Below the pieces are notes generated by a model, which had not been told where the DNA came from, ran no database searches, and was given only the letters and a program-made list of their open reading frames with translations. Positions 1 through 64,000 of a stretch of DNA of 64,000 nt are shown piece by piece. The translations under genes were made by a program, and so were the position numbers. The DNA lies in NCBI GenBank assembly GCA_031761405.1, contig JASEVX010000008.1:45109317-45173316 (forward strand), given 5' to 3'. How positions within the stretch are numbered: position 1 is the stretch's first letter; each line of letters opens with the position of its first letter. Source of the stretch: Serripes groenlandicus (lineage: Eukaryota > Mollusca > Bivalvia > Cardiida > Cardiidae).

Positions 1-475
1 AACTGTAAAATCATACTAACTGGAGTGTGTGTAAACTTCGTACATACCAGTAAGTATACTCGTACCTATACACATACCAGTTATGTACGAGTATTCTTAC
101 TGGTATGTGTATATGTACGAGTATACTAACTGGTGGAAGTGAGTGTGTATCTGTACGAATATACTTACTGGTGTGTATATATGTACGAGTATACTAACTA
201 GTGTGTATATATATGTACGAGTATACTAACTGGTATGTGTATATTTACGAGTATACTAACTGGAGTAGTATGTGTGTACCTGCACGAGTATATTCTTACG
301 GGTGTGTATATATTTACGAGTAAACAAACGTGTGTGTGTATATGTACTAGTATATTAACTGGTGTGTGTATCTTTACGATTATACTTACTGGTATGTGTA
401 TTTTGTACGAGCATACTAACTGGTATGTATATGTACGAATATACTAACTGTTGTGCGTATATGTACGAGTACAAC
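1..475. repeat. Minisatellite, about 30-40 bp unit
   Basis: Degenerate tandem copies of a unit containing GTACGAGTATACTAACTGG followed by a TGTGTATAT run fill the window edge, so the array may extend further left. Unit length drifts because the TG/TA part slips. Short open frames across it are repeat artefacts. Confidence 0.85.
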
Positions 476-483
476 TTATTAAA

Positions 484-558
484 TTGTGGCCACAACGTTT
501 TATTTTGTGGCCACAACTTAGTAAATTGTGGCCACAAGTTACTAAGTTGTGGCCACAA
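484..558. repeat. Four perfect 12-bp palindromes at exact 21-bp spacing
   Basis: The palindrome TTGTGGCCACAA occurs at 484-495, 505-516, 526-537 and 547-558. The spacing is exactly 21 bp, about two helical turns, and the 9-bp separators vary. It directly follows the minisatellite at the window edge. It could be a short tandem array or a multi-site protein-binding cluster; only the pattern is seen. Confidence 0.85.
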
Positions 559-1113
559 TATAAATAAAGTGTTGCGGATGTCACCTCAGTGCCACCGTAC
601 AATCATGTTGTGCTAGTACGCGGTTGAATCTAAGCTAGATACATGAATTGAAATAAAGACGTTGACTTAGAATTCTGTATCGTAATATAATCTGTTATCA
701 CGCTAAACTGTATGATAGCTCCGTACTTCTACAGTCGTATCAATACACTTTCAGACTTTTGCTGATTCCTCTTTTCCTGCTATTCGCATTTATCATATCG
801 ATCATGATTTGGACAAATATAAACAAAAATCAGTCTGCAAGTTCTTTAAGTTTTATCATGATCTACATTGTTAGCATATTTATCTATAAGTTGACCCGTC
901 TGCGGGGAAGGTCATAATTATCAGTATATACACGTTGACAGAATCTTCTAAAAGGCTTTTGTAAGTAATACGTGAATAGTGTATATCTTGGTCAGACTGT
1001 GCGGATGCACAGGCTTGCCTGGATATACACAGTTTACAACAAACAAACATGTACATTTTCCAATGAAAGAAATAAATTAAAGTTATCAACTTGACGCAAA
1101 ATATTTTTCATTT
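559..1113. other. No gene recognised
   Basis: AT-rich sequence. Around 890-1030 there is a dispersed-repeat signature (AATACGTGAATAGTGTATAT followed by a GACTGTGCGGATGCACAGGC segment); part of the same repeat recurs near 21740-21830. I see no exon with supported splice sites. Confidence 0.5.
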
Positions 1114-1336
1114 TAACCCTTTCCCTCATATAGACGCTTTATGAAGCCCCTGCAGCAGACGGCTATTTGAAAACATAGTGACAAAAGAAGAAATTGCACG
1201 TGCAATTTCTCCTTTTGTCACAATGTTTTCCACTTTTAGTCATAGGTTATCCATTCAATTATAGTGATTTTCTATTGTTTGACAAAATATGTTCAAAGTC
1301 GTCTGCTGCAGAATTAGAGTATGAGGGAAAGGGTTA
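1114..1336. mobile_element. MITE-A copy (full, TIR TTAACCCTTTCCC)
   Basis: The ends TTAACCCTTTCCCTCATA and TATGAGGGAAAGGGTTAA are inverted. Inside these, CTGCAGCAGACG and CGTCTGCTGCAG are inverted again, and the centre carries an inverted pair (AGAAATTGCACGTGCAATTTCT). No coding capacity. The same family recurs many times in this window, which marks it as a non-autonomous terminal-inverted-repeat element. Confidence 0.85.
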
Positions 1337-1828
1337 AAATTAAGATAAAGTCAAACACCAAGGACGATGCTAACAGTCACAGTAAATCATATTCATTTCA
1401 AGTAGAGTCGCACTCTAGGAGAACTAACCTAAGTGTATTTGGGACATTGTGTTAGCAAAGAACTAGCCCCGAAAACTATTAATCACTAAAAACGTACTCT
1501 GTGCTAAATAATAAACTCCGTGCTCAAAATAAGACTTCTGGAGTGTGTCAATTTCGTCAATGAATTTGCGTCTGACCAATCGGCTCCTTGAGCACACATT
1601 CTGACACCAGAGTAAACTGTAAGCTTTTTTAAGCCGGTATATGTTTGCCTTACACTTTCCCCCCCTTAAAACGAGCAATTTCTCCTTTTGCCACACTGTT
1701 TTCCACTTTTAGTCGTCTGCTGCAGAATTGGCGTATGGGGGAAAGGGTTAATAATGAAAGCATAATAATAATACTGGTAGTAAGTACACTGATGTAGGGT
1801 TTCGTTGTTGAGCACCGATCATTTATTT

Positions 1829-1982
1829 AACCTTTTCCCACTTGCAGACGCATTTCGACGGCATCTGCAGTTGACGATCATTGAAAACATTGTGGCAAAA
1901 GGAGAAATTGCGCAGGATTAGCAAATTCTGTCGAGATCATGTTTAAGTCGTCTGCTGCATATTTATTGTATGTTGAAAATGA
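1829..1982. mobile_element. MITE-A copy, diverged and shortened
   Basis: Shares TTAACCTTTTCCCACTTGC, the GACGCATTTCGACG motif, the GAAAACATTGTGGCAAAAGG stretch and a terminal GTCGTCTGCTGC with the full copies, but the right end is lost. A half-copy also lies at about 1675-1751. Confidence 0.6.
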
Positions 1983-2001
1983 TTACTTATGTGTTACTTA
2001 C

Positions 2002-2261
2002 ACGTCTCTGTTGCTATGGTAACGCGAGGGTTCATCAGCAGTCGGTGTATAAAACACATCATCTGGACTCGTTAAACTCCGCCTTATTTGACCCCCTGAG
2101 TCTGGTGAAGTCACTGTCACGCTCTTAGATTTGTTTAATCCGCCCGTTGGGCTTCGAACATAAAACCTTGGCGAGTATCGCTTAATAGCAGCCGCACACA
2201 CATCCGGCCAAGTGAATGGTGATTTCTTCAATCTGGTCCCAACACTTTCCAAACTTTTCAT
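2002..2261 (-). CDS. Probable first coding exon of an unidentified minus-strand gene (partial)
   Basis: An 86-codon open frame starts at an ATG with A at -3 and an in-frame TAG 18 nt upstream. It ends at a strong donor (GACGT|GTAAGTAAC at 2002/2001) in phase 2, and would stop three bases later if not spliced. The peptide starts MKSLESVGTRLKKSPFTWPD and later has Ser/Thr-Pro patches such as TVTSPDSGG and SLTSPDDVFYTP. It has no signal peptide or membrane segment, so it looks like an intracellular N-terminus with possible phosphosites. Base composition is richer in GC than the flanks. I do not recognise the family and found no convincing second exon between 1 and 2000, so the rest would lie beyond the left edge. 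Confidence 0.5.
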
Positions 2262-2937
2262 TGTTTTTCTTTTATCCTATCGTTGAAATCAAATATATGA
2301 ATGGGATGATATATTTCTCTAATATGTTGCAATCACGTTTCACACTCAAATTATATTTTTTTCCCACGATTTGCATCATTAAACAGACGGTTATGTCAAA
2401 TACTATCACTTGAACTTCAATCGTATGATTTCGGTCTTCATCCTACATATGCATCGTATGCCGCTCCTTGCGGAAATGACATGAACAAGAAAAAGTATCA
2501 CGAAAGAAAGAGAACAGGCTCGTAGCCGAGTGAGTGACAGTCTGTTTAATGACGCAAGTGTAAATGTACACCCTTTATCTCTTCGCATATCGTCTTTGAT
2601 GTCGTGTATCACTTTCCCTTGTGTAGGATATATAAACCGTATGTTTTTGTTGTTGTATCGTATATATTACTATGGTGTGTTTTGTTTGACTAGATACTAT
2701 GTCGTTTACGATAATAAAATATTGTCTTGTCGTATTAGACCCGTTTGCAACCGCATACGTTTTTGTAAGTGAAAATGAGAAATTGTCATACACGAAGAAT
2801 TTCTCCGCAACGTTTTCAAATATTTAGTATGATAATTATTTGAATACATGTAATCTAGACAGAGACATATCAATACATTTTCATTTATCTCTGATTCTAG
2901 ATTATCTATTTTGCTCAGATCTTACATACGCAAAAGA
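2262..2937. other. Non-coding; would include the 5' flank of the 2002-2261 exon
   Basis: Upstream of the predicted ATG on the minus strand. I see AT-rich sequence without a clear TATA or initiator arrangement and no repeat family that I can name. Short open frames on both strands lack splice context. Confidence 0.35.
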
Positions 2938-3159
2938 CATTTACATAATTTCACTTACAGACGCATTTTGACGCGTTTGTGGCAGTATCCCTTTGCAAAC
3001 ATTGAGTCAAAAGAACAATTTGCCTATTTCATCTTTCGACACGGTGTTTTCAAATCTAATCAGTTATAACATTTTACATTTACACATAGTTTCCGTATTT
3101 TTGACAAGATGATTTCAAAGTCGTCTGCTGCGAATATGGTGTATATGGGAATGGGTTAG
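2938..3159. mobile_element. MITE-A copy
   Basis: Contains CAGACGCATTTTGACGCG, the central GAACAATTTGCC/TTCATCTTTCGACAC stem, and the terminal GTCGTCTGCTGCGAATATGG followed by GGGAATGGGTTA, matching the MITE-A layout with mutated ends. Confidence 0.65.
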
Positions 3160-4860
3160 CGTATTATATACTGTTACTAAGAAAGTAAATTGTTCATTAT
3201 TGTGAGGTATGTAACATCGAACAGTTTATAATACACATCAATAAGTTAACACTTATTAATTAATAATTAACACTCGGCCTTAATAGCCTATTTGTCACAA
3301 GGACATATTATTTCATTGTTTTAACCTACAAACAATTTATTTACATTACATTTACATAAAATGTGAAGCCATAAGCACCTACGCATTTAAAATTTGACTT
3401 TGTTGACGCTGTTTACCCTCGCGCTCGGCATAAATGGCATTTGGCGAGCAATCATTTAAAGTAATACCAATACACATTATATATAGACGCAGTACCTTCA
3501 CCGGACCTGACATATGTCTTTTCACTCGGTATAATGTACAAGTATATGGACAAGGCAATTATACATTAACACATTCATTCATTACAAGAATAGGCTGCTA
3601 ATAATCATTCCCCCATTTGATCCAGAGATTATTTTAGGACTCTGTTTGATCTTAAAGTAATTTGGGTTACATTTAGTTTCTTATATGCTACAGAAAACTT
3701 TGTTACTATTTACACATTCATGATTGTTGAAAACATTGTGGTAAATAAAGAAATAACTCATATTGAGTAATTTCGCACTTTGTTGTCAAAAAGACTTCAA
3801 ACGATGCCTGCTACAGATGTGTTTTCAAGTGGAAAAGGGTTAACTCAAGCACAATGTGTCAAGTAACAGAGTAAAAAAGGGCCCTTATGCCAGTAAAAGT
3901 GTCAATGTCCGCTGTTATTATATGTCTTTCACATTTTTTCATATTTTATGTTTTTTCTCTTTTCTTTGTGAATAATTTTGTTTTCTTTGTTGTATTCTAT
4001 AGTTTGTAACGCATGTACTATAACATGACGAAAAACACTTGTTGTTCAAGTCCAATAATAAACGAATTGAATTGAATGTCAGCTGTTTATAAAACAAACA
4101 ATAGAAAATACGACTGTTTACCTAACAGGTATTTCACGTATTTATTAAATAACCAACAGTGTATAGCTCGGATATTTTCACGGTGTAGTACATTCGCACC
4201 TGAAACAAACCTTTCTTTTGACAATAAAGCTCAATTATATACACACAATCTCGTTATTAACCAATCAAAACAAACATAACTTTACGCCATATAACTATAA
4301 GTACAGTAACCCTTTCCCACATATCCCAAATAAGCTCGCCAAATAGTTAACTCTGTACGGCGAGAGTAAACAAAACCAAACAATAAATAACACATATTAA
4401 TAGTTGACAAAAAACAACAAAAATGTATTATACCCCCATCGCTCTACTTATATAATAATAAAATAATCATGGTGAAAACGATAGCTACTCGCCAAATCTC
4501 AATATTGACGAGCTAGAGGGGAGACAACGCCAACAAACAACAACAACACATTTATCGGATGTCCATTTAAGAAAAGTACGAGGATCCTTGTAGCAAAATG
4601 TTCATATATTTTTCGTCCGTCTTTTAAACATGGGAGCAGTCTTTTGCTCGGCGCGGCTAGCTGCTTTCTCTTGATATTTATGAAGGCAAATCTGTATTGG
4701 ATCAATTGCTTTAAATCTGATTTGAGGCAAATCTGTCACGCCTTGGGTTTATTTACATTTGTCAATGTTTGATTGCTGTTAAGAGCAGTATTTATACCCT
4801 TTAGGTAGGAGGAGTCAGTTGCGTATGGTTTACTTCATATGGGTATCAGTAAACGGCGTA
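3160..4860. other. No gene recognised; one decayed MITE-A fragment
   Basis: AT-rich intergenic sequence. About 3725-3842 has GAAAACATTGTGGTAAATAA and a terminal GTGGAAAAGGGTTAA of a decayed MITE-A. A 67-codon open frame at 4076-4279 and a minus frame at 4499-4705 show no splice sites or recognisable motif. Confidence 0.4.
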
Positions 4861-4869
4861 CGCTTTACA

Positions 4870-6150
4870 TTGCGTGTCGGGACACTCCTCTCTGACATGT
4901 CTTGCTCTTGGTGCGCTTGGGCCTGACACAGCTGTTTTATTTATTATGTCATCGCATGCACGGGTACGCTTTGCATTGCGTGTCGGGGTCATTTACGAAG
5001 AATACCCTCTCTGACACTCCTCTCTGACATGTCTTGCTCTTGGTGCGCTTGGGCCTGAAACAGCTGTTTTATTTATTATGTCATCGCATGCACGGGTACG
5101 CTTTGCATTGCGTGTCGGGGTCATTTACGAAGAATACCCTCTCTAACACTCCTCTCTGACATGTCTTGCTCTTGGTGCGCTTGGGCCTGACACAGCTGTT
5201 TTATTTATTATGTCATCGCATGCACGGGTACGCTTTGCATTGCGTGTCGGGGTCATTTACGAAGAATACCCTCTCTGACATGTCTTGCTCTTGGTGCGCT
5301 TGGGCCTGGCACAGCTGTTTTATTTATTATGTCATTGCATGCACGGGTACGCTTTGCATTGCGTGTCGGGGTCATTTACGAAGAATACCCTCTCTGACAT
5401 GTCTTGCTCTTGGTGCGCTTGGGCCTGACACAGCTGTTTTATTTATTATGTCATCGCATGCACGGGTACGCTTTGCATTGCGTGTCGGGGTCATTTACGA
5501 AGAATACCCTCTCTGACACTCCTCTCTGACATGTCTTGCTTTTGGTGCGCTTGGGCCTGGCACAGCTGTTTTATTTATTATGTCATTGCATGCACGGGTA
5601 CGCTTTGCATTGCGTGTCGGTGTCATTTACGAAGAATACCCTCTCTGACACTCCTCTCTGACATGTCTTGATCTTGGTGCGCTTGGGCCTGGCACAGCTG
5701 TTTTATTTATTATGTCATCGCATGCACGGGTAAACCCGGCCGGGTAGCTCAATTGGTAGCGTATCTGACTCGTGATCTGGAGGTCACGGGTTCGATACCC
5801 GGTTGCGGCGACATTCTTTCGGGCGATGTTTTCCATTGCCTCTCACCTCTGATCTATGTGAGAAAGTAGTCAGTGGCTTCAAAAGAATGTTGTGTAAGTA
5901 CTAACCGCCGTGATATGACCAAAGCTGTTGAAAGCGGCGTTAAACTCCAAACAAACAAAGCATGCACGGGTACGCTTTGCATTGCGTGTCGGGGTCATTT
6001 ACGAAGAATACCTTCTCTGACATGTCTTGCCCTTGGTGCGCTTGGGCCTGGCACAGCTGTCTTTTTTTATTATGTCATCGCATGCACGGTTAAGCTTTGC
6101 ATTGCGTGTCGGGGTTGGTGTCTGATTCATCTACGAAGGACACCCTCACT
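4870..6150. repeat. Satellite-like array, unit about 120-135 bp
   Basis: About eight copies of a unit that begins CTGACATGTCTTGCTCTTGG, passes through CACAGCTGTTTTATTTATTA and GCATGCACGGGTACGCTTTG, and ends GAAGAATACCCTCTCTGAC. Some units carry an extra CACTCCTCTCTGA, giving two length classes. The array is split by a SINE at 5733-5959. Open frames such as 5166-5516 simply read through the units. Confidence 0.9.
5733..5959 (+). mobile_element. tRNA-derived SINE inserted in the satellite, with 13-bp TSD
   Basis: The head is tRNA-like: GGGTAGCTCAATTGGTAGCG is a box A region and GGGTTCGATACCC a perfect box B. It continues into a body with GAATGTTGTGTAAGTACTAA and ends with GGCGTTAAACTCCAAACAAA. 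GCATGCACGGGTA occurs at 5720-5732 and again at 5960-5972, so the insertion interrupted one satellite unit and duplicated 13 bp. It is not counted as a tRNA gene because the acceptor arms do not pair well and the element has a SINE tail. Confidence 0.88.
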
Positions 6151-6589
6151 GACATGTTCAGTTCAGTTTGCGCGTGTGCATGGCCAAGATTATTAAATTA
6201 TCGATCGTCACTTACATGATGTACAAAATGATTCTTATAGGTCCGACTAAGGGTAGTTTGCTGTTACTTAAAATCATGTTTAATGTATATCTCTTTTTAT
6301 GCGGGGGATTCAGCTATGCTGATCAGTTAAATACGTTTCACAACAAGCTAAACAGTATGCACATTATACAAAGTAAACGTACACAATGTAACGTTTTAAT
6401 CCATGAAGTTGTATACATAATTTAGAAATTTAAGTTAGAATAAGTATCTTAAATGTTTCTTTTAAATATATGGAAAACGAGTAGCTTGAAAGCGGGTAGC
6501 TCAAACACCTTTTGAGAAAATCCCTGCAATGAAAAAAACGGAAATACAGCTGTCGTGCATCGTCAACATTTTCCCTTGTTAACCCTCTA

Positions 6590-7665
6590 CAGGATACATT
6601 TTGCATCGGATCTTCATGAAAGTCTATCAGAACATTCATCTCCATCAAATCTTGGACAAGTTCGAAACTGGGCCATTTGAGGTCAACAACTAGGTAACTA
6701 GGTCAAATTAAAGGAAAATTTGTTAACACTCTAGAGGCCACATTTTCAACTTGAGCATGTTATAACTTTATGTTTGTCTTGATGATGTAAGCCAAGTTCG
6801 ATCATGAGTCATGTTAACACTCTAGAGGCCGCAGGTTTTGCTTCAGCAGTTTGAAATGTCAGAATGATTGTAATAATGATATCTAGGTAAAGTTCAAATA
6901 TGGGTCTTATTGGGTCAGAAACTAGGTCAGAAACTAGGTTACTAGGCCAAATTGAAGGAAAATCTTGTTAATACTGTAGAAGCCACAGTTTTCGCAGCTT
7001 GAAATTTAGTCAAAATGTTTATCTATATGATATCTAGGCCAAGTTCAAATATGGGTCAAGCTGGGTCAAAAACTAGGTCACTAAGCCAAATTGAATGGAA
7101 AGCTTATTAACACTCTATAGGCCGACATTTTGTCAGAATGTTTGTATTAATGATATTTAGGTCAAGTTCGAATATGGGTCACATTGGGTCAGAAACTAGG
7201 TCACTATGCCAAATTGAAGGAAAATCTTGTTAACTCTGTAGAAGCATCTTTTTTGGCTACAGCAGCTTGAAATTTGGTCAGAATTCTATCTAAATTATAT
7301 CTAGGTCAATTTTTAATATAGGTCAAGCCGGTTAAAAACTAGGTCACTAGGCCAAATTGAAGGATAATATTGTTAACACTCTGGATACTGCATTTTTAGC
7401 TTGTGCATGTTGAAACTTATCAGAATGTTTTTCTTGATGATATATGGGTCATGCCGGTTAAAAACTAGGTCACTAGGCCAAATTGAAGGAAAATCTTGTT
7501 AACACTCTGGATACTGCATTTTTAGCTTGAGCATGTTGAACTTTATCAGGATGTTTTTCTTGATGATATCTAGGTCAAGTTCATGGGTTATGTTGGGTCA
7601 AAAAGTAGGTCACTAGGTCAAATTGAAGGAAAATCTTGTTAACACTCCAGAGCCAACATCCCCCG
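6590..7665. repeat. Diverged tandem repeat, units mostly about 120-150 bp
   Basis: Seven or eight units share AACTAGGTCACTAGGCCAAA, GAAGGAAAATCTTGTTAACA, a GCTTGAGCATGTTGAAAC segment, and GATGATATCTAGGTCAAGTT. This type of 'ctaggtcactaggtcaaa' repeat is, to my knowledge, common in bivalve genomes. No coding potential. Confidence 0.85.
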
Positions 7666-9179
7666 CATTTCAGTACTTTCAGTACTTTGATTAGTTATGT
7701 CACGTCGACCAGCGAGTCAGCAAACAATGTATTTACTTGGTCTCTGGCATTGTAACTGTACACAACTTTCTTTCTAGGCATCGGACTACTTTAGTGCATA
7801 GACTATGAGATGCGGAGTCTTAGGTAGTTGCAGTCAAAACGTTTACCAGCATTTCTAAGTAAAAAAATGTCAACATTTGTATTGTATGCAGGACAGAGTT
7901 AGTTTATTTGATTAATTATATACATGTGTGTTGGTTGGAAAGGGTTGTTTACATTTTCAATGCAATGCATCAGGTAGTTAATGAGATGTGGAGTCTTAAT
8001 GTTATTGCACGAAAAACTTTAACCAGAATCGCTAAGTCAAAAAGTGTCATAATTTGCATTATGTGTAGGACAGAGTTATCTTACTTGTTTATTTATATAG
8101 ATGTGATGGTGTGAAAGATTGTATACATTTTTAAAGCAATGCATCCAGGTAGTAAATGAGATATGGACTCTTGTTGTAGTTGCATGCAAAACTTTAACCA
8201 GAATTTCTACGTAAAAAGGGGCCATAACATGCATTATGTGCAGGATAGAGTTGCTGCCAACTTTAAAGTATTTGGTGTGACCCGTTCGTGGAACGAACCC
8301 TGGTCTCCCGTTCTTAGGCGGACACATTATTGGGACGATATATCGCTTTAACTGCCGAATTTTCCCGAAGTCGACTCTTCCATGTTGAAAATTTGACCAC
8401 AATATCATTAGTCCAACAGACAATTTGAAAATATTTAATGTCTTCAAGAGTGGCAAACAATGCAGATTTCAGGAGTGACAGCTGAACTGTATTGTATTGT
8501 TTGCAAAAACCTTTCCATGTCTTTGGCAGCGAAATAGATATACGTATCGAAAAAGGTTTATTTTCAGAATATAACACACCCATAACTAGTTGGCCATAAA
8601 GAACGTCAATTGAAACAAACACTTCATAAAGACCTCTTGTACATAAGTTGCATCTCATTGTTTATTATGTTTTTTTCTGAATAATTGTATAGCAACGAAC
8701 GATAGCTTTCTGCAAAACCGAATTGCCAAAATCATCGCCATTCTAGCGGAAATCCTTGATCATATAAATAATAAATATAACAATGTAACACTACGTTTTC
8801 CAATTACTATTGATGAATATATAGACATTAAGCTATTCAATTACGTTATACCATGTACTTTTGCTCTTTCACGTACAATTCATTATGGCTACATGGATAA
8901 AAGTACAATAACTTCATTTTGAACGTTTATGTAATATGTTTGTTTTTTCGTTTATCCAAACGTGCACCACTTAGTATTGCGTGTTGAAGTTTGAAATGAC
9001 CGAATTGGGATATATTTAATGCGAGGTTCAATGACATGATTGACACACGTAGTCAGATCGACAAGTTTGGTGTATTCCGATCAATTTGTCCTCTATGTGA
9101 TCTATACATTTTATGCGTTGTGTCAACATTGTACAGTCGTTGTTGTACAGTCACCAGTGAATGCATTAAATGCTGAAGA
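7666..9179. other. No gene; internal duplications and a dispersed repeat
   Basis: The segments around 7780-7900, 7970-8080 and 8130-8250 are diverged copies of one another (AGTAAATGAGATATGGACTC, CATAACATGCATTATGTGCA, GGACAGAGTTA). About 8345-8560 holds a dispersed repeat with CGACTCTTCCATGTTGAAAA and GGCAAACAATGCAGATTTC, seen again near 25980-26110, 42120-42260, 50940-51070 and 58330-58430. The 114-codon minus frame at 8314-8658 lies on this repeat. Confidence 0.5.
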
Positions 9180-9352
9180 TAAGATTGATTGTTTTGGGTT
9201 AAAAACAGTTTACGACAATATCTCGGCGGCCAGTTTCTGGCTTTCTCAAACCAGTACTCCAAAGGAAAAAAGTCAGTCGAGCTGGGATTCGAAATCAAAA
9301 CCTCTGAATTGAATGCCTGAATCGCTACCGACTGCGCTACAAGGGCTCGGAC
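9180..9352 (-). mobile_element. SINE-2 copy (tRNA head on minus strand)
   Basis: On the minus strand the head reads GAGCCCTTGTAGCGCAGTCG followed by TTTCGAATCCCAGC (box B-like), and the body includes the complement of ATCTCGGCGGCCAGTTTCTG. It matches the SINE-2 copies inside the large gene (see 36326-36622 and others), but is diverged. Confidence 0.7.
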
Positions 9353-9585
9353 TAAAGGTAGGAAGATATGTGTGTCACACAAAGAATGTCTGTTGCGCTG
9401 TAAAATGTGTGTTACGGGTACATACAGTCTACGTTGGAGTCTTCATGATGTACTACATTTAAAGCCACAGGTTAAGTTAAACATCGTTATTCAACAGATA
9501 TTCGCCCGTATTCACCAATCATTTAACTTTAAATTTCAGAATATGATTTGTTTTTGAAAGTAACATCAATTCTGATTGTCAAGGA

Positions 9586-9839
9586 ATATCGAGGGCTTGG
9601 CGTGAAACAGTTGTAATTAAAAACCTATTTTGAAAACCCTGGTTTATGGGCAATTTTGACCCTTTTGTAAACAATGCAAATTTAGGTGCCATTGCTCAGA
9701 ACGAGCATTGGCACCTAAATTTTCATTGTTTACCAAGAAAAATGATTTAACACTTATGAAGACTTTTTGGCGAGGTGATTAACATTGGTAAAACATTACA
9801 AATTTTAGTTACAACCGTTTCACGCCAAGCCCTCGATAT
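9586..9839. mobile_element. MITE-B, full length
   Basis: Ends ATATCGAGGGCTTGGCGTGA and TCACGCCAAGCCCTCGATAT form long terminal inverted repeats that continue through the GTTGTAA/TTACAAC inner part. The centre contains a second stem (AATTTAGGTGCCATTGCTC against GAGCATTGGCACCTAAATTT). About 254 bp, no coding capacity. Confidence 0.9.
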
Positions 9840-10175
9840 AGGCTTTGCCAAACAGAAATTCTGTTACTTTTGAGAATTTATAATTAGCATGATCTTCGTT
9901 CTGATATGGGTTTACGGATCTAAATTAGTGAAATTGATAACGCGATTTTTTTTTAGCTCTCTGTCCGATTCTTCGTCATGACGGATTGAGGCTTTAATAA
10001 ATTAGTATTAAGAAGAAATTGTACAAAGAAGATATCTGAATTTCGCATACATAAGAAGAAAGGAAGTGAAAAGAATAAAAAGGAAAATTTACCGTAATTT
10101 ACAACATAATCTACGCTATATATAGGTCACCACTAAGTAAGGCAAAAAAGATGAAACATTATACATTTATCATTA

Positions 10176-10472
10176 ACATGTCTCCACATACAGACGCATT
10201 TTGACGCATATATAGCAAGCGGTTTTAGAAAACACTGTGAGCAAATAGGTTAATCATATTTTATTGTCAACCGAGGCTGAATCACATGGTATAACAACAT
10301 TAGAGTTTACATATAAAGCAACGTGGTCGAGCCACAAGTTCTCAACATTATTTCGGCTCTTCCCGTAAACCGTATACAATAATGAAACATTCATCTATCT
10401 ATTGAAGCGGGATTAGTTTTGCCTTCGAAAAGTCGTCTGCTGCAGATGTGTTTCTAGCTGGGAAAGGGTTGA
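10176..10472. mobile_element. MITE-A copy with enlarged centre
   Basis: Left end CTCCACATACAGACGCATTT and right end GTCGTCTGCTGCAGATGTG followed by GGGAAAGGGTTG are MITE-A termini. The middle is longer than in other copies and contains GCCACAAGTTCTCAACATTA, which may be an internal insertion. Confidence 0.65.
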
Positions 10473-10795
10473 ACAGGAACTACTCATTGTGTTAAACAGG
10501 AACTACTCATTGTGTTAAACAGGAACTACTCATTGTGTTCATTGTGTTAAACAGGAACTACTCATTGTGTTAAACAGGAACTACTCATTGTGTTCATTGT
10601 GTTAAACAGGAACTACTCATTGTGTTAAACAGGAACTACTCATTGTGTTCATTGTGTTAAACAGGAACTACTCATTGTGTTCATTGTGTTAAACAGGAAC
10701 TACTCATTGTGTTCATTGTGTTAAACAGGAACTACTCATTGTGTTAAACAGGAACTACTCATTGTGTTAAACAGGAACTACTCATTGTGTTAAAC
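10473..10795. repeat. Minisatellite with 24- and 34-bp units
   Basis: Tandem AACAGGAACTACTCATTGTG units alternate with a longer form that carries an extra TTCATTGTGT. It begins exactly at the right end of the preceding MITE-A. Confidence 0.92.
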
Positions 10796-10976
10796 GATTA
10801 CCTTATTCGGTATTGTAAATATCGGCTGCTTCGAAAACATATCAATATAAGAATAGAATATTTAGGACATTTGATGTGTACTTATGACACGGTGTTTAAC
10901 ACTTTTCAATCATTTCTCTTTTTTCACACTTTACTTACAGTAGTAGGATTAAATACAGTTACCTTTAGAAGTTTGT

Positions 10977-11196
10977 ATATCGAGGGCTTGGCGTGAAACG
11001 GTTGTAACTAAAATTGGTATTTTTCTTACCAAGGTTTATTACCTCGCCATAAAGTCTTTATAAGTGTTAAATCATTTTTCTTGGTAAACAATGGCACATA
11101 AATTTGCATTGTTTACGAAAGGGTAAAAATTGCGCCTAATCCAGGGTTTTCAAAATAGGTTTTGAGTTACAACCGTTTCACGCCAAGCCCTCGATA
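10977..11196. mobile_element. MITE-B, second copy
   Basis: Ends TATCGAGGGCTTGGCGTGAA and CACGCCAAGCCCTCGATAT are inverted. It matches 9586-9839 inside but has lost one arm of the central stem. Confidence 0.9.
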
Positions 11197-12317
11197 TCTC
11201 TAAAATCAGAGTAGAAAACTAGCGCTGTTTATATTTAGTGGCAGTTTTTTTAAATAAAAGAAATTGCCGAATATATGATCAGTAGTTTCACGCGTAAATC
11301 GTCTGCGTCAGGAAAAGGGTTACTGTATACTGATTACATTTTTTTTTCTCAATCATAATTGGTTGAATGACGTCATCTCCTCGACAGCCAATCAGCGAAA
11401 TCAAAAATAAACAATGCAGATATGCATTGCAGTGGCCCAAGTGGTTTACACTTTTAATTAACTTGTCCTTAGTTCAGGGTTTATATATGCAAATAGCATC
11501 CGGGAATCGAATGTAATGGGCATACAGTAATATATTGCTCCGTCTGTCTGTGGCAAGAACCAAAACATTGCCCATAACCTCTGACCCGTCGGAAATGAGA
11601 TTTTGTATACTTGGCATGAGTTTTTAATTTTTAATTGTGACTTGACCTTTCTAATGACCTTCGCGCATTGACACTGACCTCTGGTCTACCTTTGAAGCAT
11701 AACTTTTTTTAATTTAAACATACTTTATTACCTAAATAACATGTCATATTTAAAAACATACATATTTACCCATAGTTTAACAATTATTTAAAGGCCAAAG
11801 GGTCTGGCCACAAGTTCTCTCAACTTAGGAAAGGCCATTCCCTAAAATTTGAAATACGCATTTTTTAAATGTCTTCTGTATTAAAACAAATGTATGTGTT
11901 TTAGCATTGTTTTGTTTTTGAAGACATTCATTCCTTCCAGTTTTGATATTTGATGCATGACTGTGTTGCAACCTAGTTCCCCAATTGCTTTTTTACGAGC
12001 AGATCTTGTATGGAATAGATTTTAAATGGTTTTGGTTCATCCCAAACATGAGACATGTCAGGATGAATTGGATATTTGCTTTCACCCCAAAATGTATTCA
12101 GATAGCTCGTACATACCGATTGCTCGGTGAGCGCTAGTCATAAGCTGTATTTTAAATGGTTGATTTTGACAGAATATGCCCGAGTGTTCGATGCGTTATG
12201 ACACTTTAAATACACCGCAATGTAATTTTTGCATCAAACCAATTTCTTTTTTGGTTGTTTTAGTCGGGATTTACGCCGTTTTCAACATGATTTCAAGTAT
12301 ATCACGACGACATTTTA
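11197..12317. other. No gene; probable LINE 3' UTR remnants
   Basis: A MITE-A end lies near 11283-11325 (CGTAAATCGTCTGCGTC with AAAAGGGTTA). About 11540-11830 contains TGACCTTCGCGCATTGACAC and GGTCTGGCCACAAGTTCTCT, which look like untranslated tails of non-LTR elements, but no coding domain remains. I see no exon. Confidence 0.4.
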
Positions 12318-12470
12318 CTTATTTGTGGCCCCTAGGTAAACAAACCAGTAATATGCAAGGAAATTTGCCTTGCTCAAGGACACTCCACTATGACAGCCGC
12401 GACGGAAGATCGAACCTTGGACGCCCGGTTTCCAATCTGCGGAGGTAACCATTCGACCACGGCGGATTCC
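12318..12470 (-). mobile_element. SINE-3 copy (tRNA head on minus strand)
   Basis: Minus-strand head GCCGTGGTCGAATGGTTACC is a type with a long variable arm (Leu/Ser-like), and GGTTCGATCTTCC is a decayed box B. The body contains GGAGTGTCCTTGAGCAAGGC and ends near ACTGGTTTGTTTACCTAGGG, matching the copy at 37479-37704. Confidence 0.75.
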
Positions 12471-13290
12471 CGCATCAAACGAATCGAAGGCATCAGACAA
12501 TAAATAGGGCTACAGCTTTAGTGTTTCACACGAGGTTACATTTATGGCTGATTTGTGTTGGTGACGGTGAGCTGGATTCTTAAATACATAGTTCCCCAAA
12601 ATATAATAATTACTTCCCCTGCAGACCATTTTGAAATGCTAATATGATGATCACTAGTAGCATCTATTAAATAAGTATGTTACAATTAGCAAACAAATAG
12701 AAGACAGAGTTAGACAACCATATTTCGGTATCGCGAGATATCAATTGTCCACGCCCCTCGTACGTAGAACACTATCAACCCCGATATCGCTACAGCAACA
12801 TAATATTCCCTTTTCATCAGATTATACTAGCTTATTGCTTTTAATCACGTTAGTACATGTAGGTGCATAAGCTATATTTTATTTGATCCTTCTATTTTCA
12901 ATACATAAGGAATTCGCATTTCAAAAAGGCAACTAGGGGAGGTAACTTTTGTTGTTCTGTAACTATTTATATTCGTAGTCTGGTACACGGCGTACTGTAG
13001 TAAATTAGTACGTCTGCGATGAACCAAATGGTGACTGGATTGGTCGACTCCAATTATATGTCGATATCGTATATATAGAACATTTTGAAAACTCTACATT
13101 GGAGCAATACAACTTGATATTTGGAATCAACAGATAAATACGCTACTTTCAGGTTTTCCAACACTGTTTTCAACTCTGTTCAATGATTATACTTTCATTT
13201 ATAAATATTGTTCGTTTAATTGCCTGCTTATTTCTATAACCGCCGCCTGCAGATGTGTTGCATGTGAGAAAGTGTTAAACAACATGTGCC
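12471..13290. other. No gene recognised
   Basis: AT-rich sequence without exon-like frames. A MITE-A right end lies near 13235-13278 (CGCCTGCAGATGTGTTG followed by GAGAAAGTGTTAA). Confidence 0.4.
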
Positions 13291-13321
13291 TGTGCTGTTG
13301 AGCACGAGATTCAAATATAAG

Positions 13322-14210
13322 TCTGCTAGGTTGGTACAGTTTACAATGTGAAAGTGACAAACGCAAACTAGCTTTCCTTCAACGACTGTGTAAAATGCCT
13401 ACGAACTGTCTCTCCAAGCAGATTTTCACTTATCGTCTGTTGTTTGTTTGTTTGGTTGTTTCAAACAAGTAAAAATACTGGACAAAAAGGTTTTATTCCT
13501 GATACGTTCAATCTATTGCAAAAATATGGTTTAACTGCATATATGAAGTCGAATCTTACTATTGGCGAATTCCCTGCAAAAGTTTCTTGGAAAAGGATAG
13601 TTTCCAGAGTCGTTGAAAGGAAGTTAGAATGCGAGCGTCAGGAAGAATGAACCTTCACCATGACTTCGACCGCTTTGTTTCCGTTCAAAAAAACAGCCTT
13701 CCATCATTATTTTGGTTATGTGAAAAAACGCGCAAAACTATGTATCATGCATCAAGTGCTATACAAATATTAGTAAGTAGCAAACACTTAAGAGAAACTG
13801 TCAGTCAGTGTGTGTACTGCCAAAATATGATCACAGATATCCAGGGACACTTCATATCCGAATGTGCCCATATCTCAATTGAACGGAATTTATTTTTTGA
13901 AAACATCAGTTTCCACTGTACTAATGACATGTTGCTCTTTGTGAGAAGATTTACTACCCAGAAAGAGCAATTTATCAGATATCTTCTTCACACTGATTTG
14001 CCAACAGTATTTAGTCTACCCGAATACAATCGAACCTGTTATGTTCAAATTGTGTATGCGATACATACATAATGTATTGAGAAATAGTTCTGTTTAGCTG
14101 TAAATATACCCAACGGATGGGCTTATGATATACACTTGTATGTATATGCAAATATATATGTATGTGTATGTCTGTGTACTCATGTGTACGTGTGTGTATG
14201 TATGTGTACT

Positions 14211-14268
<58 letters not shown>

Positions 14269-14870
14269 CGTGTGTATGTATGTATATGTATATGTGTTAA
14301 TGTATATATATATATATATATATATTCTTCTTCACCCTCTGTCTTTCATCTGTTTTGATTTCTCATTCTCTCTATCTAGAGACAAACATATTCTACCCTT
14401 CCTCTCATCTGTCTGTCAGTTATGTCTTCTCATTTGTACATTTACTATTACCCTTCAGAGCACTTCATATTTCGTTTCGATGAGGTGCTCCCCAGGGATA
14501 TCTAGGAATATGTCTTGCGAACAATGAAGACATTCGAGCAGAATATCCAGAGTTTTCACATAAACTTACTCTGTTTTTGTTTTGCTTGCAGCGTGAATGA
14601 ATGTTATTGTACTCATTGTATATATTCGTGTCTATTCACACACGCGTATGCACATGTGAATTGCCTCATAAGTACATTTCTCTGTACAAGTATTGATGTA
14701 TAAGTGCTTTTTCAATTAACTTTACGAAATGAATGATGTTTGTGTAAATGTGTTAACTATTCAATGTTTGTCATTTTTGTTTCAATGTTTGTGGCAACGT
14801 TCTCTGTCAACTTTGTATTGTTTCTTTGTACTATCTTCGGTGATCGGAGGAAATAAAGTATATATAATAA
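13322..14870 (+). pseudogene. 5'-truncated LINE (reverse-transcriptase C-terminus) with 31-bp TSD
   Basis: Coding similarity begins right at the upstream target-site duplication with a frame reading LLGWYSLQCESDKRKLAFLQ, typical of the region after the reverse transcriptase in many non-LTR elements. It changes frame near 13440 (GFIPDTFNLLQKYGL) and again near 13630. It then runs to TAA at 14072 through a zinc-knuckle-like CVYCQNMITDIQGHFISEC, the usual C-terminus of such ORF2 proteins. A 3' UTR follows to GGAGGAAATAAAGTATATA. TGTGCTGTTGAGCACGAGAT is part of a 31-bp direct repeat at 13291-13321 and 14871-14901 that differs at one base. The element is dead: 5'-truncated and at least twice frameshifted. 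The LINE clade is not assigned. Confidence 0.82.
14195..14325. repeat. Compound microsatellite (TG/TA/GA)
   Basis: (TATG)n, (TA)n, (GA)n and again (TA)n runs inside the LINE 3' UTR. Open frames at 14125-14527 owe their length to this simple repeat. Confidence 0.95.
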
Positions 14871-14901
14871 TGTGCTGTTGAGCACGAGATTAAAATATAA
14901 G

Positions 14902-15427
14902 CGATTAACATAGACGATGACCAGAGTTTATACTCATGTACTTGTAGTTTTATTTTTAGAGTCTTTCGTCTTCCATTAATTGGTTAATTGGTCTTTGTGG
15001 AAAGGTTATTAGTTGCCTACGAAGTTTCTGGTGTGAGAAAGCCAGGAAACACACGTTAAACAAACCGGTCCCCGTAATATAACGAGATACTGTTGAAAAC
15101 GGTAATAAACTCCAAGCAATCCAGTATATGCACGAATTGATCGAAAATCAAGGGTTTTAAGTAGCAGGAATTCAACAGGATAAGGGTAGAAACTTGTTCA
15201 CAAATGCAATCCGATTGCAAAGAATAACACGGTCGTCAAGGGTAACCGTTAGACTGTATTCAGAAATGTGTGTGATTGAAACGCTCATCGCCCTATACAT
15301 CTTGAATGAAATGATGAAATCGAGTTATCTAACGTTGGATACCGCCTTGAAATATTCGTAACCCTTTTACTTATATCTTTACTTCTTAAAATCATCTGCT
15401 TCAAGCACACCTTAGGACAATCATCAA

Positions 15428-15429
<2 letters not shown>
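14902..15429. other. No gene; decayed SINE tail
   Basis: About 15000-15120 has AAGTTTCTGGTGTGAGAAAG and AACGAGATACTGTTGAAAAC, remnants of a SINE-2-like body in the plus orientation without a tRNA head. Nothing else is recognised. Confidence 0.45.

Positions 15430-15464
<35 letters not shown>
15430..15464. repeat. (TA)n microsatellite
   Basis: About 17 uninterrupted AT dinucleotides. Confidence 0.97.
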
Positions 15465-15466
<2 letters not shown>

Positions 15467-15670
15467 AAAAAGCATGAGTACGATTTTCAGAATGAGAAGA
15501 AACATGATGAGAAATGAAGAAATAGCTCCATTCAAATAGTGTCTGCATCATTAGCGAAGTGACTAACTATATCCGCTTGAGGCTGTTAAGAGACTATTAA
15601 GAGAGCGGAAACTGGGATTTGAGTCCAGATTTGGTAGTTACGACAAGTCCCTTTTATATTTAATAAAAAC

Positions 15671-15900
15671 CGCCTCGGTGGTGTCGTTGGTAGAGCGTCC
15701 GCATCGGGTGCGAGGGATCGCGGGTTCGATCCCCGGTCGGGTCATACCAAATACTTTAAAAATAGTAGTAATAGCGGCCCTTTTTGGCGCTAAGGGTTGC
15801 GGGGTTAGCATAACGACTGACTAGCTGGTGTCAGGATAAATAGACCAGTAGTAATGGTAACCTACCCAGGAAACACCGTGATATAACTGAAAACTTGTTG
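15671..15900 (+). mobile_element. SINE-1 copy
   Basis: The tRNA-like head CGCCTCGGTGGTGTCGTTGG with GGGTTCGATCCCC (box B) is followed by a body containing GGCGCTAAGGGTTGCGGGGT and CCCAGGAAACACCGTGATAT. The family is defined by the better copies at 16421 and 18402; the 3' end here is decayed. Confidence 0.85.
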
Positions 15901-16048
15901 AAACATTGTGACCAAATACTCCCTTCGCGTCGCTGTTTTAAACCGTAACCTATAATGAAACATTCATCTATTAGATATTGTAACGGGATTATAACTAGTT
16001 TTGCCTTCGATGTCGCCTAGTGCAGATTTGTTCTATGTGGGAATGTTT

Positions 16049-16275
16049 TAACCCTTTCCCTCATATAGACGCTTTCTGACGCCCTGCAGCAGACGGCTTT
16101 TTGAAAACATAGTGACAAAAGAAGAAATTGCACAAAACGTGCAATTTCTCCTTTTGACACAATGTTTTCCACTTTTGGTCATAGGTTATCCATTCAATTA
16201 TAGAGATTTTCTATTTTTTGACAAAATATGTTCAAAGTCGTCTACTTCAGAATTGTCGTATGAGGGAAAGGGTTA
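16049..16275. mobile_element. MITE-A copy, full length
   Basis: Termini TTAACCCTTTCCCTCATA and TATGAGGGAAAGGGTTAA are intact, with inner CTGCAGCAGACGGC and a central stem AAGAAATTGCAC/GTGCAATTTCT. Very similar to 1114-1336, so the two are probably recent copies. Confidence 0.88.
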
Positions 16276-16420
16276 AGAGGGCTACTCATTGTGTTAACCT
16301 TTACGTTATTTATCGGCTGATTTAATTGTTTGGTGTTGTAATCCGCTTTCAACTATTTGTATAGTTATAGCACGGCGTATCCTGGCTAAATTACAATTCA
16401 CTTTTGTGTTTAATAAACAC

Positions 16421-16665
16421 CGCCTCGGTGGTGTAGTTGGTTGATCGTCCGCATCGGGTGCGGGAGGCCGCAGGATCGATCCCCGGCCGGGTCATGCCAA
16501 AAAATGGTAGTAATAGCTTCCTTTCTTGGAGCTAAGGGTTGCGAGGGTAGCATTACACCTGACTGACTGGTGTCAGGATACATGGACCAGTAGTACTGGT
16601 AACTTACCGAGGAAACACCCGGAAATAACTGAAAAATTGTTGAAAGCGGCGTAAAACACTAAACA
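16421..16665 (+). mobile_element. SINE-1 copy
   Basis: Head CGCCTCGGTGGTGTAGTTGG, box B-like GGATCGATCCCC, body with TGACTGGTGTCAGGATACAT and tail GAAAGCGGCGTAAAACACTA. Confidence 0.87.
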
Positions 16666-16669
16666 ATCA

Positions 16670-17348
16670 ATCTGTTAATACACATGTAAATTGATGTATG
16701 TGAATACAGTCATTCATCTGCTATTGGCTTGACGAGGTTTCCTAACCACCATACATGTTGCTAATTAATCACTTATATTATCAATTTTAACCAATTGGGA
16801 ACAGGTGACGATACTATGCAACTGTATGGGTCGAGCAACCAACGATCTAATTTCGGATGTTTTTTTAAATTGTTGGCAGTAATAAGTACATATTATAAAA
16901 CAAGTAAAGATGTCAGACTTGTCAGATGTTATTTCATCGCAATTGGCTTATACCTGTACATCTTACATGTAGTCGAACAGTGAAGGTTCTGTGATATGTG
17001 CTTCTGGTCACACTCTCCTGAGACCTGACTGTTTTCACATACAGAGCGTGATTAATATGAACTGAAAGATAGTTTGGAAAATGAATTAGTTTAATTCACA
17101 TTTTCAACAAAAACCTCTTCGCATATTGCAGCTCGTTTGTAAATAGATCCGCTAAGCAGTATGTCATTTAAGCGTTGTAACATGGATACTGATAGTTAAA
17201 GTGTACTTTTCTCTATTCTAAAAGTATACTTATGAGTTATCGTTGCCTCCAATTCAATGACGAATGATTGATCGTAGGCTTGGAAAGGGCCGCGTGTCTC
17301 GTGCGTTTACTTGTCATGTCAATTACACAGTTAATAGGGAACACCTGT
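16670..17348. other. No gene recognised
   Basis: AT-rich. A 62-codon plus frame at 16795-16983 has no splice or domain support. Confidence 0.4.
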
Positions 17349-17690
17349 ACTGTCTTATGATGACTTGTTTGATTATATACGGTAGATATTTCATTATATG
17401 CAGTAGATAGTTCATTATGTGTGGTACTTTTTTCTTTATATGCTGTACTTTATTGGTTATATGTAGTGCAACTCTTCTTAAATGTTGGTGGTACTGTCTT
17501 TATATGCAGTGCATTCTAATTTGTGTGCGGTACAAAGACCAATATATGCAGTAGATTTGTTATTGTGAATAAGAATAGTTGCACTACATATATTCAATAC
17601 AGTACAGCATATAAAGAAAAAAGTACAACACATAATGAAATATCTACTGCATGTAATGTAATATCTACCGTATATAAGCAAATAAGACAG
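17349..17690. repeat. Large imperfect inverted repeat (foldback)
   Basis: The left arm (17349-17479) starts CTGTCTTATGATGACTTG and runs through ATATACGGTAGATATTTCAT. The right arm (17571-17690) is its approximate reverse complement, ending TATATAAGCAAATAAGACAG. The loop is about 90 bp. Arms are about 120-130 bp; it may be a foldback transposon or a snap-back duplication. Confidence 0.8.
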
Positions 17691-18401
17691 TAAAGGCGTT
17701 CCATATACATCGTTACAGGTACACTACTGATAATATATCGGGACTCCACTTTGTTAAAAGTTTTACAAATATTCACATCGAAATGAAACAAGTCTAAGGA
17801 ACTCGTGTAGAAACACTTATGGTATCTGTTTAATGCAATATACGTATACATATCATTCAATCATGGAATTTAAAATGTTGAAAACAAAGTCCTTTTTTTT
17901 TAAAATTTAATACTAAAGACAATATACAATGTTATACCAAAGGTGCGATAGAAGATAAAATAACAATATAAAATATGTAAAAATATGGATAATATGTATA
18001 CGGACACATTACATCATCTGATATTGCAATATACATAAACATGTCTCTTTATGGCACATCATCTTACTCTAGATCTTAAAAGAATGTACATATATCATAT
18101 GATCTTTGCCATTCCAGAATTAGGTATTTCACTTAGGTACCGCTTTATGATATCTTATTTTCATTTTTTGTTCATTGAATATGCCACTCTAGACCTATAT
18201 AGTGCCTGCTGTTTTAATAAATGCAAGGACAGTCAGTCTTTTATTGAAAAATGAATATCAAGCTTTCCGTTGTTTGTGATGTGTTGCTTATTACTCAACA
18301 CTCGTCTTTTATCACCGTTACCGAACACTGTGGGTCAAGATCAACCTGCACATTTGTGCGGTCTTATACTGGTATGCACAGCTCGCTCTTCAGTGATTAA
18401 T
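17691..18401. other. No gene recognised
   Basis: AT-rich, no supported exon. A 67-codon plus frame at 18051-18254 lacks splice context and any recognisable motif. Confidence 0.4.
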
Positions 18402-18668
18402 CGCCTCGGTGGTGTAGTGGTAAGGTGTCCGATTCGGATGCAGGAGGTCGTGGGTTCGATCGCTGGCCGGGTCATACGAAATACTTTATTATGGTAGTAA
18501 TAGCTTCCCTCCTTGGCGCTCAGGGTTACGGGGTTAGCATAACGACTGACTGGCTGGCGTCAGGATAAATGAACCAGTAGTACTGGTATGACCCATGAAA
18601 CGCCGTGATATAACTGAGACATTCTTGAAAGCGGCGTAAAACACCAAGCAATTAATCAATTAATCAAT
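18402..18668 (+). mobile_element. SINE-1 copy, near full length
   Basis: Head CGCCTCGGTGGTGTAGTGGT, box B GGGTTCGATCGCT, body GGTAGTAATAGCTTCCCTCC and CTGGCGTCAGGATAAATGAA, tail GAAAGCGGCGTAAAACACCA followed by (ATTAATCA)n. The simple tail suits a retroposed element. Confidence 0.87.
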
Positions 18669-18677
18669 CTTCAGTTA

Positions 18678-18783
18678 TTTATTCTCAGCAATGTGTTAGA
18701 ACTTAATTAAAGTAAAAATAAATAGGAGTTACCAGCTTCGGTAATTCAACAACATAATGATTTAAAAGCTTATGTGATTTATT
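18678..18783 (-). promoter_or_regulatory. Candidate polyadenylation signals for the large mucin gene
   Basis: AATAAA on the minus strand occurs at 18778-18783 and 18678-18683, about 0.75 and 0.85 kb downstream of the TAA at 19537. These are position-based candidates only; AT-rich DNA gives such hexamers by chance. Confidence 0.25.
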
Positions 18784-18835
18784 CCGGGATACATGCGCAT
18801 GGTCTTCTGGGGATGATACGTCGCACGTTGCAGGA

Positions 18836-19560
18836 TGTTATCGACAGCAATTAATGACCGAGTGAAATGTTATCAGCAATGACATACAGATTATAGTTAA
18901 AATACAAGGATGCTATCGAGAACAATCAATGACCGTCCACCTCCATTTACCGAGTGCAAAATAAAAACAGGATAATGAAGCTGACAACACTAAGTACTTA
19001 GTGAAGTTAAGCAATACCGATAAGTCATGAAACAGAGTGAATTTTAAACACAAGGATGTAATTGACAGAAATTAATGACCGAGTGAAATGTTATCAACAA
19101 TGACATACAGAGTGAAGTTAAAAAACAAGAATGTTATCGACAACAATATCACTTATCGACAAAATCCATTTTAACAGTGCAAAAGAAAAATACAGGAATA
19201 ATGATGTTGACAATACGTAGTACCTAGTTATTTAAACAAAATAATGTTATTGACAGAAATTAACGACCAAGTGAAATGTTCTCAACAAAGACATACAGAG
19301 TGAAGTTAGAATACATGAATATTATAGACAGCACTATAGGACCGGGTGAAGTTTAAACATAATGATGTTATCGACAACACTCAATGACCGAGTTAAGTTA
19401 AACGGCATGAATGATATTAGCAATGAAATGCCGAGTGAAGTTTAAACTTAAGGATGTTATCAAGAACGTATAAGTACACAGTTAAATGATATATACAGGA
19501 CTGTTATCATCGACAACATCCACGCACCGAGTGAAGTTAGAATTCAGGAATTAACTTATC
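18836..19560. repeat. Degenerate minisatellite spanning the mucin gene's stop codon
   Basis: Diverged units contain GATGTTATCGACAACAATCA, ACCGAGTGAAGTTA and AATACAAGGATG-like segments, about 45-75 bp each. The last unit on the right (about 19520-19560) includes the final codons and stop of the gene, read from the minus strand. Confidence 0.75.
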
Positions 19561-19703
19561 GACAACATGTTCACAAATAGTTGACGTTGAATTATAACAC
19601 GTGTCTTTTGGACACGTGACAACATCCTGGTTAACACAGTCTATGAAGTTACAGGTGTCAAAAGGATGTCGGATGAACGTTGTGGAATTATCGCACAAAG
19701 ATG
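19537..19703 (-). CDS. Last exon: CBM14-like (peritrophin-A type) chitin-binding domain
   Basis: Starts after TCTTTTCAG in phase 1 and ends at TAA. The 55 residues hold six cysteines in the order of type-2 chitin-binding domains: C-x13-C-x4-C-x7-C-x4-C-x7-C, with HPFDTCNFIDC and VVTCPKDTCYN matching the usual '..DtC..y..C....v..CP.gt.yn' core. It is short for the family but complete in cysteines, and the missing aromatic at one core position makes actual chitin binding uncertain. The last dozen codons overlap the minisatellite at 18836-19560. Confidence 0.75.
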
Positions 19704-22700
19704 CTGAAAAGAAACGAAAAGTACGATATAAAGTCACTGAAACATATCAGCATAAATAATTGCACATTCTTATTCAGTTCATCCTATTATCGCTGTTATT
19801 ACGGCATAACGAATACTTCATTGAAATATACAATATGCCGAAAGTCGCTTAACTGAACAACGACAATCATTGAATTAGATCAACACAACGGGACCAAGCA
19901 GCAATGCGTTCAGTAATTCACCAAACAAATAACAGAAACTATACACTGACTTTAATTTAATGAGTGGATTGGGAACTGCCAGCAAGTCCACCAATCAAAT
20001 GACAGCAAATGTAGACCAGCTTTAATTTAGTTAGTAGCAACTGTGAGCAAAACCACCAATCAAATAACAACAACTATAACACTAGATTCAATTTTATTGG
20101 TGGATTGGCAACTGTGAGCAAATCCACCAATCAAATAACAGCAACTTTAAACCAGCTTTTATTTAATTGGTAGATAAGCAACTGTGAGCAAAAACCACCA
20201 ATCAAATAAGAGCAAGTATAACCTAGCTTTAATTATATTGGTTGATTGGCAACTGTAACCTGACAGACACTTACACTGAACACAGGGTTAGTATAGTCTG
20301 TGTAAACTGAACTGTGGCATGATGCATACTTAACAATGTCAGTTAACATAAACTGTATAGAGTTCCCTGAAGAACAAAAACCGGCAACTTTATTCCCACA
20401 GTGCACTTAACAGCAAGAATACGGAGCTCATGCTCTAAAGGCGGTGTGAATTATAAATAGATAATTATACCTTCCCAGTAAAAAAGCGAAATAGTGCGTA
20501 CAATCCCTTAAATCACTCATATACGTGTCGACTTTGATAGCTGCCTTACTTATGTAAACATCCAACAGCATTTTTGTCTTTGTCGTTGCCGTGATGCACT
20601 TGTTAGCGAGGGTTATTTTAAACCGGGCGTTTAGATCTCGATGCCAGCTCACGTCGGCCATGTTGGAGTACCATTGGCCAAGGTAATTCTTTTTATCCCG
20701 GTGCACCCAGGATCATAATAAGGTGTTACATCAACGTGATGTAACTGAAATACTGCTGAAAACGGCTGAACCCTAATTTAACAAACTCTTAAAAAGAAAG
20801 GAATTCAAAAGTCTACCTGGTATAACGTTAATTGTTTCCGTGTTGGAGAAGACGATGCCATCTTGGTTCAAAATGGCCGGCGTGTCCACCACCCCGCATC
20901 GTATTGAAGTGGTATTAACATCTATTGTCTCATTTAAAAAGTCTGTAACAGCATTAAAAATAGGGCACAATTATTAAACATTATCCAAATTTTAATGAAA
21001 TAGTTCGATAACAGGATATTTATTAACCCTTTCCCACATACCACAAATCTGCAGCAGACGACTTTGAACATATTTTGTCAACAAATAGAAAACCTCTATA
21101 ATTGAATGGATAATCTATGACTAAAAGTGGAAGACATTGTGGCAGAAGGAGAAATTGCTCGTTTTGAGCAATTTCTTCTTTTGTAACTATGTTTTCAAAA
21201 AAGCGGAAAGCGTTTTTTCTGCGTTCTTTAGGTTTATAAAGGGAGACAATTATGTTTTTTTTTAGTTTCTTCATTATTTACTTAAAGAGTTGTTTCCCTT
21301 CTGTCAGCATTTTATATGAACAATATAATTTGCTTTTATATCCCCTTTTCCTTAAATTCTCTGATAAACGACCATTACTCTCTACGAATAAATGGCAATC
21401 TATGAAACATACACTTTAGACCACTCTCGATCATTTTAGATCGGAGACAACTTGCGCATCTCCACAGATTGATCCAGCACTGCATTTTACATAAATTAGT
21501 CAACGTATTTTTACACAAATGTCTATTGGAAAATAGAAGAAATGTACAAACATGTCTATATCTACATTTGCCATTAACACACTAACGTTGATTTTCATTT
21601 AGCTGGGCTTGGGTTTACATTACTTTAGATTCGAATTCAATATGTGACAATTTATGAGCCGGCCAATGGGAAAATGTACGCGTTGTCATTTCATAACAGG
21701 GGTGGTTCAGATCATTATGTACACCTGATCCGTCCTAGCAGGATCTTGACAAGTTGATAGAAGTTTCAAACAAGTTTATGAAAGAAATACGTGAACAGTG
21801 TAGATCCAGATCTGACTGAATATTTGATTCTCAATGGTAAGAATAATGTGCACTAAATAAAAAATAAAAATATTAAGTATAATTCAAGCAACCATTCGAA
21901 CATATTTAAAATTCAATCCCATGTCTATTTACGTACATGCTATATAGTGACATAATTAAGGTGCTGGATAGAAGTAAAGGAAACTGTAACATTATAGTTA
22001 CCCCTAAAACTAGCTTGAACGACCTTTCTGCAAGGAGCTGCTACCGTAATATTCTGCATATCGGGGGTGGTCATAAACGTGTTATAGCGAGTTTCCAGTG
22101 GGTATCGAACCTGCATGAACAGCCTGCCGTGTGGATATCCGAGACTAGCCACGCAATATGGATCTACAAGCGCTCCTCCTTCAAACAGATCTTCTGGTAT
22201 CACAACCTGGGCGACAGGGACATCTGAAAACGCAAACAAATGTATAGCTGATTCAATAGTATAGGGACACTCACAAAGCGAAATTAAAAGCCACAACAGC
22301 ACGTTGAGCTATCTTCTGTCACAGAGATTTTACCGTTTCCCACGTATAGACGCATTTTGACTACTCTGCAGCAGGCTATATGTGAAAACAACGTGATACA
22401 GTTATACATTGCTCATGATGACCTATATCTATTTTTGCCACACCGTTTTTAACTATTTTCAGTAATTTAATTTGTTTTCCCATAGTTTTGCCTACGTGTT
22501 TTTAAAGCCGTCTGCTGAATTTTTCAGGTAGGTACGGAAACGTTTAAAACTCAAGTATAAACCTCTGAATTTGTAATGTGTAATGGGTTTTTTATGGAAA
22601 TAATAGTATAAGTTATCCTATAATTTGAAGAGATTTGTGTTTTATGCGTATCCTTACACACCAAAAGCAGTTATATATTATTTGTGGATTTTTTTTTTAA

Positions 22701-25700
22701 ATTTCTGTAGCGAAATTCACTAACATTACGTAAGATTAGCAATCATAATTTATGAGCCCGCCCATGGCAAAAGGTACAAGTGTAGGTTCATTTTATAATG
22801 TGATATGTCAATCAAACTTCAAGTGTATCAGCATAAAGATTATAATGTAAAACGTCTTAACCCTTCAGATATTCAACGTGTCTACAATAGGCAAGGTTGA
22901 AAACATCTTAACAAAAGTAAGGAGGATATCTATTAATAAAAGTACTCTTATTGAACAGGATTGAAAACATTGTGTCATATGGAGTAACTCCTATTTAATT
23001 ATAATTTCTCCATTTGTCACTTTTTTTTCAATAATTGCAATTTTGCACGTGCGTCAAAATGTGTGTGCAATTTTGCAAAGGGTTGAACGCTTACAACAGT
23101 GTGTGTATATACCACGTGACTTTGACGTCACAAATGCTACGGCGGACAGAAATATTTTACTTCGGTTTAGAAGTAAAAACAAAGGTAACTTTTTTATTTC
23201 TTTATCATTTTTAATGAAACAAGGCGCAGACTACGCCGCTTACAGAGCCCTATCTCCGGTTTTTCAGCGGTTTGATTAGTGGTTTAGTTTCTTCAAACAC
23301 TTCGATGAACCTTTTCTCAAAATGTATTGATATCGCCGACATCCGGAGCATTATCAAAACTGGATTTTGAAAACAGGTTCGCCGAAGTGTTTGAAAAAAC
23401 TAGACCACCAATCAAACTCCTGTAAAAACCCGGAGATAGGACATTGTTTCATTAAAAAGGGTGAAGAAATAAAAAAGTTACCATCGTTTTTAGTTTTTAC
23501 ATTCTTATCAAGAGCAATTATTGCTGTCTGACCATGCAAATATGACGTCAAAAGTCACGTGGTATACACACACACTGTACAATATGAGACAACAATGTTA
23601 GATTGAATATGAACTCCAATTTAAGGCAGGAATGAATTTCATCAGCGGGCGTTTGAAAAATATATATTTAAACAAAAACATTAACTAGATTACCGCACTT
23701 ACGTCTTAAAATAGACAATACTACAACAGCTGTTTACCTATTAACCCTTTCCCACATACAGACGTTTTCTGACGAGTCTACAGCAAAACACTTTTGAAAG
23801 CATACTGGAAAAGGGAGAAATTGACCAAAATGACTTTGTCACAGTGTGTTCAACTTTTTCCAGTAATTATAACTACATATAATGACATTTTCCGTTTTGT
23901 TGCAAGAGTATTTCCGAAATAGTCAGCTTAAAATTATTTGTATTAAGAAAAGTGTACGCAGATGATTGTCATCGTGTAGTCACTGCTGGCTTATCAAGCC
24001 TAGGAACTACTTGGCAGTTTTAAACATGTTCCTAATAGGGAAATGAAGATCCTTTATAAGTAATGATCATATTTCAACACAATCTACTTTGAGACAATAC
24101 CGTAACAAACTCACCGAAAATTTCAACAAAATCCCTTCTTTCAGCAATCGCGATATCGGTTGACACCAGTACCCGGATAACATACGTGCCTTCATCTTCG
24201 CAGATCACGGACGGAATTCTGACATAAATATCTGCCCCATCAGCTGTAAATATACTGTCTCTCGAAATGGAAAGGGAACTGAATCCTGGAGCAGGAGTCT
24301 GTAAAAAACAAACAAACAATAAAATAATAATTAATGTCAATTATTATAATTCACTATGTTTTCTTAGCAAAAGTCAATATCAAGAACGTCATTTCTAATT
24401 CACGTCGATTGTGAAACAAATTCTTATATATTAATAAGACACAATAAACATAAAAGGTCTGGCCTTTTTAAATAGACGGACTAATATGTTTCTCACATGG
24501 CAGCTGTACTAGCTTCACACTGCTCTGCATGACCCCTTACTATATTCAATACTTAGTGATATTTAACCATTAAACCCAAGCAGAGAAGCATCGTGCGGAA
24601 GCACAGAAACGTTGACAAACGTCGAACTCACCATCCACGAGTAACAGCCCGCGTCGCTAGCGACTGAGCTACCGGGGCTCGGCACACTAAAAGTGAAAGC
24701 CCTATTGTTTGTTTCCGAAATGACTAGAATAATATATGAGCCGTCCCGCGGGAAAACCAACATTGTGGACTCGCGTAAAGTATCGACCCAGGTCAGCCTA
24801 AGCATGTCGCGCAGGCTAACCCGGACAGACACTTTGTGCCTCCTGTGGATTATCGGTTTCAGGAATCATTACTCTATATACCTCTATTCCCCTGAGACGG
24901 AATGTATCGGCCCGGATTAGCCTGTGCAGTCCATAATGTTGGTTTTCTCGCGAAACGGCTCATATATTGATCTTACCCTTGATTGTTCCGTGACAACCCC
25001 GATAATAACGGGAGCAGACCCGGGCATTTCCTTTTGTATAATAATATACTTCCATCCACGAACGAAGTACAGCTTCCATGCCAATGTGAGTGGGTAGCCG
25101 ATGTACGCTTTCTGAGACAGCTCGAAAATCAGTTCTGGAACTGTAGAATCATAAACATTAATACGATTTTATATCATAAATGACGTCGCCGGGAGTGTAA
25201 TAAAGCCATTGAATAAATTGCGTATTCAACTAGTGTAATAACAATGTTACGTAACGTCATAATGAAAAGCATTGAAAATGACCGCGCTATATAGCGACGT
25301 TATATATATTTTGCGCTAATAATCGTCGAATTGGAATTTATGATATAAATGGAATATAACATTCGTGGTCATTCAATACAAAATCGTATTAAACTCGTTT
25401 TCTAAAATTGCTAAAAACTCGCCAAGGCTCGTTTTTTATCAATTTTAGAACACTCGTTTAATAAAATCTCGTATTGAATGACCACTCATGTAATATCCTC
25501 TATATATTTGTTTGTTTCTTTGTTCCATTAGTGTTTTAAGCTGCTTAAATAAGTATTTCAGTTATATTTGTTGTGTTTTCTTTTTAGACTATCTTGAACT
25601 ACTAATAAGTGTATTCATTGCAATCATGATCGTCGTGGAGGTGAGCCATTATTATCGTCTTAATATGATTTTTATGAAACGACCTTAGATGGAACCCGTG

Positions 25701-28700
25701 TCAGCCGCTCACGAAACGGACAGTCTTACCATCACCACCACATCAGTTTGTAGATATTTTGTCATGTTTTACTTAATACTGACTATAAACTTTTGTTCAG
25801 CTAAATTCCTACAATTGCTTTAAACTCATTGATTTGAAAAAGAAATCCTGCTTCTTAAAGGAGACGTCTTTATTCAGAAATGAAAACAATATCAATCAAT
25901 AAAGACAAAGGTTACACTGCACGAATGTGCAGGCTAATTCAGGTCTACGTTGTTTGCAAATGCTGTTTAACTCTTTCACTGCCGAAGTTAAAAAAGTCGA
26001 CTCTTCCATGTTGAAAATTGGACCTCTAAGTGACAAACAATGCAGATTTCTGGAGAGACAGCCTTTAAATGACTTTGACAGCAAAAGTGTTCAAGTCAAT
26101 GATGTTGTTGTTTCGCATAGCAGGAAACAGTTAAAAGGTTGATTCGTGTGTGTTTGCGGCAGTCTCGTTAACGATTTCCCACATATGACATAACTGTAGC
26201 AGACGACGAATATATCTAGGCAAAAATTGAAAATTTTCTATAAATGAAAGTTAAACATTTTAATGAGTTGAAAACACTGTGTATAAAAAGATTATATGAG
26301 CAATTTCTCCTTTTGCCACTTTGTGTTCAAAAGTCGACTGCCTTACATGCGCCAGAATGTGTCTGTTTGTGGGAAAGGGTTACACAATAAACAACTTTAC
26401 TTACCACCCGAACGATTGCTTCTACCCTCTAATCGCGTCTGGTTAGTACCTGCTCTAATAGCGTCGGTTCTGTTAGTTGACAAATTGGTAAATCTCGAAC
26501 TTGTATTATCAACGTTTAGATTTATGTTACCTGTTGCGTTTAACGCTACACTTGATCCATTACTGGTGGCGAAATTAGCAAATGTTGTCGTATTCATTGT
26601 TCTGCTAACTACTCTAACGTTTAATGGTTCATTATTGTTAAATGTTAAGTTGTTTACAATGGAGTTAATAAGACCTTCATTAATATTCAGACCTAGCATA
26701 GACGTATCACCATTCACATTCCTGTTAGTCGTTGCGTTGAATGAAACCCTTGCTCTTTCACTAGTGGCACCATCAGTAAATGTTGTCGTATTCACTGTTC
26801 TGCTAACTACTCTGATGTTTAATGGTTCATTATTGTTAAATGTTAAGTTCTTTACAATGGAGGTAATAACTCCGTCATTAATATTCAGACCTAGCATAGA
26901 CGTATCACCATTCACATTCCTGTTAGTCGTTGCGTTGAATGAAACCCTTGCTCTTTCACTAGTGGCACCATCAGTAAATGTTGTCGTATTCACTGTTCTG
27001 CTAACTACTCTGATGTTTAATGGTTCATTATTGTTAAATGTTAAGTTGTTTACAATGGAGGTAATAACACCGTCATTAATATTCAAACCAAGCATAGACG
27101 TATCACCATTCACATCCCTGTTAGTCGTTGCGTTGAATGAACCCCCTGCTCTTTCACTAGTGGCACCATCAGTAAATGTTGTCGTATTCACTGTCCTGCT
27201 AACTACTCTAATGTTTAATGGCTCATTATTGTTAAATGTTAAGTTGTTTACAATGGAGGTAATAACACCTTCATTAATATTTAAGCCAAGCATAGACATA
27301 TCACCATTCACGTTCATGTTAGTCGTTGCGTTGAATGAACCACTTGCTCTTTCACTAGTGGCACCATCAGTAAATGTTGTCGTATTCACTGTTCTTCGAA
27401 CTACTCTAACGTCTAATGGTTCAGTATTGTTTAATTTAAAGTTGTTTATTATGGAGTTAGTAATGCCTTCATTTATATTCAAACCAAGCATAGACGTATC
27501 ACCGTTCACATTCATGTTGGCCGTTGTGTTGAATGAACCCATTGCTCTTTCACTATTGGCGAAATCAGTAAATGTTGTCGTATTCGTTGTTCGAACTACT
27601 CTAACATCCAATGGTTCATTAGTGTTAAGTGCAAGGTTGTTTACAATGGAATTATTAATTCTTCCGCTAATATTCAAACCCAGCATAGACGCAAGAAAAT
27701 GATCCAGCCTGCCACCAATGGTGGTTCTAGCAATTGATGAAGAAGGTTCCCTTGAACTGTTTGAATTAATAATTAACAAGTTACTTCCGTCGGTTTTTAC
27801 CAAGGAATCGTTTGAAGTGATGGAGATTACACCCGATGGGTCTCGTATAAAAACTGCATCGGTTCCGATACTGGTTCTGCCTGAGTCTACAGTGCTACCA
27901 AAAGTACCATTTCTAACTATATTAATTGTATTTGTGTTATCTCTATTTGGCCTGATACCAAATAGTCCGGATTGTTTATCAATGCGCACGTTAGAAATAT
28001 CAAACGAAGTCAGGGTGTCGTTCACATTGATAATATTATTGCCAGCAATTCTTTCTTTTATTACACCAGAATCGATCGTAAATTCCGATAGACTTGGTAC
28101 CGTCATTGCATCGCTTAATACGGCATTAGAAGGCGGTACTAGAGTATTTGAAATTACAGGTGAGTTGCCTCCTGAAAGAATGTTTGAGAATTCGACTGAT
28201 TCGTTCGGTCCAACCAAAACAACATTACCAACAGTAGCGGCTTTTGTAGTGACTCTGTCTGGTTGGAAAATGTCGTTGGTATCCATGTTCAAGAAATTGC
28301 CAAAGAATCCAAAATTGTCATTACTTAGCAACCCTTGCGTGTTTACAGAGGTATCAGTGTTGACACTGTTGCTTAGTCCCAGATTGTTATTTGCCGAATC
28401 TGTATTTGGAGTTGGAGTGATATTGCCATTATTACGTTTTACTTTCACATTCGCGTTGTCTCTGAGCAGATTGTCCGAGTTACCTAATATGCCAAACATC
28501 CCACCTAAGCCACCAAATCCCAAACGGTTATCTGATCTCATGTCACGGAAATTATCATTCGGTAATGTCAATGGTCCTTCAATAATGGTAGGTGTGGAGC
28601 CGACAGGTCTTGGCAAGGCATCAACTAAGGTTCCTGAATCACTGATATTCATTACATTGTCTGATCCAATAATGCTAATATTACCCTCTTGGTTCGACAT

Positions 28701-31700
28701 TGAAACTGCAGTCAACAGTATGTCATTTATACGTGTGGAAATGCCGGCAGCTTTGCCAACAGATGATAAATTCGTCGCAGAAATGCGGATTGAATTGGCC
28801 AACAATGATGGATCATTGATACTGCTAGATGATTGGGCTTCAAAGCCCTTTAGTATTGGGATATTTGAGTTACGTAATCTATCTGTGATAGACGATTCGT
28901 CCGGTGCACTTTTTTCATCAATATGCCTTGGTGTTGCTTCACTTCGTCCTGATTGAACGGTGATGAAATCTGAAAATAGGCCGGGAGTTCTAAATGTCAA
29001 AGGAACTCCAGTTGTAGGATCACCAGAATCAGTGATGAAGTTGCGTTCTCCTGAAAAACTAACAAAAGGTTTTGGTGTTCGGATATCAAAGTTTGGAGTT
29101 ACAGAGAATCCCGGATCAGGGGTCACGGGGATGCCGGTATCTGTAACCAGTTCCCCAAAATCTGGAAGGTTATCCGCTTCCTTTGGCTTTATTTCGCTCT
29201 GATTTACAGCAATAAATGTGGTGTTGCTACCGTTTACTGTGCCAAATATTGGAACGGATCCATTCAGTGCAGTAATGTGATCAACATCCCATTCTGTATC
29301 AGGCGTGTGAAAGTTCTTTTCCTTAGCTAACAAATTGTCCAGCACGTTATCGCCGAGAGACCATAGGTATTCAAACGATGGGTCAAATGTTGTTACCAGT
29401 TCTGCCTTAACAGTTGAAGTTGACAAGCCTGTTATGTTCTGTGTCGATGCTTCCGGGTTTTCACCACGGGTATTGCTGATAGGTGATATCAAATTAAAGC
29501 TACCTCCAGAACCTGGCCATAATGTAAACAATGTGTTACTACCACCTAAACCTATACTATTTGCGTCCGGTGAAATATGTGATGTTGGTAAAATATTGAG
29601 GGATGCAGTTCGCAAATTTGTCGTTGTTGAACTTTCCCGAGAAGATGGTTTCACTATGTTGGGTGGGATAAAGAATCCAAGGTTTCCGATGAATGGTGGA
29701 ATTTCAATCGATGGGTTTGCCGGTCTTACCGTGGTTGTAAGTGGCGAATCTTTGTTCGATTGTGTTGATGATTGATCAGTAAATGATGTGGAAATCGCTG
29801 TTAGTGATACGTTCTTACTTCCAAGGATAAAAGCCGACGATTCATGAGTTACATTTGATAATTCTGTCGACGAAGCTGACGTTGGTTGAACCTCAGTTGA
29901 ATACATTATTGAAGTTGAAGTCGTTGTTGAAGTACTATTTATGGTAGTTGTTGATGGAGCTTGTGTTGCTGTAGCTTGTGTTGATAAAGTGGTTGGTGGA
30001 GCTTGTGCTGTTGAAGTGGTTGTTGTAGCTTGTGTTGTTGTAGTGGTTGTTGGAGCTTGTGTTGTTGTAGTGGTTGTTGTAGCTTGTGTTGTTGTAGTAA
30101 TTGTTGGAGCTTGTGTTGTAGTAGTTGTTGTTGGGGCTTGTGTTGTTGTAGTGGTTGTTGGAGCTTGTGTTGTTGTTGTGGTTGTTGGAGCTTGTGTCCT
30201 AGTAGTAGTTGTTGTTGGAGCTTGTGTTGTGGTAGTAGTTGTTGGAGCTTGTGTTGTAGTAGTGGTTGTTGGAGCTTGTGTTGTAGTAGTTGTTGTTGGA
30301 GCTTGTGTTGTTGTGGTGGTTGTTGGAGCTTGTGTTGTGGTAGTAGTTGTTGGAGCTTGTGTTGTAGTAGTGGTTGTTGGATCTTGTGTTGTTGGAGCTT
30401 GTGTTGTTGTAGTAGTTGTTGGAGCTTGAGTAGTAGAAGTTGTTGGAGTAGTTGTTGGAGCTTGAGTAGTAGTGGTTGTTGGAACTTGTGTTGTTGTAGT
30501 GGTTGTCGGAGCTTGTGTTGTTGAAGTGGTTGTTGGAGCTTGAGTAGTAGTGGTTGTTGGAGCTTGTGTTGTAGTTATGGTTGTTGCAGCTTGTGTTGTA
30601 GTTGTGGTTGTTGGAGATTGTGTTGTTGTAGTGGTTGTTGGAGCTTGTGTTGTAGTTGTGGTTGTTGGAGATTGTGTTGTTGTAGTGGTTGTTGGAGCTT
30701 GTGTTGTAGTTGTGGTTGTTGGAGATTGTGTTGTTGTAGTGGTTGTTGGAGCTTGTGTTGTTGTAGTGGTTGTTGGAGCTTGTGTTGTTGTAGTGGTTGT
30801 TGGAGCTTGTGTTGTTGTAGTGGTTGTTGGAGCTTGTGTTGTTGTAGTGGTTGTTGGAGCTTGAGTAGTAGTGGTTGTTGGAGCTTGAGTTGTAGAAGTT
30901 GTTGGAGCTTGTGTTGTTGTAGTGGTTGTTGGAGCTTGAGTAGTAGTGGTTGTTGGAGCTTGAGTAGTAGTGGTTGTTGGAGCTTGTGTTGCTGTAGTGG
31001 TTGTTGGACGTTGAGTTGTAGTAGTGGTTGCTGGAGCTTCAGTGGTAGTGGTTGTCTGAGCTTGAGCGGTAGTAGTTGTTAGAGTTTGTGTTGTTGCAGA
31101 GGTTGTGGAAGCTTGTGTTGTAGTAGTGGTTGTTGGAGCTTGTGTTGTTGTAGTGGTTGTTGGAGCGTGTGTTGTAGTAGTGGTTGTTGGAGCTTGTGTT
31201 GTTGTAGTGGTTGTAGGAGCTTGTGTTGTTGTAGTGGATGTTGTAGCTTGTGTTGTAGTTGTGGTTGTGGGATCTTGTGTTGTTGTAGTGGTTGTTGGAG
31301 CTTGTGTTGTTGTAGCTTGTGTTGTAGTTGTGGTTGTTGGAGCTTGTGTTGTTGTAGTGGTTGTTGGAGCTTGTGTTGTTGTAGTGGATGTTGTAGCTTG
31401 TGTTGTAGTTGTGGTTGTTGGAGCTTGTGTTGTTGTAGCTTGTGTTGTTGTGGTGGTTGTTGGAGCTTGTGTTGTTGTAGTGGTTGTTGGAGCTTGTGTT
31501 GTTGTAGAGGTTGTTGGAGCTTGTGTTGTTGTAGTGGTTTTTGGGGCTTGTGTTGTTGTAGTGGTTGTTGGAGCTTGTGTTGTTGTAGTGGTTGTTGGAG
31601 CTTGTGTTGGTGTAGTGGTTGTTGGGGCTTGTGTTGTAGTAGTTGTTGGAGCTTGTGTTGTAGTGGTTGTTGGAGCTTGTGTTGTAGTAGTTGTTGGAGC

Positions 31701-34700
31701 TTGTGTTGTAGTGGTTGTTGGAGCTTGTGTTGTAGTTGTGGTTGTTGGTGATTGTGTTGTTGTAGTGGTTGTTGGAGCTTGTGTTGTTGTAGTGGTTGTT
31801 GGAGCTTGAGTAGTAGTGGTTGTTGGAGCTTGAGTTGTAGAAGTTGTTGGAGCTTGTGTTGTTGTAGCTTGTGTTGTTGTGGTGGTTGTTGGAGCTTGTG
31901 TTGTTGTAGTGGTTGTTGGAGGTTGAGAAGTAGTGGTTGTTGGAGCTTGAGTTGTAGAAGTTGTTGGAGCTTGTGTTGTTGTAGCTTGTGTTGTTGTGGT
32001 GGTTGTTGGAGCTTGAGTAGTAGTGGTTGTTGGAGCTTGAGTTGTAGAAGTTGTTGGAGCTTGTGTTGTTGTAGCTTGTGTTTTTGTGGTGGTTGTTGGA
32101 GCTTGTGTTGTTGTAGTGGTTGTTGGAGCTTGAGTTGTAGTAGTTGTTGGAGCTTGAGTTGTAGTAGTGGTTGTTGGAGCTTGAGTAGTAGTGGTTGTTG
32201 GAGCTTGAGTAGTAGTGGTTGTTGGAGCTTGTGTTGTTATGGTGGTTGTTGGAGCTTGTGTTGTTGTAGTGGTTGTTGGAGCTTGTGTTGTTGTAGTGGT
32301 TTTTGGAGCTTGTGTTGTCCTAGTGGTTCTTGAAGCTTGTGTTGTTGTAGTGGTTGTTGGAGCTTGTGTTGTTGTAGTGGTTTTTGGAGCTTGTGTTGTC
32401 CTAGTGGTTGTTGGAGCTTGTGTTGTAGTAGTTGTTGGAGATTGTGTTGTATTGGTTGTTGGAGCTTGTGTTGTAGTAGTTGTTGGAGCTTGTGCTGTAT
32501 CGGTTGTTTGAGCGTGTGTTGTTGTAGTGGTTGTTGGAGCTTGTGTTGTTTTAGTAGTTGTTGAAGCTTGTGTTGTTGTAGTGGTTGTTGGAGCTTGTGT
32601 TGTTGTAGTGGTCGTTGGAGCTTGTGTTGTTGTAGTAGTTGTTGGAGCTTGTGTTGTAGTTGTGGTTAATGGAGCTTGGGTTGTTGTAGTGGTTGTTGGA
32701 GCTTGTGTTGTAGTAGTGGTTGTTGGAGCTTGTGTTGTAGTTTTTGTTATTGGAGCTTGTGTTGTAGTTGTAGTTGTTGGAGCTTGTGTTGTTGTAGTGG
32801 TTGTTGGAGCTTGTGTTGTTGTAGTGGTTGTTGGAGCTTGTGTTGTAGTTGTGGTTGTTGGAGCTTGTGTTGTAGTTGTGGTTGTTGGAGCTTGTGTTGT
32901 AGTTGTTCGAGCTTGTGTTGTTGTAGTGGTTGTTTGAGCTTGTGTTGTTGTAGCTTGTGTTGTAGTTGTGGTTGTTGGAGCTTGTGTTGTAGTCATGTTT
33001 GCATGTATTGATATACCAGTCCCGTTTCGTTTGTGATCTATATCCTTTTTAATGATTCCAACCGTTTTAACGGCATCAGGTTGAGTTATTTTTATTATTA
33101 TTTTTCTAGTTATAATAACAGCAGCTGCATCTGCATCAGTATCATTAATGGGTTTGAAACTTATCTCTTCATGGGCAGTTTTATCTTTATCCGGGCGATT
33201 CGTCTCAGATGTCGAAACTTCTGGTCCTTTCCTGCTTTCTTGTATAATGTTTGTAGTTATTATAACTCTATGTAGTTCTGGCAGTGATACTTTAAGACGA
33301 TTGCGCTGTATTATTTCACTGTCGGTTATGCTATGGGACTTAATTCGAAAACGTAACTCGCCTAACATCCCCAGTCTAATATCTCTCACGTCGCGGTCTA
33401 CAGACAGTAGGATGTCTCGTAAAACCTTGCGGGACGGTATCCGCATGTTTTTGACATCGAAAAATAAATCGTAATTGACGATGATACTACCGGTACTGTT
33501 TGGAAGACATTTTATCGTCGAACTCTTGACTATGTCCATGCTGCATCTGTGAAATGTAGTTAATCCGCGTTGAGTGATTTTGAGTATTATTTCCTGTGCG
33601 ATCAGTGAAGACTCAGACTCGCCTAAGTCTTCACTGTGCGTCTACATGAAATATAGCCAAAGATGTAGGAATATTTTGTAAGTAGCGAGTACTTCTATTT
33701 CTTAGAAGTACTCGCTACTTACAAAATATTCCTAGCCGGCTATGGCGTGACAAGCGTTGCAATATTCTATGTCAAATATATTCATTCAATAAAAAAAAAA
33801 ATACGAACTAAAAACAGAATATGTGTTCTATAAAAATATTTATGGACTTAAAAAAAAAATGTTAAAAAAAAAAAAAAAAAAAGACTAAAAAATATAAAGA
33901 AACGGGTTTATTGCAATAAAGAATTTCATTGGCTCGCTGAATTCAATACGGCAGCGTCCAGTATTACAACGCGATTCAAGTTAACAAAATGAGTGTTATT
34001 CCTCGTGAATATTATAATCAGTTAATGGCTAGATGGCGCCCTTCATATCAGCCCTCAAAAAGTCATATAAGCCTCCGCAAAATTAAACGTGCTATGCCAA
34101 TTGTGGGATCGCCGATTGGCGAGTTAGCTCCGTCCAAATAAGCAACGGTAACGAGCCCCACATCAACAATAATGGCGGACATCGTTACGTTTAGCCCTTT
34201 TTGTTTCATGGAATCACGTTGTTATACTGGAAGCTGCCACATTGAATTCGGAAATGAAATTCCTTGTTGCAATCAACCAGATTAGCCATCATGCAAATTA
34301 TACCCAATATCTTTTTACATGCGATATATTTTTTAACTTCATATTGATTCATTTTTATTGAACTTTTTTTTTTTTTTAAGTCCATAAATATTATTTATTT
34401 AGTACATTTTTTTTTTTTTATAGAACACATATTTTGTTTTTAGTTCGTATATTTTCGTAAAATTTACGCAAAAGGAGAAATTGTTCATTTTGAGCAATTT
34501 CTTTTTTTGTCAATATGTTTTAAAAAAAGCTGCAGAGGCGTCTAAAAGCCTCTATATGCTGGAAAGGGTTAAAACTATAAATGAACCGCGTCAAGTGATT
34601 TTGGGGTCTTAGTGTATCTGCATACAGTGAAGATTCAGACAAGCCTGTACATCCAGACAGTCTCACCAGAGCATTCACTGAACGTCTAGATGCAACCTGT

Positions 34701-37700
34701 GACGGTCAGGATTGTGAGAGTTACGACTGATTCACTGATGGATCAGGTACTTCTAACTAACCCAAGGAACGCCGTGAAATAATTGAAAAGTTTTTATAAG
34801 CGGCGTAAAATACCATACTAACAAATTCTTAAAAAAACAGAAGTACAATGTCCACTTATTTTAAGTCAATGTAATAACCAATTATTTATCCGAAATTTGC
34901 CAACAGCGGCGAAACATTAGTTGGGAAAGTGCAGGGAAGTAATACCTCACAGGAAATACGACCTTTGGATTTGCTATCATGCAATGGTAGTAATGATTAA
35001 ATTACATACGTGTTGTTAGGTCATTTGGCTATAATCGTTCACAGGTGCTTGTTTAACTTGATTGTTAATAGGGAAGATAATGATCAGATTGCACGAGATT
35101 CTGAATGTCGGATTTCTTGTGACGTTGACTTATGACGAACATATCAGACCGTCATCAATATATCCAGAAGCTTGAAGGCCACTTAATTGGAGTAATTGTT
35201 AACAACGGAGAAACTAATAGGCCATCATGTCTGCGTGGGCTGTTCTGAGTTTGGATCATTAAAAGTCAATGGATAAATATAATAACTATTTCAATTTCTT
35301 ACTTTCCAATTTTATCTTTTGATATAAGGGCAATAAACAACTATCGTATCTTTTCATTATGGAATGCAGACTGTAGACAAATAAAGCATAAAGCTGCACT
35401 CTTATAGGCACCAGGGGCTATTCCCATAACACTCTTGATAGAAACATAAGGAACATAGTTTTCCTTATGAGCTTTATGGATAGGAATTTATTACATATGA
35501 CAATCTTGTCAACATACTATTAACAGAAATATCAAATTAAGACATGGCTTGTCTCGTGTTATGTACTTACGTTATGAAATTTACACGTGCTCCTATAAAG
35601 TGTCTCTGTGTAACGTTGGACTCGTACAGAATTCGTATCTGAAGCAAAACAGTGACGTATCAAAACATTGTCGTATCAAAACAGTTGTGTCGTATCAAAA
35701 CAATGTCGTGTCAACACAGTGGTGTCGTATCAACACAGTGGTGTCGTATCAACACAGTTGTATCTTATCAAAACAATTGTGTCGTATCAAAACAGTGTCG
35801 TATCAACAAAGTGGTGTCGTATCAACACAGTGGTGTCGTATCAATACAGTGTCGTATCAAAACAGTTGTGTCGTATCAATACAGTGTCGTATCAAAACAG
35901 TGGTGTCGTATCAAAACAGTGTCGTATCAAAACAGTGGTGTCCTATCAAAACAACCTCCTACACCGAGACTGACGCTCGTGACTCAAAACTGTACCATTT
36001 TGTGAAGCTGAAACTCAAACTATTCAAGGACAGTCATTTTCTCTTTGAAAAGCAAATTGATGGATGGATCAATTACTGTCGTTTGAACTGCCCTCAAACC
36101 ATAATTTAGTCATAACGCGCGAAAAACCAACGCTCTGCGTTTTTAATGGCGATTATGAGAGATAGCTGCATACTGTACGTATAGTCAGACGACTTATGAC
36201 CATGTACGTTAATTAGAAGCGTCCTAGATACATCTACCAGGGATGACCCAGAAAATACTATGTGGAGCTATAGACCGATCTCAATCTTTACTGGTCTCAA
36301 ACAATTGAGGGTCGGTATTTATGTGGATTGATGGTTTGGGCTAAATGCCGCTTTCAACAATATTTCCGTCATATCACGGCGGCCAGTTAACCTACTTATG
36401 TTTTTCCTAGCTTTCTCACACCAGTAAGTAATCCGCACTCATACCTTCCAAGCAACAGGCTGCTTTTCCACATAGACTGTAAGTCCATGGTTGAAAGACG
36501 AATGACGCGTGTCACAGTGACTTTTGTCAAACGTCGGAAAGAATGTTGACCGAGCTGGGATTCGAACTCACAACAACAGGATTGACAGCCCGCGTCGATA
36601 CCGACTAAGCTGCCGGGGCTCAGTATGTGGAACTGCTGTTCTAACTCACCTGGTTTTCAAACTTTGCTGCTAACTCCTTGAACTCGCGTGATGATTTGTT
36701 CTTCAGTGCTTCTGTATAGATTACTTTAACAAGTATCAACTCGTTTGTGACTTTTCCTGTCCGATATGAAAATAAAATAATCATTGAAACAACCAAGTAA
36801 AAGAACAATTTATAACCCGATGTTGGTGATTCGAAAGGACCAAGATCAGACTGTGTCTACGTTCATTCTTTAATCTTAATCCTTACCAGCATGCTGACTC
36901 TGTTAATGTAATGATTTGGATTATAACTACATGTATTTGATAATACCATTGCACACAGGTTATCTAAATTTGTGACCCATCTACATATTAACGGACAAAA
37001 ATGGGAAAATTCTCGCCTAAGCAGTGATTGATTGATTATCGCCATTTTCAGCAATGTTTCAGTCATATCACGGCAGCCAGTTCACCTACTCATGTGTTTT
37101 CTGGTTTTCTCACACTAGTACTCCACACAACATTCTTTCCTAGCAACCTGCTACTTTTCAACATAGACCATAGCCCATTGGTGGAAGACGAATCACGCTT
37201 GTCACAGTGACTTTTGTCAAACGTCGGAAAGAATTATGGCCGAGCTGTGGTTAGAACCCAAAGCCTCTGGACAGACAGCCCGAGGCACTACCGACTGAGC
37301 TACCGGTGCTCGATTCATGCCTAAGCAATGCATCTGACAGGTATGTATCAAGCAATATTAAGGGCTATGTAATTGTTTGTGTTGTGTTTAAATCCATTTT
37401 CTATGGTACTAAAGTTATATCAAGGCGGCTAGTTCACCTAACGTGTTTTTCCTGACTTTCTCGCACTAGGTCCACACAGGAATCCGCTGTGGTCGAGTGG
37501 TTAGCGTCGGGGATTTCGAAACCGGGTGTCCCGGGTTCGATCCCCAGTCGCGGCACTACGGCATGGTGGAGTGCCCTTGGGCAAGGCACATTTTCTATCC
37601 TAGTACTGGTTTGTTTACCCAGGGATCATGAATAATTGAATTTAATTACGCACTAAATGACCTTAGCTGTCGATACGCCATAAAACAATATACATTCATT

Positions 37701-40700
37701 CATTAGGTCCACACAACAATCTTCCCGGATAACTGGCCACCTTAAAAGAAAGATGTTTTACACAACTGGGGGAGACGAATACCGCCCATTTGGAGCATAG
37801 AGTTCATTTCTGAACTCAAATTACTTGTACACAGTTCTCAAATGTCTGTGGCTGTGTCTGATTTCAAAGTAGAGCATAACTCACCTACAACGTTTGATGG
37901 GGACGCAGTTGAAGTTGAAGTTTGTGTTTTTTTCGGAGTTGATGCTGTCGGTCCCTGGGTAGAAGTATTCATTGTTGAAACTGACGAAACTCCTGGTCCT
38001 GTTCTGCTTTCTTGTATCTTGTTTGTTGTTATTATAACTCTATGTAGTTCTGGCAGTGATACATTAAGACGATTTCGTTGTACTATTTCACTTTCGAGTA
38101 TGCTATGGGAGTCAATTCGAAAACGTAACTCGCCTAACATCCCCAGTCTACTATCTCTCGCGTCGCGGTCTACAGACATAAGGATGTGTCGTAAAACCTT
38201 GTGGGGTGGTATCCGCATGTTTTGGACATCGAAAAATAAATCGTAATTGACGTTGATACTTCCATTACTGTTTGGAAGACATTTTACCGTCGAACTCTTT
38301 ACTATGTCCATGCTGCATCTGCGAAAAAAAATAAGCCGCGTTGAACGATTTGGTGTATTATTTCCTGTGAGATCAGTGAAGACAAAAGCGAGCCGGTGCA
38401 TCTGCACAGCCTCACCAGACTTCATTGACCGTCTAGATGTAATAAAGTCCTAGATGCAACTTGTGACGATCAATATTGTGACTTACTTATGTCAGGATAA
38501 ATGGATCAGGTACTAGTTACTTACCCAGGAAACGCCGTGAAATAATTACAAAGTTTCTAACACCATACTAACACATTCTTAAAAAAACACAGAATATTAT
38601 GTCCACCAATTTCACGGCTTCCAATGTAGTTTTCAGCTATGCCACACCATAAACCCAAATGATCCAAAATTTAACAACAACGGATTAACTTTAGTTGGGA
38701 AATTGCAATGGAGTAATACTTCACAAGAAATACGACCTCTGGATTTGCTATCATGCAATGGCAGCAACGATTAAATTACATACGTGTGGTTAGGTCATTT
38801 GGCCATAATCGTTCACAGGTGATTGTTTAACTTGATTGTGAATAGGGAAAATAATGATCAGATTGGGCGAAATCCTGAATGTCGGATTTTCTTGTGACGT
38901 TGACTTATGACGAGAACATATCAGACCGTCATCAAATACCCATGAAGCTTGAAGGCCACTTAATTGGAATAATTGTTAACAACGGAGACACCAATAGGCC
39001 ATCGTGTCTGCGTGGGCTGTTCTGAGTTTGGATCATTGAAATTCAATGGATAAATATAATAACGTTTTATTCATGTGCCAGAAAGCCATGAAACCCACGT
39101 TAGATGAACTGGCTGCCGTGATATAACTACAATACCGTCGCAAACGGCGTTAAACCCAAATCAATATCAATTTCTTACTTGCCAATTTTATATTTTAATT
39201 TGGGCAATAAACAACTATCGTATCTTTTCATTATGGAATGCAGACTGTAGAACTATAAAGCATAAAGCTGCATTTAGCACTCTTATAGGCACCATGGGCT
39301 ATTTCCATAAAACTCTTGATAGAAAATAAATAAGGAACATTATTTCCCTTATGAGTTTTATGGATAGGAATGTGTTACATATGACAAAGTAAAATTGGCT
39401 ACTGGCTCTTTAAGGGTCACTTTTCTTTCTTGTCAATATAATATTAAAAGAAATATCAACTTAAGACATGGCTTGTCTTCTGTTATTTACTTACGTTATA
39501 AAATTTACAAGTGCTCCTATAAACTGTCTCTGTGTAACGTTGGACTCGTACAGAATTCGCATCTGAAGCAAAACAGTGACTTATCAAAACATTGTCGTAT
39601 TAAAGCAATTGTATCAAAACAGTGGTGTCTATCAAAACAGTGTCGTATGAAAACAGTCGTGTCGTATCAAAACAGTGTCGTGTCAAAACAGTCGTGTCGT
39701 ATCAAAACAGTGTCGTATGAAAACAGTATCATACCCATGACCTTCTGCACCGAGACTGACGCTCGTGACTCAAAACTGTACCATTTTGTGAAGCTGAAAC
39801 TAAAACTATTCAAGGATAGTCATTTTCTCATTTGTGTATAGCAACTTGATGGATGGATCAATTACTGTCGTTTGAGTTGCAGTCAAACCATCATTTTAGT
39901 CATAACACGCGAAAAACCGACGCTCTGCGTTTTGAATGGCGATTTTGAGAGATAGCTGCATACTGTACGTATAGACAGACGGCTTATGACCATGTACGTT
40001 AATTAGAAGCTTCATATCTACATCTACGACAGGATTGAGAATAGGGATGACCCAGAAAAGACTATGCGGAGCTATAGGCCGATCTCAATCTTTGCTGGTC
40101 TCAAAACAATGAGGGTCATTTTTATGTGGATTTATGGTTTGAGCTTAACGCCGTTTGCAACAATATTGCAGCCATATCACGGCGGCCAGTTTACCTACTT
40201 ATGTGTTTCCTAGCTTTCACAAACCAGTAACCCACACACATACCTTCCAAGCATCAGGCTGCTTTTCCACATATACTGTAAGTCCATTGTTGAAAGACGA
40301 ATGACGCGTGTCACAGTGACTTTTGTCAAACGTCGAAAAGAATGTTGACCGAGCTGAAGTTCGAACTCACAATCCAAGGATTGACAGCCCGGGTCGCTAC
40401 CGACTAAGCTTCCGGGGCTCAGTATGAGGAACTGCCCATTTACCGTTCTTACTCACCTGGTTTTCAAACTTTGCTTCTAACTCCTTGAACTCGCGTGATG
40501 ATCTGTTAGTCAATGCTTCAGTATAGCTTACGTTAACAAGTATCAACTCGTTTGTGACTTTTCCTGTCCGATATGAATAGAAAATAATCATTGAAACAAC
40601 CAAGTAAAAGAACAATTTATAACCCGATGTTGGTGATTCGAAAGGACCAAGATCAGACTGTGTCTCCGTTCCTTCTTTTATATTAAGTCTAACCAGCATG

Positions 40701-43700
40701 CCGACTGTCAATGTTATGATTTTGATTATAGCTACATATCTTTGATAATACCATTGCACACAGGTCATCTTAATTCGTGACCCATCTAGTTCATATTAAC
40801 GGACGAAAATAGGAAAATTCTCGCCTTAGCATTGATTGAGCTTTAACGCCATTTTCAGCAATGTTTCAGTCATATCACGGCAGCCAGTTCACCTACTCAT
40901 GTGTTTTCTGGTTTTCCCACACCAGTACTCCACACAACATCCTTTCCTAGCAACTGGCTACTTTTCCACATAGACTATAGCCCATTGGTCGAAGACGAAT
41001 CACGCTTGTCACAGTGACTTTTGTCAAACGTCGGAAAGAATTATGGCCGAGCTGTGGTTAGAACTCATCCCTGGACAGATAGCCTGAGTCACTACCGACT
41101 GAGCTACCGGGGCTCGATTCATGCCTAAGCAATGCATCTGACAGGTATGTATCAAGCAATATGAAGGGCTATGTAATTGATAGTTTTGTGTTTAACTCCA
41201 TTTTCTATGGTACTAAAATTATATCAAGGCGGATAGTTCACCTAACGTGCTTTCTCCTGGCTTTCTCGCACTAGGTCCACAAAACAATCTTCCCGGATAA
41301 CTGGCCACCTTAAAAGAAAGACTTTTTACCCCACTGGGGGAGACGAATGCCGCTTATTTGGAGCATAGAGTTCATTTCTGAGCACAAATTACTCCTCAAA
41401 TTCACGAATTTCTGGGTCTGTTTTCAAAGAAAAACATAACTCACCTACAACGTTTGATGGGGACGCAGCTAAAGTTGAAGTTTGCGTTATTTTAGTTGGA
41501 GTCGAATTTGTCGTTGTTGGGGCTGAAGTAGAAATTGACTTTGTCGGAGTTGATGCTGTCTGTCCCTGGGTAGAAGTATTCATTGTTGAAACTGACGAAA
41601 GTCCTTGTCCTGTTCTGCTTTCTAGTATCTTTTTCGTAGTTATTATAACTCTATGGGACTTAATTCGAAAACGTAACTCGCCTAACATCCCTAGTCTACT
41701 ATCTCTCGCGTCGCGGTCTACAGACAGTAGGATTTCTCGTAAAACCTTGTGGGGTGGTATCCGCATGTTTTTGACATCGAAAAATAAATCGTAATTGACG
41801 TTGATACTACCATTACTGTTTGGAAGACATTTCACCGTCGAATTCTTGACTGAGTCCATGCTGCATCTGTGAAATGTAGTTAATCCGTGTTGAGTGATTT
41901 TGGGTATTATTTCCTGTGCGATCAGTGAAGACTCAGGTGAGCTTGTGCATTCTCACACTCTCACCAGAACCTTCATTGACTGTCTAGATGTAATATAAAT
42001 TTGCCAACAACGGCTAAACGTTATTTGATATTGTGCAAGGGAGTTATACCTCACAGGAAATACGACCTCTGGATTTGCTTTCAAACAATGGCAGTAACGA
42101 TTAACTATTTCAATTCCGTATTTCACAAAGTTGATTTTTCCATGTTTTAATTGGACCACTGCATTCTTTTTTTTCCATGTTTAAAATTGGATCACTACAT
42201 TTTTCGTCCAATAGGAAATTTGGTAAAATTTAATGTTTAAGCGACAAACAATGCATATTGAACTATTTCCATACATCATTTTAGGGAAATAAAAGGAATA
42301 TGTTATCTGAGTTTTCCTTATGAATTTCAATTGTAAGAATTTAAGGGAACTCCTATACATAGGCGGACTCTGTCATTAAAGAATAAAATAAAGAATTTTA
42401 AAAATACGGCCTGATTACATACGACAAAGTAACATTTGACCCTCACTCTTTAAAGGTCACTTTCCTTTCTTCTCTATATTATATTTACACGAATGTGAAC
42501 TTAAGACAAGGCTTGTGCTGTGTTGTGTACTTCGCACCTCCTCGGTAGTGGTAGAGCGTTAACGCCTCGGTGCGGGAGGTCGTGGGTTCGATCCTAGGTT
42601 GAGTCATAGCAAATACTTTATAAATGGTAGTTGTGGCTGCCCTCCTTGGCGCTCAGGGTTGCGGGGTTAGAATATACGACTGACCGGCTGGTTTCAGGAT
42701 AAATGAACTAGTAGTACTTGTAACTTACCCAGGAAACGCCGTGATATAATTGAAAATATGATGAAAGCGGTGTTCAACACCAAACAATCATGTGTTGTGT
42801 ACTTACGTTATGAAGTTTACACGTGCTCCTGAAAACTGTTCCTTTGTTACATTTGACTCGTACAGAATTCGCATCTGAAGCAAAACAGTATCGTATCAAA
42901 ACAGTATCGTATCAAAACAGTATCGTATCAAAACAGTATCGTATCAAAACAGTATCGTATCAAAACAGTATCGTATCAAAACAATCATTTACCTTTATCT
43001 CGATATCAATTCTTTACTATATATAGACGATTTATGACGCTTCTACAAGAGAAGATTTTTAAAAATATGGTGGTAAAAGAAACACTTGCTCAAAATGAGC
43101 TATTTAACCTGTGGCGACAATGTTTTCTATTATACTCTAAAACGTAACTCAAAGTCGTCGTCGTCGTCGTCTACAGAATTATTGTATTACCATTTGCGAT
43201 CGAGAAAGACTAAAATCGGTCTGGACATACTTGAAGTCTCATCCTAATCCAATGTGTTTAGCTACATTTTTTATCAATTATTAAAAATGTCAAGTCAATT
43301 GATATACATTAACTTCTAAGCAATTAAAAGTGTGTTGTTTACAGTTCATTGAATTTAGTAGGCTATAGGTTGAAAAGTATTATTGCATTCTAGATGTGCG
43401 AGTTCGTTGTTGTTATAATGTTTATCAATACTACATTTGGACATGTATGCAAGTAAGTTAAGTAAGACTGTTGTGCATATGTAGAGCATCGGCCTCTTGT
43501 TCCAATGGTCCAATGATCGAAACCCGTGATGGGTTATGCCTGTAAGATTTTCAAGCTTTAAGCTAAATATGAAACCTTGTAAAATAAACAAGTTTAAACT
43601 AAAACGTTAATTATGATGGCACGGTTGTCGGTGTTCGTTCGACCTTGCCCACCTACCGTTCTTACTCACCTGGTTTTCAAACTCTGCTGCTAACTGCTTG

Positions 43701-46700
43701 AACTCGCGTGATGATCTGTTAGTCAATGCTTCTGTATTGCTTACTTTCACAAGTATCAACTCGTCTGTGACTTTTCCTGTTCGATATAAATAGAAAATAA
43801 TCATTGAAACAATCAAATAAAAGAACAGTTAATAACCCGATGTTAGTGATTCGAAAGGCACAAGATCAGACTGTGTATCCGTTCCTTCTTTAATCTTAAT
43901 CCTTACCAGCATGCTGACTGACTCTGTGAATGTAGTGATTTGGATTATAGCTACATGTATTTGATAATACCATTGCACACAGGCTATCTTAATTCGTGAC
44001 CCATCTAGTTCATATTAACGGACGAAAATGGGAAAATGCTCGCCTAAGCATTGATTGATTGACTATTGCCATTTTCAGCATTTCACGGCTGCCAGTTCAC
44101 CTACTCATGTGTTTTCTGGCTTTCTCACTCTAGTACTCCACACAACATTATTTACTAGAAACTGGCTACTTTTCCACATAGACCATAGCCCATTGGTGGA
44201 AGACGAATCACGCTTGTCACAGTGACTTTTGTCAAACGTCGGAAAGAATTATGGCCGAGCTGTGGTTAGAAGTCAAAGCCCCTGGACAGCCAGCCCGAGT
44301 CACTACCGACTGAGCTACCGGGGCTCGATTCATGCCTAAGCAATGCATGAGAGATGTATGTATCAAGCAATGCATCTGACAGGTATGTATCAAGCAATGC
44401 ATCTGACAGGTATGTATCAAGCAATGCATCTGACATGTATGTATCAAGCAATGCATCTGACATGTATGTATCAAGCAATGCATCTGACAGGTATGTATCA
44501 AGCAATGCATCTGACAGGTATGTATCAAGCAATGCATCTGACAGGTATGTATCAAGCAATGCATCTGACATGTATGTATCAAGCAGTGCATCTGACATGT
44601 ATGTATCAAGCAATATTAAGGGCTATGTAATTGAAAGTTTTGTGTTTAACTCCATTTTCTATGGTACTACAGTTATATCAAGACGGCTAGTTCACCTAAC
44701 GTGCTTTTCCTGGCTTTCTCGCACTAGGACCACACAACAAACTTCCCGGATAACTGGCCACCTTAAAAGAAAGACTATTTACCCCATTAAGGGAGACGAA
44801 TGCCGCTCATTTGTAGCATAGAGTTTATTTCAGAGCACAAATTACATTTGCACTGTTCTCAAATGTCTTTGTCTATTTTCAAAGAAGAACTAACTCACCT
44901 ACAATGTTTGATGGGGACGCAGCTGAAGTTAAAGTTTGCGTTATTTTAGTTGGAGTCGAAGTTGTCGTTGTTGGAGCTGAAGTAGAAATTGTCATTGTCG
45001 GAGTTGATGCTGTCGGTCCCTGGGTAGAAGTATTCATTGTTGAAACTGACGAAACTCCTGGTCCTGTTCTGCTTTCTTGTATCTTGTTCGTAGTTATAAT
45101 AACTTTATGTTGTTCTGGCAGTGATACATTAAGACGATTTTGTTGTACTATTTCACTTTCGGTTATGCTATGGGACTCAATTCGAAAACGTAACTCGCCT
45201 AACATCCCCAGTCTAATATCTCTCACGTCACGGTCTACAGACAGTAGGATATCTCGTAAAACCTTGTGGGATGGTATCCGCATGTTTTTGACATCGAAAA
45301 ATAAATCGTAATTGACGATGATACTACCGTTACTGTTTGGAAGACATTTTACCGTCACATTCTTGACTATGTCCATGCTGCATCTGTGAAATGTAGTTAA
45401 TTCGCGTTGAGTGATTTTGAGTATTATTTCCTGTGCGATCAGTGAAGACTCAGACTCGCCTAAGTGTTCACTGTCCGTCTACATGAAATATAGCCAAAGA
45501 TGCATCTCTTGTCTAAGAAATAGAAGTACCAAGATGAAATTGTCTTTCTCTTTCTAATTTTTCATTAGATACATTTTCAGTATTTCACAAATCTAGTAAC
45601 TACTTCTAGATCTTGGCTAACATGATTTTAACCCTTTTCCACATACAACAAATCTGCAGCAAATGACTTTGAACATGTTTTGTCAAGAAATGGTAAATCT
45701 CTATAATTGAATGGATAACCAATGACCCTTCACTGAACGTCTAGATGCAACCTGTGACGCTCAAGATGGTGACCGTTACGACTGATTAACTGATGGCAGG
45801 GTACATGGATCAGGTACTAGTAACTAATCCAGGAAACGCCGTGAAATAATTGAAAGGTTGTCAAAGGCGGCCTAAATCGCAATACGAACACATTCTAAAA
45901 GAAAACAAAGAATAATGTCCACTTATTTAACGCCGATATACTTTTCAGCTAGGCCACACAAGAAAACAAAAGAATCCGAAAGTTAACAACAACAACAGCT
46001 TAACTTTAGTTGGGAAGGTGTAAGGAAGTAATACCTCAAAAGAAATACGACCTTCGTATTTGCTATCATGCAATAGCAGTAAGGATTAAATTACATACGT
46101 GTTGTTAGGTCATTTGGCCATAATCGTTCACAGGTGCTTTTTTAACTTGCTTGTGAATAGGGAAGACAATAATCAGATTGCACGAAAGCCTGAATGTCGG
46201 ATTTCTTGTGACGTTGACTTATGACGAGAACATATCAGACCGTCATTAATATATCCAGAAGCTTGAAGGCCACTTAATTGGAGTAATTGGTAACCACGGA
46301 GAAACTAATAGGCCATCATGTCATGCAATAGCAGTAAGGATTAAATTACATACGTGTTGTTAGGTCATTTGGCCATAATCGTTCACAGGTGCTTGTTTAA
46401 CTTGATTGTGAATAGGGAAGACAATAATCAGATTGCACGAAAGCCTGAATGTCGGATTTCTTGTGACGTTGACTTATGACGAGAACATATCAGACCGTCA
46501 TTAATATATCCAGAAGCTTGAAGGCCACTTAATTGGAGTAATTGGTAACCACGGAGAAACTAATAGGCCATCATGTCATGCAATAGCAGTAAGGATTAAA
46601 TTACATACGTGTTGTTAGGTCATTTGGCCATAATCGTTCACAGGTGCTTGTTTAACTTGATTGTGAATAGGGAAGACAATAATCAGATTGCACGAAAGCC

Positions 46701-49700
46701 TGAATGTCGGATTTCTTGTGACGTTGACTTATGACGAGAACATATCAGACCGTCATTAATATATCCAGAAGCTTGAAGGCCACTTAATTGGAGTAATTGG
46801 TAACCACGGAGAAACTAATAGGCCATCATGTCTGCGTCGGCTGTTCTGAGTTTTAATCATTAAAAGTCAATGGATAAGTATAATAACTATTTCAATTATA
46901 TTTTAAAGCATAAAGCTGCATTTAGCACTCTTATAGGCACCAGGGGCTATTTCCATAAAACTCATGATAGAAAAATAAGGAACATAGTTTTCCTTATGAG
47001 TTATATGGATAGGAATTTGTTACATAATGACAAATGGTCACTTTACTTTCTTGTCAATATAATATTAACAGAAATATAAACTTAAGACTTAGCTTGTCTC
47101 GTGTTTTGTACTTACGTTATGAAATTTAACCGTGCTCCTATAAACTGTCTCTGTGTACCGTTGGATTCGTACAGAATTCGCATCTGAAGCAAAACAGTGA
47201 AGTATCAAAACATTGTAGTATCAAAGCAGTTGTATCGTATCAAAACAGTGGTGTCGTATCAAAACAGTGTCGTATCAAAACAATGGTGTCGTATCAAAAC
47301 AGTGTCGTATCAAAACAGTGGTGTCTTTTCAAAACAGTGTCGTTTCAACACAGTGGTTCGTATCAAATCAGTGTCATATCAAAACAGTGTCATATCAACA
47401 CAGTGTCGTATCAAAACAGTGTCGTATCAAAACAATGGTGTCGTATCAAAACAGTGTCGTATCAAAACAGTGGTGTCGTATCAAAACAGTGTCGTTTCAA
47501 AACAATGGTGTCGTATCAAAACAGTGTCGTATCAAAACAGTGGTGTCTTTTCAAAACAGTGTCGTTTCAACACAGTGGTTCGTATCAAATCAGTGTCATA
47601 TCAAAACAGTGTCATATCAACACAGTGTCGTATCAAAACAGTGTCGTATCAAAACAATGGTGTCGTATCAAAACAGTGTCGTATCAAAACAGTGGTGTCG
47701 TATCAAAACAGTGTCGTTTCAACACAGTGGTGTCGTATCAAAACAGTGTCGTATCAAAACAATAGTGTCGTATCAAAACAGTGTCGTATCAACACAGCGG
47801 TTCGTATCAAAACAGTGTCATATCAAAACAGTAGTGTCGTATCAAAACAGTGTCATTTCAACACAGTGTCGTATCAAAACAGTGTCGTATCAAAACAGTG
47901 GTGTCGTATCAAAACAGTGTCGTGTCAGCACAGTGGTGTCGTATCAAAACAGTGATCTCGTATCAAAACAGTGGTATCGTATCAAAACAGTGGTGTCTTA
48001 TGAATACAGTGGTGTCGTATCAACACAGTAGTGTCGTATCTAAACAGTGATGTCGTATTAAAACAGTGTCGTATCAAAACAGTGTCGTATCAAAACAGTG
48101 ATGTCGTTTCAACACAGTGGTGTCGTATCAAAACAGTGTCGTATCAAAACAGTGGTGTCGTATCAAAACATTGCCGTATCAACACAGTGGTGTCGTATCA
48201 AAACAGTGATCTCGTATCAAAACAGTGGTGTCTTATCAACACAGTGGTGTCGTATCAACACAGTAGTGTCGTATCAAAACAGTGATGTCGTATCAAAACA
48301 GTGTCGTATCAAAACAGTGTCGTATCAAAACAGTGATGTCGTATCAAAACAGTGGTGTCGTATCAAAACAGTGTCGTATCAAAAAAGTGTCGTATCAACA
48401 CAGTAGTGTCGTATCAAAACAGTGTCGTGTCAAAACAGTGTCGTATCAAGCAGTGTCGTATCAAAACAGTGTCGTATCAAAACAGTAGTGTCGTATCAAA
48501 ACAGTGTCGTATAAACACAGTGGTGTCGTATCAGAACAGTATCGTATCAAAACAGTGGTGTCGTATCAAAACAGTGTCGCATCAACACAGTAGTGTCGTA
48601 TCAAAATAGTGTCGTTTCAAAACAGGGTCGTATCAACACAGTGATCTCGTATAAAAACAGTGTCGTTTCAAAACAGTGGTGTCGTATCAAAACAGTATCG
48701 TACCCACGACCTCCTGCACCGAGACTGACGCTCGTGACTCAAAACTGTACCATTGTGTGAAGCTGAAACTCAAACTGTCGTTTGAACTGCAGTCAAATCA
48801 TCATTTTGGTCATAACACGCGAAAAACCGACGCTCTGCGTTTTTAATGGCGATTTTGAGAGATAGCTGCATACTGTACGTAAAGACAGACGACTTATGAC
48901 CATGTACGTTAATTAGAATATTCCTAGATACATCTACTACAGGCCGATCTCAATCTTCACCAGTCTCAGAAAGATGAGGGTCGGCTTTCATGTGGATGGA
49001 TAGATTTGGGCTCAACGCCGTTTTCAACAATATTTCAGTCATATGACGGCAGCATGTTCACCTACTTATGTGTTTCCTAGCTTTCACAAACCAGTAAGCC
49101 ACACACATATATTCCAAGCAACTGGCTGCTTTTCCACATAGACTGTAAACCCATTGGCGAAAGACGAATGACGCGTGTCACAGTGCACAACCCCTGGATT
49201 GACAACCACTACCGACTTAGCTGCCGGGGTTCCGTATGTGGAACTGCCCATTTACCGTTCTAACTCACCTGGTTTTCAAACTTTGCTGCTAACTCCTTGA
49301 ACTCGCGTGATGATCTGTTAGTCAATGCTTCTGTATAGCTTACTTTAACAAGTATCAACTCGTTTGTGACTTTTCCTGTCCGATATAAAAAGAAAATTAT
49401 CATTGAAACAACCAAGTAAAAGATTAATTTATAACCCGATGTTGGTGATTCGAAAGGACCAAGATCAGACTGTGTCTCCGTTCCTTCTTCATTCTTAATC
49501 CTTACCAGCATGCTGATTCTGTGAATGTTATGATTTGGAATATAAATGCATGTATTTGATAATACCATTGCACATAGGTTATCCAAATTCGTGACCCATC
49601 TAGTTCATATTAACGGACGAAAATGGAAAGATTCTCGCCCAAGCATTGATTGATTGATTATCGCCATTTTCAGCAATTTTTCAGTCATATCACGTCGGCC

Positions 49701-52700
49701 AGTTCACCTACTTATGTGTTTTCTGGCTTTCTCACACTAGTACTCCACACAACATTCTTTCCTAGCAATTGGCTACTTTTTCAAATAGACCATAGCCCAT
49801 TGGTGGAAGACGAATTACGCTTGTCACAGTGACTTTTGTCAAACGTCGGAAAGATTTATGGCCGAGCTGTAGTTATAACTCAAAAGCCTAACAGACAGCC
49901 CGAGTCACTACCGACTGAGCTAACGGGGCTCGACACATACCTAAGCAATGCATCTGACAGGTATGTATCAAGCAATATTAAGGGCTATGTAATTGATAGT
50001 TTTGTGTTTAAGTCCATTTTCTATGGTACTACAGTTATATCAAGGCGGCTAGTTCACCTAACGTGCTTTCTCCTGGCTTTCTCGCACTAGGTCCACACAA
50101 CAATCTTCCCGGATAACTGGCCACCTTAAAAGAAAGACTTTTTACCGCACTGGGGGAGACGAAGGCCGCTTATTTGGAGCATAGAGTTCATTTCTGAGCA
50201 CAAATTACTCCTCAAATTCTCGAATTTCTGGGTCTGTTTTCAAAGTAAAACATAACTCACCTACAACGTTTGATGGGGACGCAGCTAAAGTTGAAGTTTG
50301 CGTTATTTTAGTTGGAGTCGAATTTGTCGTTGTTGGGGCTGAAGTAGAAATTGACTTTGTCGGAGTTGATGCTGTCGGTCCCTGGGTAGAAGTATTCATT
50401 GTTGAAACTGACGAAACTCCTTGTCCTGTTCTGCTTTCTAATATCTTTTTCGTAGTTATTATAACTCTATGGGACTTAATTCGAAAACGTAACTCGCCTA
50501 ACATCCCCAGTCTACTATCTCTCGCGTCGCGGTCTACAGACAGTAGGATTTCTCGTAAAACCTTGTGGGGTGGTATCCGCATGTTTTTGACATCGAAAAA
50601 TAAATCGTAATTGACGGTAATACTACCATTACTGTTTGGAAGACAATTTACCGTCGAATTCTTGACTGAGTCCATGCTGCATCTGTGAAATGTAGTTAAT
50701 CCGTGTTGAGTGATTTTGGGTATTATTTCCTGTGCGATCAGTGAAGACTCAGGCGAGCATGTGCATTCGCACACTCTCACCAGAACCTTCATTTACTGTC
50801 TAGATGTAATATAAATTTGCCAACAACGGCTAAACGTTATTTGATATTATGCAAGGGAGTTATAACTCACAGGAAATACGACCTCAGGATTTGCTTTCAA
50901 ACAATGGCAGTAACGATTAACTATTTCAATTCCGTATTTCACAAAGTTGATTTTTCCATGTTTTAATTGGACCACTCCATTCTTTTTTTTCCATGTTTAA
51001 AATTGAACCACTACATTTTTCGTCCAACAGGAAATTTGGTAAAATTTAATGTATAAGTGACAAACAATGCATATTGAACTATTTCCATAAATCATTTTAG
51101 GGAAATAAAAGGAATATGTTATCTGAGTTTTCCTTATGAATTTCAATTGTAAGAATTCAAGGGAACTCCTATACAAAGGCGGACTCTGTCATTAAAGAAA
51201 AAATTAAAGAATTTTAAAAATACGGCCTGATTACATACGACAAAGTAACATTTGACCCTCACTCTTTAAAGGTCACTTTCCTTTCTTCTCTATATTATAT
51301 TTACACGAATGTGAACTTAAGACAAGGCTTGTGCTGTGTTGTGTACTTCGCACCTCCTCGGTAGTGGTAGAGCGTTAACGCCTCGGTGCGGGAGGTCGTG
51401 TGTTCGATCCCAGGTCGGGTCATAGAAATACTTTATAAATAGTAGTTGTGGCTGCCCTCCTTGGCGGTCAGGGTTGCGGGGTTAGCATATACGACTGACT
51501 GGCTGGTTTCAGGATAAATGAACTAGTAGTACTTGTTACTTACCCAGTAAACGCCATGATATAATTGAAAATATGATGAAATCGGCGTTCAATACCAAAC
51601 AATCATGTGTTGTGTACTTACGTTATAAAGTTTACACGTGCTCCTGAAAACTGTCCCTGTGTTACATTTGACTCGTACAGAATTCGCATCTGAAGCAAAA
51701 CAGTATCATATCAAAACAATCATTTACTTTTATCTCGATATCCATTCTTTACTTTATATAGACGAGTTATGACGCCTCTGCAACAGAAGATTTTTGAAAA
51801 CATGGTGGCAAAAGAAACACTTGCTCAAAATGAGCTATTTAACCTGTGTCGACAATGTTTTCTATCATACTCTAAAACGTAACTTTTATATAAAGAAATT
51901 CTCCATATATTTTTCTGGACGATGTCAAAGTCGTCGTCTACGGAATTAGTGTTTGTAGGGCAGGGTTTAATAACATTTGCGATCGAGGTAGACTAAGATC
52001 GGTCTGAACATCCTTGCAGTCTCATCCTGATACAATGTGTTCGCTACATTTGTATCAATTATTAAAAAAGTCAAGTCAATTAATATTGTGTTGTTTACGG
52101 TTCATTGAATTTAGTAGGCTATAGGTTGAAAAGTATTATTGCATTCTAGATGCTATTAAAGTACGGGTTCGTTGTTGTCATAATGTTTATCAATACTACA
52201 TTTGGACATGTATGTAAGTAAGTTACGTAAGACTGTTGTGCATATGTAGAGCATCGGCCCCTTGTTCCAATGGTCCAATGATCGAAACCCGTGATGGGTT
52301 TTGCCTGTAAGATTGTTCAAGCTTTAAGCTAAATATCAAACCTTGTAAAATAAACATGTTTAAACTAAAACGTTAATTATGATGGCACGTTTGTCGGTGT
52401 TCGTATGACCTTGCCTACCTCCCGTTCTTACTCACCTGGTTTTCAAATTCTGCTGCTAACTGCTTGAACTCGCGTGATGATCTGTTAGTCAATGCTTCTG
52501 TATTGCTTACTTTCACAAGTATCAACTCGTTTGTAACTTTTCCTGTCCGATATAAATAGAAAATAATCATTGAAACAACCAAATAAAAGAACAGTTAATA
52601 ACCCGATGTTGGTGTTTCGAAAGGACCAAGATCGGGCTGTGTCTCTGTTCCTTCTTTAATCTTATTCCTTACCAGCATGCTGACTCTGTGAATGTAATGA

Positions 52701-55700
52701 TTTGGATTGTAGCTACATGTATTTGATAATACCATTGCACACAGGTCATTTTAATTCGTGACCAATCTAGTTCATATTAACGGACGAAAATTGAGAAATT
52801 CTCGCCTAAGCATTGATTTTCGCCATTTTCAGCATATCACGGCGGCCAGTTCACCTACTCATGTGTTTTCTGGCTTTCTCACACTAGTACTCCACACAAC
52901 ATTCTTTACTAGAAACTGGCTACTTTTCCACATAGACCATAGCCATTGGTGGAAGACGAATCACGCTTGTCACAGTGACTTTTGTCAAACGTCGGAAGGA
53001 ATTATGGCCTAGCTGTGGTTAGAACTCAAAACCCCTGAACAGACAGCCCGAGTCACTACCGACTGAGCTACCGGTGCTCGATTCATGCCTAAGCAATGCA
53101 TCTGACAGGTATGTATCAAGCAATAGTAAGGGCTATGTAATTGATAGTTTTGTGTTTAACCCCATTGTCTATGGTACTAAAGTTATATCAAGGCGGCTAG
53201 TTCACCTAACGTGCTTTTCCTGGCTTTCTCACACTAGGTCCACTCAACAATCTTCTCAGATAACTGGCCACCTTAAAATAAATAGTTTTTACTCCAATGG
53301 GGGAGACGAAGGCCGCTTAATTGGAGCATAGAGTTAATTTCTGAGCACAAATTACTTTTGCACAGTTCTCAAATGTCTGTGTCTGTTTTCAAAGTAAAAC
53401 ATAACTCACCTACAACGTTTGATGGGGACGCAGCTAAAGTTGAAGTTTGCGTTATTTTAGTTGGAGTCGAAGTTGTCGTTGTTGGAGCTGAAGAAGAAAT
53501 TGTCTTTGTCGGAGTTGATGCTGTCGGTCCCTGGGTAGAAGTATTCATTGTTGAAACTGGCGTAGAAGTAGTCGTCGTTGGAGTTTGAATCGTAGTAGTC
53601 GTTGATACGGTTCCAGTTGTACGTTTGTTTGCATGTATTAATATACCAGTCCCGTTTCTTGTGTGATCAACATCTTTTTTAATGATACCAACGATTGTAT
53701 CGGGTTGAGACGTTTTGATTATTATCTTACGAGTTATAATTACAGCAGCTGCATCTGTATCATTAATGGGTTTGAAACTTCTCTCTTCATGGGCTGTTTT
53801 ATCTTTATCAGGGCGATTCGTCTCAGTTGACGAAACTCCTGGTCCATTCCTGCTCTCTTGTATCTTGTTCGTTGTTATTATTACTCTATGTTGGTCTGGC
53901 AGTGATACATTAAGACGATTGCGTTGTACTATTTCACTTTCGAGTATCCTATGGGAGTCAATTCGAAAACGTAACTCGCCTAACAGCCCCAGTCTAATGT
54001 CTCTCACGTCGCGGTCTACAGACAGTAGGATGTCTCGTAAAACCTTGTGGGATGGTATCCGCATGTTTTGGACATCGAAAAATAGATCGTAATTGACGTT
54101 GATACTACCATTACTGTTTGGAAGACATTTTACCGTCGAATTCTTGACTGTGTCCATGCTGCATCTGCGAAATGTAGTTAATCCGCGTTGGGTGATTTTT
54201 CGTATTATTTCCTGTACGGTCAGTGAAGAATTGCGAGCATGTGCATCCACACAGACTCACCTAAGACTTCACTGTTCGTCTAGATGAAATAAATCCTCTG
54301 TACCCAGGCTATTCCTAAACTATATGATACCCTGGGCAAATTGGCTGTACACATCTCGTACTCATGAATAATTCATAAGGTGACAATACAGCCGCTTGAT
54401 TGGCCGCATGACACACACCTTATGCGATACGAAAATTACAGTGTTTTTACGTAGGAAATCGTGGTGCATGCTTTACGAAGTTTCGCTAGCCAATTTGCCT
54501 ATGGTATGATATATTTTAGGAATAGCCTGGGTACCGAGAATGGATGAAATGTAGCCCTAGATGCATATCTCTTGTCCAAAAAATAGAAATATTGACTACT
54601 TACAAAATACCCATAGCCGGCTGGCAAAGATGACATTTTCTTTATCGTTCTAAATTTCGTTCGTAAGTTACATCTTCAGTATTTCACAAATCTAGTAACT
54701 AGCTCTAGATCTTGATAAACATGTTTCAAAATAATAAATAGACCGCATCTAGCGATTTGGGGTCTTGGTGCGTCTGCATACCAGAGCCTTCACTGACCGT
54801 CTAGATGCAACCTAAGACGCTCAAGATTGTGAGAGTTGCGACTGATTCGCTGAGGTCAGGGTACAAGGATCAGGTCCTAGTGTCCTACCCAGGAAACGCC
54901 GTTGAATTTTTTTTTTCTTTTTAAAGCGCCGTAAAATGCCATACCAACAAATTCTTAAAAACCAAAGTACCATGTTCACTCATTTCACAAAGATGTACTT
55001 TTTAGCTATGCTACACAGGAAAACAAGGAAGTAATACTTCACAAGAAATACGACCTCTGGATTTGCTATCATGCAATGGCAGTAATGATTAAATTACATA
55101 CGTGTGGTTAGGTTATTTGGCCATACTCGATCACATGTGCTTGTTTTAACTTGATTGTGAATAGGGAAGATAATGCTCAGATTGCGCTAAATCCTGAACG
55201 TCGGTTTTTTTTGTGACGTTGACTTATGACGAGAACATATCAGACCGTCATCAATATACCCATGAAGCTTGAAGGCCACTTAATTGGAGTAATTGGTAAC
55301 AACGGAGAAACTAATAGGCCATCATGTCTGCGTGGGCTGTCCGAGTTTGGACCATTAAAAGTCAATGGATAAATATAAAACTATTAATGCCAAGAAACCC
55401 AAGTTAGATGAACTGGCCGCCGTGATATATCTAAAATATCGTCGCAAACGGCGTTTAACTCAAATAAATATCAATTTCTTACTTGCGAATTTTATATTTT
55501 AAGTTAAAGGCAATAAACAACTATCGTATCTTTTCATTATAGAATGCAGTTTGTAGAACTATTGAGCATAAAGCTGCATTTAGCACTCTTATAGGCACTA
55601 GGGGCTATTTCCATAAAACTCTTGATAGAAAAAAAGGGACATAGTTTTCCTTATGAGTTTTATGGATAGGTATTTGTTTCACATATGACAAAGTAAAATT

Positions 55701-58700
55701 GGCTACTGACTCTTTAATGGTCACTTTTCTTTCTTGTCAATATAATATTAACAGAAATATCAACTTAAGACATGGCTTGTCTCGTGTTATGTACTTACGT
55801 AATGAAATTTACACGTACTCCTATAAACTGTCTCTGTGTAACGTTGGACTCGTACAGAATTCGCATCTGAAGCAAAACATTGACGTATCAAAACATTTTC
55901 GTATCAAAGCAGTTGTATCGTATCAAAACAGTATCGTACCCATGACCTTCTGCACCGAGACTGACGCTCGTGACTCAAAAGTGTACCATTTTGTGAGGCT
56001 GAAACTCAAACTATTCAAGGACATTCATTTTCTCTTTGTATAGAAAATTGATGGATTGATCAATTACAGTCGTTTGAACTGCAGTCAAACCATCATTTTA
56101 GTCTTAACACGCAAAAAACTGACGCTCTGGCGATTTTGAGAGAGAGATAGTTGCATACTGTACGTATAGACAGACGGCTTATGACCATGTACGTTAATTA
56201 GAAGCTTCCTATATACATCTACGACAGGATTGGAACAAGGATTACCCAGAAAAGACTATGTGGAGCTACAGGCCGATCTCAATCTTTGCTGGTCTCAAAA
56301 CAATGAGTGTCGTTTTTTATGTGGATTGATAGATTTGGGCTCAACGCCGTTTTCAACAATATTTCAGTCATATGACGGTAGCAAGTTCACCTACTTATGT
56401 GTTTCCTAGCTTTCACAAACCAGTAAGCCACACACATATATTCCAAGCAACTGGCTGCTTTTCCACATATACTGTAAGCCCATTGGCGAAAGACGAATGA
56501 CGCGTGTCACAGTGACTTATGTCAAACGTCGGAAAGAATGTTGACCGAGCAGGGATTCGAACTCACAACCCCCGGATTGACAACCACTACCGACTGAGCT
56601 ACCGGGGTTCCGCATGTGGAACTGCCCATTTACCGTTCTAACTCACCTGATTTTCAAACTTTGCTGCTAACTCTTTGAACTCGCGTGATGATCTGTTAGT
56701 CAATGCTTCTGTATAGCTTACTTTAACAATAATCAACTCATTCGTGACTTTTCCTGTCCGATATAAAAAGAAAATAATCATTGAAACAACCAAGTGAACG
56801 AACAGTTAATAACTTGATGTTGGTGATTCGATCAGACTGTGTATTTGTTCCTTCTTTAATATTAAGTCTAACCAGCATGCTGACTCTGTTAATGTAATTA
56901 TTTTGATTATAACTACATGTATTTGATAATACCATTGCACACAGGTTATCTAAATTCGTGACCCATCTACTTCATATTAACGGACGAAAATGGGAAAATT
57001 CTCGCCTAAGCAGTGATTGATTGATTATCTCCATTTTCAGCAATGTTTCAGTTATATCACGGCAGCCAGTTCACCTACTCATGTGTTTTCTGGCTTTCTC
57101 ACACTAGTACTCCACACAACATTCTTTCCTAGCAACCTGCTACGTTTTAACATAGACCATAGCCCATTGGTGGAAGACGAATCACGCTTGTCACAGTGAC
57201 TTTTGTCAAACGTCGGAAAGAATTATGGCCGACCTGTGGTTAGAACTCAAAACCCCTGGACAGACAGCCCGAGTCACTACCGACTGAGCTACCGGGGCTC
57301 GATTCATGCCTAAGCAATACATCTGACAGGTATGTATCAAGCAATATGAAGGGCTATGTAATTGATAGTGTTGTGTTTAACTCCATTTTCTATGATACTA
57401 CAGTTATATCAAGGCGGATAGTTCACCTAACGTGCTTTTCCTGGCTTTCTCGCACTAGGTCCACACAACAATCTTCCCGGATAACTGGCCACCTTAAAAG
57501 AAAGACTTTTTACTCCACTGGAGGAGACGAATGCCGCTTATTTGGAGCATAGAGTTCATTTCTGAGCACAAATTACTTGTGCACAGTTCTCATATGTCTG
57601 TGTCTGTGTTTGATTTCAAAGTAGAGCATAACTCACCTACAACGTTTGATGGGGACGCAGCTGAAGTTGATGTTTGCGTTATTTTCGGAGTTGATTCTGT
57701 CGGTCCCTGAGTAGAAGTATTCAGTGTGGAAACTGACGAAACTCCTGGTCCTGTTCTGCTTTCTTGTATCTTGTTCGTTGTTATCATAACTCTATGTAGT
57801 TCTGGCAGTGATACATTAAGACCATTGCGTTGTACTATTTCACTGTCGGTTATGCCATGGGAGTCAATTCGAAAACGTAACTCGCCTAACATCCCCAGTC
57901 CAACGTCTCTCGTGTCGCGGTCTACAGACAGTAGGATGTCTCGTAATACATTGTGGGGTGGTATCCGCATGTTTTTGACATCGAAAAATAAATCGTAATT
58001 GACGTTGATACTACCGTTACTGTTTGGAAGACATTTTACCGTCGAATTCTTGACTATGTCCATGCTGCATCTGCGAAATGTAGTTAAACCGTGTTGAGTG
58101 ATTTTGGGTATTATTTCCTGTGCGATCAGTGAAGACTCAGGCGAGCATGTGCATTCGCACACTCTCACCAGAACCTTCATTGACTGTCTAGATGTAATAT
58201 AAATTTGCCAGCAACGGCTAAACGTTTTTAATATTGTGCAAGGAAGTTATACCTCACAGGAAATACGACCTCTGGATTTGCTTTCAAACAATGGCAGTAA
58301 CGATTAACTATTTCAATGCCGTATTTCACAAAGTCGAGTTTCCATGTTTTAAATTGGACCACTCCATTTTTCGTCCAACAGGAAATTTGGTAAAATTTAA
58401 TGTCTAAGTGACAAACAATGCATATTGAACTATTTCCATAAATCATTTTAGGGAAATAACAGGAATATGTTATCTGAGTTTTCCTTATGAATTTCATTTT
58501 TAAGTATTTAAGGGAACTCCTATACAGAGGCAAAATCTGTCATAAAAGAAAAATATAAAGATTTTAAAAATACGGCCTGATTACATACGACAAAGTAACA
58601 TTTGACCATGACTCTTAAAAGGTCACTTTCCTTTCTTCTCTATATTATATTGACATGGATGTCAAAGACAAGGCTTGTGTTGTGTTGTGTACTTCGCTCC

Positions 58701-61700
58701 TCATCCGTAGTGGTAGAGCTTTAATGCCTCGGTGCGGGGGGTCGTGGGTTCGATCCCAGGTCGGGCCATAGCAAATACTTTATAAATGGTAGTTGTGGAT
58801 GCCCTCCGTGGCGCTCAGGGTTGCGGGGTTAGCATATACGACTGACTGGCTGGTTTCAGGATAAATGGACTAGTAGTACAGGAAACGCCGTGATATAATT
58901 GAAAATATGATGAAAGCGTCGTTCAATACCAAACAAGAACGGTTGTAACTAAAAACCTATTTTGACCCCTTTGTAAACAATTATTCAACGATTATAAAGA
59001 CTCTATGGCTAGGTGATTAACCTTGGTAAAAAAATACCAATTTTAGTTACAACCGTTTCACGCCAAGCCCTCGATGTGTTGTGTACTTACGTTATGAAGT
59101 TTACACGTGCTCCTGAAAACTGTCCCTGTGTTACATTTGACTCGTACAGAATTCGCATCTGAAGCAAAACAGTATCGTATCAAAACAGTACCGTATCAAA
59201 ACAGTGTCGTATCAAAACAGTGTCGTATCAAAACAGTATCGTATCAAAACAGTGTCGTCGTCTACAAAATTATTGTATGTGGGAGAGGGTTTAATAACAT
59301 TTGCGATCGAGGTAGACTAAGATCGGTCTGAACATACTTGCAGTCTCATCCCAATCCAATGTGTTCGCTACATTTGTATCAATTATTAAAATAGTCAAGT
59401 AAATTGATATGCATTAACCTCTAAGCAATTAATAGTGTGTTGTTTAAAGTTCATTGAATTTAGTAGGCTATAGGTTGAAAAGTATTATCGCATTCTGGAT
59501 GCTATTAAAGTACGACATCGTTGTTGTCATAATGTTTATCAATACTACATAAGGACATGTATATAAGTTAGTTAAGTAAGACTGTTGTTCAGATGTAGCA
59601 TAGGCCTCTCGTTCCAATGGTCCAATGATCGAATCCCGTGATGAGCGGGTTCTGCCTTTAAGATTGTTCAAGCTTTAAGCTAAATATTAACCGTTCTAAA
59701 ATAAACAAGATTAAACTAACGTAAATCGATTACTTTTTTGGGATAAAATTCACTCAGAAAGAACCGCCATAAACTATTATATTATTTCTTAAAAAAAAAA
59801 AGTTAATTATGGTGTCACGTTTGTCGGTGTTCGTTCGACCTTGACCACCTACCGTTCTAACTCACCTGGTTTTCAAACTCTGCTGCTAACTCCTTAAAGT
59901 CGCGTGATGATCTGTTAGTCAATGCTTCTGTATAGCTTACTTTAACAAGTATCAACTCGTTTGTGACTTTTCCTGTCCGATATAAATAGAAAATAATCAT
60001 TGAAACAACCAAGTAAAAGAACAGTTAATAACCCGATGTTGGTGATTCGAAATGCCCAAGATCAGACTGTGTCTCCGTTCCTTCTTTGATCTTAATCTTT
60101 ACCAGCATGCTGACTCTGTGAATGTAATGATGCGGATTATAGCTACAGTCACACCTGTGCTAAAGACCACCTCGGAATGGCGATTCCCTGTCTAAAGCAT
60201 CAACACTTTTAGCTTCCCAATTACTAATTGTCTGCATAAATGACCCTGTAATTAAAGAACACCCATGAACAAGGCCACATTGTTGTGTTCCCATGTGTGG
60301 TCGTTATACAGAAGTTTCACTGTATATGTATTTGATAATACCAACCATTTCACACAGCTAATTCGTGACCCATTTATTTCATATCAGAGGACGAAAATGG
60401 GAACATTCTCGCCTAAGCAATGCATCTGACGGGTATGTTTAGTATTTTGGTTTCAAACGAAAATTGTATCAAGCGATATTAATGGTCATTTGATTGATAG
60501 TTTTGTTTTTAACGCCATTTTCAATGGTAATACAGTTATAACATGGCGGCTAGTTCACCTAACATGCTTATCCTGACTTTCCCGCACTAGTGTTCCACAG
60601 AACAATTTTTCCGAATAACTGGCAATTTTCCCACTTGGGGAAGACGAAGGCCACTCTGAGCAAAAATTAATGTTGTACAGTTTCCACATGTCTGGGACAG
60701 TTTTCCAAAGTGAACAGAAACTCACCTACAATGTTTGTTGGCGACGACGCTGGAATAGAAAAGAAACAATAAGTTCATTTCGTGCAATATCAACTTATAG
60801 CCCTGCGCTACATGCAGACGCAGTGTGAACCATCTGCAGCAGATGACATTTTGCGACATTTTTCCAACTCAGTCCGGTAATATATTTTCATTCATAGAGA
60901 GAGTTTTAAATGATTTTGTCTGGATGTATTCAAAGCGTCTTCAAAAGAATTGTTGTATTTGGCATAAATAAAATAATTGAATCATAAAACGATGCTTTAT
61001 TTTGAACAACCGTGTAGTTCATTATGTGTAACCCATTAGCTACGATAGACGCAGTACTTGCTCTCAGATGTACATGTAAATAAAGAATACATATTCATGC
61101 AGAATAAAATCAGTAGTATTAGTACCAACAAGGTATTGCACACCTTTATGAAGTACCTTAACACTTGTTGTGCCATGCCTGACCTTCAAAATTACTATAA
61201 TACTCCGGGTACCAGACTCATTGCAATCTCTTCTTGACAATCGCCAGTATAATGTCATTAGTGCTTTTTAACGCCGTAAGAAAGGTCCACGTTCGAAACA
61301 GAAATCAATTTTAACTTATTCGGTGCCAATGACACAATTGAGGATTTGCAAACAGTACAGATTCAGCGAGCTATCTCACCGGAACTAAGCATTATTTGCC
61401 TTAGTTATTAAACTATTCTAAAATATATATTAACATGTCGCCCGATTCTGAATATGGAAGAGTCTACTTTAGGGAGAGTTACCGATGTGATGCACAGCTT
61501 ACCTGATGAGGTTGATAGTATAACAGCAAATATTATAGGTATTGTAATCACTGCTGCCAGAATGAGCACAATAATGATACAACAGCATGTACTGCACATT
61601 CCTTTACGTCTATACTCATCTTCGGATTTGTCCGTGACGCTCGTGGACTGTTGAATCGTTGGATAGGGATACGGGTAGCTGGATATCTCACGTTCAGCGG

Positions 61701-63912
61701 CGGCAGGCACTATGTAATCCTGTAACATAAATAGTTAAGTAAATAGCTGTTTGTTTCTAAGTATAGAGCGTGAAAATAATATTTCGCATGTTTTCAAATA
61801 GCGTCCTGCAAATCAGAAAGGGTTACATACAGTCATTGTTGTTTACTGCAGTTGAAATAAGTCATTGTACCATTGTTACATCTATTTACCCCTTTGCGAC
61901 ATACAGACTCATTTAAACGCGCCTTCAACAGATGGCATGTGAAATATATTGTGGCGGAAAGAGAAATTGAAAGAGAAATTGATCACAATGAGTTATTTCT
62001 TCATTTGTAACAATATGTTACCCTCCTTAGAAAAATATGGTGAGTTTTCATAGTTTTATAAACGTTTATGAACCTTTATAAAAACACATATATTTAGCCT
62101 CGAATATTTTGAAACAGGACACCCCGGTTCGACCATCAGTTGCAACGATCATGGTACATGTAGCGTGCCCTTTGTCAAGACAGAGCATAGGACTGGTTTG
62201 TTTACCCAGGGATCATGAATAAATAATACAAGAGTTGCTGCAAGATGCAGCAGTTCGATGTTAGCGCGGGAATCAGCATTTTTATGGCTAAAGAAATACT
62301 AACACGAAACCCGATTTTAAATATATGATATAAATATATGATAACAATAGTTTTTTAGTTAAATACGTAAAACGAAAACAAAAATACCTTTTCCCAACGT
62401 GTTGACCTCGATCTCCCAGAATTATTGTAAACATTTGTCTGCGCATGCGCGTCCTCTTTTGCCCTTAATATATTCTTAAAATCGCAAAATTTAGCACAAT
62501 AACCTCCCATGTTCCTGTTATTAAAACCCCGGTGGTTCCCAGTGATGTAACATAGATTCCGCTCTGGTTGTGTGGCTTCGGGTCGAAGTCAAGAGAAAAG
62601 AGGGAGAAATAGAACGGGAACGGGTATAAATATCACTTCTACAGCCTTGCTTTGGAAGCCGGCTTTTATAGCGACGTTGGTAGAGTGGTTGACCTTTTTG
62701 TAAAGTTACGCAACGTTCATCGCGGTTAGTGCCTGGATGGGTGACCCGCGATGGCTTAACGCCGGTACATTTAATTTACATTTTAATTATATAAAAAAAA
62801 GAACTACGGATATACCCCATCGCTGACAGTTAAATACGGCGCATGCACGATCAAGACGATTAACACGGCACCAGTAACAGTTTTTTCACAACCAATATAT
62901 GCACTGGTGCTGAGGCTGAAAACAATGTTGTAACCGGCGTAAAATACAATTTAAATATATTGTCAAATGGAAAACCTTAGCAATTGTATGTTTATGCCAT
63001 CAATGTGCATTATATATTATATATACTAACTACTATATACTAATAATATGTTTAATGTATGGTATGAAGTAGGATTTGGCCACGACCTTCCCATACCAAT
63101 ACACGTGGCTAATAAAGTGACACTTATTCAAAATGAAAACTTACCGCTGTCATATAATCTGCGTCCCAGTACCTATGTATTTGTCCAGTACCAAACAAAT
63201 AACTGGGGTGCCATCTGGCGCGCATCTGAAACATGCATTTAAATCATTACGTATTCTACATTTGACGCATTTCTTCTTACAGCCGCCCCTGGACGCATTT
63301 ACAGCAAACGTCGATATTAGTATCAGAAACACTTTTTGTTAATAAGATGCGTTTATTTAGAATTGAATGAAACCAAAACAACACCAGACTTAGTGCAACT
63401 TGGTTGGTTAAGCCGTAGAGTAATCTGAATATTATGTTACTACATGTACATCTTTATCACAATCATAATAAAGTATAAACGAAAACCATCCTTAGCAATG
63501 GCATTACAGTTGTAGGTAAAGCTCCGATACACATGGACAAGTTTGTCTATCAGAAATTTCTTAGTCACTTCTAGGAATAATTGACGAACAATGTAATTCC
63601 AAGTTAAACCGCGTGGATTCGTAGGCTGAAATGGACCGGCACAGTCCAATACTTGTTACCATACGATTGGCTGTCCTGGTCTATGTCATTTGGTGTTGTA
63701 TATTTATTTTAAATCAAATCAAATGAGCAGTGTCAATCAAAGCTGATATAATCGAACATAAATACCTTGTTCCAGTTATCAATCCATGTGCGATCTGACA
63801 CGGTGCCTTCCGTTGCACTCTGTACCCAGTCCCGACTCTCTATGTCACCAAGGTCAGAACGCACGTCTAACTCTTTCTCATCCGAATTCGACGGAGCTTT
63901 GATCTTTCCCAT
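19537..63912 (-). CDS. Giant membrane-tethered multi-SEA mucin with Ig-like and chitin-binding C-terminus (30 exons)
   Basis: I assembled 30 coding exons from canonical GT/AG sites with matching phases: 63912-63766, 63225-63145, 61719-61503, 60749-60726, seven A/M/B triplets, then 25140-24977, 24298-24115, 22223-22002, 20942-20817 and 19703-19537. The sum is 12,651 nt (4,216 residues plus stop) with no internal stop. Order: cytoplasmic tail (1-123), transmembrane helix (about 124-144), seven SEA units (157 to about 1700), Thr/Pro mucin (about 1733-2751), Ser/Asn-rich region, six 66-residue repeats (about 3502-3898), two Ig-like domains (3930-4161), CBM14-like domain (4162-4216). SEA domains are known in membrane mucins, where they self-cleave at G|S. 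The role is inferred: a shed or cleaved epithelial surface mucin able to touch chitin. No named orthologue is claimed. The exon joins are predictions without transcript support. Confidence 0.85.
19950..20270. repeat. Minisatellite, about 70-bp unit, in the last intron
   Basis: About five units carry CCACCAATCAAATAACAGCA, ACCAGCTTTAATTTAATTGG and GATTGGCAACTGTGAGCAAA. Confidence 0.85.
20600..20795 (+). mobile_element. Decayed SINE (SINE-3/SINE-2-like body)
   Basis: About 20640-20795 shows GGAGTACCATTGGCCAAGGT and a tail TGATGTAACTGAAATACTGC with GAAAACGGCTGAACCCTAAT. The tRNA head is not clear. It ends about 20 nt from the donor of exon 20817-20942. Confidence 0.5.
20817..20942 (-). CDS. Exon: second Ig-like domain, C-terminal half
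   Basis: Acceptor TGCTGTTACAG, donor CCAG|GTAGAC (weak); phases 1 and 1. The 42 residues include NTTSIRCGVVDTPAI, where the cysteine sits where the F-strand cysteine of an Ig fold would be, and end in the G-strand-like NTETINVIP. Confidence 0.8.
21025..21225. mobile_element. MITE-A copy, right part lost, in intron
   Basis: TTAACCCTTTCCCACATACC, then CTGCAGCAGACGACTTTGAA, then the central stem AGAAATTGCTCGTTTTGAGC; the far terminus is replaced by other sequence. Confidence 0.7.
22002..22223 (-). CDS. Exon: second Ig-like domain, N-terminal half
   Basis: Acceptor TTGCGTTTTCAG, donor AGGG|GTAACT; phases 1 and 1. The 74 residues contain YCVASLGYPHGRLFMQVRYP, typical of the B-to-C strands of an Ig-like domain (C..G.P.G.L), and a second cysteine in VAAPCRKVVQASF. 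Together with exon 20817-20942 the domain is about 116 residues with Cys positions compatible with the canonical disulfide. Confidence 0.82.
22331..22549. mobile_element. MITE-A copy, diverged, in intron
   Basis: Contains TTACCGTTTCCCACGTATAG, GACGCATTTTGACTACTCTG, CAGCAGGC and the right-hand GCCGTCTGCTGAATTTTTCA with GGAAACGTTTAA. Confidence 0.65.
23096..23578. mobile_element. Foldback element with about 225-bp inverted arms, in intron
   Basis: Left end ACAGTGTGTGTATATACCAC and right end GTGGTATACACACACACTGT are inverted. The arms stay similar inward through GTGACTTTGACGTCA/TGACGTCAAAAGTCAC, TAACTTTTTTATTTCTT and CGGTTTGATTAGTGGTTTAG. A short loop near 23325-23360 separates them. The open frames 23043-23279 (plus) and 23354-23551 (minus) are mirror readings of the two arms. 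Confidence 0.88.
23743..23935. mobile_element. MITE-A copy in intron
   Basis: Left terminus TTAACCCTTTCCCACATACA with GACGTTTTCTGACGAGTCTA; the right end is decayed. Confidence 0.7.
24115..24298 (-). CDS. Exon: first Ig-like domain, C-terminal half
   Basis: Acceptor TTTTTTACAG, donor TTTTCG|GTGAGT; phases 0 and 1. The 61 residues include DIYVRIPSVICEDEGTYVIR, a clear E-F strand signature ('l.I..v...D.G.Y') in which the usual F-strand cysteine is replaced by Val/Ile. It continues the domain begun in exon 24977-25140. Confidence 0.83.
24732..24968. mobile_element. MITE-C, about 237 bp, next to an exon donor
   Basis: ATATATGAGCCGTCCCGCGG at the left and CGCGAAACGGCTCATATAT at the right are inverted, and the match continues inward over GGAAAACCAACATTGTGGAC for about 38 bp. 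It ends about 8 nt downstream of the exon 24977-25140 donor. A SINE-2 head fragment (GCCCCGGTAGCTCAGTCGCT, minus strand) lies beside it near 24640-24680. Confidence 0.85.
24977..25140 (-). CDS. Exon: first Ig-like domain, N-terminal half
   Basis: Acceptor GATTCTACAG, donor TCAAGG|GTAAGA; phases 1 and 0. The 55 residues read VPELIFELSQKAYIGYPLTL and WKYIIIQKEMPGSAP. This fits the A'-to-C' strands of an Ig fold with an alanine where the B-strand cysteine normally is, so the first Ig-like domain would lack the canonical disulfide. Confidence 0.82.
25141..26167. other. Intron with an inverted repeat and a dispersed repeat
   Basis: About 25150-25490 holds inverted segments (ATTAATACGATTTTATATCA; AATACAAAATCGTATTAAAC; AATCTCGTATTGAATGACCA), resembling a small foldback. 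About 25970-26120 is a copy of the CGACTCTTCCATGTTGAAAA dispersed repeat. No exon is seen. Confidence 0.5.
26168..26383. mobile_element. MITE-A copy close to the giant exon's donor
   Basis: Left end GATTTCCCACATATGACATA with TGTAGCAGACGACG; right end CGACTGCCTTACATGCGCCA with GGGAAAGGGTTAC. It stops about 20 nt from the donor at 26404. Confidence 0.72.
26405..33546 (-). CDS. Giant exon (7,142 nt): second half of SEA 7, mucin domain, Ser/Asn-rich region, 66-aa repeats
   Basis: One exon of 2,380 codons, phase 2 in (TTTCACAG) and phase 1 out (GGTG|GTAAGT). It opens like the other B exons (CSMDIVKSSTIKCLPN, then GSIIVNYD). It next has a segment shared only with SEA unit 2 (ETNRPDKDKTAHEE to NGTGISIHAN), and then the mucin domain. 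Residues about 2752-3500 are low in cysteine and rich in Ser, Asn, Thr and Gly without a recognised fold. The exon is open for over 7 kb, while long antisense frames exist only because Thr/Gln/Ala/Pro codons read as Val/Gly/Cys/Ser on the other strand. Confidence 0.92.
26501..27689 (-). repeat. Six tandem 66-residue (198-bp) coding repeats
   Basis: Each unit begins SMLGLNINEG and continues through TSIVNNLTFNNNEPLNIRVV, a NTTTFTDGATSER segment and SFNATTN. Most units keep three to four N-glycosylation sequons (NLT, NTT, NAT). The second to fifth units are very similar, the first and last more diverged at the array edges, as expected for unequal exchange. No known fold is recognised. Confidence 0.9.
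29941..32996 (-). repeat. Mucin PTS domain: roughly 100 repeats of TTTTTTQAP
   Basis: About 1,020 residues of 8- to 11-residue units (TTTTTTQAP, TTTTTQAP, TTSTTQAP, TTQATTTQAP). There are occasional Lys, Ser or Asp changes and no cysteine. This composition is typical of densely O-glycosylated, extended mucin rods. DNA units are 24-33 bp and grouped into higher-order blocks, so length polymorphism and assembly error are both likely. Confidence 0.95.
33547..36756 (-). CDS. SEA unit 7, exons A (36756-36650) and M (35638-35571); B is the giant exon
   Basis: Exon A (phase 1 to 0) encodes GKVTNELILVKVIYTEAL and the helix SSREFKELAAKFENQ. Exon M (0 to 2) encodes IRILYESNVTQRHFIGARVN. The giant exon supplies the cleavage-site half (NGSIIV form is TGSIIVNYD here). 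Intron type II. The M acceptor is CTTCAG, preceded by about 310 bp of the 16/19-bp minisatellite. Confidence 0.88.
33666..33734. repeat. Perfect 31-bp stem / 7-nt loop palindrome
   Basis: TAGGAATATTTTGTAAGTAG begins the left arm (33666-33696), and the right arm (33704-33734) is its exact reverse complement; the loop is ATTTCTT. It lies in the intron about 120 nt upstream of the giant exon's acceptor. The homologous intron near 54590-54640 has only the right-arm version, so the left arm is new. Confidence 0.95.
33801..34450. mobile_element. Terminal-inverted-repeat insertion in the last SEA intron
   Basis: ATACGAACTAAAAACAGAAT and ATTTTGTTTTTAGTTCGTAT are inverted, and the match continues over ATGTGTTCTATAAAAA and AATATTTATGGACTT with poly-A/T tracts. 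The interior is unique in this window and non-coding. The matching introns of the other SEA units lack it. A MITE-A half follows at about 34455-34571. Confidence 0.75.
35645..35957. repeat. 16/19-bp minisatellite next to exon M of SEA unit 7
   Basis: About 18 units of TATCAAAACAGTGTCG or the longer TATCAAAACAGTGGTGTCG. On the coding strand each unit gives a T-rich CTGTTTTGATA, and the array starts 8 nt from the AG of the acceptor. Confidence 0.93.
36326..36622 (-). mobile_element. SINE-2 copy (downstream of SEA 7 exon A)
   Basis: Minus-strand head GAGCCCCGGCAGCTTAGTCG with box B GAGTTCGAATCCCAG; body with TTCCGACGTTTGACAAAAGT and GTGACACGCGTCATTCGTCT. Orthologous positions in SEA units 2, 4 and 6 carry the same insertion. 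Confidence 0.85.
37024..37318 (-). mobile_element. SINE-2 copy (upstream of SEA 7 exon A), GCCTAAGCA TSD
   Basis: Head GAGCACCGGTAGCTCAGTCG, tail matching GATTGATTATCGCCATTTTC on the plus strand. GCCTAAGCA flanks it on both sides. Confidence 0.87.
37479..37704 (+). mobile_element. SINE-3 copy with 11-bp TSD, unique to this unit
   Basis: Leu/Ser-type head CCGCTGTGGTCGAGTGGTTA, box B GGGTTCGATCCCC, body GGAGTGCCCTTGGGCAAGGC, tail (CATT)n. AGGTCCACACA is duplicated at 37468-37478 and 37705-37715. The same site is empty in the other SEA units (CTAGGTCCACACAACAATCT), so it inserted after the duplications. Confidence 0.92.
37885..40563 (-). CDS. SEA unit 6 (exons A 40563-40457, M 39562-39495, B 38318-37885)
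   Basis: A: GKVTNELILVNVSYTEAL, helix SSREFKELEAKFENQ. M: MRILYESNVTQRQFIGALVN. B (434 nt): CSMDIVKSSTVKCLPN, cleavage motif NGSINVNYD, helix HKVLRHILMSVDRDARDS, strand LGELRFRIDSHS, then a Thr/Ser/Pro linker ending AASPSNVVG-type STASPSNVV. Intron type II. Autoproteolysis at G|S is expected from the family but untested. Confidence 0.88.
39570..39735. repeat. 16/19-bp minisatellite next to exon M of SEA unit 6
   Basis: About nine diverged units (TATCAAAACAGTGTCG, TATGAAAACAGTCGTGTCG), starting 8 nt inside the intron. Confidence 0.88.
40128..40422 (-). mobile_element. SINE-2 copy downstream of SEA 6 exon A
   Basis: Head GAGCCCCGGAAGCTTAGTCG on the minus strand, same junction as in SEA units 2, 4 and 7. 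Confidence 0.83.
40832..41122 (-). mobile_element. SINE-2 copy upstream of SEA 6 exon A
   Basis: Head GAGCCCCGGTAGCTCAGTCG; flanked by GCCTTAGCA and GCCTAAGCA, the same duplicated target as in the other units. Confidence 0.85.
41445..43776 (-). CDS. SEA unit 5 (exons A 43776-43670, M 42874-42807, B 41866-41445)
   Basis: A: GKVTDELILVKVSNTEAL, helix SSREFKQLAAEFENQ. M: MRILYESNVTKEQFSGARVN. B (422 nt): CSMDSVKNSTVKCLPN, NGSINVNYD, HKVLREILLSVDRDARDS, then RFRIKSHRVIITTKKILE. A 63-nt in-frame deletion removes the 21 residues that follow SH in the other units; SEA unit 3 has the identical deletion. Linker contains ISTSAPTTTNSTPTK. Intron type I. Confidence 0.88.
42533..42790 (+). mobile_element. 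SINE-1 inside the 5' splice site of SEA 5 exon M
   Basis: Head CGCACCTCCTCGGTAGTGGT, box B GGGTTCGATCCTA, tail GTGTTCAACACCAAACAATC. TGTGTTGTGTACTT is duplicated at 42519-42532 and 42791-42804. The duplicated bases are intron positions +3 to +16, so the donor GTAAGT is intact. Confidence 0.92.
42885..42987. repeat. 16-bp minisatellite next to exon M of SEA unit 5
   Basis: Six to seven nearly identical TATCAAAACAGTATCG units; homogeneous compared with the other arrays. Confidence 0.93.
44051..44333 (-). mobile_element. SINE-2 copy upstream of SEA 5 exon A
   Basis: Head GAGCCCCGGTAGCTCAGTCG, flanked by GCCTAAGCA at 44042-44050 and 44334 onward. Confidence 0.87.
44345..44617. repeat. 27-bp minisatellite, about ten units
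   Basis: Units of GCATCTGACAGGTATGTATC plus AAGCAAT. The corresponding site in all other units has a single copy, so the expansion is local. Because 27 is divisible by three, all frames are open or closed together, which gives spurious ORFs on both strands. Confidence 0.95.
44899..49375 (-). CDS. SEA unit 4 (exons A 49375-49269, M 47183-47116, B 45383-44899)
   Basis: A: GKVTNELILVKVSYTEAL, helix SSREFKELAAKFENQ. M: MRILYESNGTQRQFIGARLN. B (485 nt): CSMDIVKNVTVKCLPN, NGSIIVNYD, HKVLRDILLSVDRDVRDI, RFRIESHSITESEIVQQN, linker STSAPTTTTSTPTKITQT ending SNIVG. Intron type II, greatly lengthened by the 1.5-kb minisatellite and a triplicated 254-bp block. Confidence 0.88.
45627..45730. mobile_element. 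MITE-A half copy
   Basis: TTAACCCTTTTCCACATACA, CTGCAGCAAATGACTTTGAA; cut off after AATTGAATGGATAACC and followed by a headless SINE-1 tail (AGGAAACGCCGTGAAATAAT near 45830). Confidence 0.65.
46066..46830. repeat. Three tandem copies of an about 254-bp intron block
   Basis: CAATAGCAGTAAGGATTAAA occurs at 46071, 46325 and 46581. Each block runs to ACTAATAGGCCATCATGTC. The units are almost identical, so the triplication is recent or an assembly duplication. The homologous introns at 34.9-35.2, 38.7-39.0 and 55.0-55.3 kb have one copy. Confidence 0.95.
47190..48705. repeat. 1.5-kb 16/19-bp minisatellite next to exon M of SEA unit 4
   Basis: Roughly 85-90 units of TATCAAAACAGTGTCG and TATCAAAACAGTGGTGTCG with variants (TTTCAAAACA, TATCAACACA). 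A block of about 225 bp beginning near 47322 is repeated near 47547, showing higher-order expansion. It begins 7 nt from the exon M boundary. The long plus-strand frames here are artefacts of the repeat. Confidence 0.95.
48992..49231 (-). mobile_element. SINE-2 copy downstream of SEA 4 exon A, internally deleted
   Basis: Same junction as the copies at 36326, 40128 and 56318, but the box B region (GACCGAGCTGGGATTCGAAC) is missing. Confidence 0.8.
49646..49937 (-). mobile_element. SINE-2 copy upstream of SEA 4 exon A
   Basis: Head GAGCCCCGTTAGCTCAGTCG; target duplication slightly decayed (GCCCAAGCA on the left, ACCTAAGCA on the right). Confidence 0.82.
50261..52542 (-). CDS. SEA unit 3 (exons A 52542-52436, M 51689-51622, B 50682-50261)
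   Basis: A: GKVTNELILVKVSNTEAL, SSREFKQLAAEFENQ. M: MRILYESNVTQGQFSGARVN. B (422 nt): CSMDSVKNSTVNCLPN, NGSITVNYD, HKVLREILLSVDRDARDS, RFRIKSHRVIITTKKILE, with the same 63-nt deletion as SEA unit 5 and an almost identical linker. Intron type I. Its minisatellite is reduced to about one unit (51697-51722). Confidence 0.88.
51349..51605 (+). mobile_element. SINE-1 inside the 5' splice site of SEA 3 exon M
   Basis: Same insertion as at 42533-42790, with TGTGTTGTGTACTT at 51335-51348 and 51606-51619; copied with the cassette. Confidence 0.92.
51760..51970. mobile_element. MITE-A copy, diverged, in SEA 3 intron
   Basis: CTTTATATAGACGAGTTATGACGCCTCTGC, shortened here to its key parts: GACGCCTCTGCAACAGAAGA, GAAAACATGGTGGCAAAAGA, and GTCGTCGTCTACGGAATTAG with GGGCAGGGTTTAA. 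A homologous, more decayed copy sits at about 43015-43190. Confidence 0.6.
52813..53086 (-). mobile_element. SINE-2 copy upstream of SEA 3 exon A
   Basis: Head GAGCACCGGTAGCTCAGTCG; exact GCCTAAGCA at 52804-52812 and 53087-53095. Confidence 0.88.
53410..56753 (-). CDS. SEA unit 2 (exons A 56753-56647, M 55866-55799, B 54164-53410)
   Basis: A: GKVTNELIIVKVSYTEAL, SSREFKELAAKFENQ. M: MRILYESNVTQRQFIGVRVN. B is the long form (755 nt): CSMDTVKNSTVKCLPN, NGSINVNYD, HKVLRDILLSVDRDVRDI. It then has an extra segment, ETNRPDKDKTAHEERSFKP, followed by AAVIITRKIIIKTSQPD and RNGTGILIHAN, which is otherwise found only in SEA unit 7. A Thr-rich linker follows. Intron type II; minisatellite only about three units (55872-55938). 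Confidence 0.88.
54291..54542. mobile_element. MITE-D, 252 bp, 8-bp TSD (hAT-like size)
   Basis: TACCCAGGCTATTCCTAAAC and the complement of TTTAGGAATAGCCTGGGTAC are inverted and extend over ATGATACC...GGCAAATTGGCT. GATGAAAT occurs at 54283-54290 and 54543-54550. Homologous introns read straight through (GTCTACATGAAATATAGCC), so this is a post-duplication insertion. Eight-bp duplications are usual for hAT elements; superfamily is an inference. Confidence 0.88.
56318..56613 (-). mobile_element. SINE-2 copy downstream of SEA 2 exon A
   Basis: Head GAACCCCGGTAGCTCAGTCG, box B GAGTTCGAATCCCTG. Confidence 0.85.
57013..57307 (-). mobile_element. SINE-2 copy upstream of SEA 2 exon A
   Basis: Head GAGCCCCGGTAGCTCAGTCG; GCCTAAGCA on both sides. 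Confidence 0.87.
57637..59972 (-). CDS. SEA unit 1 (exons A 59972-59866, M 59158-59091, B 58070-57637)
   Basis: First SEA after the membrane. A: GKVTNELILVKVSYTEAL, SSRDFKELAAEFENQ. M: MRILYESNVTQGQFSGARVN. B (434 nt): CSMDIVKNSTVKCLPN, NGSINVNYD, HNVLRDILLSVDRDTRDV, RFRIDSHGITDSEIVQRN, linker TQGPTESTPKITQTSTSA. Intron type I but without the 63-nt deletion of units 3 and 5. Minisatellite of about six units at 59167-59258. Confidence 0.88.
58695..58936 (+). mobile_element. SINE-1 in the SEA 1 intron, later split from its TSD by MITE-B
   Basis: Same insertion as at 42533 and 51349. The left TSD TGTGTTGTGTACTT (ending 58694) and the right one (59075-59088) are now separated additionally by MITE-B. 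Confidence 0.88.
58937..59074. mobile_element. MITE-B, internally deleted, 16 nt from a splice donor
   Basis: Right terminus TTTCACGCCAAGCCCTCGA is intact; the left end starts only at ACGGTTGTAACTAAAAACCT. It is absent from the two homologous type I introns. Confidence 0.88.
60146..60322. mobile_element. MITE-E, 177 bp, TA target duplication (Tc1/mariner-like)
   Basis: TACAGT at the left and ACTGTA at the right are inverted and flanked by TA. Homologous sequence in the other units (TATAGCTACATGTATTTGAT) lacks it. Superfamily is inferred from the TA and CAGT ends. Confidence 0.7.
60726..60749 (-). CDS. 24-nt micro-exon (ASSPTNIV) joining the membrane exon to SEA unit 1
   Basis: Acceptor TTTTCTATTCCAG, donor TTGTAG|GTGAGT; phases 1 and 1. 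The peptide matches the end of every B exon (AASPSNVVG), and the downstream intron is homologous to the introns after B exons. It is therefore a relic of a B exon's 3' end. Confidence 0.85.
   Translation of the reverse strand, partial: RRRQQTL
60798..60968. mobile_element. MITE-A copy, decayed
   Basis: GCTACATGCAGACGCAGTGT, CTGCAGCAGATGACATTTTG and right-hand AAAGCGTCTTCAAAAGAATT; termini mutated. Confidence 0.55.
61503..61719 (-). CDS. Exon: cytoplasmic juxtamembrane region and transmembrane helix
   Basis: Acceptor TTATGTTACAG, donor TCATCAG|GTAAGC; phases 0 and 1. Encodes DYIVPAAAEREISSYPYPYP, then DEYRRKGMCSTCCC and the helix IIIVLILAAVITIPIIFAVI. The basic residues lie before the helix and there is no signal peptide, so a type II (N-inside) topology is inferred. 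The Cys cluster at the membrane edge is a possible palmitoylation site, and the tyrosines are possible signalling sites. Confidence 0.88.
61886..62040. mobile_element. MITE-A copy, decayed
   Basis: TTTACCCCTTTGCGACATAC, CAACAGATGGCATGTGAAAT and a central AGAAATTGATCACAATGAGT stem; right terminus lost. Confidence 0.6.
62120..62215 (+). mobile_element. SINE-3 fragment
   Basis: GGTTCGACCATCAGTTGCAA (box B region), TAGCGTGCCCTTTGTCAAGA and TGGTTTGTTTACCCAGGGAT match the SINE-3 body at 37479-37704. Confidence 0.75.
62699..62752 (+). other. 5S rRNA-like internal-promoter fragment (possible 5S-headed SINE)
   Basis: AAGTTACGCAACG, GCGGTTAGTGCCTGGATGGG and TGACCCGCGATGGC follow the order of box A, intermediate element and box C of 5S rRNA. 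Only the 3' half is recognisable, so it is not a 5S gene. A tail near 62925 (AATGTTGTAACCGGCGTAAA) looks SINE-like. Confidence 0.5.
63145..63225 (-). CDS. Exon 2 (81 nt), cytoplasmic, aromatic-rich
   Basis: Acceptor TGCATGTTTCAG and donor GACAGCG|GTAAGT are both strong; phases 0 and 0 fit the neighbours exactly. The 27 residues (MRARWHPSYLFGTGQ and IHRYWDADYMTA) join smoothly to DYIVP. It could be optional, since skipping it also keeps the frame. Confidence 0.72.
63766..63912 (-). CDS. Exon 1: predicted start and acidic cytoplasmic N-terminus
   Basis: ATG at 63912, 49 codons, donor AACAAG|GTATTT, phase 0. Reads MGKIKAPSNSDEKELDVRSD and ends WIDNWNK. It is hydrophilic with no signal peptide, consistent with a type II membrane protein. 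An upstream in-frame TAA (63916-63918) supports this start. MGK could suggest N-myristoylation but the following residues are not a clear match. Confidence 0.72.
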
Positions 63913-64000
63913 TATTTAATTATGCTTTTGTTTCCACTCACAGTTATTTTTTCTTGGATTTCTTTCCGTTTGTTTTAGGTTTTGTTGGATTTCTCAACAA
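63913..64000 (-). other. 5' flank/UTR of the mucin gene (window edge)
   Basis: Only 88 nt are available. On the minus strand they read AACAAACGGAAAGAAATCCA and then a stop. I see no TATA box; transcription start is outside or undetermined. Confidence 0.35.

Follow-up and report, generated by a model that had tools for sequence, protein, structure and literature searches.

A large gene runs along the minus strand of the window (the whole stretch of 64,000 nucleotides considered here), from an ATG at 63912 to a stop codon that ends at 19537. As rebuilt, it consists of 28-30 exons over about 44,000 bases and would encode a protein of 4,181-4,239 residues, with one transmembrane helix near its N-terminus, then seven SEA domains, a very long Thr-rich rod, a set of repeats, and a tail with a Cys-rich end. 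The gene feature is real, but the domain names that were attached to its far end (Ig-like and chitin-binding) have not yet been earned. The original prediction, made from the letters of the sequence, gave both ends of the gene as they are found here; taken as a whole, what it observed is partly confirmed and what it made of the observation is partly supported. It held, for example, that 30 exons join in phase with no stop. This is so for the first 23, through the end of the giant exon, all of which have GT-AG ends. Farther on, however, the simplest arrangement has 28 exons, and the two that make up the difference are doubtful.

The anchor, the SEA array, and the rod

Exon 1 (63766..63912; this and all other exons below are on the minus strand) contains the start codon, with an in-frame TAA two codons to its 5' side, and encodes 49 hydrophilic residues presumed to be cytoplasmic. 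Its codon score was reached by a fraction of 0.0055 of 2000 null segments, and its donor is weak (0.8). Exon 2 (61503..61719; phase 0 in, 1 out) encodes the rest of the presumed cytoplasmic stretch, including RRK and CSTCCC, and then the single transmembrane helix. Though this exon is taken as coding, 0.17 of null segments score as high in codon use, so the test must be considered a blunt one. There is only one transmembrane window in the protein (residues 98-116, mean hydropathy 3.27), and outside that region none has a value of 1.6 or more. Since this window, ahead of the SEA array, is the only one of its kind and the N-terminus is hydrophilic, the protein is by its sequence of type II, as had been predicted. 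A type I topology with an N-terminal signal sequence does not describe it.

The helix is followed by seven SEA units, each composed of three exons (a, m, and b): unit 1 (57637..59972; exons 59972-59866, 59158-59091, and 58070-57637), unit 2 (53410..56753; exons 56753-56647, 55866-55799, and 54164-53410), unit 3 (50261..52542; exons 52542-52436, 51689-51622, and 50682-50261), unit 4 (44899..49375; exons 49375-49269, 47183-47116, and 45383-44899), unit 5 (41445..43776; exons 43776-43670, 42874-42807, and 41866-41445), unit 6 (37885..40563; exons 40563-40457, 39562-39495, and 38318-37885), and unit 7, whose first two exons (36756-36650 and 35638-35571) occupy 35571..36756 and whose second half lies in the giant exon. 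The middle exon is 68 nt long in all seven units, and when the seven introns were searched for middle exons, it was the first or second candidate in each. A unit of two exons, passing from a to b by way of an upstream AG, was tried and rejected: it is open in units 1-5 but shifts the frame from unit 6 onward. The apparent frameshift in unit 6 is not real, because the 68-nt exon resolves all seven units.

Pfam bears out the predicted number of SEA domains. PF01390 matches every unit at E ≤ 1 (best 7.6e-10), and the three units scored together with their Ser/Thr-rich linkers exceed the cut-off of 26.4 bits (30.8 for unit 1, 37.8 for unit 4, and 36.5 for unit 2); unit 4 by itself scores 39.3 bits. 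DUF7497 weakly matches five of the seven (best E 0.0049), and no SEA chain was matched when the units were compared by sequence with the PDB. The motif GSIxV is kept in all seven units. G-S-x-x-V is the site of self-cleavage in other SEA domains and is known only from those that cleave, and the self-cleavage envisaged in the original prediction is possible, the support for it being this motif. Two Cys residues N-terminal to the GSIxV loop are likewise conserved in each unit (alignment columns 60 and 72). This extra pair could ease the strain that drives cleavage.

Over 387 nt of exon sequence, the units are 91-97% identical. The differences amount to 184, 138, and 284 in the three codon positions, and per site, synonymous differences (0.131) exceed non-synonymous differences (0.059). 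The pN/pS ratio is 0.45 over 129 codons (0.58 when a misaligned end is included), with values of 0.31 for exon a, 0.34 for exon m, and 0.67 for exon b. Going by the sequence, these are the marks of coding DNA under moderate constraint.

The introns of the array (36650-59972) fall into two classes, {1,3,5} and {2,4,6,7}, which gives the order ABABAB-B. In pairs drawn from one class, the alignment covers 56-100% of the first intron at 83-96%. In pairs drawn from both classes, it covers 72-399 nt or is missing altogether, apart from one pair that matches by way of a minisatellite, and the exons are 91-93% identical between the two classes. The pattern suggests that a block of two units was duplicated, with the exons homogenized or the introns replaced. 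All but one of the seven a-to-m introns contain a minisatellite with units of 16, 19, and 35 bp (CAAAACAGTGTCGTAT), in arrays as long as 1.5 kb (47190-48702, with shorter ones at 35645, 39569, 42881, 55873, and 59165), and each array ends within about 7 nt of the acceptor of the middle exon. The m-to-b intron of unit 4 contains a different repeat, a 255-bp unit present in 3.0 copies with 99% matches (46066-46832).

The giant exon (26405..33546; 7,142 nt) encodes the second half of SEA unit 7, the Thr-rich rod, a stretch rich in Asn, Thr, and Ser, and six repeats of 66 aa. The rod, predicted to be a PTS region of about 1,000 residues, turns out to have 1,028 (1699-2726 of the model), 61.8% of them Thr, and is in this respect a PTS mucin region such as vertebrate SEA-type membrane mucins have. 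It is followed by 1,168 residues with no Cys, at the end of which lie the repeats, also as predicted (the first copy has 65 aa and the last 64). Their pN/pS ratio is 0.75, calculated from four copies, one of which is partly out of register by one residue. When the repeats (26703-27692) were modeled by AlphaFold2 from the single sequence, the result consisted only of strands, with a mean pLDDT of 75.5; of the five models, two exceeded 70. Perfect repeats tend to yield models that look confident but are artefacts, and the all-strand model is likely to be one of these. The idea that the repeats adopt a known fold was dropped: Foldseek, run with the model against the PDB, gave no match at E ≤ 0.001, and TM-scores were at most 0.15 in the best 50 of 133 matches.

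The tail

Exons beyond the giant exon were sought by a chain search given nothing but splice consensus and stop codons, begun in phase 1. The search recovered three exons: IgA (24977..25140; phase 1 in, 0 out), the first half of Ig-like region 1; IgB (24115..24298), the second half, which contains DEGTY; and IgC (22002..22223), the first half of Ig-like region 2. Their codon scores were reached by 0.51, 0.012, and 0.103 of null segments, respectively. The second half of region 2 is encoded by exon D (20817..20942), whose codon score was reached by none of 2000 null segments; this exon is absent from the chain obtained with strict thresholds and present in that obtained with relaxed thresholds. 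The last exon, F (19537..19703; codon score reached by 0.15 of null segments), contains the Cys-rich, CBM_14-like end and the stop codon. The phase is kept at every junction from IgA through IgB, IgC, and D to F.

The tail chain scored 46.2, as against a mean of 10.8 and a maximum of 28.7 for 100 dinucleotide shuffles, and was thus better than all 100. The strict chain includes, besides IgA, IgB, and IgC, a 42-nt exon at 23136 and an exon E (discussed below) but not D. Relaxing the splice thresholds brought in several further short exons. Both chains have exon E at their end, and the frame in which they take exon F lacks the CBM_14-like sequence. With relaxed thresholds, a start in phase 0 scored 56.3, in phase 1 57.5, and in phase 2 66.0, and phase therefore gives no ground for joining the tail to the giant exon. 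An exon at 24842-24632, whose end is repetitive sequence with other copies in the window, adds to the score of the phase-2 chain. Chaining of the whole gene without homology was uninformative, as internal exons were limited to 450 nt and the giant exon was thereby forced to be terminal.

Two optional exons may be placed between D and F. The first, D2 (20672..20755), is open and in phase, with a donor of -1.6 and a codon score reached by 0.58 of null segments. The second, E (20275..20366), has a strong acceptor (7.1) but needs a donor of -7.6, and 0.27 of null segments reach its codon score; the donor that the chain search prefers, past 20275, shifts the last exon into another frame. Both are doubtful in view of their donors, so the simplest 3' end is the one in which D is spliced directly to F. 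This is the end we prefer. It keeps the phase, for a total of 28 exons and 4,181 residues, while the other ends give 4,209, 4,211, or 4,239. The 4,216 residues originally predicted were therefore right in size but not in the exact value. An ORF that lies inside the last intron (20431-20712) has a sub-threshold match to Pfam Sec63 (17.7 bits, with a cut-off of 25), which is probably due to chance.

What is the tail made of? The original prediction saw two Ig-like domains and a chitin-binding end. The Ig-like domains were not corroborated: neither region matches a Pfam family at E ≤ 10 (where the filters of HMMER drop most weak matches) or an entry of NCBIfam, a library built for prokaryotes, and no Ig chain was matched in the PDB. 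Matches of region 1 to DHFR (E 0.028) look like chance and were discarded. The label would appear to reflect a pattern seen by eye (DEGTY and paired Cys). The chitin-binding end fared better, and here the label may be called suggestive. With exon F alone, CBM_14 (PF01607) is the only Pfam match, although its 14.7 bits fall below the cut-off of 22.1 (longer pieces give 10.1-12.1 bits), and none of ten shuffles of the exon, five of them with Cys fixed, matches CBM_14. The exon has six Cys, with a spacing partly off the CBM_14 consensus, and it was modeled by itself at a pLDDT of 49.7.

Known proteins, possible function, and rival explanations

According to the original prediction, no described protein combines SEA domains, a mucin rod, Ig-like domains, and chitin binding behind one transmembrane helix. 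As a claim of novelty this is too strong, and it is weakened by Lotgi1|232880, a shell-matrix protein of the limpet Lottia gigantea. An excerpt of its source lists it among the major proteins in the acid-insoluble proteome of the shell and assigns to it several SEA domains as well as, at aa 2140-2200, a peritrophin domain that binds chitin (PMC3374290). The main text of a re-analysis of the limpet shell from 2014, as far as consulted, lacks its number (PMC4094399), and a literature search on the number 232880 gave no shell paper by title among the matches listed. The likeness consists in the several SEA domains (seven here) and the peritrophin or CBM_14-like part (below threshold here); the limpet protein can be compared only by its description, and the excerpt makes no mention of a transmembrane helix, a mucin rod, 66-aa repeats, or an Ig-like part. 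What does seem unusual, from the predicted protein, is the type II orientation together with a series of seven SEA domains that look cleavable. The searched part of the literature yielded no SEA mucin that is of type II and has a chitin-binding end.

Other proteins share one part or another. MUC1 is a vertebrate SEA-type membrane mucin, and such mucins carry the G-S cleavage motif. MUC16 has several tandem SEA domains along with a giant mucin region, as here, but it is of type I and is not known to have a chitin-binding-like end. Enteropeptidase and the TMPRSS proteases are type II and have an SEA domain directly after an N-terminal transmembrane helix, as does the present protein, but they have only one such domain, a protease, and no mucin rod. 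VCBPs are secreted proteins in which a chitin-binding domain comes after Ig-type domains, and they are not known to contain SEA or mucin. The resemblance to them, drawn in the original prediction, is one of order only and has no support in Pfam or the PDB: two V-type Ig domains were not found, in that the Ig-like regions match no profile and no chain, and as regards the C-terminal chitin-binding domain, the match to CBM_14 is sub-threshold. One excerpt places VCBPs in echinoderms (PMC5877582), and another describes a brittle-star skeletal protein with an SEA and a syndecan domain (PMC4336488). Membrane mucins in general are type I, according to the portion consulted of a review, which has the SEA-type membrane mucins emerging in vertebrates, most vertebrate membrane mucins cleaving themselves at SEA, and SEA acting as a mechanosensor (PMC9578598). 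Those that it names (MUC3, MUC12, and MUC17) have in common with the present protein one transmembrane helix, an SEA domain, and a very long PTS exon. They are, however, type I proteins with an N-terminal signal sequence, whereas here the anchor itself is N-terminal, and here seven SEA domains stand between the membrane and the rod and the free end is rich in Cys.

An anchor, seven SEA joints, a stiff glycosylated rod, and a far end that holds matrix lead us to favor, tentatively, one gene for a type II, membrane-anchored, mucin-like tether that joins the cell to chitin and has breakpoints built into it. The N-terminus would lie in the cytoplasm, with the one transmembrane helix anchoring the protein, and tail and giant exon would be on one transcript. 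The rod would be heavily O-glycosylated and stiff, keeping the tail far from the membrane, where it would hold on to the chitin of a shell, a periostracum, a gut lining, or some similar extracellular layer. Self-cleavage would take place at the GSIxV loops, the halves remaining associated, to give up to seven non-covalent joints in series. Under load, one joint would part, the distal piece staying in the matrix and the cell being spared. Such a parting would explain how a membrane protein could come to lie inside shell, the place from which the partly similar limpet protein is listed. In all this, we infer cleavage from the motif, chitin binding from the Cys-rich exon, and a connection to shell from the limpet parallel.

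A bolder form of the proposal, which we put forward as a conjecture more apt to fail than to hold, is that the protein is an inverted mucin of type II, of an origin apart from the vertebrate SEA mucins, whose seven self-cleaved SEA joints form a serial fuse from the membrane to the chitin-gripping end. If so, an epithelium could come away from its matrix untorn, and the distal part would be left built into the matrix. The split structure of the gene and its domains mark the source as an animal, and a mollusc would be a guess. If the animal is an invertebrate, then a type II SEA-array mucin with a chitin-binding-like end would represent an independent solution with reversed polarity. The gene would then offer a concrete candidate for the coupling of an epithelium to a chitinous matrix and its release from it, and it could explain how an SEA protein reaches the limpet shell.

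The tether supposes that the giant exon and the tail belong to one gene, which is probable. The alternative is that the SEA-mucin ends at the in-frame TAA that begins 5 nt into the intron after the giant exon (26397-26399), so that the giant ORF is terminal, and that the tail is a separate Ig-like/CBM_14-like gene, with a first exon as yet unrecognised or with a start before IgB. The membrane mucin would then have no matrix-binding end. The polyadenylation-like motifs AATAAA or ATTAAA at 26264, 25874, and 25462 would suit such an arrangement, as would the failure of phase to discriminate. On the other hand, the giant ORF ends with a good donor, GTAAGT (5.7), a sequence that occurs only 25 times on the minus strand of the window. 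Between the giant exon and IgA there is just one ATG-to-donor ORF of at least 10 codons (12 codons, hydropathy 0.54). The stretch from IgA to IgB has nine ATG-to-donor ORFs. Two of them, possible separate starts, are in phase with IgB and show some hydrophobicity: one begins at an ATG inside IgA (hydropathy 2.02), and the other is the ORF 24763-24632 (hydropathy 1.47, donor 6.0), also reached from an ATG at 24805. A start inside IgA, however, would lose half of Ig-like region 1, and the end of the ORF 24763-24632 is a repeat with other copies in the window (88-92% among the matches listed), while no tail exon has a second copy there. Moreover, an SEA array with a far peritrophin domain is a combination already published, to judge from the excerpt (PMC3374290). 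The single transcript thus rests on a good donor, the want of a convincing separate first exon, and the published parallel, and two genes appear the less likely arrangement. The open stretch at 24632-24842, which has a good donor and ends in a short repeat also present in the introns of the SEA array, might trick gene-finding programs into placing a separate start before IgB.

Or perhaps the gene is one, but its product is an epithelial barrier mucin, rod and SEA domains forming a glycocalyx on cells of gut, gill, or mantle. SEA cleavage would then shed the protein with mucus, and the partners of the tail would be other parts of the mucus or microbes, not chitin made by the animal itself. The composition of the rod and the SEA array would fit, and vertebrate membrane mucins are, in the portion of the review consulted, cleaved at SEA and coat epithelia (PMC9578598). 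However, the CBM_14-like last exon and the parallel with a shell-matrix protein point to chitin (neither conclusively), and we consider a barrier mucin rather improbable. A VCBP-like immune molecule, in which Ig-like domains recognize microbes and a chitin-binding end holds them in mucus, would account for the order, seen by eye, of Ig-like regions and a CBM_14-like C-terminus. It is very unlikely, given the lack of any Pfam family at E ≤ 10 for the Ig-like regions and of any Ig chain among the PDB matches, and a membrane anchor and an SEA array are not known as features of VCBPs. Finally, some SEA units might be assembly duplicates or pseudo-exons, within a gene remnant or a product of assembly, and the near identity of the exons and the ABABAB-B pattern of the introns could be seen in that light. 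This is scarcely credible, since all 21 SEA exons are open and in phase with GT-AG ends, synonymous differences exceed non-synonymous differences, and the two intron classes show separate histories.

Searches and other elements in the window

Exons were assessed by phase, conservation between repeats, codon use, and domain scans. Searches of a protein collection, from which spliced animal proteins may be absent, revealed no relative of residues 1-340 of a 1,697-residue piece (E ≤ 0.001, 4306 candidates), of the tail (E ≤ 1, 1148 candidates), or of the first 324 residues (E ≤ 1, 1462 candidates). No tRNA or Rfam families were found in the window. Outside the gene, on the plus strand, there is an ORF of 151 residues (13617-14069) whose only Pfam match, to a Zn-ribbon, is sub-threshold, and which we take to resemble the C-terminal Cys/His part of a LINE reverse transcriptase.
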